Below are positions 1 to 64,000 of a stretch of DNA of 64,000 bases, in pieces. The stretch's first letter is position 1; each line of letters opens with the position of its first letter. The DNA is taken from NCBI RefSeq assembly GCF_003073045.1, contig NC_037596.1, forward strand, positions 30,636,184 to 30,700,183, written 5' to 3'. A model generated the notes under the pieces. It made no database searches, was not told the origin of the DNA, and was given only the letters and a program-made list of their open reading frames with translations. Origin of the DNA: Pomacea canaliculata (taxonomy: Eukaryota > Mollusca > Gastropoda > Architaenioglossa > Ampullariidae). The position numbers and the translations under genes are program-made.

Positions 1-59
1 AAGCTGTAAGCAAAATATTAATATAATGTTGTAAACGATGCTTATAAAGACTTCGGCCG

Positions 60-87
60 CAACGACGACGACGACGACGCCGCCGCC

Positions 88-147
<60 letters not shown>

Positions 148-186
148 CATGATGACGACGACGACGACGACGAAGACGAAGACAAA
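60..186. repeat. GAC/GAT trinucleotide array upstream of gene A
   Basis: The run changes from GAC and GCC units to about seventeen GAT units and back to GAC and GAA units. It lies about 2 kb upstream of the signal-peptide exon of gene A. The same kind of array precedes most other Ig units in the window. Translation of this stretch as poly-Asp or poly-Ser is not taken as coding. Confidence 0.95.
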
Positions 187-309
187 ACGGTCGTTACTTT
201 GAAGCAGATGATTCCGTGTTATTGATATAGCTCATTCTTGCCTTAAAATACCAGTACTGTCCCTTCAGATCATTTTCACACGGTTATCTCGTTTGCTCAA
301 TACGTTTCC

Positions 310-516
310 TACAAACAAACATTTTGTCGTCTTCTACATTAAAAAAGACGCGACAGATACGTGTTGTGATTTCTGCCTGATAAACAAGACGGTTTTTTTT
401 CAGTCGTTCACAAGACTCTTTACAGATTTATGCCATCACTTACTTCTGTGTACAGAAAGTTCATTTCCATCCGTTGACAAGCGCCTTTTACCTACAAGAC
501 AGCTTTAAACACACGG
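310..516 (+). promoter_or_regulatory. Probable 5' leader exon of gene A
   Basis: This block resembles sequences about 1 kb upstream of genes E and F. The 17 nt at 401-417 (CAGTCGTTCACAAGACT) recur exactly at 18923-18939 and in diverged form at 22376-22392. A donor-like GGTAAGA follows position 516, and a candidate leader acceptor for gene A lies at 2124/2125. It is read as a conserved untranslated first exon. The exact transcription start cannot be seen, and the donor is the less certain edge. Confidence 0.4.
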
Positions 517-608
517 GTAAGATGAGAGGAGATTACATCAGTAAACCCTATTTGCTAAAAACAGGTTGTTTAAAAGTTCTCATGGTCTTATTGCCATTTC
601 TCAAGATA

Positions 609-1885
609 CAGTGGAACCTCGGTTAGCGAACGCCTCGGATAGCGAATATTTCGGTTAACGAACAAAAATTTCGTTAAAAGTTTGTCTCGGATAACGAACA
701 AAATTTCGGATAACGAACAGCCACGTGAACCACACGTGACCGACCAGCATGTCATCATTCGCGCTCGAGACACAGTCACGATCAGTCGTTCCTTTTCTAT
801 GCGTATCCTTCTTATTTAGTGATTTTTGTGCTTTATTTTAATAAGATAATCCTCAATCATGGCTCCAAAGAAAAGTCTGTAGAAAGGTCTTTCCCTAACA
901 GTGCGATAGGCAATAGGAGCCTAAACATGTTCAATGATAATGTGATGTAGTATTACCCAAGAGTGTTACAAAAAAGGCAGAAGGAACAGACACTGGACAA
1001 GTTTTTTCCTTCAACCTCAAAGCGACAGAAAAAGTCGCTTTGTTGCCTTCCAAGTGATGATAAGCATGGAGGGTTTCTTTGTGTGTGAGATAGCCGAGAC
1101 CAGTAACATCTGTCGTTATGGAGCAGAATTTACGTTCTGTCAAATTCTACTTGAGGGATTTTATTTTTGTTTTAAAAGCTTTCTTGCTGCATAGAAAACT
1201 GTGTGGCATTTCATGATGTTGATATAGAGGAGTGTGTGGAATTTAATGATTTCAGTATGGTTGTTGGCATTGCAGGTTCAGTTTATGTCTCTTGCACGTT
1301 GAGAAATATTTCATAGCCGGAGCGCTGTTTAACGTTTGAATGACTGTAGGGGTCTTTCATACAGATTTCACATTAAAGTATATCATGGCGACGCAAATAA
1401 CCTTAACAGTAAAAATATTCACAGACAGAAGAAAATAAACACAGAGGCTACCGGAGTCGGAAAGTCTTACCCGGTAAAAGACTTTATCTTTTAAGATTTA
1501 GAAAACATCCTTACGAAGATCTTCTGTAAATTCTTCAGTTATTTGTTTGTACGTTAACTTTGGAAAAATTTACATGCAAGTAAAAAACTAATGATGGAAT
1601 AATGTCTAATGATAAGAGATAATGATACGTTCAAGATAAGACTTGCCGAATTCAAAGTAATCCACCCTTTCCATTCTCAAGATACACACCCACAAACATC
1701 AGCATGTACCGGTCAAGGCCACTCGCACAGACGTCAGAGTTGTACATAGCGAGTCATTAGGGGCTGGGAACCAATTAAATCTATTTCCTTTATTTCTTAT
1801 GGGAAAAACTGTTTCGGATAACGAACATTTCGGATAACGAACAACTTTACAGAACGGATTATGTTCGTTAACCGAGGTTCCACCG
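609..1885 (+). mobile_element. Non-autonomous pogo/Tigger-type DNA transposon, copy 1
   Basis: The terminal inverted repeats begin CAGTGGAACCTCGGTTA, with the matching complement at the right end. The element is flanked by TA (607-608 and 1886-1887), the Tc1/mariner-pogo target duplication. Subterminal motifs of the form GGATAACGAACA recur at both ends. Inside, a start-like codon at 859 (MAPKKSL then stop) is followed by a fragment that looks like a transposase C-terminus ending near a PCNA-binding-type motif, here EQTLDKFF. The catalytic DDE domain is absent, so the copy cannot encode transposase. It is 1277 bp and lies in the presumed leader intron of gene A. Relative to copy 2 it lacks about 770 bp and carries a short foldback at the junction (1019-1041). 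Confidence 0.9.
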
Positions 1886-2124
1886 TATTTGTAACTGAGT
1901 TAGATTTTCATGATTAATTAGGATGGAGTGTACTGTCAAGAAGGATTTGCTCGGTTAACTACATGGCGGCTTAATTTTTAAATTAATTTCTATGTTGTGA
2001 TTTTTACAATCACTGGTTTGAAATCAACAATGATTATCTTCGCTTTTGTTAGTATAACTTTTGTTAAAGCTGTGTTTAAACATTGTGTACACGGCACATT
2101 GTTCTTTACAAGTAGTTTTTCCAG

Positions 2125-3434
2125 TTTTCATCGTATTGAGGACAATGTCTCCAAAAGTCAAAATCTACACCATGGGGTGTGTTATGTTTAGTATTCTGGC
2201 CATTGTACTGGAGCAAACATCAGGTATGCACCATTACAAAGTTTTTAGCTTTACACTAGTTAAGACTTATACTCAATATGTTACATTTACTTACTAAAGT
2301 GGTATATGGATGCATATGTAGCCACTTAGCAGCAGTGGAAAATGTATCAATATTTTAAAAAATTATATATTGGTGTCAATAAAAGTATTTCTCGTGTGAT
2401 TGATTTACTTCTTTACATGCAAGAAGCCACCCCGCTTGAAGTCACTAAACTAGTCGATTAACCATCTAATGTAATACGTTATTAACTTACTTAAAAGTGC
2501 AAACTGCAGTAAAGAAAAATATAACACAAAATTTAAATAATTAAACAAGTTACAAAAATAGTTTAGCGACAACTTCAAACAAAACCAACTTACTTGAAAA
2601 TCCACTAAGTTCATATTTTATTAATAGTGAATTTTAATTTAAAAACAGACATCACCTAAATGAGAATGATTTCTAAGTTTTCTTACTTTTATTTAAAGCT
2701 CTGAAGTAGTATTAAAAATACAGCACAAAAACAAATTTGCAAGGAATGTTTGATTTAGTTATTTATTACATGCTAAACTAAAAAGAATGATTTTTTAGAA
2801 TAAAAAAGGTAAAACTGGCGACAATCATTCCTATGATTACAATAATAGTTGACTCTTATTTCGAGTTGACAGGAGTGGAGATCTTAAACTGCGGTCCTGA
2901 TAAGCCCCTAGTAGTGGACGAAACCTCAACACATTTTGAGATAGAATGTGTGAACATCCATGACGGTTACGAGGTCATGTGGCACTTGAACTCTACGGAC
3001 GAGGACGGTGCCAGGGACATTTTGGCAGCATTTTGCTTAAGGATAAACAAGTGCTCATTCCCTACCATCTTCCTCAGCGCTCATTCAAACGCAAATAAAA
3101 TTGTGCTGAACGTTGCCAGCTTCCTAAGGTATTATAATCTCACTGGAATCACCTGCTCAGAACGCAACTGGTTTGACGTTGGGGAGAGTAGCTACACCTG
3201 TGGTGTACGCCTCCAGCGTAAGGTTTTCAAAGTTCTTGTTTTCATCTAAATTTAAATGTTTACTATTTACATTTTTTTCTTTTACAAAACAGTTGAAAAG
3301 ATGTGTGTTACAAGTGTTTGTGCGGAATAAGAGATCAAATAGATATTTCGCAGTAATATGTTATGCAGGAGTATTGTAGGTTTATACTTTTCTTGAATAT
3401 TGCAGCTCCAAAAATATGGCACAGACGTTACTAA
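2125..3434 (+). CDS. Gene A: secreted single-Ig protein (three exons)
   Basis: Coding exons are 2145-2223 (signal peptide, ATG 2145, acceptor for the leader at 2124/2125), 2873-3217 (Ig) and 3406-3434 (stop TAA at 3432). All joins are phase 1 with GT-AG sites, giving about 150 residues. The first 26 residues have a hydrophobic core of signal-peptide type ending QTSG. The Ig exon has Cys in strand A (ILNCG), Cys in strand B (IEC), Trp in strand C (VMW), an inserted Cys pair (FCLRINKC), Cys in strand F (GITC) and a last Cys in strand G (YTC). No transmembrane segment follows; the protein ends with a short basic tail (KIWHRRY), so secretion is expected. The Ig domain is the type 1 form seen in E, F and G. 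Function is unknown; an immune or recognition role is inferred only from fold and clustering. Splice joins are predicted, not proven. Confidence 0.72.
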
Positions 3435-3484
3435 GGGTGATGAACGATGGTTCCATGACTTCGCCGGTCACTAAGTCAGCAAAG

Positions 3485-3490
3485 AATAAA
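3485..3490 (+). terminator. Polyadenylation signal of gene A
   Basis: AATAAA lies about 50 nt after the stop codon of gene A, the normal placement for a canonical polyadenylation signal. Confidence 0.6.
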
Positions 3491-4955
3491 GGATTTAACA
3501 AGAACGATCAGTCATGTGATCTGGCTTTGACTTGCAGATGCTCTCTGCTTTTCTCTTTTTCGCGTAATGTTTATATATAATCACTTAATTAACTTTGATT
3601 TTACGACTAACATAAGCCTTACTGCCTATCAATATAAGTTAAGAGAAGTTTTTTCATCCAACAGTCTATTGATTTGTTGAAGAGTATTCACGTGGCTTCT
3701 TTGTTCTATCATGCTTTAATTAGATTAAAGTTTAATAAATTTACTTTGATAAAAGACTTCAAATTGTGTTCCTTCCATTTTGTAAAAAAAGGAAAATCAA
3801 AATGAAATTAAGACTGTAAACTAACCGTCAATGTTAAAGATACTAAAATCAATCTGATGCAATTAAAAAGTTGCTGCGTGTCATATCTTTTTGTAGCATT
3901 GGAAAAAAAAAATATTTGTTTCATGTAAAATTCAAATTTACAATACGTATGTATCTTATTTGCAAGTAATATGATAGTTTAATAAATAAAATGTAAATAA
4001 TAATAAAATAAACGAAATTATATCGCACCCATTTCCTATTTAAATTGGTATTGTAGAGAATTAATATTTCAATAATAATTCCATCGAATAAGAAAAAGCG
4101 AACATGATTAAAGAATTGTCATAATATACGACATATTTTTAATGTTTGCAATGATTATCTTCAGTGTAAAAACTATTTAACAAGCTAGGTAAGGCGTAAT
4201 CCATCTGATTTTATAGAGACAAAGGTAGATGCGAGTGTCTGCTTTTTTGTGTGATTGCGTGAGTGCGTGAACTCGTCTGTATTTGTGAGAGGACTGACTG
4301 ACTGATTCACTTACTCACCTATCCATCCACAGCCCTTTCCTCTCCATTCAACAATCAAGCTTTTATTTACATATATTTTTAGTTATACTTATATTTCTTC
4401 AATACGTACCGCATGGTCGAAATAAACGTCCGAGCTGTATATCAACATTATTATTATTATATGCAAAGGGAAGCAATCTCACTCCACAGGATTCATGTCT
4501 GATTGCCGCCCTTACCATCCTCAAGTGTTTGGGGCTGTTTTTTCAAATATCGGTAGATATAGGCGACACAATAAATAAATATATAAAACAAATTTTTTTT
4601 AAAAGAACTAACCTGTAAATTTTAGCCTCGAAGCGCATCCATTAATTAATTGTCCGCTTCGATTCGCACCTGCGATGAGCTAGCGCTAACAGTGTACTAC
4701 GTCACGTTAACGTCAGTTCACCTGTTACACGTTAGGCAGCAGGCAACACCACACGTTCACTGAGAGAGAGAAGGAGAGAAGTAAAAAAATGACTTTAATT
4801 CATCTACGGAGTATAGAAGTGCATGTTGCACGGACATGAGTGCTCTTGTAGTTGTTAGATAGCTACTCATCCCTAATTTCTGTTTTTCTTCACTATTCTA
4901 AAACACCAAGTTAAGGACACTCTGCTTGCTTTTAAGAAAGTTAAAGACTTTGTGT
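3491..4955. other. AT-rich intergenic stretch between A and B
   Basis: No ORF, exon-like segment or terminal repeat was recognised. The sequence is AT-rich, with a short purine-rich run near 4762-4790 and scattered homopolymers. Confidence 0.6.
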
Positions 4956-4962
4956 GTAGAAT

Positions 4963-5022
4963 AATGATGATGATGATGATGATGATGATGAGGAGGAGGA
5001 GGAGGAGGAGGAGGAGGAGGAG
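4963..5022. repeat. GAT/GAG trinucleotide array upstream of B
   Basis: About nine GAT units pass into about ten GAG units. The following sequence (from about 5034) is the start of the unit shared by B, C and D, beginning with a conserved GTGTTT and TTCGTTTGGAGTTTTCC. Confidence 0.9.
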
Positions 5023-5194
5023 AACAAGGAGGATGTGTTTTAATTATCTAAATTCGTTTGGAGTTTTCCCTGCAGTAACAGTACTTTTTTAAACAATGAC
5101 AGGCATACACATGTTTAATCTGCTTCTTTAGTTCAACGAAATAATTTTTGTCGCTTTAGATAAAACATGAGATACAAGCATCACAGATAAATAC

Positions 5195-5291
5195 TTTCAT
5201 CATCTACTGTCTACGTCATATCAACGGGCTTTCTCGTGGTTTAGTTTTGCACAAGGTTCTATGAGCCATTAGACAGCAGCAATCACAAGAG
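5195..5291 (+). promoter_or_regulatory. Probable 5' leader exon of gene B
   Basis: This block is nearly identical at 8025-8120 (C) and 15660-15754 (D) and ends at a donor AAGAG/GTAAGACG in all three. It contains TACGTCATATC, which resembles a CRE half-site. The next leader segment begins at the acceptor before 5581. The start of transcription is not determined. Confidence 0.45.
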
Positions 5292-5580
5292 GTAAGACGA
5301 GAGGACATTGCTTCACAGTAATTAATAAGCTTGCTGAAATAAGTTACCCGTTTCTCTGTCCTTCCTGCCTCACCTCTTCTCTCCTTCTGTCTTTCCGTAA
5401 GTATATACTCTTGTATGTGTGTACGATTAGCAACAGTTTATTATTGTAATACGATTAATTAAGCTGTATTTGCTTCAATCACTAAGTGTAGACATTTCAA
5501 AAGATTTATAATCACTGCACTTTTGTTTTAATTAACTTTGCAATTGCTGTCTAACGGTTTTTGTTCTTTCTTTCCAAAAG

Positions 5581-6703
5581 GCTTGATTATTCAAAGGACC
5601 TATCCAATTGTTCCTAAAAGCGAGATGTACTCTAAAATGTTTGTTATCTTCAGTATTATGGTACTTTTCTTACTGAAGCAGTCATCAGGTATGTATGGTC
5701 AAATGTGAGGATACTTTCATGAGCAAACATGCTGCAATAGAAAAACATCCAACTACTTAGCAAGCTTACAAACTATATTCAAACAATTGTATTTAACATT
5801 ATTTTGAGTCTCAGTAAAAAAACTATAATCATTTCAACAATATATTTGCTAGGGTATTGGAAAATCCTCTAGTACTATTATAGGTAAAATGTTCTTTAAC
5901 TAAAATAATATCAGGAAAGAGGTTTATTAATATGTAGGAATATATTTTCAAACCTTTTTATCGTACAAATTTTGTTCATACATATAAAATTTACAAAATA
6001 GTATGAATTGGGTAGTAGAAAAATTCTATAATTGTCATCTTTTTATAAATGTCTACAATATAAATTATTAGTATAATATTATAATAAAGCATTTGTGCAT
6101 TTTGATTTTTAAACTTAATGACTTAAATCAAACTTCTTTAAGAATTATTCTTGTTTTATTTTTCTTAGGCACACCACACATGTCATGCAAAGTTACACTT
6201 GCACCGGAAACTGAAACAGGGTTAGGTGCATGTAATGTCACAGAAGTCCACTTTCATGGAGATCAGCACACATGCACGTGGTTTCAAACGGATGAGGTAT
6301 TAGAGTTGTAATCCTTCTGTTAATTTTATCATCTCTTAACTAAAAAAATAATAATTATCGTAACGAGGAATAATTACCTGCACATTAATTTCTCTTATTT
6401 TCTGTGATTATTTAAATGTAAACACGTGTAATATGAAAGAGAAATGTATTAGAAAATGTCTTTTTCAAACACTTTTAATTATTTAATTTACTCTTGGTGC
6501 CTCAGATCAGTAAACGGACGACAGAAATTGCTCGAAAAGTGTAATTAATTTGAAAGATCACGGCACCCACTTTAGTGGAACCTGCGCAGTAATATTCCGC
6601 ATCACCGACGATGTGTCGTTGAAATATGAGATACTTCTTCTGCCAGAGGGTCTTCGTGTGTAAGTAATATTGCTTTACTATGAAAACATCATCGTCACCA
6701 TCA

Positions 6704-6739
<36 letters not shown>

Positions 6740-6923
6740 TCGTCATCGTCATCATCGTCGTCGTCGTCCTTTTTTCTTAGCTTTTGTGACATTTCTTTAA
6801 GCAAACAAAAATTTGCAAAGAAATCTTAAACCCAACTGTAAACATCTGTTTTAATTTTTCTTAAGTACTGCACGGAAGGGAGTGTATCGAAGACAGGGTC
6901 ACATGTCTGGAAGCTGGGACTGA
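5581..6923 (+). pseudogene. Gene B: copy of the single split-Ig secreted gene with a frame slip
   Basis: Exons match C and D one for one: 5581-5688 (leader plus signal peptide, ATG 5625), 6169-6296, 6506-6659 and 6866-6923. The signal peptide has a hydrophobic core ending KQSSG. Exon 2 carries the first half of Ig type 2 (SCKV, GACNV, YTC/HTCTWFQT). Exon 3 is 154 nt, not 155 as in C and D; one base is missing after the codons for EIARK, which brings a stop two codons later. The rest of the exon stays open in the shifted frame (FSGTC, KYEILLLPEGLRV). Exon 4 also differs: the GGATGA stop of C and D is changed, so the frame would run on to 6923. All splice sites look intact. It is therefore either a recent pseudogene or a gene with one assembly error. 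Confidence 0.7.
6694..6769. repeat. TCG/TCA trinucleotide array in last intron of B
   Basis: About twenty-five TCG and TCA units lie between exon 3 and exon 4. The equivalent intron of C is dominated by TCA and that of D is a short mixture, so the position is conserved but the unit composition differs. Confidence 0.95.
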
Positions 6924-7411
6924 CACTCGTACCTCGACTGGCGAAGAATGAATATTTTCATGTGATGCATCAGTCACGTGCTTTGCCTTGCAAACAGTTC
7001 TCAACTTTGCAATCTACATTAATTTATCATTTTATACAATTCATTTTGATTATGACTAGCATGAATATTATTAATAATTAATTGTCTTTTATGAATATTC
7101 TTTGACATATTGTTATGGGTGATGTAAAAGACATAGTATTTGTATTAAAAATGTGTTAATAAAATGACATATTGATTACTGATTAAATTTTCTTATATTC
7201 GATTTTATTATGCAATAATTTGATGCAATATTTATAAATCAATTTTGCGAATGTATTTCTGATGTTGATTTTCAAATCTTAATTAAAATCTTAAACCAAT
7301 TGAGTATGCTGTGTTTCTTAAGATAATGTTTTATTACTGAAATGAAAGATTTTTTAGACTAATGTCTCCATTTTTACGGTAAACATACAGTTTACTAATG
7401 TTTATTTACCA

Positions 7412-7725
7412 GCATACTGACACTCCGCCCTACTGCAGTGGCGTGGTTGACAGGTGACTAACCCCTACTCCCTATCAACCTGGTGGACAGGTGTGTGAGC
7501 CACTGTTCGTGTAGCTGTCTTTGTTGACTTTATTGACACCTCTGTCGGCCGGCTGGTCGCGCTTGACTGACTGTAACCACTCAGGGCTGCCTCCCAGTTA
7601 CAACACCTGTGCGCTCCTACCTCCTACAACACCTGTACACTGGCACGTGCACCCCTCTCTCCTGGCCTAAGGGCCGTGAACCTTGTAAACAAGTCACCCT
7701 AGAGGGCTAGACCTTACTAGGGGCG
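7412..7725. repeat. Unit-boundary sequence repeated between Ig units
   Basis: A GC-richer block with GACAGGTGACTAACCCC, a TTGTTGACTTTATTGACACC segment and repeated ACAACACCTG motifs. It recurs at 10707-10925 plus 15277-15362, where the Harbinger element splits it, and a truncated form begins at about 18072. It marks the edge of the roughly 3-kb tandem unit that carries genes C and D. Confidence 0.8.
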
Positions 7726-7804
7726 ATTGGTACTACATGTACCCCATTTAGGTTACCACATGACACGTCGTCACAGATACATTAGCCGCAGCATCAACCG
7801 CCTT

Positions 7805-7872
7805 GATGATGATGATGATGATGATTATGATGATGACAACGACGACGACGACAACGACGACGATGATGATGT
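7805..7872. repeat. GAT/GAC trinucleotide array upstream of C
   Basis: A mixture of GAT, GAC and AAC units 650 bp upstream of the signal-peptide exon of C, in the same place as the arrays of B and D. Confidence 0.95.
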
Positions 7873-8024
7873 GTTTAATTCTTTCAATTCGTTTGGAGTT
7901 TTCCCTGCAGTAACAGTGCTTTTTTTAAACAGTTACCAACATACACATGTTTAATCTGCTTTCATAATTCAGCGAAAAAATGTTTGTCGCTTTAGATAAA
8001 ACATGAGTTAAAAGCATCACAGAT

Positions 8025-8120
8025 AAACACTTTCATCATCTACGTCATATCAACGGGCTTTCTCGTGGTTTAGTTTTGCACAGTGTTCTATGAGCCATTA
8101 GACAGCAGCAATCACAAGAG
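8025..8120 (+). promoter_or_regulatory. Probable 5' leader exon of gene C
   Basis: Near-copy of the block upstream of B and D, with the same CRE-like TACGTCATATC and the donor AAGAG/GTAAGACG after 8120. Confidence 0.45.
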
Positions 8121-8418
8121 GTAAGACGAGAGGGCATTACTTCACAGTAATTAATAAGCTTGCTGAAATAAGTCACCCTTTTCTCTGTCCTTCCTGCCTC
8201 AGCTTCTCTCTCCTTCTGTCTTTCCGTAAGTATATACTCTTGTAGGTGTGTACGATTAGCAACAGTTTATTCTAGTAATACGATTAATTAAGCTGTATTT
8301 GTTTCAATCACTAAGTGCAGAAATTTCACAAGATTTATAATTACTGCACTTTTGTTTTAATTAACGCCGCATGGGCTGTCACTCGTTTTGATTTTTTTTG
8401 TTTTTTTCTTTCCAAAAG

Positions 8419-9706
8419 GCTTGATTATTCCAAGGACCTATCCAATTGTTCCAAAAAGAGAGATGTACTCTAAAATGTTTGTTATCTTCAGTATTATGGT
8501 ACTTTTATTACTGAAGCAGTCATCAGGTAAGTATGGTCAAACAGTAATTAAGTAAAATTTACACTCTATACGAATTATTGCTGTAATTACACATTTAACA
8601 AATTATCCCTTTAAAACTATATCTCTATCCACCTTTATATAATTAACCAGAAATGTTAGGACACCTTCATGAGCAAACATGTTGCAATAGAAAATCATCC
8701 AAATACTTAGCAAGCTTACAAACTATATTCAAACAAAAGTATTTTACATTATTTTGAGTCTCAGTAAAAATAATTTCAACAATATGTTTCCTAGGGTGTT
8801 GGAAAATCCTCTAGTAGGTAAAATGTTCTTTAACTAAAATAATATCAGGAAAGAGGTTTATTAATATGTAGGAATATATTTTCAAACCTTTTTATCCTAC
8901 AAATTTTGTTTGTACATAAAAAAATTTGACAAAATAGTATGAATTTGGTGGTAGAAAAATTCCATAATTGTCATCTTTTTATAAATGTCTACAATATAAA
9001 TTATTAGTATATAGTTATAATAAAGCATTTGTGCATTTTGATTTTTAAACTTAATGATTTAAAGCAAACTTATTTAAGAATTAAGATTTTTAAACTTAAG
9101 GATTTAAAACAAACTTCTTTAAGAATTATTCTTGTTTTATTTTTCTTAGGGACACCACACATGTCATGCAAAGTTACACTTGCACCGACAATGAATACAG
9201 GGATAGGACAGTGTGATGTCACAAAACTCCATCGTCAAGGAAATCCGTACACATGCACGTGGTTTCAAACTAATGAGGTATTAGAGTTGTAATCCTTCTG
9301 TTCATTTAACATCATCTTTTAACTTAAAAAATAATAATTTTCGTAAAGAGAAATAATTACCTGAACAGTAATTTTTCTTATTTTCTGTGATTATTTAAAG
9401 GTACACACGTGTAATATGAAAGAGAAATGTATTAGATAATATCTTTTCCAAACACTTTTAATTCTTGTTTACTCTTGGTGCCTCAGATCAGTAAACAGAC
9501 GAAAGAAATTGCTCGAAAAAGATTATATAATTTGAAAGATCACGGCACCCACTTTAGTGGTAAATGCGGCGCCTTATTCAGTATCACCAAAGATGTATCG
9601 TTGAAATATGAGATACTTCTTCTGCCAGATGGTCTTCGTGTGTAAGTACTATTGCTTTACTATGAAAACATCATCGTCATCATCGTCATCACCATCGTCG
9701 TCGTCG

Positions 9707-9769
<63 letters not shown>

Positions 9770-9910
9770 CCATCGTCGTCGTCGTCCTTTTTTATTAGCT
9801 TTTGTGACATTTCTTTAAACAAACAAAAAATTCCAAGAAATCTTTAACCTAACTGTAAACATCTGTTTTAATTTTTCTTAAGTACTGCACAGAAAGAAGT
9901 GTATGGATGA
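8419..9910 (+). CDS. Gene C: secreted single split-Ig protein (four exons)
   Basis: Exons are 8419-8526 (leader plus signal peptide, ATG 8463), 9150-9277, 9487-9641 and 9883-9910 (TGA 9908). Phases are 1, 0 and 2, and the total is 375 coding nt, or 124 residues. The signal peptide ends KQSSG. The single Ig-like domain is of type 2: SCKV and GQCDV in the first half, then YTCTWFQT directly before a phase 0 intron, then KCGALFSI and KYEILLLPDGLRV in the second half. It has four cysteines, and the usual Tyr-x-Cys of strand F is replaced by Gly-x-Cys. The tail is short (VTAQKEVYG) with no membrane segment, so a secreted product is expected. The same split domain is the second domain of G and of receptor H. 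Neighbours B and D are direct copies. Function is unknown. Confidence 0.75.
9667..9786. repeat. TCA/TCG trinucleotide array in last intron of C
   Basis: The array lies 25 bp after the exon 3 donor and is dominated by about twenty TCA units flanked by TCG units. It corresponds to the array at 6694 in B and 17256 in D. Confidence 0.95.
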
Positions 9911-10392
9911 GAGGGTCACCGGTCTGGACGCTAAGACTGTCACTCGTACCTCGACTGGCGAAGAATGAATATTTTCATGTGATGCATCAGTCACGTGCTT
10001 TGGCTTGCAAACAGTTTCTCTACTTTGCATTTTTCATTTGATACAAATCATTTTGATTATGACTAGCATACATTTTAGTAGTAATTAACTGTGTTTTATG
10101 TATATTCTTTGACATATTGTAATTTGGTGATGTAAAAGACAAAGAATGACCTATTGATTAGTGATAAAATTTCATTATTTTCACTTTTATTATACAATAA
10201 TTTGATGCAAAATTTATAAATCAAATTTGTGAAAGTATTTCTGATGTTGTTTTTCAAATCTTAATTAAAATCTTAAACCAATTGAGCAGACTTTATTTTT
10301 TAAGATAATGTTTTATTACTGAAATGCAAGATTATTTAGACTAATGTCTCGATTTCTACGGTAAACATACAGTTTACTAATGTTTATTTACT

Positions 10393-10706
10393 TCGGTTAC
10401 TTCAGTTTCACTGACAGAAATGAATCATGCTTACAATGGGAAACTTTATTTATATTAACATAATCGTTTAAACATCGTTTAATATAAATAAATTTTCTCA
10501 AAAACAAGTGAAGTCGGAGTTAGAGATGGTGAAGTGGCTCAGCTGCTGACCAGTTGCTCTTTCCACCCTGACTTTGTGCCGAGAAGGGTCCTGTCAGTCC
10601 TCAGTTCCCTGTTTTACTTTACTCATTGGCATGACACACACACACACCGCCATTGGTCACTCACCAGCCAATCAAAGAGCCAACATCGACAAGAGACCGA
10701 CCAGCC
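10393..10706. other. 3' flank of unit C with a conserved inverted repeat
   Basis: Positions 10445-10458 (TTTATTTATATTAA) and 10479-10492 (its complement) form a 14-bp stem. The same structure is kept in D at about 18001-18047 with two changes. The rest of the block has no coding signal, apart from a short CA run near 10637. It joins directly to the next unit boundary. Confidence 0.6.
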
Positions 10707-11149
10707 TACTGACGCTCCGCCCCTACTGAAGTGACGTTGCGGACAGGTGACTAACCCCTACTCCCTGTCAAACTGGCGGACAGGTGTGTGAGCCCCTGTG
10801 TGTGTAGCTGTCTTTGTTGACTTTATTGACACCTGTCGGCGGGTGGTCGCGCTTGTCTGACTGTAACCACTTAGGGCTGTCTCCCAGTTACAACACCTGT
10901 GCGCACCTACCTCCTACAACACCTGGACCCGGTTGCATTGCTCGGGCGTAGCTAGTCCCCTGCTAGTCCCGACTAAACCCCCTTATACCCGACTAGCTAG
11001 TCTCCTCACTTACGCCGGTTGCACTGCTCTGGATTAGGCTCGCGACTAGCCACGTCCGAACTAGTAGCTACGGACTAAGGGTTTTACAAAAACCTTCACG
11101 GGCTTCCACCGCGAAACGAAATTTTCACGCGGGAGATCACTCTAATCTC

Positions 11150-11605
11150 GAAAATGTCAGATGCTAAAGTGAAAGACAAATTGAAAAATAAAACTTATGT
11201 GGATTAATAGTGACAGTCGCTGCAAATCAGACGTTGCTCTTGTCAAAATTTCGAACAACGGACTGCAACTAAAGAAGCAGCGGAAAGATGTGGTGAGGAC
11301 GGTGTGTGCCCAGTCGTCGGCAGAACGATCAATGCATGAGGTAAATAAACTGTTTTAAGTTTTTTGCATGTAAACAACCACAAACGTAATGCATAAAAAT
11401 AGTCTTTTGGATAGGTGGAATCAATTTGGAAAATAAAGTATCGCTCTGGCTGACACAGGTTGCAATTTGTTATTTTCAGGCAATGAAGAAATGGAAGGAC
11501 TGCTTCGCGAGTGATAAACAATGTCCACAATGTAAAGCGTCCCTGTACAAACCACAGATTGCAGAGTGGATTGATGCAATCCTAAATTATGTTTGGGTTG
11601 CATAA
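11150..11605 (+). pseudogene. Possible Myb/SANT-like accessory protein of the Harbinger element
   Basis: Two exon-like pieces flank an intron with donor GAG/GTAAAT near 11341 and acceptor TTTTCAG near 11480. The second piece begins AMKKWKDCFASDK, close to the lysine-tryptophan motif that ends the third helix in Myb/SANT-like domains of Harbinger elements. The first piece has EAAERCGEDG and RTINA when read in another frame, so the frame does not join cleanly. Harbinger elements usually carry such a protein with the opposite orientation to the transposase, as here. This is a family-based guess with weak sequence support. Confidence 0.3.
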
Positions 11606-12262
11606 TCATGATATTTTGCAATAAAATGTTACTCTCAGCTCTTGTTATTTGGTTCCTCTTTGTTTTCTGTATTTGAATTTATATCTTCGTTAGTACTGTT
11701 GTGTATTCTTTTATATGTTATTCGTTATGTTGTTATTTGTTTTCCTGTTCCTCGCATGTTGTCCATGTTTTGTTCTTAAGCGCTAAGAGCAAGCTCCTTA
11801 GGAGGGTATGTGCTTTACAAATTGTGCATTTATCATTATTAATCCAAGTTTCAATGGCGTTGAACACATCAGTTACTAAAAAATATTTAAACGCTCTGTT
11901 AATTGATCATTCTTGTCTATTTATAGCCAGTATCATGAATCATGGCAGTTTTTTAAACAACATCAATAGTTCTTAAATATTAATGTAATTTTTATTTTAC
12001 TTTATATATTATTGTAATTAGTTGGAACTTACTAGTAGTTCTTTTTTGTGTTGATTCATTAGACTTTTCAGTCTTAAGTCCTCATAGCTGAATGTGTGTT
12101 AGATCATGTCACTATTAGTCAGCATTCATGTATTGATTGAGGAATTGAGTGCAACATGTATGTCTGTTATGCTGCATGGTACCAATATTCTAACATGTTA
12201 AAATGCACATATTTTTTGAGGAAAAAAAAAGAAAGTGCAAGAATCCTAAATCCTTGTCTTGA

Positions 12263-12455
12263 GGGGGGGGGAATTTGTGTTTTACGCCGTGTCAGCAACT
12301 AAGGCTATATTACGGCAAGCAGCCAGCCCTGTAAACAGATGCCACGTGCAGAGAAAGATCAGCGTGCCCGAGAGGAGAAATGAACTCAGGGCAGCCAACC
12401 TTCACTGTATTGGTGACAGGCGCTAACAGCGCTAACCGTTGCGCCACCGGACCGC
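12263..12455 (-). mobile_element. tRNA-derived SINE nested in the Harbinger element
   Basis: Read on the - strand it starts GCGGTCCGGTGGCGCAACGG, with a box A-like TGGCGCAACGG and, further in, a box B-like GAGTTCATTTCTCC, the split promoter of RNA polymerase III. It ends with a C-run after AAAACACAAATT. The flanking 12-bp repeats TCCTTGTCTTGA (12251-12262 and 12456-12467) are exact and mark target-primed insertion. Identical flanks suggest a fairly recent event that must be younger than the Harbinger insertion. Confidence 0.85.
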
Positions 12456-13366
12456 TCCTTGTCTTGAAAAAGGAGTTGACAGACGTGATATATATATAAA
12501 AACTTTATTTTTTTTTGCAGTCATTAAAAGTAAATTCTGCCGTACACTATGTATTGGTTTTCATTCTGGTCAGCAGCAAGCGAGGAATGTAATGTTACTG
12601 CTCTCTCCCCCTATTGAAATGAGCTCGGGACTATTCAATAACAGTTCAAGTGCTCCCTCTCTACTTTATTCAGGTGATAATGAAAATTGTTCAGTTGAAA
12701 AAGTGAATCAAGGTACAAACATAATTGTAATTCATGTACATCTGTTTTTTGCATATCATGTATTATAAATGAAATATTTTTCAGTACGCAATCTTGTAAT
12801 TGCCATCTCAGACATGTCCAACAGTTTGTTCGGATGTCGCCAGTTTCAGTAACCATATGCTTTTATATGAATCAATTGTTAGTCCATTGCCCAACCCCTT
12901 TAACCTAGAGGACCAGTGAACCACTTTTGATCTCTCCAACATGGGTGACCATGCCAGGAGCTAGTGTTCCCGTCGGCATAGTTCTAGGGGTCATCGAGAC
13001 AAGCATGCCACTTGACCATGGCAAAGTGGTGGTCCAACAGAGGGGAAAAAACATGTGCACACCAAAATCTACAGTATACACCTGTAAATGATAAGAACTA
13101 CAGTATATACATGTAGTCTCCAAAACCTACAATGTGTGCTTACTGAGCCACACAGATATTTAAGACTAAGACTAAACTATTTTCATTTAAAAAAGCTCTT
13201 TTACTGTAAAAAAATATTATACAAACAGAAAATTCCTAGAATTATCTGGTTTCATACAAATTTAAATCACTTTCTAGAAGCACATCTATTTCCCAGTTGG
13301 TACCCTCTTCATCGTAAGCCCTGATAGGGAGAGTGTCCGCTTTCAAAAAGAATCATATGACTTCCA

Positions 13367-13676
13367 TCATCTGGTCCCTGCTGCAACACTTGTGGAAATG
13401 AGAATCCCTCTGTGCTGCAACATTCCAGAATCAGGGTCAGCATACACTGTATTAGTAATAATGAGTGAGTGTGGTAACCATACAAGAAAATCACAAGTTC
13501 CAGTAAGGAACATTTGAAGCTGTACCTGGGTAAAATAACTAGGTGTTGTGCTTAGTTTAAAGCTTAGTTTGGGGATGTTCACCATCCAAAATCATCAGCA
13601 CTTTTGTTTCTACCTTTCATGGTGATGGGACATTTGACCTCCACACATCCCTCCCCACAGTAATCACACCTTCCTA
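13367..13676 (-). pseudogene. YqaJ-like nuclease fragment inside the Harbinger element
   Basis: On the - strand the segment reads CDYCGEGCVEVKCPIT, matching the E-x-K catalytic motif of YqaJ/lambda-exonuclease-type nucleases (typically LEIKCP). After one frame change it continues with SYFTQVQLQMFLTGTCDFLVW, given here as SYFTQVQLQ followed by MFLTGTCDFLVW, which matches the YYxQVQ-QM and CDFVVW stretch that follows in that family. The domain is short and out of frame with itself, so it is a remnant. YqaJ-type proteins have been reported with some eukaryotic DNA transposons; whether this one belongs to the Harbinger element or to an older insertion is not settled. It sits downstream of the transposase remnant on the same strand. 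Confidence 0.6.
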
Positions 13677-14489
13677 TACCATTAACCAAATACAGGGTAA
13701 TCATTATTTAAAACTAGTCCTGTGTCACATATTTGAAACTCTATGAACTTTTACCAGGACATCTTTATACAAAAGCTTTTAAAATTACTGATAAGGCTGG
13801 CTGGTCTACATAGATGACAAACACTGTGCATGTTTGATGCTGTTATTCATCCAGCCTTCATCTTAAACCTCTAGGAGGACTTATGCTGATCACAAGTTTT
13901 GCTTAATCTGATGAAAAAGACATGTCTTAATTTTAACTTTGAAATTCTGCATACAAATAAATTGTACTTCACCATCAAATATTAAAGCTCTAGGAGAAGG
14001 ATCTGTGAATAAAGGATTCTTGCTTTGTTCTTGCACTTAAGGCTTGTTGACCTCCATACAGTTCAACATCATGATTATCATCATGCTCATCATACAGAAT
14101 GCATACTATACTTGTGCAATACTATGCATGCCATGATGATAACTATAGCTCTCTTTGAACTGTACCTGCAAATAGGCAAAAAGGAATCATATATTCTGCA
14201 TCTTTACACAAATGACATGGGCACACAACAATTGCTTAACCTAGAAAATGATAGTAACCAAATTAATAACAAAACTGAACAGTATACATGAGAAAAAGCT
14301 TAGATGTAAGTGCATAAATATATGTTAATTTATTTCTTTAGGGGAAACATGGCTTGAAAGGTGTGCATGTGTTATACATGCAAAAGTTTTACTGAAGAGA
14401 CACAAGTGAACACATTCAAACATGCCCATTACTTTCTGCTCTTTGTTATTTGTGCAAAATATAATATATTAATTTATTAACGTATAAGA

Positions 14490-14990
14490 CACTAACTTGA
14501 AAAAGAAAACCATAAAGCAATTATGATAATTTTCTCTTCCTTCATGTGTACATAATACTCAAATATAATGTAAAAATATTGTTTCCAAACCTTATGACTC
14601 CAATATAATTTAGTATGACATACCTTGATGTTTCTTTGAAAGGCGTCTTTTCGGCACACTGTTGCATGTTCAATTGATGGTCCCTGTATTTTTACATGGG
14701 TGTCATTTACGCACCCAAACATGCTTGGAAATCCAGCGATTGCGTAAAATTAGGATTTCTGCTTGTTTCCATTCCTCTGGTTTGGTATTTTACTTATTTA
14801 GTCGATTTGTAAGAGCCTTAGAAACACGGTGAATTGTTCGAGAAACTGTCGACCTATGCGTGTCGATCGTATCTCCTGCAACTATTTGAAAACATCCCGA
14901 AGAATAGAATCGAAAACGTGACTCCGAAGGTTCGCTTTCGCCGTATTTTGTTATAGTTCACGATAACGATTAACAAGTTTAAGGTCCATT
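14490..14990 (-). pseudogene. Harbinger (HARBI1-like) transposase remnant
   Basis: Read from right to left, the first part (about 14800-14960) gives RFRFYSSGCFQIVAGD and HRSTVSRTIHRVSKAL, close to the helix-turn-helix region of HARBI1-like transposases (FYASGSFQ, QSTVSR, VSKAL). A second part (about 14625-14740) gives FPSMFGCVNDTHVKI and CRKDAFQRNIK, matching the first catalytic block of the DDE domain, in which the family usually has GCIDGTHV and the NRK motif. A splice-donor-like GTATGT follows NIK. There is a stop between the two blocks, and the later DDE blocks were not found. It supports the PIF/Harbinger assignment made from the ends. Confidence 0.7.
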
Positions 14991-15276
14991 TTGTAAAAGT
15001 ACATAACTTTCATCTACCAAAAACAAGTTTCACATCGTCGTCCTATGTTTCTTTTGTAAAATTTATAAACGAAAACCGAGTTGCTGTGGACGCTCGTCAG
15101 TTAGTCACTTGCTAGTCGGCAGCTACGCCAACCCCCTGGTTGGACTAAAGTTACGCCCGAGCTGCGGACTAAAATTCGCCTAGTCGGGAGCAATGCAACG
15201 GTCGTAAATTTAGTCGGGTACTATACCCCTGCTACGTCCCGACTAAGGCCTTGCGCCCGAGCAATGCAACCGGGTC

Positions 15277-15362
15277 CTGTACAATGGCACGTGCACCCCT
15301 CTCTCCTGACCTAAGGGCCGTGAACCTTGTAAACAAGTCACCCTAGGGGCCTAGATCTTACT
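15277..15362. repeat. Right part of the unit-boundary sequence of unit D
   Basis: The sequence continues the boundary block interrupted at 10925 and matches about 7632-7730 upstream of C. Joining the flanks of the Harbinger element restores the arrangement seen there. Confidence 0.75.
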
Positions 15363-15443
15363 ACATATTGGTACTACATATACCCCATTTAAGTTACCAC
15401 ATGACACGTCGTCACAGATACATTAGCCGCAGCATCAACCGCC

Positions 15444-15498
15444 ATGATGATGATGATGATGATGACGACGACAACGACAACGACGACGATGATGATGT
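15444..15498. repeat. GAT/GAC trinucleotide array upstream of D
   Basis: A short mixed array of GAT, GAC and AAC units at the same place relative to gene D as the arrays of B and C. Confidence 0.9.
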
Positions 15499-15659
15499 GT
15501 TTAATTCTTTCAATTCGTTTGGAGTTTTCCCTGCAGTAAAAGTACTTTTTTTTAAACAGTTACCAACCTACACATGTTTAATCTGCTTTCATAGTTCAGC
15601 GAAAAAAGTTTTGTCGCTTTAGATAAAACATGAGATAAAAGCATCACAGATAAACACTT

Positions 15660-15754
15660 TCATCATCTACTGTCTACGTCATATCAACGGGCTTTCTCGT
15701 GGTTTAGTTTTGCACAGTGTTCTATGAGCCATTAGACAGCAGCAATCACAAGAG
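15660..15754 (+). promoter_or_regulatory. Probable 5' leader exon of gene D
   Basis: Copy of the leader block of B and C, ending at the donor AAGAG/GTAAGACG. Confidence 0.45.
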
Positions 15755-16003
15755 GTAAGACGAGAGGACATTGCTTCACAGTAATTAATAAACTTGCTGA
15801 AATAAGTCACCCGTTTCTCTGTCCTTCATGCCTCAGCTTCTCTCTCCTTCTGTCTTTCCGTAAGTATATACTCTTGTATGTGTGTACGATTAGCAACAGT
15901 TTATTCTATTAATACGATTTAATAAGATTTATAATCACTGCACTTTTGTTTTAATTAACTTTGCAATTGCTGTCTAACGGTTTTTGTTCTTTCTTTCCAA
16001 AAG

Positions 16004-17438
16004 GCTTGATTATTCAAAGGACCTATCCAATTGCTCCAAAAAGAGAGATGTACTCTAAAATGTTTGTTATCTTCAGTATTATGGTACTTTTCTTACTGAA
16101 CCAGTCATCAGGTAAGTATGGTCAAAAAGTAATTAAGTAAAATTTACTCTATATACGCATTATTGCTGAAATTACACATTAAAAAATTAATCCTTTAAAA
16201 CTATATCTCTATCCACCTTTATATAATTAACCAGAAATGTTAGGACACCTTCATGAGCAAACATGTTGCAATAGGAAACCATCCAACTACTTAGCAAGCT
16301 TACAAACTATATTCAAACAAAAGTATTTAACATTATTTTGAGTCTAAGTAAAAAATAATTTCAACAATATGTTTGCTAGGGTATTGGAAAATCCTCTAGT
16401 GGGTAAAATGTTCTTCAATTAAAGTAATATCAGGAAAGAGGTTTATTAATATATAAATATACATTTTCAAACCTTTTTATCCTACAAATTTTGTTTATAC
16501 ATAAAAAAATTTGACAAAATAGTATGAATTTGGTAGTAGAAAAATTCTATAATTGTCATCATTTAATAAATGTTTACAATATAAATTATTAGTATATAGT
16601 TATAATAAAGCATTTGTGCATTTTGATTTTTAAACTTAATGATTTAAAGCAAACTTATTTAAGAATTTAGATTTTTAAACTTAAGGATTTAAAACAAACT
16701 TATTTAAGACTTATTGTTGTTTTATTTTTCTTAGGCACACCACACATGTCATGCAAAGTTTCACTTGCACCGACAATGAATACAGGGATAGGACAGTGTG
16801 ATGTCACAAAACTCCACCGTCAAGGAAATCCGTACACATGCACGTGGGTTCAAACTAATGAGGTATTAGAGTTGTAATCCTTCTGTTAATTTTATCATCT
16901 CTTTACTTAAAAAATAATAATTTTTCGTAAAGAGAAATAATTACCTGCTCATTAATTTCTCTTTTTTCTGTGATTATTTAAATGTAAACACGTGTAATAT
17001 GAAAGAGTAATGTATTAGAAAATGTCTTTTTCAAACACTTTTAATTCTTGTTTACTCTTGGTGCCTCAGATCAGTAAACAGACGAAAGAAATTGCTCGAA
17101 AAAGATTATATAATTTGAAAGATCACGGATCCCACTTTAGTGGTAAATGCAGCGCCATATTCAGTATCACCAAAGATTTATCGTTGAAATATGAGGTACT
17201 TCTTCTGCCAGATGGTCTTCGTGTGTAAGTACTATTTCTTTACTATGAAAACATCATCGTCATCATCGTCGTCATCGTCGTCATCATCATCATCATCGTC
17301 GTCGTCGTCGTCCTTTTTTTATTAGCTTTTGTGACATTTCTTTAATCAAACAAAAATTTGCAAAGAAATCTAAAGCCTAACTGTAAACATCTGTTTTAAT
17401 TTTTCTTAAGTACTGCACGGAAGGAAGTGTATGGATGA
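16004..17438 (+). CDS. Gene D: secreted single split-Ig protein (four exons)
   Basis: Exons are 16004-16111 (leader plus signal peptide, ATG 16048), 16735-16862, 17070-17224 and 17411-17438 (TGA 17436). Lengths and phases equal those of gene C, giving 124 residues. Differences from C are few: NQSSG in place of KQSSG at the end of the signal peptide, TCTWVQT in place of TCTWFQT, and KCSAIFSI in place of KCGALFSI. The four cysteines and the LLLPDGLRV end are kept. All splice sites are intact and the frame is open. It is the downstream tandem copy, separated from C by the Harbinger insertion. The few changes against C imply recent duplication or gene conversion. Confidence 0.75.
17256..17312. 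repeat. TCA/TCG trinucleotide array in last intron of D
   Basis: A short mixed array 30 bp after the exon 3 donor, the third instance at this intron position. Confidence 0.9.
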
Positions 17439-18066
17439 GAGGTTCACCGGTCTGGACGCTAAGACTGACACTCGTACCTCGACTGGCGAAGAATGAATAT
17501 TTTCATCTGATGTATCAGTCACGTGCTTTGGCTTGCAAACGGTTCTCTACTTTGCATTTTTCATTTGATAAAAATCATTTTGATTATGACTAGCATACAT
17601 TTTAGAAGTAATTAACTGTCTTTTATGTATATTCTTTGACTTATTGTAATTTGGTAATGTAAAAGACAAAGTGTTTGTATGGAAAAAAATTGTTTATAAA
17701 ATGACCTATTGATTAGTGATAAAATTTCATTGTTTTCGTTTTTATTATACAATAATTTGATGCAAGATTTTTAAATCAATTTTGCGAAAGTATTTGTGAT
17801 GTTGAGTTTCAAATCTTAATTAAAATCTTAAACCAATTGAGCAGACTGTATATTTTTAAAAGAATGTTTTATGACTGAAATGAAAGATTATTTAGACTAA
17901 TGTCTCCATTTCTACGGTAAACATACAGTTTACTAATGTTTATTTACTTCGGTTATCATGGTTTCACTGACAGAAATGAATCATGCTTACAATGGGAAAC
18001 TTTATTTATATTAAGATAATCGTTTAAACATCGTTTAATATAAATACATTTTCTCAAAAACAAGTG

Positions 18067-18275
18067 AAGTTGGTCAACACCTGTACACTTGCACGTGCAC
18101 CCCTCTCTCCTGGCCTATGGGCCGTCAAGCTTGTAAACAAGTCACTCTAGACCTTACTAGGGGCGATTGGTACTCCCCCACTTAAGTTACCACGGGACAC
18201 GTAGTGACAGATACATTAGCCGCTGCAGGACCAACCTCCTTGATGATGATGATGATTATGAGGAGGAGGAGGATC
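18067..18275. repeat. Truncated start of a further Ig unit
   Basis: From ACACCTGTACA onward the sequence follows the boundary block of units C and D through CACGTGCACCCC to a short GAT/GAG array at 18241-18273, and then diverges. No gene of the B/C/D type follows, so this is a broken unit at the edge of the duplication. Confidence 0.7.
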
Positions 18276-18830
18276 AACTGTATCTGTTCCAGTTGGCAAT
18301 TTAGACATGGGAAGGTGATCTAGTTAACTTAAAGGTAAAAATAAAACTAGAACAAGTTCACTGCAAGTTGCAGAGTAAAGATGTATATTAGCACCTGAAA
18401 GAAAGCAATATATATATATATACTATAAAACAAAGAAACGTGCATCAAAAATAATCATGTGCTCATCTACAACATCACACACTCACACCACTGACACTTT
18501 ATCTGAGGCTGAGCAGATAGACCGCATATATAAGAACAAAATCAGAATAATTACTATTTATATACACCCTCTGCTGTCTGCGAGTAAAAAAATCACTATC
18601 CACAGAACTATTTCATCAGGAATATCAAAATCAGAAATCAGTCTATAATGAATGCAGAACTAAAATCAGAGAAGAGTAGTCTGTCTTGCGTCTTGAGCTT
18701 GTCCAAATGTTTGTACAGTGTGTTCAGAATAAACAACTTGGCATCGTCAACATCCCTCCCCTTGCTACAGGCAACTTGCAGATGATGATGATGATCTCTC
18801 TCTCTTCAGATGTCATCTTATCATTTCGTT
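18276..18830. other. Non-coding stretch before gene E
   Basis: It holds a TA dinucleotide run (18409-18422), a CA-rich patch and a short GAT run (18781-18795). No exon was recognised. Confidence 0.5.
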
Positions 18831-18839
18831 TCCAATTAA

Positions 18840-18968
18840 CATTTATGTTGTCGTATACAGATTAAGTAAAACATCACAGATACGTTTTTTACATTTCCTC
18901 CTGACACAGAAAACGACTTTTTCAGTCGTTCACAAGACTGCGCCATCGGGTAGCATCGAGCTCTTCAG
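18840..18968 (+). promoter_or_regulatory. Probable 5' leader exon of gene E
   Basis: It resembles the block upstream of F (22290-22415) and ends at the same donor context CAG/GTAGAATG. At 18912-18930 AACGACT, TTTTC and AGTCGTT form a perfect 7-bp stem with a 5-nt loop. The exact 17-nt match to the gene A leader lies at 18923-18939. Confidence 0.45.
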
Positions 18969-19099
18969 GTAGAATGCAAACATGTTAGTTATTAGTAAAC
19001 GATTTTTCAGCAACTGTAGCTGGATTTTTGCATAATATACATGTCATTATCACGTCTTACACAACAATTAAAGTATACATTAATGAACTAGATATGCAT

Positions 19100-19660
19100 G
19101 TCACGTGTCGGCGATTGTGTTGTTGTCTGTGTTGGGCTTCCCGTACTTTGCTGGCCTGTCTTTGGGTGTGCACGCGCGGATGGAGGGGAATCTCCGTTGA
19201 TCGACAAGCCGTTTTAGGCTTCTTCTTCATCTTCTTCTTCATCTTCATTCTTCTTGATTTTTTATTTTATTTTTATTTATTTATTTTTGGTCTTCGTCCG
19301 TGCAGTCGTTTCTTCATATTTCTTTTCGTGCTACTGTCCGCCATTGTGTCAACCGTCCACCCTGCATCCTCATCGCCTCGTCGGCGCGTGAACCCGTAAC
19401 CCTGCTGCGCCAGAGTGCGGCCTAGCCTTCTGTGGAGCGGGTAGGGTGGTGTTCACGTGACCAGCGGCCTACCCACGTCTCGTGCCTGCAAAAGTGCCCA
19501 CCGGGAGGGAGTGCCTGGACGAGAGGAAGGAGGGCGAGCCAGCTGGACGAGAGGAAGAGCTGACACCTTGATCAGACAAGGTTTCGCCAGCTGTTTAAGC
19601 GGTTGCGAGCGTGCATCTCCGACTTCGGGGGAGGTTCCGCGACAATGCATAGATAATTTG
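19100..19660. other. GC-rich insert of unknown identity in the leader intron of E
   Basis: This stretch is clearly richer in G and C than everything around it. It contains a TTC/ATC-rich tract (19217-19252), then CACCGGGAGGGAGTGCC and a repeated GGACGAGAGGAAG, and is followed by a T-rich tract to about 19860. The matching position in gene F lacks it, so it looks like an insertion. No terminal repeats, target duplication or protein were recognised. ORFs across it show no family match that I can name. Confidence 0.5.
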
Positions 19661-20106
19661 TATATATATATACAAGTATATTTTTTGATTGCTTCTATTA
19701 TTTTTACCGATTTTCTTTATTTATATTTTTATTGTCCTCATCATTTTTTTCGTTACTGTCTTTTGAGTTTATTTCCTTTATGCTTTCTTTTATTTATTTT
19801 GTCTGATTTTTCTTTCTTTTTTTTTTCCTTCTCTATATGTCTCCCTGTCCTTATATTCCTTCTTTTAAATGTGTGTTTGTGCCTGTAATTGTGCATTTAA
19901 GGGATGTTTACTGGTCGAGGTGTATCTGATGTTTGTATATAGTTATGTATGTGTGTTGGCGATGCTTCCATGTAATTATGGATATGAAATATTATTTTGC
20001 TTGCTGTAATAATCGTAGACTTTCTCAAAGACTGTGGTTACCAGTCTTTTGAAGTACATCCTGCACACTACTTCAGTAAAGTATGTTTACTCTTTTTGTG
20101 AGGCAG

Positions 20107-21386
20107 TCCACACTCTATGCTGTGCAAAGTTCTGGTGGAAGGAGATGTTTCCAAGGTTCAAGGCAGAAATACTTGCCACAGTGTGTGGAGCACTTGTCAT
20201 CATCGTGATGCTTGCTAAACCTTCGATGTATTATAGAGCAGCACCAAGAAGCAGTGTAAGCAATGTAATCGGAAAAGTCAGAACTTCATCTTGAATGCGC
20301 TGGGTGCATGCCTCTCAAGTAGATACAGATTTTGTAGATGTAGTAGAATTTATGACATATTTTTATATAATAAGGGAGACAACAGAAAGATATCTAACAT
20401 TATTATTTTCGCCATCCAAAGAAATAACTCGCATCATTTATTTTTAATTTTCTGAAAATAACTTATTGTAGACCTTTTCTTTCAGTTTAAGAAAATATTT
20501 TTGAGTTCAAAGTAAAGAGATATATTTCACAATCAGCAGGTTTAATCCCAGCAAATAGCTCCTAAGTATCATTAATTACATAACGATTCATTTATATATT
20601 TTATTAAACATAGAATTCAAGTGTTTCTCTTCTTTCCTGGTTTTACAACAATGTTTTGAAAAGATATACATTTAATAACTTTTTTTCTTTTTGTAAACAA
20701 AATAGATAGGAATAATTTATTATTAATAATGACTTTTACATGTCATAAAAATAACAATTCATTATTATGTGTTCACAGCCCTTAGGATCCTTGGCTGTGG
20801 TCTTAACAGGACCTTAGAAGTGGAAGGAGATGCTAAGGTGAATAATATCACTTGCACAGGTGTACCCAACGATCATTATGTCATGTGGTACATAAACTGG
20901 ACTGATACTCACGAAGTGAGATATGCAGGATACTGCCTCGACAAGTGCCTCTGTGCTCTGTCCTTTATTTCCATCGAAAGACCGAAGAAAAAAACTAGTG
21001 TTATTCGTTTATTTCAACATTTCAGGAAACGGGGCCTGTCTGGTATATCCTGTGTAGACTATAACAACAAAACTAAGATGAGAATACACTACAACTGCAC
21101 TATAAGGGTCAGAGGTAACTTGACTTTAGCTTAGTGGATAGTCTATGAGTGAGTGGCTAGTCTGCAATTAATTCTTCCAGTAATTACATGCCTTCCTATA
21201 GTCATTACATTTTCCTTGGTTTTAATAATAAGGGATTTTGTAGGTAAGGGCTTGAACCATGAGCTAACTATTGAAAAAGGGGTAAAGGTAGGTAAGGATT
21301 CGACCTTTGAGGAGAAAAAAGGAAAGTGTCGGGTCTTTGGGTTTGAACCTGGATCGTCTAAAAAGGAAGGATTTCACAAGAGGTAG
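20107..21386 (+). CDS. Gene E: signal peptide plus type 1 Ig, with a doubtful first donor
   Basis: Exon 2 starts at 20107 (acceptor CAG/TCCAC, as in F) with ATG 20145, followed by a hydrophobic stretch (ALVIIVMLAKP). The Ig exon is 20779-21114, phase 1 at both ends: ILGCG, NITC, VMWY, then YCLDKCLC, GISC and YNCTIRV. It shares RPKKKTSVIR and the GLSGISC block with F. A last exon 21244-21386 is open in phase 1 and ends FHKR and TAG; it is very rich in Lys and Glu and lies where F has its 72-nt repeat exons. The odd point is the first donor. F has CAG/GTACGT in phase 1, while E has CAGTGTAAGC, and using GTAAGC would put the join in phase 0 and break the frame. E may be damaged or use another site. 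Confidence 0.5.
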
Positions 21387-21799
21387 ATAGGTTTTGCTTT
21401 GAACCACGGAAGTTGAGTATTTTTGAAAAATTTAAACAGATGATTGGTTTTCCAACAATCTGATTTCAATAGAAGTATTTCAAGATTGAGATAACGATGC
21501 CTGTATATGAGAAAGAGGGAGTAAGTAATATATATACACTATATATATATACACGCCCGAAAGTGAAATGAGTGACAGAGAGAAAAAAGTAAAGACTGAG
21601 TAAGCAATAAATGACGAAAGAAAACTGTTTTTTCTTATGTGTATAAATTTTACTTATTGTGCAGTTCGTCAGACAAGTGTGTCCCATGCAGTGACACTCA
21701 CAGACACAGTCGCCTGGACATGTGCATGTTGTTTTCTTTTGTTGTAAACAAAATGACTATGCCTTCTTTCACGCACTGTATTCATTACATTACATTACA

Positions 21800-21968
21800 T
21801 TTTAAAAACAAATAGACACACAAACAGACATACAAGCAAACAGACACACAAGCAGACAAACAAACAAACACACAAGCAAACAGACACACAAACAGACACA
21901 CGAACAGACACACAAGCAAACAGACACACAAACAGACACACAGACACACAAACAAACAGACACACCCC
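21800..21968. repeat. Minisatellite of ACAGACACACAAGCAA-like units
   Basis: Repeats built from ACAGACACAC, AAGCAA and AAACAGAC words run for about 170 bp. Three overlapping - strand frames are open (Cys-Val-Leu-rich) only because the repeat lacks stops; they are not genes. Confidence 0.9.
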
Positions 21969-22089
21969 CATGCACACAAGCAAGGTGTAGAGGCGACCAG
22001 ATAGCCAGGTAAAAACCTCTGACATAGAAATACAAACATCACGGAATCTTCAGCCTCACAGTCATAGAGACAAATGCATTCGCCACTGC

Positions 22090-22120
<31 letters not shown>

Positions 22121-22166
22121 CGCCGCCGACGACGACGACGACGATGATGTTGATGATGATGAAGGA
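22090..22166. repeat. GAT/GAC trinucleotide array upstream of F
   Basis: About ten GAT units are followed by GCC/GAC units and again GAT. It precedes the leader exon of F, as the equivalent arrays do for other units. Confidence 0.95.
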
Positions 22167-22289
22167 GAAGGATGACATTGTCGTTCCTATGAACCAATTA
22201 AATCTAAAGATATACCTGAATCCGTCCTTAAAATACTACGTTTTTTCACATTACTTCCCCTTTGCAATTTCATCTCGTTTCGTCTTCTA

Positions 22290-22415
22290 TCACAAACACT
22301 CTGTCATGTTGTAGATTAAAAAAGACATCACCGATAACCTGTTGCCATTTTCCCCTAATACACAAAACGACTTTTCATTTGTTCACAAGTCTCTCCGCGC
22401 CACTAAACTTTACAG
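22290..22415 (+). promoter_or_regulatory. Probable 5' leader exon of gene F
   Basis: The block shares AAAAAAGACATCACCGATA-like sequence and the GTTCACAAGTCT motif with A and E, and ends at the donor CAG/GTAGAATG used in E. Confidence 0.45.
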
Positions 22416-22914
22416 GTAGAATGAAAAGATGTTACTGATTACAAATACATTTGCTGAAACTTTAGTTAGCTTTAGCATCAGTAATGGCTGACAGTATCCT
22501 GGCTTACATGAAAAGTAAAGTTTCTGTTATAGTTAACAAGAACTAACCTCTCTTTCATTCTCTATCGCTTTTCATATGTTCATCTCTCCTAATATTTCTC
22601 TTCCTTTTATTATGTATGTTTGTGAGCGTGTAATTGCTCATGCATGGCATGGATATTGTGTAGATATGTGCATACATATATCAACTAAAAAAATATATAT
22701 ATAAATGTGCATATGTTTGTATGTGTGAGCACGCGGGATGTTTGTACCAAACTATGGAATCAGACCTTTGCTGCTATAATCGTAGTATAGTAGAATTTTT
22801 TAAAACTGTGATTACTACACTTTTTCTAAAATGTACCTTTACACAGGTTTGCAGCCAGGATAAGCTTTTCTAACATATCTGTGTACCCATAACTTTAATC
22901 TTTATATTCAACAG

Positions 22915-25900
22915 TCCACGGAATGTGCTGTGTTACCTTCTGGTGGACAAAAATGTTTGCAAAATGGCAGAGACAAACATCTGCCACAGTGATTGCATTT
23001 GCCATCATCTTGATGCTTACACGACCCTCTGTGTATTGTCTATCGATACAAAAGCCAGGTACGTCTAATGTAGGTATGAAAGTCAGAAATCAACCTAGAC
23101 TACGAGGGATGTATGTATCTCAGAAAGATAGCCATGTAGATGTTGTAGTAGAATTCATCATGCCACAGTTTCAGAAACACAGAGCTAGTGGCATGAGTTA
23201 ATAATAATGTAATAATTATTAGAGAATTAATTTTTTTTTCTGTCGCTTTCTTTATTTTTTCATTTTTCAAACGCCGTTTAATAGATAACAATTAAAAGAA
23301 ATAATTTTCTTTCCGTAAACAAAATGGGATCACAAAGTAGTGTTACCAATGAAGACTTTTACATGGTATAAGCATTATAATAAATGAATATTATGTATCA
23401 ACAGCCTTCCAGATCCTAGACTGTGACCCTAATCATCCCTTAGAGTTGGAAAGATCTGTTGTGGCTCATGAGGCTACTTGCATAGGCATCCCCAGAAAGA
23501 ATGATGTCACGTGGTACTTGAAGTGGAGTGAGCCATATATGATGGACTTTGCTGAAGTTGGATACTGCAGTCGCGTCTGCCATTCTGACTGGGAATTCGT
23601 TTCCATTCAAAGACCGACGAAAACAACGAGTGTCATTCGCATCAAGGGCCGCGTGAGGAACCTCGGTCTGTCGGGTATATCTTGCAGAGACTACAACCGC
23701 AAGACTAAACAACAAAAATTCTACAACTGCTCGATAACCGTCAGACAGACAAGTAATATGTTTAAATCCGATGTACTTAATACTCATGTGAAAACCTTCA
23801 ATGAAATGACTTGTTTGCAACTTATTCTAAAAATAATAATGATAATAAAAGAAGGTGCTAATATCTGATTGTATTGGAGAATCATTATTTGACTATCATT
23901 TCTTTGACAATGGTTTATTTCCGTTACAACCGATATATATAGTCTATTTGTATTTACATCCTTTAAAAACTCCAATAATACCTGAAACGGAATACGTACA
24001 ACTATTTACTGTTTAATTGAAAATTTTTCCTTGGTTTTAATTTTCAGTGGTACCTAAACTTGAAGGAGAAGGGATCGACGAAGAAGGGACGACTTCACCA
24101 GATGATTTATTCAAGAAAAGTAAATAGGTTTCGCTTTAAACTGTGGGAATAAATTGTGTATGGTTGGAACATTTAGGTGGCTGGTTAAGTGTCACGACAC
24201 CGCTAGCATCCCTCTTTCACTTTAATCTCTCCTCGGCCGCTCCCTCCCTCTCCAGTCACACCTATTCTTTCTTTCTTCTTTAACACCAAACAGGCACACA
24301 TTCCAGAAACTCTCCTGCACTCAGTACTAGTTCTCTGACTAGGTCCCTGACATAATACCTGAAACGGAATACGTACAACTATTCACTGTTTAATTGTAAA
24401 TTTTCCTTGGTTTTAATTTTCAGGGGCAGCTAAAATTCAAGAAAAAGGGATCGACGAAGAAGGGACGATTTCACCAGATGATTTAATCAAGAAAGGTAAA
24501 TATGTTTTGCTTTAAACTGTGGGAATAAGTTGTGTATGGTTGGAACATTTATAGGTGGCTGGTTGAGTGTCACGACACCGCTAGCATCCCTCTTTCACTT
24601 TCAATCTCTCCTCGCTGGCCGCTCTCTACCTCTCCGGTCACACCTATTCTTTCTTTCTTCTTTAACACCAAACAGGCACACATTCCAGTAACTCCCATCA
24701 CTCACGACTTTCGCCCTCACACGTGCACTCAGTACTAGTTCTCTGACTAGGTCCCTGACATATAATTCCTGAAACGGAATACTTACAACTATTTACTGTT
24801 TAATTGTAAATGTTTCCTTGGTTTTAATTTTCAGGGGCAGCTAAAATGGAAGAGAAAGGGATCGACCAAGAAGGGACGATTTCACCAGATGATCTATTGA
24901 AGAAAGGTAAATATGTTTTGCTTTAAACTGTGGGAATAAGTTGTGTATGGTTGGAACATTTATAGGTGGCTGGTTGAGTGTCTCAGCAATTTGTATCCCC
25001 ACAAATATTTAAAGATGTTTTAAACACGTTTTTATATAAAGCAAGTTTTTATCATTGTAGTATCTTCTTATGTGTAAGAGAGAGAGAAAGAAACAGAGAA
25101 AAAGATGGACAAAGTAATAAAAGAATAAAAGACAAGGAAATGTGTGGGATTTTTTGTTGTTGTTGTTGTTGTTGTTGTCTCAAATATGTCTTATAAATAT
25201 TACTTATTGTGAGGTCGTCAGACATTCCCTGCAGCCTTATCACAAGCCCTTATATAAGTTCCTGTAGTAACTATAACTACAGACAGTAGGTAAGATTTAA
25301 ATTTTACATTTATGGATAGATTGCTTCTACCAAAGATGGCAGATTAAGTTTGGACTCGATTCGCAATATAACTTCTTTAAATATGTCATCTCACAAAGTT
25401 GTTTTCTTGTAGAAATCTACACGAAGAGGACCAATGACTCAGGTACATTTGTGAGAAAGTTATTCTCTGATCTTTGTTTACCTTCGTTCAGCTATGTAGA
25501 TGCTGAGATTAATCCTTATTAAGCTGCAGCGTTTAGTTGTTTATGTTTATTTATTTATGCCTTGAGTAATTTCTCTAGGTTATTTCTTTTTGTGGGGCTT
25601 TAAAACGAAGCAGTTTGTAGACTTCTTGCCACTGTGGTTTAGTCCTCAGCATTTTGTTTGATAATACACTTTTAACCTTTGCATGCTCTGTACTTGTTTT
25701 TACTTCACTAAAATGAAAAATGGAGAGACGTTAGTGATTAGTGGATGGAAGTGACAAAATAAACCTCCTAGTCATATTATAACACTGTGTCATTATCATT
25801 TGTTACTCAATAAAATATATATATATCAATCAACTAAATGAGCTCAGTTAATAAGAGCCTCCTTTAACAAGAAAAAGATTGTTTCTATAATATTATTATT

Positions 25901-26390
25901 TGTATTTTTATGTGTTATTTGTCTCCATGTTAAACTATTTTATTTCTTCTTCTCTGTATTTTAAATTGATTTTTTTTTTCTCTTTGACCATCATTTTATC
26001 TCTTTAAATTGTTTTGTCCACCTGTTATTTTGTCCTCCTCTATTTTTATTAATGGTAATTATTTTCGCACTTGGTTGTGCATGTGAATGAGTGACTGAGT
26101 GTTTTAGCTGAAATGTTTTGGTGTGATTGGTAGAGAGCAATAAGTGAAATGCGTGTCTTGCAGTTCCGTCTACATCTTTCTTTCTCTTATTTGTTCCTTC
26201 ACTTCTATGAACTGATACGAATGCTTCACCAATTTTTCTTTTATCTTTACTTTCCTGAAACACCGAGTTTAGGACACTCCATCTACTTGCAATAACTTTT
26301 CCTTGGTTTTAATTTTAGGGGCACCAGAACTTGAAGAAGAAGGGGCCGACGAAGGAGGGACGACTTCAACAGATGATTTATTGAAGAAAG
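22915..26390 (+). CDS. Gene F: type 1 Ig protein with duplicated acidic repeat exons
   Basis: Exons are 22915-23058 (leader plus signal peptide or anchor, ATG 22953), 23405-23752 (Ig), 24048-24119, 24424-24495, 24835-24906 and 26319-26390. All joins are phase 1. The first exon has a hydrophobic core (VIAFAIILML). The Ig exon has the six-cysteine type 1 pattern: ILDCD, ATCIG, VTWY, YCSRVC, GISC and YNCSITV. Four 72-nt exons each add 24 residues of the form GIDEEGTxSPDDLxKK. A possible 30-nt phase 1 exon at 25413-25442 lies between the third and fourth. No stop codon, membrane segment or polyadenylation site was found for the end of the gene; after the last repeat exon there is only a broken Ig exon. 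F may be secreted with a charged tail, or its 3' end may be lost. Its nearest relative is E. Confidence 0.6.
24048..24906 (+). repeat. Tandem exon-intron duplication coding acidic 24-residue repeats in F
   Basis: Three copies of a 72-nt exon (24048, 24424 and 24835) sit with their introns in a tandem array with steps of 376 and 411 bp. The introns share TTTCCTTGGTTTTAATTTTCAG before each exon and a GTAAATA(G/T)GTTT(C/T)GCTTTAAACTGTGG stretch after it. A fourth, more diverged copy is at 26319-26390. Every exon is phase 1 at both ends, so copies can be added or skipped without breaking the frame. Confidence 0.85.
25148..25179. repeat. GTT microsatellite
   Basis: About eight GTT units in non-coding sequence of the F region. 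Confidence 0.85.
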
Positions 26391-26552
26391 GTAAATAGGT
26401 TTCGCTTTGAACTGTGTTTACGACAAACTTATTTAGCAAAAGCAAACGTGAAAGCAGCTGTAACACTTTTTAATTGAGTTCTATCTAGCGATGTTTACAA
26501 TTGAGTTCTATTTAGAGATGTTTACAATGGTCAATATCCTGTGATTACTTAG

Positions 26553-26721
26553 CATGGACACTACAGAAGACGGTTGGGGCGTCGGTGGTAATCAGACCAC
26601 ATGACAGCAACACTGAGGGGACTTGCAGCATGGATCCCTGTCGACTGATGACTTCTATGAGTACGAAGTGGATCTTCTTCCTGATGACTACCATTCCAAA
26701 GTTACTTTGCACCTGAATTAA
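26553..26721 (+). pseudogene. Broken copy of the second half-exon of Ig type 2
   Basis: The segment follows an acceptor ATTACTTAG and aligns with the last exon of gene G (31740-31910). It is 169 nt against 171. Two single-base losses split it into three frames, which read KTVGASVVIRPHDS, GTCSMD and then DFYEYEVDLLPDDYHSKV before TAA at 26719. The upstream DNA (from about 26440) also matches the last intron of G, but the matching first half-exon was not found. It shows that a G-like gene once ended here and was probably replaced or disrupted by the F repeat exons. Confidence 0.75.
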
Positions 26722-26899
26722 TATTTAGTCTGCATTTGTAAATACACAGTTTATTAAAAGAAATTGGTCTTTGATATTCAATCGTCTGTTTTTTTTTAAG
26801 CTGATGATTTCTTTTTCACCATCTAACTTGAAATCTGATCTTTCGAACCTGTCCAGCTTGAAATAATTCCCAGAACCATAAAGACACATTTCTATGATA

Positions 26900-28942
26900 C
26901 AGTGGAACCTCGGTTAGCGAACGCCTCGGATAGCGAATATTTCGGTTAACGAGCAAAAATTTCGCTAAAAGTTTGTCTCGGATAGCGAACAAAATTTCGG
27001 ATAACGAACAGCCACGTGAACCACACGTGACCGACCAGCATGTCATCATTCGCGCTCGAGACACAGTTACGATCAGTCGTTCCTTATCTATGCGCATCCT
27101 TCTTATTTAGTGATTGTTGTGCTTTATTTTAATAAGATATTCCTCAATCATGGCTCCAAAGAAAAGTCTGTAGAAAAGTCTTTCCCTAACAGTGCAATAG
27201 GCAATAGGAGCCTAAACATGTTCAATGATAATGTGATGTCGTATTACCCAAGAGTTTTACAAAAAAGGCAGAAGCAACAGACACTGGACAAGTTTTTTCC
27301 TTCAACCTCAAAGCGACAGAAAAAGGAAGTTACCCCCCCCCCCGTTTTTACAATGTCACGTCATGGAAGGGCAATCAAAGCAGTAATTCCACCCCTTCCT
27401 CCCCACACCTCCATCCACCCACACCGTCAAAACGACAAGTGTTCTTATGTTTAAATGCTTTCGTTAATGTTTTTATGTTTATTTAACTCCATTTATGTTG
27501 TATTATAACTGTTCTCACACACACACGCACGCACTACATAAACCATTGTGTGCACGTGCCACATACACTGCATTCATGTATGTACTACAACTATGACTAT
27601 ACATGTGCAACACATATTCCATCTGTAAGTACTACAACTCAGCACTACCATGTATATGCCCTAATGTACTACTGTATATGGATTAATTACCATGTGTGTA
27701 CTAATGTACTACAATATATTTATTAATTATTATGTATGGGTACTAATAGACTATTATATATACACACACTAGTGTACTGCTGTGTATATGTAGTACACAT
27801 ACTTCTATGCATGTGTATACACCTTGTGTTTTACGGTATATACTGCTGTACTACTGTATGAAGTTCATGTACTATTTTGTATATGAATGTATCTGGGATA
27901 GCTGGATTTTGAGCAAGAGTTCGGACAGCCAACAGCAAGAAAAATAAGAAAGTCATACAGATAGAACCCTGCTTACGAAGTAAACTTTATGGGACCCTTG
28001 AATTTTCGGGAGAAGGAACAATCGAGAAGTGACCTCCTCTACATGATGAGGAGGAGGGGGATACGTTTCGTGCACCCAGCAACACATTTTGACCGCCTGT
28101 TGCCTTCCAAGTGATGATAAGCATGGAGGGTTTCTTTGTGTGTGAGATGGCCGAGACCAGTAACACCTGTCGTTATGGAGCAGAATTAATTTACCTTCTG
28201 TCAAATTCTACTTGAGGGATTTTATTTTCGTTTTAATAGGAGTCACAAAGCTTTCTTGCTGCATAGAAAACTGTGTGGCATTTAATGATGTTATTATAGA
28301 GGAGTGTGTGGAATTTAATGATTTCAGTTTAGTTGTTGGCATTGCAGGTTCAGTTTATGTCTCTTGCACGTTGAGAAATATTTCATAGCCGGAGCGCTGT
28401 TTAATGTTTGAATGACTGTAGGGGTCTTTCATACAGATTTCACATTAAAGTATATCATAGCGACGCAAATAACATTAACAGTAAAAATATTCACAGACAG
28501 AAGAAAATAAACACAGAGGCTACCGGAGTCGGAAAGTCTTACCCGGTAAAAGACTTTATTTTTTAAGATTTAGAAAACATCCTTAAGAAGATCTTCTGTA
28601 AATTCTTCAGTTATTTGTTTGTACGTTAACTTTGGAAAGATTTACATGCAAGTAAAGAAACTAATGATGGAATAATGTCTAATGATACCAGATAATGATA
28701 CGTTCAAGATAAGACTTGCCGAATTCAAAGTAATCCACCCTTTCCATTCTCAAGATACACTCCCACAAACATCAGCATGTACCGGTCAAGGCCACTCGCA
28801 CAGACGTCAGAGTTGTACATAGCGAGTCATTAGGGGCTGGGAACCAATTAAATCTATTTCCTTTATTTCTTATGGGAAAAACTGTTTCGGATAACGAACA
28901 ACTTTACAGAACGGATTATGTTCGTTAACCGAGGTTCCACTG
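26900..28942 (+). mobile_element. Non-autonomous pogo/Tigger-type DNA transposon, copy 2
   Basis: Same ends and TA flanks (26898-26899 and 28943-28944) as copy 1; length 2043 bp. An ORF at 27110-27454 contains a fused transposase C-terminal fragment with QQTLDKFF at 27275-27298, a full PCNA-interacting (PIP) box of the form Q-x-x-L-x-x-F-F, followed by basic residues (STSKRQKK). The DDE domain is missing. The 27326-28098 segment is absent from copy 1 and includes a TACTA/GTATAT-rich low-complexity stretch (27600-27890). The element inserted into DNA that is duplicated at about 32085-32130, where the site is empty. Confidence 0.9.
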
Positions 28943-29132
28943 TACTGTTACAGCTGTATATTTATGGTAGGACAGACTAGATAAAGTGAAAATTTACATT
29001 AAAGTAAAAAGTGAATGTTGAAGGCGTGAATATTCTTTCTCAAGATAAAGCTAGGCCGACGATGGCATCTTCATATCTAAACTCAAAGATATTCACAATC
29101 ATAGGTTCACAGACACCAACACATTAATCGGT

Positions 29133-29195
29133 GACGACGACGACGACGATGATGATGAGGATGACGATGATGAGAAGGATGATGATGATGACGGT
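29133..29195. repeat. GAC/GAT trinucleotide array upstream of G
   Basis: A mixed GAC, GAT and GAG array about 650 bp upstream of the signal-peptide exon of gene G. Confidence 0.9.
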
Positions 29196-29818
29196 GGTGT
29201 TTTTCATAGGGTAAAACTAATCTGAAGGAAAAAAGAGAAAATCCCAATGAAAAATAACCGTTATAGTAAAAAAAAAAAGGAATGCTAAACTAAATATCAT
29301 TTACGGCAAAAATCTTGTTATTTTACTTTTACCATTTTGGATTTTCGTTTAGAACCATCAAGATTACAATAGTTTTGTAATGTTACTAAATTTTGAAACT
29401 CAAGTTTCCTATAAAAGTAATAGTTCTGTTGTTCCGAGGCTCAGCAAAGACGCGCCATCAAACGTTTGATTATTTCGCTAGTTTTATTTTCTTCTGATGT
29501 CAGAGAATGATTCACTGATATCAATCGTCACTTTCTGAGTTTCTGTATCTTTTAAATTTCATACCTTATTTATTCCCTACATTGCTATGGCAAAGGTTTC
29601 TGTACGCATTTTAAAGCGCTTGGATTCCAAGAGGAAGAATTAAAATACAGTTTGTGAGATGCTTCTCTTAAGTAGGTTGCCGTGGAAAATCTTCACTGGC
29701 TTCTCGTTTTTAAAATTATTTAAGTCTGAATACTTTAATACGCCGCAATTATTATTGCATCACCTTTTTAGAAAATGTATTTTATGAAATCTCGCTTTTT
29801 TTATCTGTTCTGCTGCAG

Positions 29819-31910
29819 GGACCGCTTATAATATAAACTCTTTACAACATGTATGTCGCTGGCCTTGTCATTTTTATAATGATGAACCATTGCTCAGGTA
29901 AGCAAAGTATTTGTCATGCTATGATTTTGCATGCTTTTTTCTTTTTTTTTATGCTGTCTTTATTAATGATGCTTTAATGATGATGTCTATGTACCTTATT
30001 TTAATAAAAGTAATAATAATGTGTTAACGAAGGAAGCATGGCCCCGTTTCCCTGACACTGTAGTTCTGTATATTCTTAAGGAATAGGGCAAGACAACATT
30101 AGAGAATATGATTACAGTAAAATAAATGCACAATCAAGTGTGCTAGCATCTGTCAAGAGAGCACTAGGAGATGGCACTAAGCTTTAGGGGCTCATAATAA
30201 GCAGACGACAGACTTTTTGGGTCAAGGGTCAAGTCAATGATATGTGAGATTTTAATGTTTCATGTTTTGTTCTCGTTCATTCTTAATTTGTTTTGTCATA
30301 CATTTTTATTTCACAGTGTAGACACTTTGTCATTGTGTTGATGGGAGACAAAATGGGTTTAATGAAGAAATTTAAAGAACACTACAACAATCTTTTTTTC
30401 ACAGCAATAAAAATTGAAGGGTGCGGTTCTGATCAGCATCTGGTAGTGGAGCAAGCTCAAAGGTCCTTCGTCTTGACGTGCAAAGAAATCACAGCAGGTT
30501 ATCATGTTACCTGGTTCTTCAGAAAACATCACAAGACCTGGAGCGATTTTATCAGTGCAGCAGTTTGCTACACCTACAATGTACATTGCTATAGATGGCT
30601 GCAGACACTGACAGCTCATCGTATTAACGACTCGGTCATTGAACTTCGCGTCCAAGATGTCTTCCACGAGAGACCCAGCCTTATCCAGGACAGCAGCATC
30701 ACCTGTCGAGAATTTGATGACAACAACAACTTCATGCACGATTACACCTGTAACCTGCACGTGATACGTAAGTGATGAATGACTCATTACTTTGAATTCT
30801 GCTTCTCACTGGCAGGACACGTATCCTGGTGGTTGCTGCGGTTTCCTCGTTGGATGGATGGTTGAAGAAAACTTGAAACTTTGCTTGGAATGTTGCCTCC
30901 CTCACCTTCATCGCTTTAAACTAGAAGATCTATGACTATCTACGACTACGAAAACCTAATGACAAATTTTCTATCGTTTTCATAGTGAACAGGGAGCAAT
31001 AATCAGTTTTCTCCCCAGAGAAATAAGGTATTCTTTTTCTGCTGATTGATCAGGAACTTCAGATATTTAATCGGTGGCTAAATGGTTGAAATTCTATTGT
31101 GAAATCCTATTAAATCAAACTGTTGCTTCATGAAACTAGCTTTATGGAACGTATTAAGTATTCAGACTAGAAAGGCATAAACATTCAAAAATGTATTATC
31201 CATACTAATTTAAAAATAATTTGTCTATCCATAAGTTTTAAGTAGTTAAATAAGCTTCAACATGATGTTTCACTTGTGATATAGCCACTAGTTAGCTGGA
31301 ACACTTTTGGTTTTTTTTTCATCTCTCATTTAATTAAACTTTTTTAAGATGATAAAGAAAACAAAGGTATCGATTGATTTATACTTTTTTTTAAAAAAGA
31401 TGTGGTTTTATATTTATCCAGCCTTTCCATCAATTAACTGCACAGCGGAAATGAAGCCAGATAAATCCTCCCTCTCAGGACATTGTCATGTTACACAAAT
31501 TTACTTCACAGAAAGACTCTACCAGTGCCGGTGGAGCTGGTCTCAAGAGGTAAGTCTTAATATATTGACAGCGACTAAAAACACAGTCATGTAACTATGT
31601 AAACCACACAAATCAGGTAAAGCAGCCGTAACTTTCTTTTAATTTCGATTTAATTGAGTACACGATTCTTTTTTTTCAAAGGAAAATTTGTCAAATCTTT
31701 GAATATGTTTAAAATAGCCAATATGCTTTGATTACTTAGCATGGGGACAATAGAAAGATGATTGGAACCTCAAGGGTCATCCAAACACATGACAGCCATA
31801 CAGGGACTTGCAGCATGGATCTTCCCCTGCCGACCGCAGACTACTATCTATATGGAGTGGATCTTCTTCCTGATCACTTCTATACCAAAGTTACTATCCA
31901 AATTACATAA
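29819..31910 (+). CDS. Gene G: secreted two-Ig protein (four exons)
   Basis: Exons are 29819-29897 (leader plus signal peptide, ATG 29849), 30405-30767, 31422-31549 and 31740-31910 (TAA 31908). Phases are 1, 1 and 0; coding length is 711 nt, or 236 residues. The signal peptide is short (MYVAGLVIFIMMNHCS). Domain 1 is the six-cysteine type 1 form: IEGCG, LTC, VTWF, VCYTYNVHC, SITC and YTCNLHV. Domain 2 is the split type 2 form: INCTAEM, GHCHV and YQCRW, then intron, then GTCSMD, YLYGVDLLPD and KVTIQIT at the very end. No membrane segment or anchor signal follows, so the product should be secreted. It is the only secreted member with both domain types intact, and its domain order matches the first two domains of receptor H. 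Confidence 0.8.
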
Positions 31911-32225
31911 TATTCAAACGGCATTTGTACATCAAAAATTCAATGAAAGAAGCGAGTCTTGGATATCAACCGTTTGTTTTTTTTTTAAGCGAGGGGTTGT
32001 TTTATTGATACTCACTCAGCTTGAAATCTGAACTTTCTAATCTGTCGAAATTAAAATAGTCTAAATCGCAAAACCATAAACACACCTTTCTATGAATGTC
32101 GTACTGATGTAAGTGTATTTTTATTGTATAAGACAGACAAATAAAATGAAAGTTTACATGAATGTAAAAAGTGAATTTCAAGGCGTGAATGGGTTATAAA
32201 AGTAAAGATAGGCCAACGTCTCTAT
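31610..32225. repeat. 3' part of gene G duplicated from 26440-29070
   Basis: The last intron, last exon and 3' flank match 26440-26899 plus 28943-29070 (after removing Tigger copy 2). Shared stretches include AAAGCAGC.GTAACTTT-like intron DNA, the exon itself, a poly-T with CTTGAAATCTGA, and AAAAAGTGAAT..AAGGCGTGAAT downstream. It gives the empty site of the Tigger insertion. Confidence 0.75.
32140..32145 (+). terminator. Possible polyadenylation signal of gene G
   Basis: AATAAA about 230 nt after the stop of G. Confidence 0.4.
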
Positions 32226-35200
32226 CTGAAAAAAATATTTGCTGTATGATGAAACATGCTAATGGGCTTAGTAGCAAGCCTGGAGACCATTTAATTCATG
32301 GGTAAGGAATTCTAGGCACAACCAAACTTTAGCAAAATCATTTACAAAGGTGCCTCTCTTTTAATATTATTTAGTCATCAAGCATCTTGCAGCACAGCGG
32401 GATATTTTATGTAAGCACCTGGAGAAACAGGTTACAAAAAATAAATTAAGAACGTATACTAATAATTTCTCTTTTAGCATCCTTCTTCGTTCTATCACTG
32501 CATAAAATATCTTTTTCACTTTAGATCACCTTCCTATAACATGAATTAAGGACACAAAACAGAAACAAGGGTCCAGTCGGTTACAGTTTATTTGAATAAT
32601 CATTCGTCTGTCTGTCTGTCTGTCTGTCTGTTAAGCTATAGAGCTACAGAATGATATGTTGAGGAAGAGAGAGAAAGAAAGAGATAAAGGCAAGTGACTA
32701 TGCTTTGTCAAAAGCATTTTGCTATAAGAAAACAAAAACAAGCTCTCAATCTCAACACACACGCGCGAACACACACTCACACAAACACTAATTTCAAAAA
32801 TAACATGAGGACTATCCCTTCAATGTTATCTTTTTAACATTTTTGATTGTATATAGCTGTAATTTCTATCTTCGCCAGTAGAGTTTAGAAAAAGTAATTT
32901 TTCATGATTTTTATTTATGAGTCTCTCATTGTCGGTAGAGAATACGGAGCAGTCACTCTTGCAGCCTTGTGCAAAACTGTGTAGTAGTTGTCTCCCTTGT
33001 ACTTGTATTATATACGCGTATTGCATGTATGTGATAGCGTGAGGCACAAAGCCGCTAGGCAAAACTTTTATTTGATTATTTAGTTTTATCTGTGTAGATT
33101 TTTTATTTAACTGTAGTCTGTTATATTAATGGATACTTTACGAATACAAGTTTTCATTGTATACGCTTTACAAAATAACTTCTGGGATAGATTGATATTA
33201 GAATATATTAAGCGAAGTAGAAAGCTGTTGTTTTCCTATTAATAAACTCTTCTAATTCTTCTGCTTCTTTATGTTCTCATATTTATCGTAACTTTTATAT
33301 ACTTATAACATCTCTCTGTATTTCGTTACAAGTGAATCCTTAAGAAATGAAAGCAGTGAGTGCTGTAATCTAAATAAAAAAATGTTAATAGTTCGCGAAC
33401 AAGGAAGATCGGTCCTAGTCTGGTGTTGACAGTTCAACACAGACTCGCACCCATGTTTCTTTTCTATCACTGCTTTGAATACATTTCAAGAGGTACCCTT
33501 CAATTCAGGGGTGAAATACGTTCAAGTGGAGCCCACGGGTGGGTTTGGGTCGTGGTCTTAACATATTGAATGAAGAGAATACTTTTATTGTTCGGCTTTG
33601 GGCTCTTCTCTGTCACACAAACACACGAACCCTATTGATGTCAAACCTCATTGTCTACTCAAACTGAATATACTTCCTGGTCGACAGACGTGCACACTAC
33701 ACACGACTTGACTGACTATGTTTTCGAGTCCCCTAGCTCTTACTTCTCTCTCAAAAACTAGTGTTGGCAGCAACTAAATATAGTATATCCTGTTCTGCTT
33801 TGACTTTATTGCTTTTAACGGGTATTGAAATCAGTTTCTTTCTGTGTTTATTTTTTTCTTTCATTCGCTCTGTTCAGTTTTTTTAATTACAGGTAGAGCA
33901 CTGAAATATATTGTGATAAAGATGTGCTACTTTGGTAAAGGTTGATATTCAATGTTGCAATAATTTCTGTTTTCAAGTTATTAGAAATCTGTTTTAACTT
34001 CTAAAAAACAATTCTACAACGAGTTTGTCTCGCTTTTAACGGATGTCTCTGCCTGGCAGGATGGGATAAAAATTAATGATTATTAACCCGGAAGGCACAG
34101 ATAGTTCGATACTTAAGATACCGGTGAAAAAGTATTCTCGAAATTAAGTTGTTTTTTAATAATATCTCAGAGCTTTTATCTTTTTTCCTACAAAGGAACT
34201 GTCACCGGAAAGCTTCTAAACACGAAGCTGGAAGTGTGCTTTGTTGTTGAGTGAAAAATTGTGTAAATGCTATGTGACTCAGAGCTCTAGTTTGGAGTGC
34301 TTTGTTGATGGATATTACTACTTTGTCCTTGCGTTTGTATGTGTGTGTGCGTGCTAATATGTGTATTCGTGTGTTTGCGTTCACTTTTCATTTGTGCTTT
34401 TTGTGAGTATATTTGTGTGTCTGTGTGTTCGTACTACTTTCTAAATGTGTGCTTACGATTGTGTGTGTGTGTGGACATGTTAAATGTTCATGTTTGTGAA
34501 TTCCTCAAGGGAAAGAGAGAGGGTGTGATACACTTGCAGGGAGTGACAAAAGAGATACAGGGTTTTTAAACTCGGTTTTTTTTTTTTCCCGAGACACTCA
34601 TAATGTGTCCGCTGGCACTCGTCCAGCTGTCATAAGACCAGGAAGATGTCAAATAGTCCTTGCCAGCAAGGGCGTTCCTCGACAATAAATTTCCTCCACT
34701 TATTATGACAGATAAAAGGTTTTAGACATTTGATAAATTATGTACAGCTGTTACATTCTTGAACAGCATAAATTTTGACACACATGGAGAAAAAGACACA
34801 CATACACACGCAGAAACAAGACAAAAATAATTGTGAAATACTTTCAACATAAACTTACTATACATAATGTATTTGTACACACAAATGCGGTTACCATCAT
34901 GTGGTGATGGTTGTTTTTCGTTCCTGTTACAGAGCATCACGTACTGTAAGCCTCTTGTTCCTATCCTACTCACTTTAAGTGACTTTTTCCTCTAACACCA
35001 TCACTCGAGTGAATTTGTACATGAGTGCACTCTTACCCGATAAAAATTCCACTCAGGTTATTTTAGACATGCCTACATTGGGAAACGCTTGAAAATAATT
35101 GCTACAATATAAACAGCGTCTGTTGAATTATGAATATTTAGTCATCCTCTTGAAGGACTAAACTCAATTTTCTATAACTTACTATTATTGACCTCTTGTG

Positions 35201-35410
35201 CATTACAAGTGTAGTATCGTTAAAAGTGTCATAATTAATCTTTGAAATTGTTAGAACGAACATTACCACTAGCAACCACACAACTACAACAAGCAGAGCT
35301 TATCTCTTTTTGCTTATTATTTAATTGCATAACCTTTCTACTTCCTCATTGCTCTAAAGCAAACACTTTAGCAATAACATGTCATAGCCACGTGATTGGT
35401 CACTGGGGTG
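32226..35410. other. Intergenic stretch after gene G
   Basis: Nothing gene-like was recognised. It contains a CTGT microsatellite (32607-32633), GA-rich and CA-rich patches around 32660-32790, and a GT-rich stretch (34335-34480) that opens long spurious frames. Confidence 0.55.
32607..32633. repeat. CTGT microsatellite
   Basis: About seven TCTG units. Confidence 0.9.
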
Positions 35411-35419
35411 TGTCCACAA

Positions 35420-35870
35420 AATCACACTGGGAATCGATTGTCGACAAATCAGGAAGTCTCTCTGTGAAATATTAATAGCCTGCTTGGCGAGATAAGGTTG
35501 TTGCAGACAAAGTGCCCATCGATGTAAATGGCCGTTACATGTTCTGTGTAGGCGATCACGCCACTACATCACGTGACATTCTGTGACGTGTACAGGACAC
35601 ACCCAGCATTGGATTCTCGTGCGTCTTGTTGCCATGGAGATTTGGATGGGTCCAGGAAGATAGAGAGATTTGCTGTTTAATGTTGTCCACACCTAGTCCC
35701 GCATTCCTTGTTTCCTCTTTCCTTATCGTGAAAAATTTAATTTAAGGCTCAACACTTCTTAGCAGAACGAGCATTTATTCAGCAGGAGGGCTAGGATTGG
35801 CAAGAATGGATCTGCTTACATAGCATACTGAAAACAGGTGTAACTCTAATATTAAATTTAATAGTTAATT
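35420..35870. repeat. Old direct duplication, left copy
   Basis: It aligns with 38490-39020 in the same direction. Shared words include GACAAATCA, GCAGACAAAG, GTCCAGGAAGATA, TTGTCCACACC, ATTTAAGGC and AAAACAGGTGT. Divergence is substantial and the copies differ by several indels. No coding sequence is shared. Confidence 0.65.
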
Positions 35871-36279
35871 AAGAGACTTTGTATAGGAATGCGTTGTAGA
35901 AGGAGTCCCAGAAGAGTATGTCAAAGGTGATTTTTAAACACGATTAGGAGTAAATTTACATGGAGAACAAAATTTGACTCGTATAGATCGAGTTTTTCCG
36001 CAAATTATCTAACCAACTTAATGTCAACAAACTTGAAAATAATGCTGAGTATTTTTACATTTAAAATTAAATCGTTTAAAATAAAATATTTATTTCTCAA
36101 GCCCTCATCCTGCTTGCTTGCTGTGGATGCATGCGTAAGAAAGAGAGCGAGAGAGAGTATAAAACATATGGACAGATTGGAGGTCGAGGGTTGAGAGATG
36201 TGCAGTGCTAAATATATGCAGGTCTGTATCACCACAAGAAGCTATATCGATGCACCTTGTACTCATGTGTATGTGCAAG

Positions 36280-37570
36280 CGTTGGTGCAGAGGTGAAGGT
36301 CGCAGTGGCGGCCGGGACGCGGAAGGAAAAAGACACAAGTAGGTGTACGAGCCCCGGATTTTCCCAACCCACCAGGATCTGGTGTCACCTCATATCCTCT
36401 TTAGTGAGCCGTGGGTGTGTGACCGAACCCGTGTGGATGACAGACACAGCTAGTTGTCACTGTCAGGTCTACCTGCGAAATCCTCGGTCATACTGTTGAC
36501 AGTCAGTGCGTCCTCGAGCAATTTGTGACAAATCTTTATTTACCAGGATAGCAGAATAAGAAAAAAATAAACTTTTTAAATCTAGCCTTTGGAGTTAGAA
36601 GGAAAGAAAACTTTACAGTAATTCAAATAAAGGAAATAAAAATACAGAGAGAAACTATGTACAAATATGGTGATTGATAAGTAAAGTGACAAGGTTATTT
36701 TTGCTGGCTAGAGGACTGATAACATAAGGAATATGTTTTATGGGTGTCAGTAATAGATGATTAGGGTAGGTACGAAGCCTGTGTAAGGTAGTCAAAGGGT
36801 TTGGAGAAGGTGTTGTAGGAGCAGCCCCACTTAATGCCTGTACAGACATGCAAGAGGTCATTCTTTGCAAATGAAATGTTAGACGTACACTGCGCACACC
36901 TACAGAGCTGATCGAGTTTATTATTTATAGTTAGAACGAGACAAAACAAAACAATGCCATATACAAAAATGAAGTTTATTTGAAAAAAAAAATAAAAGTG
37001 TTCGAAATACTCAAGCTGAGTCAGAGAGAACAAACGGAAGGTAAAAGAGAAATAAAATGTGGTGCTACATAATAGACAAAATTGCTACATGTTTTAATAT
37101 AGAAAACATATACAAAAATACAGTAGTATAACAGTAGACCAATCAACGGTTAAACAATAATTCTCAGTATATTACTAATACTTATAGACATAAATTAAAC
37201 AATGAGGACAGAGAGCTTGAAGTAATGTGCGTGTGCAGTTCAGGGGTCAGGCACAACGACCCAGCAGACGGAGATGTCAAGGCGTGGTGGCGATTATTGA
37301 TGGCGGCTGCTGCTGACTACACACAGCACGATGAGTACACAGAGAGCTACACACACTACAGACGGCTGCGCGAGACGTGAAGCTCAGTGAGGGTGACCTC
37401 ATTACATTCTGTCGGCCTCGGCTCTCAGCCAAGTTTTCACGGCCAACTCACTTCAGGGCATGTAGACAGCTACAGCAAAGCCAGGGCTGCAGCACCAGTG
37501 TAGAGCGCCCTTCCTACTGTGTATAACTAGCAACACCACACTACATGTAAACATTGCCTACAGCTTGCCA
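36280..37570. other. Intergenic stretch with GC-richer patches
   Basis: Positions 36290-36520 and 37235-37560 are richer in G and C than their surroundings (for example GGCGGCCGGGACGCGG and GGCGGCTGCTGCTG). No open frame of note, splice pattern or repeat ends were recognised. They could be an unrecognised repeat or a promoter region. Confidence 0.4.
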
Positions 37571-38489
37571 CCTATGAGGTGGTGTGTTGTGCAGTGTTCA
37601 GTTGATACTAAACGTGTGAGGACAAGTTAAAAGGTTATCACAGCAAGTTTTGGGATGACTGTACCATTGTATCAAATTTCTAGGCTTATACAAAGTTGAT
37701 CCCTACAAAAGTGGTCCTGTAAAATCCATTTAAACTTGACATCCACGACTTAAGAACATAAACAGTAATTGCATTGTTATTTCACGGAATGAATGAAAAC
37801 CTCCAAATAGAGAAGACTATTGTTTTTAGGTTGTTTGTCTTGATACTGAAGATAAAAATGTTAATGAAGACAATAATAACAGGATTCCAAGGTTTCACAT
37901 TTTTTGCAAAGCAAAATTACTTGTTATCTATTAAAATAACATCCATAACCACATCATTTTTGTTGTTTACATCAATGTCATACTGAAGAAAGGAGTTGTA
38001 ATTAAAAGTGTATTTACATTTGTCTTTATTAGTGTTATGCAGCAATATAAGTACATTAATAAGCTGTACATTAACTTCAAGTCAAATGATTATGTTTTAA
38101 TGGCATAGATTGAAACTGTTTACATTTTTGGACTGTTTGGCCTTTAATTGCAACTTTTCATTATCCAACAACAATATGCAAAATGTTAATACATTAATCA
38201 TTCTTAAAATCCTTGAATAAATAACACAACTGTTAATATACACTGAAAGAGAAACAATAATTGAAAGGCAAAGCAATTACTTTGTACTGTGTGTGTGGCA
38301 AATTTTTACGTGGACTTGTGTGTTAGTAGTTGAGTTGTTTGGCTCACTGATTTTAGAAAAACAGTTTTATATTCGTCTTTACGCTAAAGCGCGTGTATGT
38401 GGATTTAATGGTCCATCGGTTTTGTCATCAAGCAAGGCGTATCAAACGATGGCGTGAATTACATATCCCCTTGATTGCTTCCTGAGTGT

Positions 38490-39020
38490 TTAGAAAATCC
38501 CTCTGGAGACTTGATTGTCAACAAATCACAAATTCTCTCCATGTGATTTAAAAAATCTTTTCTTAGTAAACCAGTACTCTCTGTGTTATAATATATATAT
38601 ATCCAAAGACGGTGACGTCCAATCCAAAATCTTTTTGTGCTTGGAGAGATCACCTTGTGGCAGACAAAGAGCCCGTGGATGTTGATGGACATAACTCACA
38701 CTGCGCCGACAATCACCCCGCTCCAACACTTCACACTCTGTTATTTTTATACATATTTTTATACACTCCATTATTTGATCCTCTTGTGTCTTGCTGCCAT
38801 GAAGATTCAGTTGGCGTCCAGGAAGATATAAATTTAATTGATTTCTAATATTGTCCACACCCAGTCCTGTATTCCCTGTTGACTCTTTGTTATTGTGAAA
38901 TTTTTATTTAAGGCGCAAAACTTATTCAGCAGAAGGGTTTGCGATTGGCTTGAATCATACACATAGCATAATTAAAACAGGTGTCACTCTGACACTAAAT
39001 TCAGCAATTTTTGCAGAGAA
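38490..39020. repeat. Old direct duplication, right copy
   Basis: Partner of 35420-35870; an AT run (38590-38602) and an AT-rich insertion around 38735-38775 account for part of the extra length. Confidence 0.65.
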
Positions 39021-39720
39021 ACTATGTTTCATATGTGTGGAACAAAGAGTCTTAGTATAATATATTACAGCTGATTTTACTTATAATCAAGAGTACATTT
39101 GACTCGGGAATAATCAAGATGGCATGAACTATATTTGAAAATTGTTACAATGTATCCCACAGAAGAAGCTATAACACAGAAGTATTTATCATCTGTAACT
39201 GAAGGCTGTGATCGTCACAATGTACGCATTATTAACCCTGAAACAGAAACGCATGTGCTTGTGTAATGTAGACTGTTCAGCTTGCAATATCTTGGGAAGT
39301 ATACGATTAACTGATATCTGAGATTAAAAAAATCACAACTGGATTTACCGTTTAAAAAATATGCGTATAACTTGTGTTTAATTCCTTTTTTTTTTACAAA
39401 GTACTGCCTTAAATTGTCGTGTCTTATTTGTTCCGATGTGGATAACAAGGATTCGATTGACAAAGCACAATTTTTGATGAATTCATTAGTCGATCTCTAA
39501 CAATCCAGTCAACTTTACCTGCGTAAATGCGCGCGCACTCACACACACACCACACACGCACACATTAACGCATGCTTTCTAATCATGTTCTCTCTATTTG
39601 TTATTCTCACTTAAAGATACTTCGACTCTTTAACTAAAAAAAAAAGACAAATGACAATGATGATAACTAAGATAATGATAGTGAGGCTGAGTATGGTGGC
39701 AACATAGTATATATACTTAC

Positions 39721-42700
39721 CAAGTGTGTTGAGATCAAAGCAATGATTCCACACACGGAAGCAAGTATCCCAGTTTTCAAGACGTGCAAGCTATTTCCGC
39801 TGCCTGTATAACACACATATAGATATATGGGTAAACTTAGTAAAACATGCACACAATGTAAATTCAGCGCTGGCGAGGGAACACTTTATTGTCTAAAGAA
39901 ATACCAAATTCTTTTCGCGCGAAGCTAAAATATCAGAGATTAAGCTCAAAAAGTTGTTTTTTCTATATATTTTGTTTTTCAAATTCTTCGGCCCAGACTT
40001 GGAAGTGCACGAATTGTTCTTTGTTTCGACATGTTAAATGCCTTTTCTGAGGAGAACTGTGTGTGTGTGTGCGCGCGCTGGGGGGAGGGGGGCACCCCAG
40101 GTTTCGATGATTCACTGATGACTCCTATTCAGAAGACTGCTCGTCTGAAATATGATCTAAGCAATGATCCAGCTAAACGTACGGGAGCAAACAGTGGTAC
40201 TAGGTCTGAAGCACGGATTTAAACCAGAAACCAAACCCAAGCAAGTTCTCTATACAGGCATCGATCTAAAGCCTTGAAATAACAGTTTGTGAATTTGCTA
40301 TTGTCTCTGTTAAATGTAAGTTGTTTGTGTCATATTGGAAACTTACATTCTGATAAAATATTTCTTGTTCTATTGATAAACGGGAAGTTAATATAAACAC
40401 ACACTGAAATCTTATAGGGCACTGACAAAGTTTTATGTTTGCTGTAAGATATTTAAGTAGCTACAAAGCTACACCCCCCGCTCCTAAAAAAGGAGCACAC
40501 AAAGACATATTTTTTGAGAAATAAAGAAGATAAAATTATAATTGAGAAAGACATACAAAAAGAGCGACAGAAAAAACTACTAAAGAAAGAAAAAGTAATG
40601 CAGAGGCAAAATATCAGGTAGAAAAATATATTGATGAATATATATAGAAGTGATAGTCAGGCAGATATATCGACACAAAGACGGAAGGCTTGTATGCATG
40701 CTGTTTGGGTTCTTTTTAAAGACAGACATGCAGGCAGCTACATCTTTCAAACTCTGCGTGTGAGAGATAGTGAAAGAGAGACTGACAGTGTGTGTGCGTG
40801 TGTTTTATGACTTAAAGACCTTGACATTTTAGCTTCAAATGACATTGGAGCCATCAACAGTCCACTGTTCGAGTTCCCATCACTGTGTTAACAACCAGTG
40901 AGTACGATTACAGCAGTACAGTTGTCAAGTCTGAACATCGATGCGTGTCAACCTAACCGGGTCGGCGTCACAACAAAACGACAGAGCTAGACTACCCCAA
41001 AGGCATAAACTTTACCCCTGTGGTTACACTGGTCATCATTGAAATTTTTACTGACTTGAAAAGGTCATGATCTGCAGTATCTTGGTCTGCTGAATACGAA
41101 TATAACCATGAGATCTTTGTATTGCCTCTCATTTTAAAGATATTTTATTTAGTTCAATTTCTTAGTTTCACCGTGTGTATTATCCAGTAGGAATGTGATA
41201 ACATCCTTAACATACCTAGAATGACATAGTATTGCATCACATTACGTAATACCGTCATGCGCACGCCATCTACAGTTTATTGAGCGGCTACTGAAGTAAG
41301 CTTGGGATGCAAGATTGGCGACAAGCTTTTGTCCCCGAATATATGCTGTGCTACATGTGCAACACAGTTTTCACAGTGGTTGAATGGCAAAAGACCACCA
41401 ATGCTGTTTGCAGTCCCAATAGTGTGGAGGGAGCCAAGCAGCCACACGAATGACATGTTTTAGCGCAACGTTAATTACAAAGTTTTGAAAAAGTCTCAAT
41501 ATGTTTCCCATCGCGTCAATGCTTATATGTTTGTATTGTACATACATTTTAAACCCTATGTTTATTCAATAAAAGAGAAGTGTGCACACCTTTATCACCC
41601 GTTTCTGTAGAAGGCGATTTAGAAGATGTTGAAGCAGAAGGCGAATGAGATGTTACGGCTGAAATAATCAAGATCGAGTGGTTCAAGACATTTTTCTTTT
41701 TATAATTGTAGCCAACAGCTGTCTTTCCACATCTGTTTATTAACTAGTACTTAGATTTAGATTAAGATCAACGCATTTCAGAAATGTAACATGTCATAAA
41801 GTGGTATTCAATAGTAATTCATTTTAAAAATATATGACTGATACAATTATATTCAAAGGGCACTAGAGATAAATGTAATTGACATGACCACGAAATTACT
41901 TTTGTAGGAAACAACAATCCACATTCTGATTACCTCAAAAAAGGTGAAAAGAGATGAAAACGTGAAAGAAGAAGATAAGCAGGTATACAGAAATTCGAAT
42001 AGTAAGACATCCACAAGTCTGGCTAGTAAAAGGAATAAGCAAGTAAAATTTTGACACTACTTGTTAAATGTAATCTGGAAAAGTTCAAACAACCTCTTTC
42101 AAAAACACTAAACAAAATTAAAAGAAACTGGAAAAAGATTTAGCTATTAACCCCCTTAAATTTATAGAAAGCGTCAGTTTTAAGCTACAGAGATTCTTAA
42201 TTCCTAGATATAACATTTTCTTTGCCATTTTTTTCTTATTCAAATTTGTTTTTCTTAGCTTAAGGAAGAAGTTTCAGATACATACGTTATGGGTCATTGT
42301 AGGTCAAATAAAATTTGATTTTCCTGGTCAAACCCCATCATTTCCATTTAATACACAGAATACACAGAATAAATTCAGCTACAAATTTGTGGGGTTGGCA
42401 AAGTATATTTTAAACAGCAGGCAAGATGCCAGTTGCACCATTCATTGCACTTTAATTTATTAAGATAACCAGTTTTATAAAAACAGTGCACAATACGGTC
42501 ACAACATTTTTTTAAACCTAAAATTGTTTTAAACAGAGACATCTGTTATAACCAGAGTCTTTTCCCATCAACACACGTTTCCTATGCACTTGTGAAACAA
42601 TTATAGGGAAAAGAAGTTTTTAAAAACTAAATTTGCTTTTTTGAAATATTTTGAAGGTTTAGAGCATGTTGTTCAACACATGGTTGAGCCCCTGCTACAA

Positions 42701-42835
42701 GGTCAAGTTCAGTAGTTTTGAACGGAGCTTACCCTTAGTGCAGTTTGTCTGTATTTCCAGTTAGAATCTTAAAGTCTTACCCTTAACATCATCTATGATA
42801 CATAAAATGAACATCGACATAAAGAGCGTCTTCAT
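39721..42835 (-). CDS. Gene K: small membrane protein with signal peptide and Ser/Thr stalk, no Ig exon seen
   Basis: Read on the - strand, exons are 42835-42781 (ATG 42835), 41658-41590 and 39803-39721. Joins are phase 1 and phase 1, and the last seen donor is phase 0. The first exon gives a signal peptide (MKTLFMSMFILCIIDDVK). The second is Ser/Thr/Pro-rich (SHSPSASTSSKSPSTETGD), typical of an O-glycosylated stalk. The third has a hydrophobic segment (TGILASVCGIIALI) that may be a transmembrane helix or a lipid-anchor tail. A final exon after 39721 was not identified; reading through the donor gives a stop after about 17 codons. No Ig exon could be found between 42780 and 41660. It may be a distinct mini-gene or an alternative start for gene J. 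Confidence 0.5.
39850..41580. other. Intron sequence of K
   Basis: It contains a GT/GC run with a G-rich patch (40060-40100) and GA-rich stretches, but no further exon was recognised on either strand. Confidence 0.45.
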
Positions 42836-43599
42836 GCTGTTTTAACTTTCAAACCATTGGAAAACTTAAAAAGCTTATTTATTAATCGCTTTTGATCCTG
42901 TTTATAACATTTAATAACAAATTCATCATGTTATTGTTAAAAAATTGTAAAACTTTACTAAAGAACACATAAAAAGACATCATCATGCATATCATGACTT
43001 AAAAAGAAATCAGGGATGTAGCTTGTGAAATGTTATAGGTTAGTTAGAAGTGTCTTGTCAAGGTCTAAATGCACCCATTGAACTCAAGCGAAGCGAGGAT
43101 GTACTTTGGAACTAGTTAAGGAGTTCAGAAGTTAGGCAAAGATAGTAATCCAGATAAGAATTGTAGACTTGCCTATGATTTAAAACGAATAGGTTGACCC
43201 TTACTTGCTCTGCTTGAATCCCCCCTCCCCCAAAAAACAACAACAACAACAAACAAAACAAACAACAACATATAAGGCGTTACTGTCTCGGTATTGGAAA
43301 TACCCTGCCACTGTACTTTTGTATGTTTTGATTAATTCTCAACATTGTATAATTCTTAATTTTTTTCAATGCTTCAGCTATTTCATTTTAAAATTAAGGA
43401 AGTAGATATTATTTGTGTAATGTCTTACAAGCCATGGAAAATAAGGATGCTAAGATCTTCTTTCTCAGTTCCATATATATATATAGTGGCTTTAGTACTG
43501 TATCACCCTGGGCGGCGACTATTTCTTTTTCGCACACCATTTATTGCACTGACTTGTATGCATGTGCGCACTGCCACACGTGGTTACCAAACTGACAAA

Positions 43600-44070
43600 C
43601 CTTGACCTCCACCTTGCAAAAGAAATGCTAGCTCGCGTGACAGAAGCTTTAATTCAAAACAATAGGCATATAAGTAAGAAATGCCATGATGGTTGTGATT
43701 CAAGACTGATGACAAAAATAAATAAAAATGCCATGACTAGTTCTGATGAACATTGCATCAGTTAACACTGAGAAAGGACGAGCTGAAGACAAATATGTGG
43801 AACAGAAGACTACACCATGGGTGGCTCCAACATATGCTTAACAGCCATAAGAATGATAATAATAGATGTGCATCCAACTGATCCAAGACTTTACTTTCAA
43901 AGTAGATTAAAAAAAACTTGCTTCTTGAGAAATTTGCATGTAGAGTAAGCAAAAATCGTGTGCGAAAAAAAAGTCGCGTCCCGGCAGGATTTACCAGTAG
44001 TTGTACATCAGCGAAACTTGAAGCTAGAAATTGTAATGACATTGATAAGTGACGAAAAACCGGCATTTAT
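43600..44070. other. Unexplained stretch next to the J stalk exon
   Basis: Long frames are open on both strands (for example - strand 43758-44066, leucine-rich), but neither shows a recognisable family, and both overlap an AT-rich segment. I do not call a gene here. Confidence 0.4.
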
Positions 44071-44084
44071 ACTAGACAATAAAC

Positions 44085-46445
44085 AGTCACCTGGTTCAAT
44101 AGTTGTTGTTGATGGAGAGGAAGAAGGTAATGCTGAAAGACAAAATCATTTAAAAATAAATATGATCAATATTGATGATAAGCAGTCCATTACATTCATT
44201 TGAACTCGATGACAACCCAAAAAGATGTTGTCGGAAATATCGGAACTGTAATTTACACTTGATTGTGAAACAATCGTATTGTCTCAACTCTCGATTTTGA
44301 TCATGATTTTTGTGTGTGCACATTTCCCTTCGCGTCAGCTAGCAGATACAACCAGGTAATAGTTTTACTTAGAACTCTCGAATACGTTTTTATTAAAAGA
44401 ACACTTTGCTAGTTAAAATATCTCAGAAATATCAATATAATTCTCTTAGTTGTTTTTCAAGCATATGTAATGGTAGTTAGGTGTGCCCGTCCGGCTGCAA
44501 AGAAGGAAAGTTAATGGAGAGGAAGGAAAGAAAAAGAGAAAGAAATGAAAGAGAGCAGTGAGAAATCAATCTTTTTAAATTCTTTTTTTATGATAAAGGA
44601 CTGTGCTGGTTTTAAAAGAAATCCAACAATAGTTAACAAGAAATCAAACTAGAAATAATCGAACAGCAGCCTGTATGTGTTCTATGATCTTTTCAGTGTC
44701 TTCTATTTTAAACTTAATTTCATCTTTTACTGAAGGTTAGTAACAAGATCCGTAATACCGAAGTAGCACCATTAAAAAAATACAAATTTAACCAGAGTAC
44801 CCCCCAGCGTGCTCGTAGTTTGCAAAGTTAAAAAAGGCTACAGTGTGATAATAATGGGGATGAAGGATATTTTATAGTTTAATGAATTTTATGTCAATGA
44901 CAGTTACTAATCTTTTCATGTTTATAATGATATTAGATCACAGTTTAAAAACTTTTAACCATCAGAATGACATGGAAGGCAAAACAATAGTCCTAAAGTA
45001 TTAATTATTGTTTAAGCTTGCAGAAATGTTTATGGACATCAAGCAAATAATGATTGTTCTGTTTAATAAATTTTAAACATAATATGTATCTTTCTTTCGA
45101 GACAGAATAATAAATAATTTAGAGATTAAAAAAGCTTTCGAAAACATCCTTTTCCACAAAGCAAATCACTGAAATTGGTAGAATCACCTAAAGTTATTTA
45201 GATTTTGCCAAGAATTTGAGTATAGAGGCGAGTAAAGGATGAGAGGTTACAGGAGAAAAGACTTAAATACTTAGAGAAGACAGTTTTATTTACTGTCTTA
45301 TTTAATTAAACACAGCTCGGTTCAAAACTTAACTTTCAAGCATGAATTTCACTTCAGTAAATAGAAAGAATTAAATCAATTGTTACAAGCTTAACAAGAT
45401 AAAATACCAAACAAAATATTGAACACATGGCATAATGTTGCTATTACTTATTTGTTTTAAAATTTTACTGTCTTATGTGGATGTAAAATTATTATTTAAG
45501 TGACAAAACTCACCAAAGCTGAGAGGCTGGCAAACGGCAGGTGACCCAGTTAAACAGTTTGTATTGCAAGATAGCTTTCCTCCGTCATGTAAAGATGTGT
45601 TTCCCAAAAAGTTTAGCTGGTAGGTTTTAAAATCAGAATCAGAGGAGACACAACCACAGGTCATTCCATCTGCAGGCTGTTGATTACATGGGCTAGAAAA
45701 ACTGATCCGACATGGAGTAGTAGGAACTCCGACATTGCTTACAAAATCAAAGAAAACAGAGGTATAATTACACGCCGATGTTTGAACTATACAGTTAAAC
45801 TTTACTATGGATCCTTCTTGAAGAAGCGGGCATGATAGTGATATGGCTTCACTCGTGCCATCTGTAACAGATCAGTAAGTATTATTGTAATATCGTCTCA
45901 ACACAAATTTTGATCTTGGAATATGTATGATTTATTTAAATGCTTTCGTAGTCGACTGCTCCCAAACCCGTCTGCTGTCTAATTCTTTTGTCCGCCACAT
46001 GCATAAATTACAGGAAGATAAAGCTTGTTTTACGATTGCTTCTCAAAGCTGACAATAAAAGATATTTCCATTAGTGTCAGCATATTCATGTAAGCAGGCT
46101 GTGTGCTAGTGTCTGTACCTTATACTTAAAAATATTCGTTATTATTGATCTTGTTTTGTTCACTATCTCTGATTATTTTTCGATATTTAGCTATAGCTCA
46201 ATATCTTTCTAAATCTCTCTCTCACACACACATCTCTCACACTCATAAACTTACACAACCACGGAGCATACACTTGACAACTGCCGATAGTAAAAACCAG
46301 ACACCGAGCCTAACAAAAGGTATGCTCCTTAATATTTACGAAAGAGAAATACACAAGAAACATTACCTGAAATAAAGTTCATCAAAATCAACAGTAGAAC
46401 TAGTGGTCTAGTCTCCAGGCACACTGATTTTACTGCGGGCGCCAT
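44085..46445 (-). CDS. Gene J: signal peptide, cysteine-rich Ig domain and Ser/Thr stalk
   Basis: On the - strand, exons are 46445-46367 (ATG 46445), 45861-45514 and 44132-44085, all phase 1. The first exon encodes a signal peptide with a leucine-rich core (LVLLLILMNFIS). The second is a 116-codon Ig-like domain rich in cysteine (LSCPLL, KFNCIV, TCGCVSSD, YQLNF, LSCNTNC, AVCQP), less typical than those of A to H. The third is short and Ser/Thr-rich (LPSSSPSTTTIEPGD), like the stalk exon of K, but its donor GTTTAT is weak. No own membrane exon was found; splicing over the first exon of K into the K stalk and membrane exons would keep the frame. It is divergently oriented to gene H, with 1.6 kb between the two first exons. 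A CACGTG E-box lies at about 46515. Confidence 0.55.
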
Positions 46446-46559
46446 TTTTCGTGTTAACACTTCCTTCTCTCTCTCGGTTGATACGACTGCCGCAGCTGGT
46501 GTTGAGGGCGTGTGGTCACGTGCTCGTTGCATGGCAGTCGCTCCTCTGTTTATACAGGA

Positions 46560-47052
46560 GTTGGAGACACCTTGTTAAGGCTCTGTAAATAGTTACGCTT
46601 TAGGAGATTATGCATTCGAGACAAAAGCGTATTTCATCACACTCAAAGTGTTGCAATGAACTGTTCAAAAAGATTTCAAATGTGCAGCTGAACCACAGAA
46701 GCTGGAGTGGGTGGTGGTGGGGTTAAGTAGTGAATGACTCTTGCTTTGTGTTTTAGAAACTATACGATAAAATAGATTTGTGTTTATTGGTTTCCATGTT
46801 TTTTTGTTGTGTTTTTTTTTTAATTGACACAAGGGGTTAACCCAACTTATTGGTTTCTGATTCATGTTGGAAGGGGAAAGGCTAGCCAAAGGAGACGCAT
46901 GGTTAGACAAAAGACGATGCGATGCAATGATAGTAGAAGTTTTTACATATCGAGTTCTCTAGTTCATTTCAATGAGAGTTTCTTAGTCTATGTTACATGG
47001 ACAAAATCATGCTAACCACTAACTTTAATCGATTTCGGTTGTTTTAAAACAT

Positions 47053-47093
<41 letters not shown>

Positions 47094-48060
47094 GAAGCAG
47101 CAGCAGCATCAGACTTTGTAATATTTGTGGTGAGCTCAGGAGCAAGTAAAATTAGGAGAAAAGTCTAATAAAAATAATATTTATTCCATTTGACAACTCG
47201 TAATTTACGACGTGGCATATACAGTATAAAAGCATAATAAAATAAAAAAATTCAAAATAGTTGATTTATTAACTTAACTTACACATTTTAACACATCGAT
47301 TGAATTACTTAATTGTAATTAACATGAAAAACCTATTTCCATTGTGTGACTACAGAGTTTATTTTATCTGTTTATATATTATTTTAATCCGTCATTATAC
47401 TTGAAACCATGAGAAGATTTCATGTCCGGGAAAAGCTGATTACCAGTACTAATTAATCCTTTTGAATTCAGAAGTTTAGAAGTATGCATATTTTAGTTAA
47501 ATAGCTTTTTGTTCAAACGTAAGCACTATCTAAACATTATCATACAAAATGTGAACCAATAGATACACATTTCTGTATTATGGTATTTTAAAAGTATTTT
47601 AAAAATACTGTTTGAAGTGCTGCTCTAATATTAATAGCAACAAACTGAAGTGAAGTATGATTTATCCAAACAAAACCAAACAATACCCATAACTCATAGT
47701 AGCCAAGACTTATCTACAAAATTAATAATAGACCTGATAACCTTTGGATATTTTTCGATTTATGGAGGAATTAGAACCCCATTTAAGACTCTACTTTAGC
47801 TAGATAGAGCACACAGTGTATATTTCAATTGGAAGATCGTTGCACCATTTCGCTAAATCTTGCTGTGTTGACCAATGAAATCAGTCTGTCGTAACACGCT
47901 TCCCCGTCAGTGTGGTGCAGGTGCCTACTGCCGTCGTGTGTCTGGTGATGTGTGAAGTTTGTGTCACCTGATAGTTTTTAAGTCTACAAGTTAGGCTGTG
48001 ACACATAACTTCTGAAGAACGCTCAAATCTGACTATCACCAAGGCTAGTTTTTATTTTGA
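46560..48060. other. Divergent intergenic region between J and H
   Basis: This region should contain the promoters of J (leftward) and H (rightward). A CAT/CAG array lies at 47048-47112. Just upstream of H there is a CCAATGAAAT motif at about 47873 in a GC-richer patch. No further gene was seen. Confidence 0.5.
47048..47112. repeat. CAT/CAG trinucleotide array upstream of H
   Basis: About eight CAT units pass into about fourteen CAG and AAG/CAT units. It lies 1 kb upstream of the signal-peptide exon of H, similar in placement to the arrays before the secreted Ig genes. Confidence 0.95.
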
Positions 48061-48073
48061 CAACTTCAACATC

Positions 48074-51000
48074 ATGTCAACGCTAATTGGATTGATTTGT
48101 TTACTATTTATCAGAGCCACACACGGTAGGGGTCTTTCGTTTACTATAAGTAAATATACATTAATGTCTGTGTCTCTAAATGGTTAAGTGGATGATGAGC
48201 TTCTGTGTGTGCGTACGTGCATGTGCTTACGTAGTATGTATGTGTGAGGCTGTCAGAAATGGAGCTCCGACATGCGCTAGTTTTGTTTCTGTCTGCAAAA
48301 TCGCATAAAGTAAATGATTTGTGTATCTGACTTATAATTTCTCCCTGTTATCGTGTTTTGTTTTGTTGTTGTTTTATGCTTTTTTTAGATGCAGGGCATC
48401 TTGCAGTATATCTTTCTGGTTTGCGAGGTTTGGTGTTTTCTGTTTTAGTTCACAAGATTTCTTCTTGTGGAATTCGCTTTGTATTACTCCCCTCTCTCTC
48501 TCCACGCTGTTCATGTCAACCTCTGTGTACCGTTACAGCATCCATATGGTGATAGCGGTACGATCACATCAGCTATGTCATTCTGAAGCAAGAAAAGTGT
48601 GTTACCTTTCAAAAAATTATAAACTCTGACTTAATCGCCAGCCTCTCAGCCTTCTACTGCTGACAGCACAGTTAAATGCATCTATATTATCTAAGGATAT
48701 AGAATGTTTCTGCCGTTCCTTTTCATCGGAGTATAAATCAGACTATAATGTTTGATAGGACATTAATGATGTTTGAGCACGTAAGAGGTAATGAGAATAA
48801 CCCGATTGGAAACACGATTCTCACTCTTGAAACTACATTGTTAATTGAGAAAGGGGAGGTAACCAATAAGAAAACTGTACTGTTGTGTGAGCTAGAGCTG
48901 CCTCCCTTTAACATCATCGCCAACCGGGAGCAACTTACTAGCGCGATATTAACTTTTACGTATTAGAAAGACTTCAACAGTGCAGTCACCGAGAGTCGAT
49001 GAGAGCTTTTGGAATTTTCAACATTTAGTAATAACATCCTACAGAGGTTAGCAAAATCCTTTGAAAGACTTCAAAGAAGACGGTGTGGATATTGTAGTTT
49101 CTGACATCACTGTTTTACACTACGAAAAGCAGTCAACTGGCTTTATAAGGCCCGCGGGCCGGACGTTACCCACGCATTCTGTACAGGAATTCAGCAGTGT
49201 ACTACATTTTCTGCCTCTCGACCCGTATGATTTGAGTGTGTTAGAGGAAGTTGTTTACTCAACCGTCAAACTCCACCCTTTGATTACGCATAACCTCTGT
49301 GTTTTGACTATTATAACATGACATCAACGGGCAAAAGCTTTCCGAAATAAAGTTCCGACTAGACTCTAGGGTTTTTAACGTTTTACCGTTTTAACGAACG
49401 GACCAACTCATCGGCTGCAGTTTATTTGGAGAGGAATAACGGGGCCACCAAGCTCATTGAAAGGACAATGGATATTTACCCCAGAAGAGACCCATGCTCA
49501 ACACCTAGGTAATTAAAAAAAATGTAGATGTCTGTGAATAATGGACGGCCCTAAAGAAAAAGAAAAAAATAACCCTGAAGCAGCTTCCAGGTACAAAGCA
49601 GTACAGTGCAACATTAGGAAACGGATAATGGCAGCTAGGGAGAACGGGATCTAAGACCAAAGCTGAACTATTGCGGAAGGAATGAGAGGAGCCATCACAA
49701 GGCATACCAACTACTCAAGACAGATACACAACAAAATCGAAGAGCAATGGCCCCCTTCTTACGGTGATCACAGTATGATGCAAACCAATCGACTTAATAT
49801 TTCAACGACCTGCACAACTTCTAGCTGACGAAAGACAATAACATCCTTCAAAGGAGTTTGACTAAGTCCCAAAAAATCTACGAATCCGTCAGTCCTACGG
49901 AAAGAGGATGAGAGATTAGTAAACAATTTGAAGGGAGAAAACTACATGGCGTTGATAACGCTCTATCCATTTTGTTACACTAAAGCAGAGTGCAAAAATA
50001 CCTGTGAAGAATAGTACAAAGAATGAATGAAATAACTAGTTATACTTCTTTAAAAGTCATTTATACATAGGGCATCGCTCAGCATCCTATGTGATATTAT
50101 TATTATAATTTTTATTGAATTAGGTACGAGGCCTACAATGACACTTTTATTACATTGTTTACTCTGTGCTGTTTCAGTTGACTCACAGTCACTGTGCGAT
50201 TCCAGTACTTACCTGGAGGTAAAAGAAGGCCGAGGCAACACGTTTGTCTGTACAGGGCTAGTAGCAACACAAAACGTCTACTGGTGGTGGAGATCGGAAC
50301 CTATATCTACCTGTGATCCAAGCTGCAGCAACGACAGGCGCCCTGAATTCTTCCAGATCAGCAGAGCTTCACCGACATCAAGTGACATCGCAGTTTATGT
50401 CACCGCATTCCCTGATTTAAATTATTTAGCTACAACTGACCTGTCCTGCCAGCAGACGTCAAGGGTGACTTGTCAGCTGGATGTAGTATGTAAGTATAGT
50501 TTGACGATTTGAGCAAGCGTTCTCGTACACACGTTACTCACACACACACACACTCGTGCCCACGCACACTAAAAATAAGACTATTGCTTCACTACTCTTA
50601 ATAACTTTACCATGGATTAAAGATGGGTGTAAAATGTAGTATCATATCATTTATCCATGTCTTTGCTTTAGTCTTGGGTGATTCCTAAAATTTAATGTAG
50701 GGTTAGGGTTAGACTATACCAAAGAGCATTTTTAACATGTGAATAAAGGAAGTCTGTATGAAGGTCAAAACCTGACAGTGCAAAGGAACACACTTATCAT
50801 CCTTTCCATATGTCTGGGACTTGTGTCCGGCCAAATTTATTCGGCTTTGTTTCTCACTTTGAAATGGTAGCGGGGAAATGGAAGAGCAAAGGGTATGCCC
50901 GGATGGTGGTTTACTGGGTGAACTGTTTTTTGCGATGTTGAATTGATGTTTTTGATGTCGCGTCACATGTCTTTCCTCGGAGAATGGTGGCAAAGCTAGA

Positions 51001-54000
51001 AAGATATATATATATATTTGTTCCCACCTGGGCTTTACACCTGTCATGGTAGCGAGTGAGATCAAATGGGGTTAATTTTAATGTTGGAATACGGGATACA
51101 GATTTTCGAGAACGTTCAGCCGGCGAACGGATAAACAGGGTGAGTTTGAAATGGATGGGGAGTCTCCGAGATGAGAGAGAGAGAGACAACTGGTGTAGGA
51201 AACTGTCTGAAATATAACATAGAAGTGGATAAGAAAGTGACTGTGTGTTATGACGGGGGTATGATGAGAGTGATGTGTAGATTTTCGTCATTTACGCAAA
51301 GGGCGGAGTTAAGCTACTGTCTGGTTCTTCGCTATTGTAGAAGTGTGTTCTCTCTGGGTGGATTCAGTTACATGCCATACTGCTGACTATGGAGTATTTG
51401 AACAGTGTCTTACCTCCTTTGACTGTGACTGTATATATGTAGAATTCGTATTAATACCATAGCTCGGGTGGGGTCTCGTACCTCTTTACCTTTGCTTTGT
51501 GCTTTCTCTTATGCGGCAATGACCCCATGGGATTTGTGTAGAATACGCATATATGCACTAACACTTATTATGCTTATTTCATTTTACCTTCGTATTATTT
51601 TTTATTTGTTTGGCAATATATTGCTGTTTTTGACAGCTTGAAGGCTCTTGTTTGTGAAGTCTAGAAAAACTATGCGAATGACTCTGTGCGGTGTGGAACA
51701 CCACTGAAATGTTCTTGACACCATACATCTTATTACAGTCATTGCAAAATTGGTAAAGACATTGACTAGTCAGAAGTAAGTAGAACTAACGCTTTTCACA
51801 GCATCAGCTGAACGGTTTGTTGAAAGACATAAATAAGCAAATGGATCACAAGTTCTGGCGCAGATTATTGACTTGCATTTTTACACTTTTCATTTCATCA
51901 TTACACATTGAAGAGCCAGGCAATCTACAGCATGATAGAGACCGCGTTATTTCTTTGTTAGCTGTCTCACGAGCAATGTACGTATTACTGCCATTGTATA
52001 AAATATCTGATCAAATCATGTTCACGTCGATCTACAATGTCATTGTTATTATACACAGTTTCAGGCACTTTAGCCATCCTCGTTCTATGCCTCCTTCCCA
52101 TTATTGTCACATTATATATATTTTTTTCTTTCTCGATGTGTGTGTGTGAATGCGCGTGTGATTAAGAGCGCTCCTGCAAATGCAACGAGTACGCACAGTC
52201 TCTTTCTTTCACCGCCGTACATATAATTATTTACAGACCCTGCTGAGAATGCCACATGCCAGATTCAGTTCAGTGGAGACACATGGGAAGTAACTGGCTC
52301 GTGTGCTGTTCCCAAGGCCCGGTCAAGGAGAAACAGATATTTGTGTTATGTATACCAGACTTCACAGGTAAGCTTTTCTTACAAATTGTTTAATACTTTT
52401 TCAATTGTTTCTCCTATGCCCAACTTTCCCACAAATTAATGTCATGACTGTTTTCTCGAAAATTACTGCCTTTTCTTACCTTATCCAAAGAAGTCTCACT
52501 GCCTCACAACCCACAAAACCGGTTTTGAATTGTTTCGCTATTACCACCACAGTGGGTATAGGCACTTTTATCATCTATCTCTGTATATTCGCTTAAACAG
52601 TAAATAAACATCAAATCCATGGGCGATTTTACGCTCAACACCTTAATTTTATTCCTTGAAAGTTTGAGAATACAAGAAGTCACGTTATTAAAGTAGAGAT
52701 TTGTTTTCCTACTTCTACCATTTGGTTATTGTTTATTGAATATTTCTTACACAGTTTACTGTAGCTAACAGTCGTATTCTTTTAAAATTTAATGCCTAAT
52801 GACTAAATATTGTAATTATCATAACACATCTTATGCATGTTAATATATCTGAAGTTACTCCATGAGTTGTGTTACTTTCGTTTAAAGGAAAAGAAGATAC
52901 ATGAATGTTTTACATGTGTTTATTACTTAAAAACCTCTTTATGTACCGTTTATGTGTCAGCAACAACTTACTTCTTTGGTGGGAAATTTTACAATGAAGA
53001 CTGATTCGGGAACTAACTATGCTTCTGGCAACTGTGAAATTAAGATTACTCTTCCTCCAGAAGGAAAGTACAACTACAGTGTCATCATTATACCTGGTGA
53101 AGTACGAGTGGTTCCTTCCTTTAATGGAAGTAACGAAATCAGTGAGTTGAGTGCTTTGTTTAGACATTATGTCTTTGCTATTTTTTATTTGATTAGTAAA
53201 TTGTATGAAACTTTCAGTGATATTAGACATATCTTGAGTTTTTAAACAGGTCAATTTCTTTCAGTTACGGATATTTGTATCTGCTATGTCATCTATATTT
53301 TTATTTAGTGATATAAAAACCATACCTTTTGTTACATTTTATAAACATTGTTACATATAACCCCGTAAACAACTTGCATACGGCAAGGTGTGCAACAGTT
53401 TAGTAACCACTAAGATAATAGCCCACACCTAGTATTCAGGTGAACCCATAGTATTTTACAGAGTGTTGAACTGTTGTTGTACATTAGCCATACAACTCCG
53501 GTTAGCGGTCTCTAAATCTGTCATGTTTTGAAGTAATTCCTGCTACAAACCACATTAAATTTAACTACCAATCTTACTGAGATTTAAGAATAATGTACAC
53601 CATGATAATATATTTTTATTTTAGGACGTCCATCTAAGCCTCCTCACACAACTGTCCGCAGTATGTAACAGAGGGTGAGGACATAGACTGTCTGTGCTAC
53701 TCCGATGACCTGGGACTTCCATCTGGTTCTCTTGTCTGGAGAGGCGCAAGCTCTTCGAGGCTCAAGATCGACAAAGTAAACAGGTCATACAGTGGGACAA
53801 GCAATACGTGTAACTTGACGTGGAACAAAAATGCTGTACAAAGTACACAGTACACAGTAACAGTAAACTGTAAGTTTACTTTGGAAAACGTCATTTATAT
53901 AGTTCTTGTCTTTACCCTTGCTTGGGATGCAAGTTTTATTCATTTTACGTTTCTCTCTTTAACCTGCGTCACTTGTTCGTGTGATATGTATGAAATCTTT

Positions 54001-57000
54001 TGTATTTTGCTGTTTCTGATGTTTCATTATGAAGTATATCTTGTTGTCATGTATCATGTATGTGTCGTATTTTTTTCATTATTTACAACGCTATTTACTT
54101 TTGCCTGAGAAACATCTACAATTTTTTTATCATAAAGTAATCACAATAAAGCCAGAACTCATTTATTTTACAATGTATTGCTCATTCCTTAATCGAAATA
54201 GCACACCTATTTATATGTGTCCTAGTTGTTCTTGGAGAAAAAATTTGACAACAGCAGAGTTACCCAAAGAAAACTAAGCACAACAGACGCCAATTTCTGG
54301 CTTTCTTGTACTCTAATAATATTTTCCTGACTAGGGATAACAAATAATTCGCAAATTACTTGGTTCTATTCTTACCAAATTAATTGATGTTGTAACTATA
54401 TTTTTGTATTAGATAAGTGTATTTTTTACTTTAATACCCATTCCACTCCCCGAGCATCATTTATGGGGATGAGCTTACTGAAAACAGAAATGTTCATTGT
54501 CATTGTACCTAATATTTATAACGGTTCTTGAAAGTTTGTTATTCAGGCATAACTTATAGCAGGTGATGCTTTAACCAAGTTTAAATGCCTTGTTCTTTTA
54601 CTGGTCAAAATTATACTTATTAAATTTATCGATTTAATACGAACGCTACTTTGGATTGCATAAACAAACGCGTCGATAATTTAAGTATAAACATTTTTTA
54701 ATTTACTTATAAACATTTGTACTTATTAAAAGTTATTAAAACTTTAAAGTGTCGCTTATTTAGTACGCTTTTAATGATGCCACATTTGTGGGCTTCTTTT
54801 TCTATTTACATAATATACTAAAATAACATAATCATACTTATTCAAACGTCGTCACGAATAAAATGTTTTATGAATTTTCTTTTTAGATGCATCCCGAGTG
54901 CTGAAAGTTTCAAGATTGGTGACAAAGAAGACGCTGTTGTAAATGTCACAGAAAACACAAATGTGTCCGTAGTTTGTCAAGCTGAGGGAAGACCACTGCC
55001 AACAATAAGTCTCTTTAGAAAGGGCAACGACAACCTAACTCAGAACCTATTTGTGGCTAATAATAAGTCGGACCTGAAATATACTATAAATGTTGTAAAC
55101 TGTGAAGCAGCATACAACTACTTTTGTAAATCAGAAAACAGTATTTCTGCGGACCAAAGAAATATACTTCTGATTGTTTTGTGTAAGTATTATTGTTTTT
55201 TTAAGTATTTTTCAAGAACTAATTTTCCTACCAAAATGCTTATTAACACTATTGTTATTTTAAGTGTAGTTACAACTTTAATTATTATTGATCTATTTGG
55301 GTTTTTTTTCTATAATATTTGGATATCAGAGACATTTGACTTATATTCACTCATTTGTTTATTTATTGTAGTACTTTTAGTTTTTAATGTCATGCATTTA
55401 TTTAAATAAAATTTAGATACATTAAGTGTACAAATAAACAGTTATATAGCATAATTATTTTCAAGAAAAAACTAACTGAAAGTCCTAAGGTATTATTGAC
55501 ACTGAATTCACATAATCCTTCGTGGAGAACTGCTCTGAATAAACCACTAATAATTACAATACCTTTGAGCACCGAACAAGCTGAACAAGCTGTATGTTAG
55601 AGTTTTCCGGGCTAGCAGGCATTCATTGTGAGTCACACTTTCAAAAAAGATGAATGTCACAAGTGTAAAAGGACTTGAAGAAAGAAATATCGTTTTATCA
55701 AACCGGACTTGACCGAGTTTCACACTTACAATACTGCACACTTGGAAGCTCCAGACTGATAAATGCAGGTACGCTGTTGAAGCAAACCTTGTAGTCAACC
55801 TAACAAAACAAGTCACAATCGAAAGAAGGAAACTCCACTGGTTATACTACTAAGACAAGTAAAAGAACTCTCTGGAGCATTGCTGCTGGGACAACTTGGC
55901 ATATGCCGTGTCGGGATTCGTCATTTTCTGTCATTATACGAACAATCGTTGCAATTTCTGTCAGCATCACAGCTAGGTCAACAACAAACCTGAATTAAAA
56001 AGTCACTTCTAAAATAAGAAAGATGCCACAGCTTTAGAACCCTCGACACGATGCACACGCCTACAGTTTCTTTAATGAACGCCAGTTGTTGGTATATACT
56101 TACAGAAAACATGCTGTCTTAAATTGATAGACTAAATACCGGAAAAAGCGATGGAACAAAAGAGATACCTTCTAGTCGCCTACTTCTAAGTAACTTCTAG
56201 CAAAAGTATGAAACGGTCTAGAAATAGAACAGGAACACAGAACTTCGACTATTTGGCGGATCTCTGTTAAGGTTTGATTTGCGTTAGGCAATTGACATTC
56301 TGAGATCAAATACTGTATTAATGATGAGATTTATTATAGAGTATCTATTTGACAAGAACTTCCTCATCGCATGCAGAGAACCGACAGAGTAAGATTCTAT
56401 AAGATGTAAACTAAGCTTACAACAGAATGTAGTGGTGAAGAGCAAAGAAAAGTATACATAAAACAACAATAAATCACTTTCTTTAACTACCAGCGAGCTG
56501 CTCTCTCAAAAATTGCATTTCCGCAGAAGTGCGTAGACCAGGATTTCAAAAGTCACAGCGACTTTACTGAGGAAAAAAATGATTTAGCACTAAATGTCTA
56601 GTGACGCCTCGTGTGTTGGCACTTTATCTAAGACCATCATTCAGAGGGCTCATGAAAAAAGGTGATGAAATGTCAGTATTCGGAAAAAAAGGACTGGCTA
56701 AATCATTAAGAAGAGGACAAATCTTCTAGCGCTAAACGTGTTTGCCACCTCTCACCAGAGGTCTCTGCGAAGAACATTGTCAGTCACTGTACTTATCTAG
56801 TCTCCTCCTCCCTTCTTTCCTTTACCAGCCACACTCCAGAGACTAAACTGGAATAGAACTGAATAACAGATTGCGATTTTTTTAGTTGATGCAGAACTGT
56901 CTTTAAATGTGTAAATACGTATTTTTTTCTTACCATACTCTTCTTTATAGTTGTAGTAACGGAGTCTATTTGAAAAAAAAAATTACAAAACCTTTTTTTC

Positions 57001-60000
57001 AGGAAATTAAAATAAAAAATCCAGTTTATATCTTTGTCATAAGAAATGAATATTTTTAATGTTCCATAACTAACAATCATATTTATTATTTATTTAGTTT
57101 AACTGGAGTTTGTAGTTGTGCTTATTTGACAGGTTCTCCTAAGAAAACTTCGAACGACTCCTATTTCACAACGTTTGTGGATGGCCAAGCCGGTCTGACG
57201 TTTAAAATGAATGCTTACCCTCCACCCAATCTGCTAGGAGTAGTTTACAACGGATCAGCAAATAATTTCATCTCCAGTAAATCTGAATATGAGAACAGTG
57301 TGAGGTCTTCTTGTTCATCTGATACATCGTACAGCTCTATGATTACTTGCACGGTGACTCTACTAAACCAAACCATCTACACCCCCTGGGTTTTACACCG
57401 TTACTTTCAGCAATGATCTTGGAGACATTTCATTCGCGTTTGAAATCAAAGAAAAATTACTGCCAACAACAAAAGCAATGGAAATAACAGGTAAGGGTTT
57501 AAGTATTATTGTTAAACGATATAAAATTTAATTGCATTGATATATACGCACATAGTCTATGCTGGTTTGTAAACGTTCCTCTGCATCCTTTGCAAGCGAC
57601 CGAATACTTTACATTGTACGTTTCATTTTAATACAGATATCCTATTTCATCATTACTATCCCTTTAGTCTGTTGAGTGCGCAGGTTGTTAAACAAGCAAA
57701 AAATCTTTTACTGTAACTAAAAATATATTTTTATTAAAATAAAAACAAACAAGGAATGAATACTTTATCAGAAACTGTTATGAACAAGTTGACTATTTTT
57801 TATTTTCCACAGACTACAAAATAATACACAAATATAAAGACTGCGGTTTATTTAATCTTTTGGCTACTTTAAATATAAAAGATATTAAAACATTTATATT
57901 TTTTAAGTTTTGTCTCCGTGGTTTTCGCACTGTTCCGACCACTACATGTATGTCACTTAAAAATGAATTACTTTCACGATAAACGTGACATACAGTTCTC
58001 CAGCATCCCGAGAATCTTTGCTTTTTTTGAAAGCAGATTCACCTGGTCCTGTAACAGGACCTATTGTTGGAGGAGTTATTGGAGGAGTAGTTTTTCTTGC
58101 GCTGATTGTAGCCATTATCATCTTTATTGTTCGACGAAAAGGTTAGTAATATTTTTTTAAAAAGCAGAAGATTTAGGCAATAGTTATTGATACTTATTCT
58201 AAAATATTGATGTTCGTACCTGCCTTTTTTTTCTTTGCTTATAATCTAATGCGTAATCTAAGGTATCAATGTAAAAAATGCTTTACATTCACTGATTACT
58301 ATTTTAAAATGTTATATTGCAGTAAACGTAAAAAAAAATAGCTAGCTAGAATATTCTTGCCAAAAAAATCAATGGTCGCTTAACGATAGAATCGTATTTT
58401 ATTTATGATTAAAAAAACGTTTATCATTCACAGGAAAACGTAACAAGGGCCCCTCACTGTGAGTACTTTTGCATTTATTTTTAGTTTGTTACTTATTCTC
58501 ATTTTAATAAATTGTTGTGTCTAAAAGCAGATTTTAAGACGTAACATGAATTTATTTACATTGTCATTACATTTGTTGAGACTATAACAATGTAAAAAGT
58601 TAAGAGTTTCACTAGATTTCTAAGTGAATGGTTGGGCTTTTCTTTATCAACTTTTATGCGCATTTTAAGCAGATATCTCTTAAATTGTTTTTTGGCAGAC
58701 CGAATAACGCTGTGGAAGAAGACTTTAGTGAGGAACAAAGTCAGTATCTTTATACTCACACACACGGAAAGAAAGAGAGAGCGTAAAAGAAATAGAAACA
58801 GTATTTTTTTCTGAAATAAACGTTCCTAAAAAGAATTAGAAATACTAGAAGAATTCACATTTTAAAAGTGTTCTTTATTGAAATATATTTTTTAGATTGT
58901 ATATATATATAAGATGTATGATACTTATTGCTCAGTATAATCCTGCACATATAATTCAGTGTACGTTATGCTTTAAAAAAATTATTAGCAGTTCAAGCTA
59001 AATCTAGCAAGAGTTCATGGACTTGTACACTCTTTTTATGTCAGATAATAGTGCAGAAACACCAAAGGAGGTGTATGCCATCGTCGACAAGAAGGATCCA
59101 AAACCGACTACAACCTCGACGATGACGGACGTGTATGCTGATGTAGTCAAGAAGGGAAAAGAACGCACTGAACTCGACTTAGTCCCCTCAACACTTTCCA
59201 CAACACCTGAGGATGCGGCAAAAGATAAAAAAGGAAAAATCAGCAAGACACATGGTAAAGGAAAAAAGAAAGGAAAAGGTATTTAACAGCTTTCGTTAAC
59301 TTTCAGTACAGTATTTTTCAGTTGTTTAGTCTTTCTAGTCATAAAGATTAATGTAGGCTTGGAATTGAAGACACTGTAAAAAAATGTACTTTCCCTGGGT
59401 GGCCACTTGAAGAATATCTATTCTACATCATTTTAAGCCAACCGTTGGTTATAAATGTGTGTGCTTCATTCTTGATTCCATTTGATTTACCTTAACCTGG
59501 TATGTCAAACTGTTTGTAAGTAAAGAACAATTTGCTCTTCTCGTTCATGTGTGTCCGTGTATTGAAGCGTCCTAATTATTGTAAGCAGGTGTATTACTGT
59601 CTAACAGTGCTTGTCTTTGTATCTTGATCCCAAGTTACTTTATGTGAAGTTTATTTAGTTACTTTGTGGTCAACTTAATAAGTAATGACATTTTTGTTTT
59701 ATCAAAAAGGAGACAAAAAGCCATTGTCTGAAAAGAACACATGGTATTAAAGGCGGAGGTAAGGAAACAACAGTTCTTACCACCCTAACTTTATATTACA
59801 GTATTCTTGAGACAGCGTACATATTGGTGTCTTCGTGTTTGCTTTCTGGTAGGCATTAGTCATGTTTTGTAAAAAGACACACATGTAAGTCAGTGTCTGT
59901 TTAAAAGATAAACTACCAAACTCAATGTTGTGTCTTTATATAAATCATTTCCATGCATAATTTAAGAAAAAAATGTATATTTGGAGATCTATATTTGTTC

Positions 60001-60643
60001 CATCAGGTGCCTTGTCAATGTCTCCAATGGCAGAATCTGAGTACGAAAACTGTGGGTTCGATGACAAAGAACAAGAAAAGGTAGGTGCTGTAAACATAAA
60101 GAATGGGTTTAGAATGAGAGACCGAAAGACATTGTAAACATAAAAGAGAAAACTTTTTTTACCGTAAATAAAAAAATTCTATCATATTCTATCAATTCCA
60201 GCTTTTCAAGTGTTATTTGTGAGCTGCTAAGACGCATTAATCGCAGGAACCAAATATTGTAATAATAATATTTGACTGCACGCGTTAAATGTAAATAGTT
60301 AACATAGTTTACATATACTGAATCTGTGAGGTCTACAAATGCATGGAAAAGTAATGCGAATGTTATCTTGAAATGTGTTTTAGAAAACTCAGTCATAAAT
60401 AAGTAGACATTTTTCAGAAAAAAAGTATTACATCTTAAACAAAGCTTTTGAGAGAAAAACATAAAGCATTAACTGCATTTCAGGAAAGAAAAGGAGCAAA
60501 AGAAATCCAGCGACGAGGCCAGCAAGGTCTCAACTACACCACTGTCGTGTTTGGCAACCCCACGGTCACACCCAACACCACCACCAGTATCGGAGCCCAC
60601 TGAGTATGCTGAAATAGTTCCACGACAGAAGCCTACAGACTAA
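48074..60643 (+). CDS. Gene H: type I membrane Ig receptor with a tyrosine-motif tail
   Basis: Exons: 48074-48125 (signal peptide, MSTLIGLICLLFIRATH), 50178-50489 (Ig 1), 52237-52367 and 52961-53141 (split Ig 2), 53625-53869 (Ig 3), 54887-55182 (Ig 4), 57133-57490 (Ig 5), 58037-58141 (membrane), then tail exons 58434-58458, 58699-58739, 59045-59278, 59710-59758, 60007-60080 and 60484 to 60603 or 60643. Ig 1 keeps the type 1 features (VCTG, VYWWW, STCDPSC, LSC, VTC). Ig 2 has TCQIQ, GSCAV, YLCYVYQT, the phase 0 intron, then GNCEI and YNYSVIIIPGEVRV. Ig 4 is a standard I-set-like domain (SVVCQAEGRP, YNYFCKSEN). The membrane exon gives GGVIGGVVFLALIVAIIIF followed by RRK. The tail has VYAIV, VYADVV, YENC, LNYTTV and TEYAEI. 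Ig 3, Ig 4, Ig 5, the fourth tail exon and the last exon each need a one-step frame change, although splice sites are intact. A signalling receptor, possibly inhibitory, is inferred from the tail. Confidence 0.7.
48620..49500. other. Unassigned part of the first intron of H
   Basis: Two open frames (48748-48966 and 49061-49321, + strand) have no recognised domain and no good splice context. They may be remnants of an unknown element. Confidence 0.35.
49540..50025 (+). mobile_element. Fragment of a LINE-type retrotransposon ORF (tentative)
   Basis: In the first intron of H, a frame with several stops reads RYKAVQCNIRKRIMAAREN, then TIAEGM and RQIHNKIEEQW. This resembles the linker before the reverse-transcriptase domain of some LINE proteins, in which lysine-rich helices such as KxVRKKIRxAKExWI are typical. 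No reverse-transcriptase catalytic motif was seen, so the assignment is weak. The copy is old and truncated. Confidence 0.35.
55430..57110. other. Intron between Ig 4 and Ig 5 of H
   Basis: A 1.95-kb intron. The part 55540-56780 is somewhat richer in G and C than the rest and may contain an old repeat, but no ends or protein were recognised. Confidence 0.4.
58037..58141 (+). other. Transmembrane exon of H
   Basis: A 105-nt exon, phase 1 at both ends. It codes a short linker (DSPGPVTG), about 22 hydrophobic residues rich in Gly, Val and Ile, and a basic stop-transfer RRK. It has the same layout as the membrane exon at 62849-62992. Confidence 0.8.
60484..60643 (+). other. Last tail exon of H with two tyrosine motifs in different frames
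   Basis: In the frame set by the previous exon (phase 0) it reads through GQQGLNYTTVVFGN and ends at TGA 60601. One base over, the frame is open to TAA 60641 and contains SEPTEYAEIVPRQKPTD. LNYTTV fits the ITIM pattern (I/V/L/S-x-Y-x-x-V/I/L) and TEYAEI fits the ITSM pattern (T-x-Y-x-x-V/I). TEYAEIVPRQKP also resembles EVYAIVDKKDPKP of the third tail exon, which suggests it is real coding sequence. Confidence 0.6.
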
Positions 60644-60697
60644 ACAACTCTTCTCACTAATTTATGCTATTTTTAAAAGTTTTTTTTTTTTAAAAGC

Positions 60698-60703
60698 AAT
60701 AAA
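60698..60703 (+). terminator. Polyadenylation signal of gene H
   Basis: AATAAA 55 nt after the longer stop of the last exon. Confidence 0.7.
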
Positions 60704-60709
60704 ATATGT

Positions 60710-62840
60710 CGTTTCTGTGTTTGAATTTTTCCATTTTAATTATTTAGTTATATTCATCCTTTAAAATGTTATATTTTTTATTCATCACGTAGTAAAATAC
60801 ATTCATATGCTTTTATGTCATTTCAAATCGCAAATAAGTTGTTTACGACTCATCAAGAAATACTCTTTTTTCAGAAATAAATAAAGAAGGTATTTAAGCA
60901 AATAATATACTATTTATTTTACTGCTGTCATAAAGAAATAATTCCGCTGTTATGTACAGTTTATACGTTTTATAATCTTTATTATGACTTAGCTGTCTTC
61001 TGAACTGTAAATTGTATATAATTACAAAGTTTTATGTATTAAATAGCTCATTGACTTTAATAACACCTTTCTGTTGTTCATTGTTTCTGCTCAGTTTGCT
61101 GAGATCATGGTAGTACTACCTAAAACAGTATTGTTTACAAATGATAATTTTAACTTTTCATTAATGCTTTAAGTTTTAGTTAACTAAAGTAAAAAGTTAC
61201 CTTTATTTTTTTATAATTTCTATATTCATGCTAAGAAAACCCTCTTTGTAACGATATCATGTGTAAAGCTCGATATAGCTATAAAGTCAACGTTTGAGAC
61301 AAAAGATCACATGAAGCAATATGTCAGTTTGAGTACTGCATGGTAAAATAACAGTTTGATTGTTATCTTACTTCTATGCAAAATCAAAAATAGCTTTTAT
61401 GTCTAAAGCTAGAGCAGAAATATTTCTACAGATGAAAAGTGTGTTTGTGAGAAGCTAGGAGAAAGAAAAGGAAAGTGTTTCAAAAAGAAAAGAGGAAGTA
61501 ATCAAGTGTTGTAGACCATATTTATGCTAATTAGCACTGATACATGTTTAGAAGTGTAAATAAAACTTTAAGTCTAAATGAACAGACATTGCACTACAGT
61601 TTGACATGTTTAATTTTTTATCATTTTTTTTATAATCGGAGAGAAAGAGAAAGATGTTCCGGATCTGAAATTCTAATTTATAACGAACAACTACCGTCAA
61701 CAGACATAAATGTTTGTACAGTGCTCTTTACTTCCTAGTTAAATATAATTCATGCAAACTTTGTCTAAAATTTTGGAAAGTAATATTTTTTGTATTGAAT
61801 CATTCTATGTCCTCCTTTACAGCTAGCTGTATTTGCTTTTACATATAAGGCCATTAAGGCTAATTGTTCTTACAAGTAAGTTTAACATGTACATGACCAA
61901 AATGCTGTTTTACAAAAAAAAAACAAAAGCCTATCTAGTTGGTTCTTGTATGACCAGTAACTTGTTACTGCACTTACAAAGTAATTGTGCAAACAAAATT
62001 ACTATTATGTTTATTTTCTATGCTTACCGGGCATTATATCTGAAAAGAACTTAAATAAAGAGTTTAAATTGGACTCAGACAACGACAAATACAAAATTTG
62101 GCAGTGAGTACTGGGCATCTAATTATGTTTATCATTCACTCCAAAATATATCACAGCCTGACAAAAAGATGTATTTTAAAGTTTTGCATGAGTTGCCTAT
62201 TTGATAGGCTTCAATATATACTTCTATTTTTGCATATTAATGCAGAACTTTATTTTTTGTTCTTTTTGACTATTTACATATTTGTAAGATCAGCATTGTT
62301 ATCCAGTTTGTCGTTTTTAATATTTTACAACACAGTATTCATATAAATGTAAAACGTTATTTTTAATAAAGCATTTATCTTACGGTTCAAAATACTTTTT
62401 GTTGTGTTGTATACACGATATGGTAGAGAGAGAGAGAGAGGAAATGAAAGGAGGAAAGTCAAACAAGAAAACAAAAAAAAAAAGTAGACCACCTGTGACT
62501 TCATATACCTTTTGAACGAAAGATGCACAAGTGCAGCTAAGAGTTTTAGAGATGTGTCCCAATAACATTCACATACTTTCACAAACTTTCTCCAGTTATC
62601 TTTCAGTCCCTCTGTACTACTGTCCATCCTTATGCCCACTTATCCAAATCACACGTTTGTTAGTTTTCCCATCTGTATGTGCATGGGTATTCTCTGATCT
62701 TGAGACTATTTTCTCTCTATATACATATTTAAAACTAATAGGTAATCCAAGCTTTAAAACGATTCTTTTAACAGATTGTGTGCAATATTACCTATAGCTC
62801 TGTGTAATAACATTGTGTCTGCAAGTGCTGTATTTACTGT
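60710..62840. other. AT-rich stretch between H and the next membrane exon
   Basis: No Ig exon or signal peptide was recognised here. A GA run lies at 62424-62440. Open frames on both strands are AT-driven and have no domain. Confidence 0.5.
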
Positions 62841-62848
62841 TTCTTCAG

Positions 62849-63860
62849 AGCCAGAAGGTGACAAAAGTGCAAACTCTCAGATAGTGCTCGGAGCAGGACT
62901 TGGCGCTGGATTAGGCCTTGCATGTGTTGTTGTCATTGTCCTTGCTGTCATCATCGTGAGGCTGCGAAAAATGATTTCGAGACGGCATGATGGTGCGTGT
63001 ATAACACCAGCTGTTACATGTGTCACACTTCTGTCTGTCTTTTGACTGCTAAAAAAGTTCCCTGCTTAATCAAACTGTGTCGGTCAGCGGGATCACATAA
63101 CACTACTTTTCCGTATCAGGGAAATATGAAAACCTGAGGTCAATGCTTGCTGAAAAAATTAACACACAAAAAAGCAAATATAACTACATATTAGCAGTCA
63201 GCCCAAACATGGAGTTTAAATGTCTCACAATCTTAAATGTTTTCCCTTCACAAGTATTTCCAATGGAAAGTTAGAGCTTAGGATCAGTAAAACACATTCA
63301 GATCCGAACCCATAAACGTTTCAGCAATCAGTTAATCTGTTAAGTGTTTGTATTTCATTTCTCTTTAACGATCACTAGCTTGAACCAATTAATGAATGAG
63401 AAAATAATGATGAATATTGGGCTTGATATTTCCAGGTTAAGCTCACTAGTAATGTAGGTATAAAAAGTTTAGAGGAAAATAGAAACTAGCACGCATGCAC
63501 ACACACACACACACACGCACACATGGACACAAACTGCTCGAATGTTTTTATTTCGTAAAATACTGTCAACACAAGGTCTATCAGTTACACAAGCATTACA
63601 CTATTATTAGAAAGAGACAAAAAGATTTTAAAAAGTGCATACTTTTAAGGTTGTGGCCCTAGGCTTCTCAAGGAGTAACAAGGACTAAACTACCTGTAAG
63701 GCCAAATGGGGAGCAAATATCTCTGTGCCTGTAACACTGTCATATAGACTAGATGCTTTGATACCCGTGGACGCAATGAGCTTTTCTGAAATATGGTTCA
63801 ATTTGTAACATATTGTCGTTCTTTCGTAACAGAGTCACCACCACATCAGTATTCCGAAGC
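62849..63860 (+). CDS. Gene I (partial): transmembrane and tail exons of a second receptor
   Basis: Exon 62849-62992 is 144 nt, phase 1 at both ends. It codes a linker (PEGDKSANSQ), a hydrophobic segment (LGLACVVVIVLAVIIV) and a basic stop-transfer (RLRKMISRR). A small exon 63833-63860 (28 nt, phase 1 to 2) codes ESPPHQYSEA and ends at a GTATGT donor. The order and phases copy the membrane exon and first tail exon of H. No ectodomain exons are visible in the 2 kb between the H polyadenylation signal and this exon. It may be an alternative 3' end of H, or a second gene whose 5' part was lost. It continues past the right edge. Confidence 0.5.
63497..63527. repeat. CA microsatellite
   Basis: About fifteen CA units with one CG interruption, in the intron of gene I. 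Confidence 0.85.
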
Positions 63861-64000
63861 GTATGTACAAACTGATCGTACACTAATTATTTAAATCGGT
63901 TTTACTAATTTAGAAGCAAAGTATTCACGTGACTTGCCTAAGAGATAATTGAAGACATCGTAACAAAGTTAATATTCTTGTTGAGAATGTAACAGAGATA

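Follow-up and report, generated by a model that had tools for sequence, protein, structure and literature searches.

The presence, in the apple snail Pomacea canaliculata, of a tandem run of small secreted immunoglobulin (Ig)-type genes beside a tyrosine-motif Ig receptor raises the question of how the two kinds of gene are related and whether they work together. The window, i.e., the whole 64,000-nucleotide stretch analysed (C7:30636184-30700183, in a genome of 440,159,624 bases and 24 contigs), ends ~220 kb from the end of chromosome 7 (C7; 30,920,076 bases). Its surroundings (C7:30580001-30840000) were read in pieces, and the clusters at 2, 9.7, 27-28 and 30.84-30.92 Mb were read only in part. 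We lean slightly toward a reading in which two parts of an Ig-type complex of chromosome 7 meet within the window, a tandem secreted array upstream and a tandem receptor array downstream.

An earlier interpretation of this DNA, made from its letters alone (the sequence-only reading), had seen seven secreted-type genes on the plus strand. These are present, between 2.1 and 31.9 kb, with the amendment that three of them are tandem copies carrying only the second of two domains (B1, B2 and B3, spanning about 5.1-7.4, 7.9-10.4 and 15.5-17.9 kb), one of them frame-broken. With D1 as the first domain and D2 as the second, which is split over two exons (D2a and D2b), the genes read as follows:

2145-2223, plus strand: gene A, signal-peptide exon (open frame and splice sites; phase 1 donor)
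2873-3217, plus strand: gene A, D1 (V-set Ig) exon (BLASTP to the D1s of C, D and G; AlphaFold model)
3406-3434, plus strand: gene A, short tail exon with a stop (phase-compatible acceptor, by eye)
5625-6659, plus strand: gene B1 (signal 5625-5688, D2a 6169-6296, D2b 6506-6659; by eye)
8463-9641, plus strand: gene B2, D2-only secreted (signal 8463-8526, D2a 9150-9277, D2b 9487-9641)
16048-17224, plus strand: gene B3, D2-only secreted (signal 16048-16111, D2a 16735-16862, D2b 17070-17224)
20145-21114, plus strand: gene C (signal 20145-20253, D1 20779-21114)
22953-23752, plus strand: gene D (signal 22953-23058, D1 23405-23752)
29849-31910, plus strand: gene G (signal 29849-29897, D1 30405-30767, D2a 31422-31549, D2b 31740-31910 with a stop)

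Genes A, B2, B3, C, D and G are open in the exons read and of signal-peptide/Ig type, with matching splice phases, signal peptides and short tail exons having been judged by eye; gene G is, by exon reading, a complete two-domain secreted-type protein. The donor of the gene C signal exon is weak (gtgtaa), and the last exons of C and D were not found in the reading of the locus. In B1, whose D2a is 70% identical to that of B2, a stop stands early in D2b and the frame is broken (by eye). The exon architecture is uniform: the signal exon ends in phase 1 in all eight genes for which it was measured or read (A, B1, B2, B3, C, D, G and the receptor gene H), D1 is 345, 336, 348, 363 and 312 nt long in A, C, D, G and H, in each case a multiple of 3, and the D2a exons of B2, B3, G and H measure 128, 128, 128 and 131 nt (phase 1 to 0). 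A Dscam-like arrangement of alternative exons was rejected, since a separate signal exon precedes every D2 copy.

The D1 of gene A matches those of C, D and G in BLASTP (3e-12, 2e-11 and 1e-8), and its AlphaFold model (pLDDT 82.8) has structural matches to V-set domains, with the V-set fold, the core Cys pair and the Trp. The first domain of gene A thus models as a V-set Ig domain though it is missed by Pfam, which gave no match above cut-off for the D1, D2, Ig3, Ig5 and M domains (M being a cysteine-rich domain described below). A search of PDB sequences with the D1 profile returned four matches, all haemagglutinin, the best at E 0.4.

Across C7:30580001-30840000, D1-profile exons fall into 11 of secreted type at 30.611-30.667 Mb (one of them partial) and 10 of receptor type at 30.686-30.831 Mb, namely H and R2-R10, with R8 and R10 on the minus strand; at least nine further receptor-type genes lie downstream of H, outside the window. 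Beyond these, receptor-type D1s occur at 30.876 Mb, at 30.911 Mb, where the copy contains a stop, and in another cluster spanning 1.98-2.76 Mb, and D1s closer to the secreted type occur at 9.68-9.72, 10.28-10.30 and 27.2-28.1 Mb, where gene ends are unread. The D1-D2 module is nearly confined to C7, which holds 42 of 46 D1 matches in one search, 30 of 32 in another and 46 of 48 D2a matches; the eight D1 or D2a matches on other contigs all have E ~0.05 or worse.

The sequence-only reading had made H a five-Ig membrane receptor. A five-unit receptor locus does extend over 48.07-60.64 kb, but its Ig4, Ig5 and last tail exon are frame-broken as assembled, and, as a further amendment, the signal exon conserved among its relatives lies about 2 kb 5' of D1. 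The receptor gene, and a neighbouring gene that the sequence-only reading had left out of its finding, comprise:

45514-46445, minus strand: gene M1 (signal exon 46445-46367, cysteine-rich domain exon 45861-45514)
48074-48125, plus strand: H signal exon (conserved in R2, R3, R4, R5 and R9)
50178-50489, plus strand: H D1 exon (84% identity to R3, 70% to R2)
52237-53141, plus strand: H D2a (52237-52367) and D2b (52961-53141)
53639-53869, plus strand: H Ig3 exon (75-77% identity to R2, R3 and R5)
54887-55182, plus strand: H Ig4 exon (Pfam Ig_3, E 5e-8; frame broken at the exon start relative to its relatives)
57133-57490, plus strand: H Ig5 exon (frame broken, two frames used)
58037-58141, plus strand: H transmembrane (TM) exon (71% identity to the R6 TM over 31 residues)
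59008-59283, plus strand: H cytoplasmic open frame with EVYAIV and DVYADV (relatives in R6 and R7; exon ends approximate)
60007-60643, plus strand: H last tail exons (60007-60080, with SEYENC; from 60484, LNYTTV and TEYAEIV in different frames)

The Ig4 exon of H is 296 nt long, not a multiple of 3, and H has two extra bases at the Ig3-Ig4 join, whereas this join is in-frame (phase 1) in R2, R3, R5 and R9. Likewise, the Ig5 exon (358 nt) is not a multiple of 3, and its match to R3 is split over two frames. In the last exon a phase-0 join reads the ITIM-like LNYTTV (as LNYTTVVF) and then a stop 16 residues later, the ITSM-like TEYAEIV standing in another frame. H is either a recently broken copy or a victim of assembly indels, and the frame breaks may be of the latter kind. 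Among its five ectodomain units Pfam recognises only Ig4 as Ig, and the assignment of its D1 leans on the gene A model.

Among the relatives of H, R2, R3, R5, R6 and R9 each have five ectodomain units by exon, only Ig4 being recognised by Pfam, followed by a TM and a tyrosine-motif tail, and the tails are of two kinds. An ITIM-plus-ITSM-like tail is found in H, R6 and partly R7, and a relative of its last exon at 30.8947 Mb aligns across both the ITIM-like and the ITSM-like stretches; R6, in which LNYTIV and TVYAEI share one frame, matches the canonical ITIM and ITSM patterns as generally known, the motifs in H being split between frames. The other kind, an ITAM-like YxxL-x10-YxxL, is carried by R2, R3, R4, R5 and R9 and has five strong matches in the genome, all in this array, plus one weak match elsewhere with a stop; in R4 and R9 the match runs across a stop beyond the motif. 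The activating sign of this tail is a guess, since its second tyrosine (SVYQTL and similar) also fits the ITIM pattern, its spacer is 10 in all five genes as against the canonical YxxL/I x6-8 YxxL/I, and shuffled sequences yield ITAM-like pairs at a rate of 1.8-4.8% (four tails tested). Longer ITAM spacers do exist, e.g., in FcgammaRIIA. In the pieces read, the tails of R8 and R10 were not found and that of R7 was found only in part. R4 is a diverged gene (34-49% over D1-Ig3) whose D1 and Ig4 match only in part, and an Ig5-like piece with a stop precedes it.

The two tail kinds are carried by closely related ectodomains. H and R3 are near copies over their ectodomains (dS 0.17, 449 codons) yet have different tails, which would be a hallmark of paired receptors, the opposite signs being read from motifs. 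The TM of H is nearest that of R6 (71%, against 57% for R3), and H is close to R2 in D1-Ig3 while distant from it in Ig4-Ig5. Taken together, these relations form a mosaic, for which exchange among the copies is the best explanation.

Between G and H is M1, in head-to-head orientation to H, the two start codons being 1.6 kb apart; later exons of M1 were not found. The M1 domain has 30 of its 32 matches on C7, nine of which have a D1 within 10 kb, and seven of these nine stand head-to-head with the nearest D1 (H, R4, R6, R8 and the D1s at 30.876, 2.669 and 2.704 Mb), the other two being on the same strand. M4 also lies 5.8 kb before R9, on the strand of that gene. The head-to-head layout may have been inherited by duplication, so the seven pairs are not independent. 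M3 has a TM in frame, and M1, M2 and M4 have nearby hydrophobic frames, none of them conserved among the three. A single-sequence structure model of M1 reached a pLDDT of 52.

How, then, are the secreted and receptor modules related? The sequence-only reading had stated that the first two domains of G and H share their order and exon phases, which is confirmed. At the level of sequence the D1s are far apart (19% identity between H and A), and as an earlier iterated D1 profile had been trained on both kinds, circularity was avoided by training on one kind and testing on the other over 8,737 frames. A profile of 18 secreted-type D1s retrieved eight of 13 receptor-type D1s at E < 0.01 and no other frame, although H itself scored only 0.076; conversely, the receptor-type profile retrieved four of the 18 secreted-type D1s at this threshold, again with no other frame. 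For D2a, over the same frames, the corresponding figures were 11 of 12 (H at 4e-4) and five of 12 in reverse, and two other frames matched, one being a real D2a. Compared profile to profile, the two kinds align with 96.8% probability for D1 (17% identity) and 97.1% for D2a. These one-kind profiles, together with the common domain order and exon phases, support the secreted and receptor D1-D2 modules being distantly homologous.

Whole-ectodomain dN/dS is below 1 in all seven receptor pairs (0.48, 0.46, 0.52, 0.65, 0.66, 0.36 and 0.37), where R8/R10 is taken without Ig4 and the Ig5 of H only up to its break, and where pairs among H, R2 and R3 are not independent. For D1 taken alone the ratio is 0.72, 0.74, 0.87, 1.05 and 1.02 among the five closer pairs, with 0.38 and 0.67 for the two distant ones, against 0.18-0.49 for D2a in all seven. 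In recent receptor pairs, D1 evolves faster than D2 on a post hoc comparison of three independent pairs chosen after the table had been viewed (H/R3, R6/R7 and R8/R10; p 0.015), with noisy single exons to the contrary (Ig3 of R2/R3, 2.05; D2b of R6/R7, 1.15; Ig5 of R8/R10, 1.06). In the secreted D1s, pN exceeds pS between A and the copy at 30.6317 Mb (0.197 and 0.082; p 0.024, uncorrected), the differences for A/30.6343 and 30.6317/30.6343 not being significant (p 0.75 and 0.18). Positive selection on the D1 of gene A is therefore only suggestive, as it appears in one of three pairs and uncorrected. dN is lower than dS in the secreted D1 pairs C/D, 30.6227/30.6191, L010/L013 and L010/L011. Among four secreted D2a pairs, dN exceeds dS in B1/B2 (0.21 over 0.18) and 30.6132/30.6202 (0.48 over 0.35), and does not in B2/B3 and 30.6202/B2.

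Several explanations compete for these observations. The sequence-only reading had proposed that the secreted genes derive from the receptor ectodomain, or the reverse, and may act as decoys; on this account they would be shed or copied H ectodomains that block the ligand of H, in keeping with the adjacency of G and H and their common module order and phases. The part concerning shared ancestry survives, at a distance, by profiles, order and phases, but recent derivation from H does not. In a tree that included every D1 but the partial copy at 30.6259 Mb (30 of 31), the 13 receptor-type D1s form one group (support 100/99). A branch 1.97 changes per site long separates them from the other 17 D1s, which are of secreted type or have unread gene ends, and gene G sits with the copies at 9.7/10.28 Mb (87/97), not with H. 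The program warns that long branches meet between the halves of this tree, which leaves its root undefined, and that the placement of the long rows R4 and L018 is uncertain. On this tree, the secreted D1s are best taken as an old, distant sister group with a history of their own rather than as recent soluble copies of H, which weakens the decoy idea: its recent form is rejected, the low identity of the A and H D1s also counts against it, and as a whole it is quite improbable. A cluster largely in decay, with H and B1 as pseudogenes and the secreted genes as birth-and-death fragments without a present role, would account for the breaks in H and B1 and for the stops in 16 of 46 D1 matches (15 at C7 29.57-30.58 Mb, one on C1). 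However, the six secreted-type genes open in the exons read, the ectodomain dN/dS values below 1 and the five open D1 copies of nearly identical sequence at 9.7/10.28 Mb all speak against such decay, which we regard as most unlikely.

A different origin would make D1-D2 the tandem Ig part of FREPs minus the lectin domain, an offshoot of the VIgL/FREP families. Gastropod VIgL, FREP and CREP proteins resemble the present genes in that they are secreted and begin with one or two V-like Ig domains that domain software overlooks (PMC9334734; PMC9178244), and differ in having a lectin or fibrinogen domain, which is absent from the genes here whose ends were read. Such Ig domains are reportedly hard for InterProScan to detect (PMC9334734), much as D1 and D2 here were missed by Pfam, and BgFREP is described with two tandem N-terminal Ig domains (PMC11999971). 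Fibrinogen exons also cluster on C7 among the matches listed. Against this origin, no lectin domain precedes the stop codon in A, B2, B3 and G (by eye); these four genes lack the combination of Ig with a fibrinogen, C-type lectin or galectin domain that defines VIgL/FREP, and for them the statement of the sequence-only reading that this is not a standard FREP locus holds. No match to PF00147 or PF00059 fell within the window among the matches listed (150 of 481 and 150 of 360 candidates scored), and of the three C-type lectin matches listed on C7 none is near it. Moreover, D1 and D2 are absent from two stretches read upstream of fibrinogen genes (5.0 and 2.4 kb). A FREP link by position was rejected, the two fibrinogen-gene stretches read not being FREP-like, and a FREP offshoot is, overall, a doubtful proposition.

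The receptors might also serve adhesion or neural recognition, with generic tyrosine motifs and no immune role. Adhesion molecules are common among multi-Ig membrane proteins that have Yxx[ILV] motifs; tandem expansion, mosaic evolution, a fast D1 and two alternative tails would be unusual for adhesion genes, and we consider this role unlikely.

The best reading, which we favour by a little, is that a paired-receptor complex and a secreted V-set array stand together in this gastropod. Its structural part is well supported: small secreted proteins upstream consist of a V-set D1, a split D2 or both, and membrane receptors downstream have five ectodomain units, the first two being a distant form of D1-D2. 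For the immune and signalling part we infer from tail motifs that ITIM-plus-ITSM tails would be inhibitory and ITAM-like tails activating, and that the array would work as paired receptors, most likely on haemocytes, weighing on and off signals from related ligands. D1 would be the recognition end, the tails would set the sign, and copies would exchange ectodomains, while the secreted D1/D2 proteins could be soluble, opsonin-like recognition factors or ligands of the complex. A more far-reaching proposal, offered tentatively, is a one-chromosome complex for self/non-self or parasite recognition, in which gene conversion would shuffle ectodomains between inhibitory and activating five-Ig receptors, head-to-head pairing would co-regulate these with cysteine-rich partners, and the expanding, fast-changing secreted V-set array would use the same recognition module as a soluble arm. 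As the apple snail hosts parasites, its recognition of worms is a task for which these receptors would be candidates.

The likeness to immune and allorecognition loci drawn in the sequence-only reading gains support from the two tail kinds on related ectodomains downstream of H. Vertebrates have clusters of paired inhibitory and activating Ig receptors, and tunicates and cnidarians have such clusters in different forms. The cnidarian Alr family of Hydractinia is a large complex of unusual Ig genes with ITIM/ITAM motifs and, by description, is like the snail complex in being a large invertebrate set of this kind. In vertebrates, LILR, PIR and FcR-like receptors place related ectodomains on inhibitory or activating tails in tandem arrays with exchange among copies. 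The snail array shares with this comparison group the two tail kinds, the tandem arrays and the copy exchange, no sequence homology being claimed, and differs in that its ITAM-like motif is part of the tail of the receptor itself and has a spacer of 10.

Among molluscs, the search of an open-access literature subset found no report joining Pomacea canaliculata and ITIM, and a single description of a five-Ig receptor with an ITAM. This receptor, CgIgIT2 from the oyster Crassostrea gigas, has five extracellular Ig domains, one TM and a reported ITAM, is expressed in haemolymph and recognises bacteria (PMC11999971). Compared by description only, CgIgIT2 may resemble the snail receptors, which by exon also have five extracellular units, a TM and a tyrosine-motif tail, Pfam recognising Ig4 alone among their units; unlike the snail array, it is described as a single receptor, and the section that describes it mentions neither an array, nor an inhibitory partner, nor an array of secreted modules (PMC11999971). 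In the tunicate Botryllus, the fester/FcoR genes of the fuhc locus are described as clustered Ig receptors with ITIM or hemITAM tails and adjoining cognate partners (PMC12065747), a works-like parallel to the head-to-head pairs of M genes and receptors. They differ from the snail genes in their V Ig, sushi and two C2 Ig domains and in the splicing that swaps motifs in some of them (PMC12065747). If a molluscan array with both tail kinds is confirmed, the balance of ITIM and ITAM as an old animal strategy would become directly testable; by its layout, the snail complex recalls vertebrate and sea-squirt clusters of immune receptors, and its own receptors look built as on/off switches.

A cysteine-rich gene, M1, lies on the strand opposite to that of H, the five-unit Ig-type membrane receptor gene:

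Window 45514-46445, minus strand: M1, comprising a signal exon and a cysteine-rich domain exon, head-to-head with H.

In a genome search, 30 of the 32 matches to the M1 family fell on the same chromosome, NC_037596.1. About 2 kb 3' of H, a second transmembrane-like open frame (GAGLGAGLGLACVVVIVLAVIIVRLRK) occupies window positions 62758-63042 on the plus strand; no Ig exon was found to go with this frame. Elsewhere in the window, positions 605-1827 and 26896-28900 share blocks that are 97-98% identical and keep their order at both sites, possibly representing a mobile element.

Further along the chromosome, positions 30778973-30779273, ~1.3 kb beyond the end of the downstream receptor-type gene R6, hold a sequence related to the final exon of the ITAM-like receptor tail. 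R6 itself bears an ITIM/ITSM tail, and the related sequence may be a relic or an alternative exon. Upstream of the cluster, 29.57-30.58 Mb holds 15 fragments resembling D1, the first domain module common to secreted genes and receptors, that bear in-frame stops. Near-identical copies of genes joining D1 to the second module, D2, lie in opposite orientation at 9.69-9.72 Mb and 10.276-10.292 Mb, ~0.6 Mb apart, perhaps as an inverted duplication.

Among the matches listed, fibrinogen-domain exons cluster heavily on this chromosome at 1.97-2.66, 20.3-21.8, 27.6-27.8, 28.58-28.69 and 29.05-29.10 Mb. The two stretches read upstream of such exons were not FREP-like (Ig plus fibrinogen); in L049, a stretch read upstream of a fibrinogen exon, a long open frame (1236-2438, own coordinates) 5' of that exon looks, by eye, like a candidate MACPF domain.
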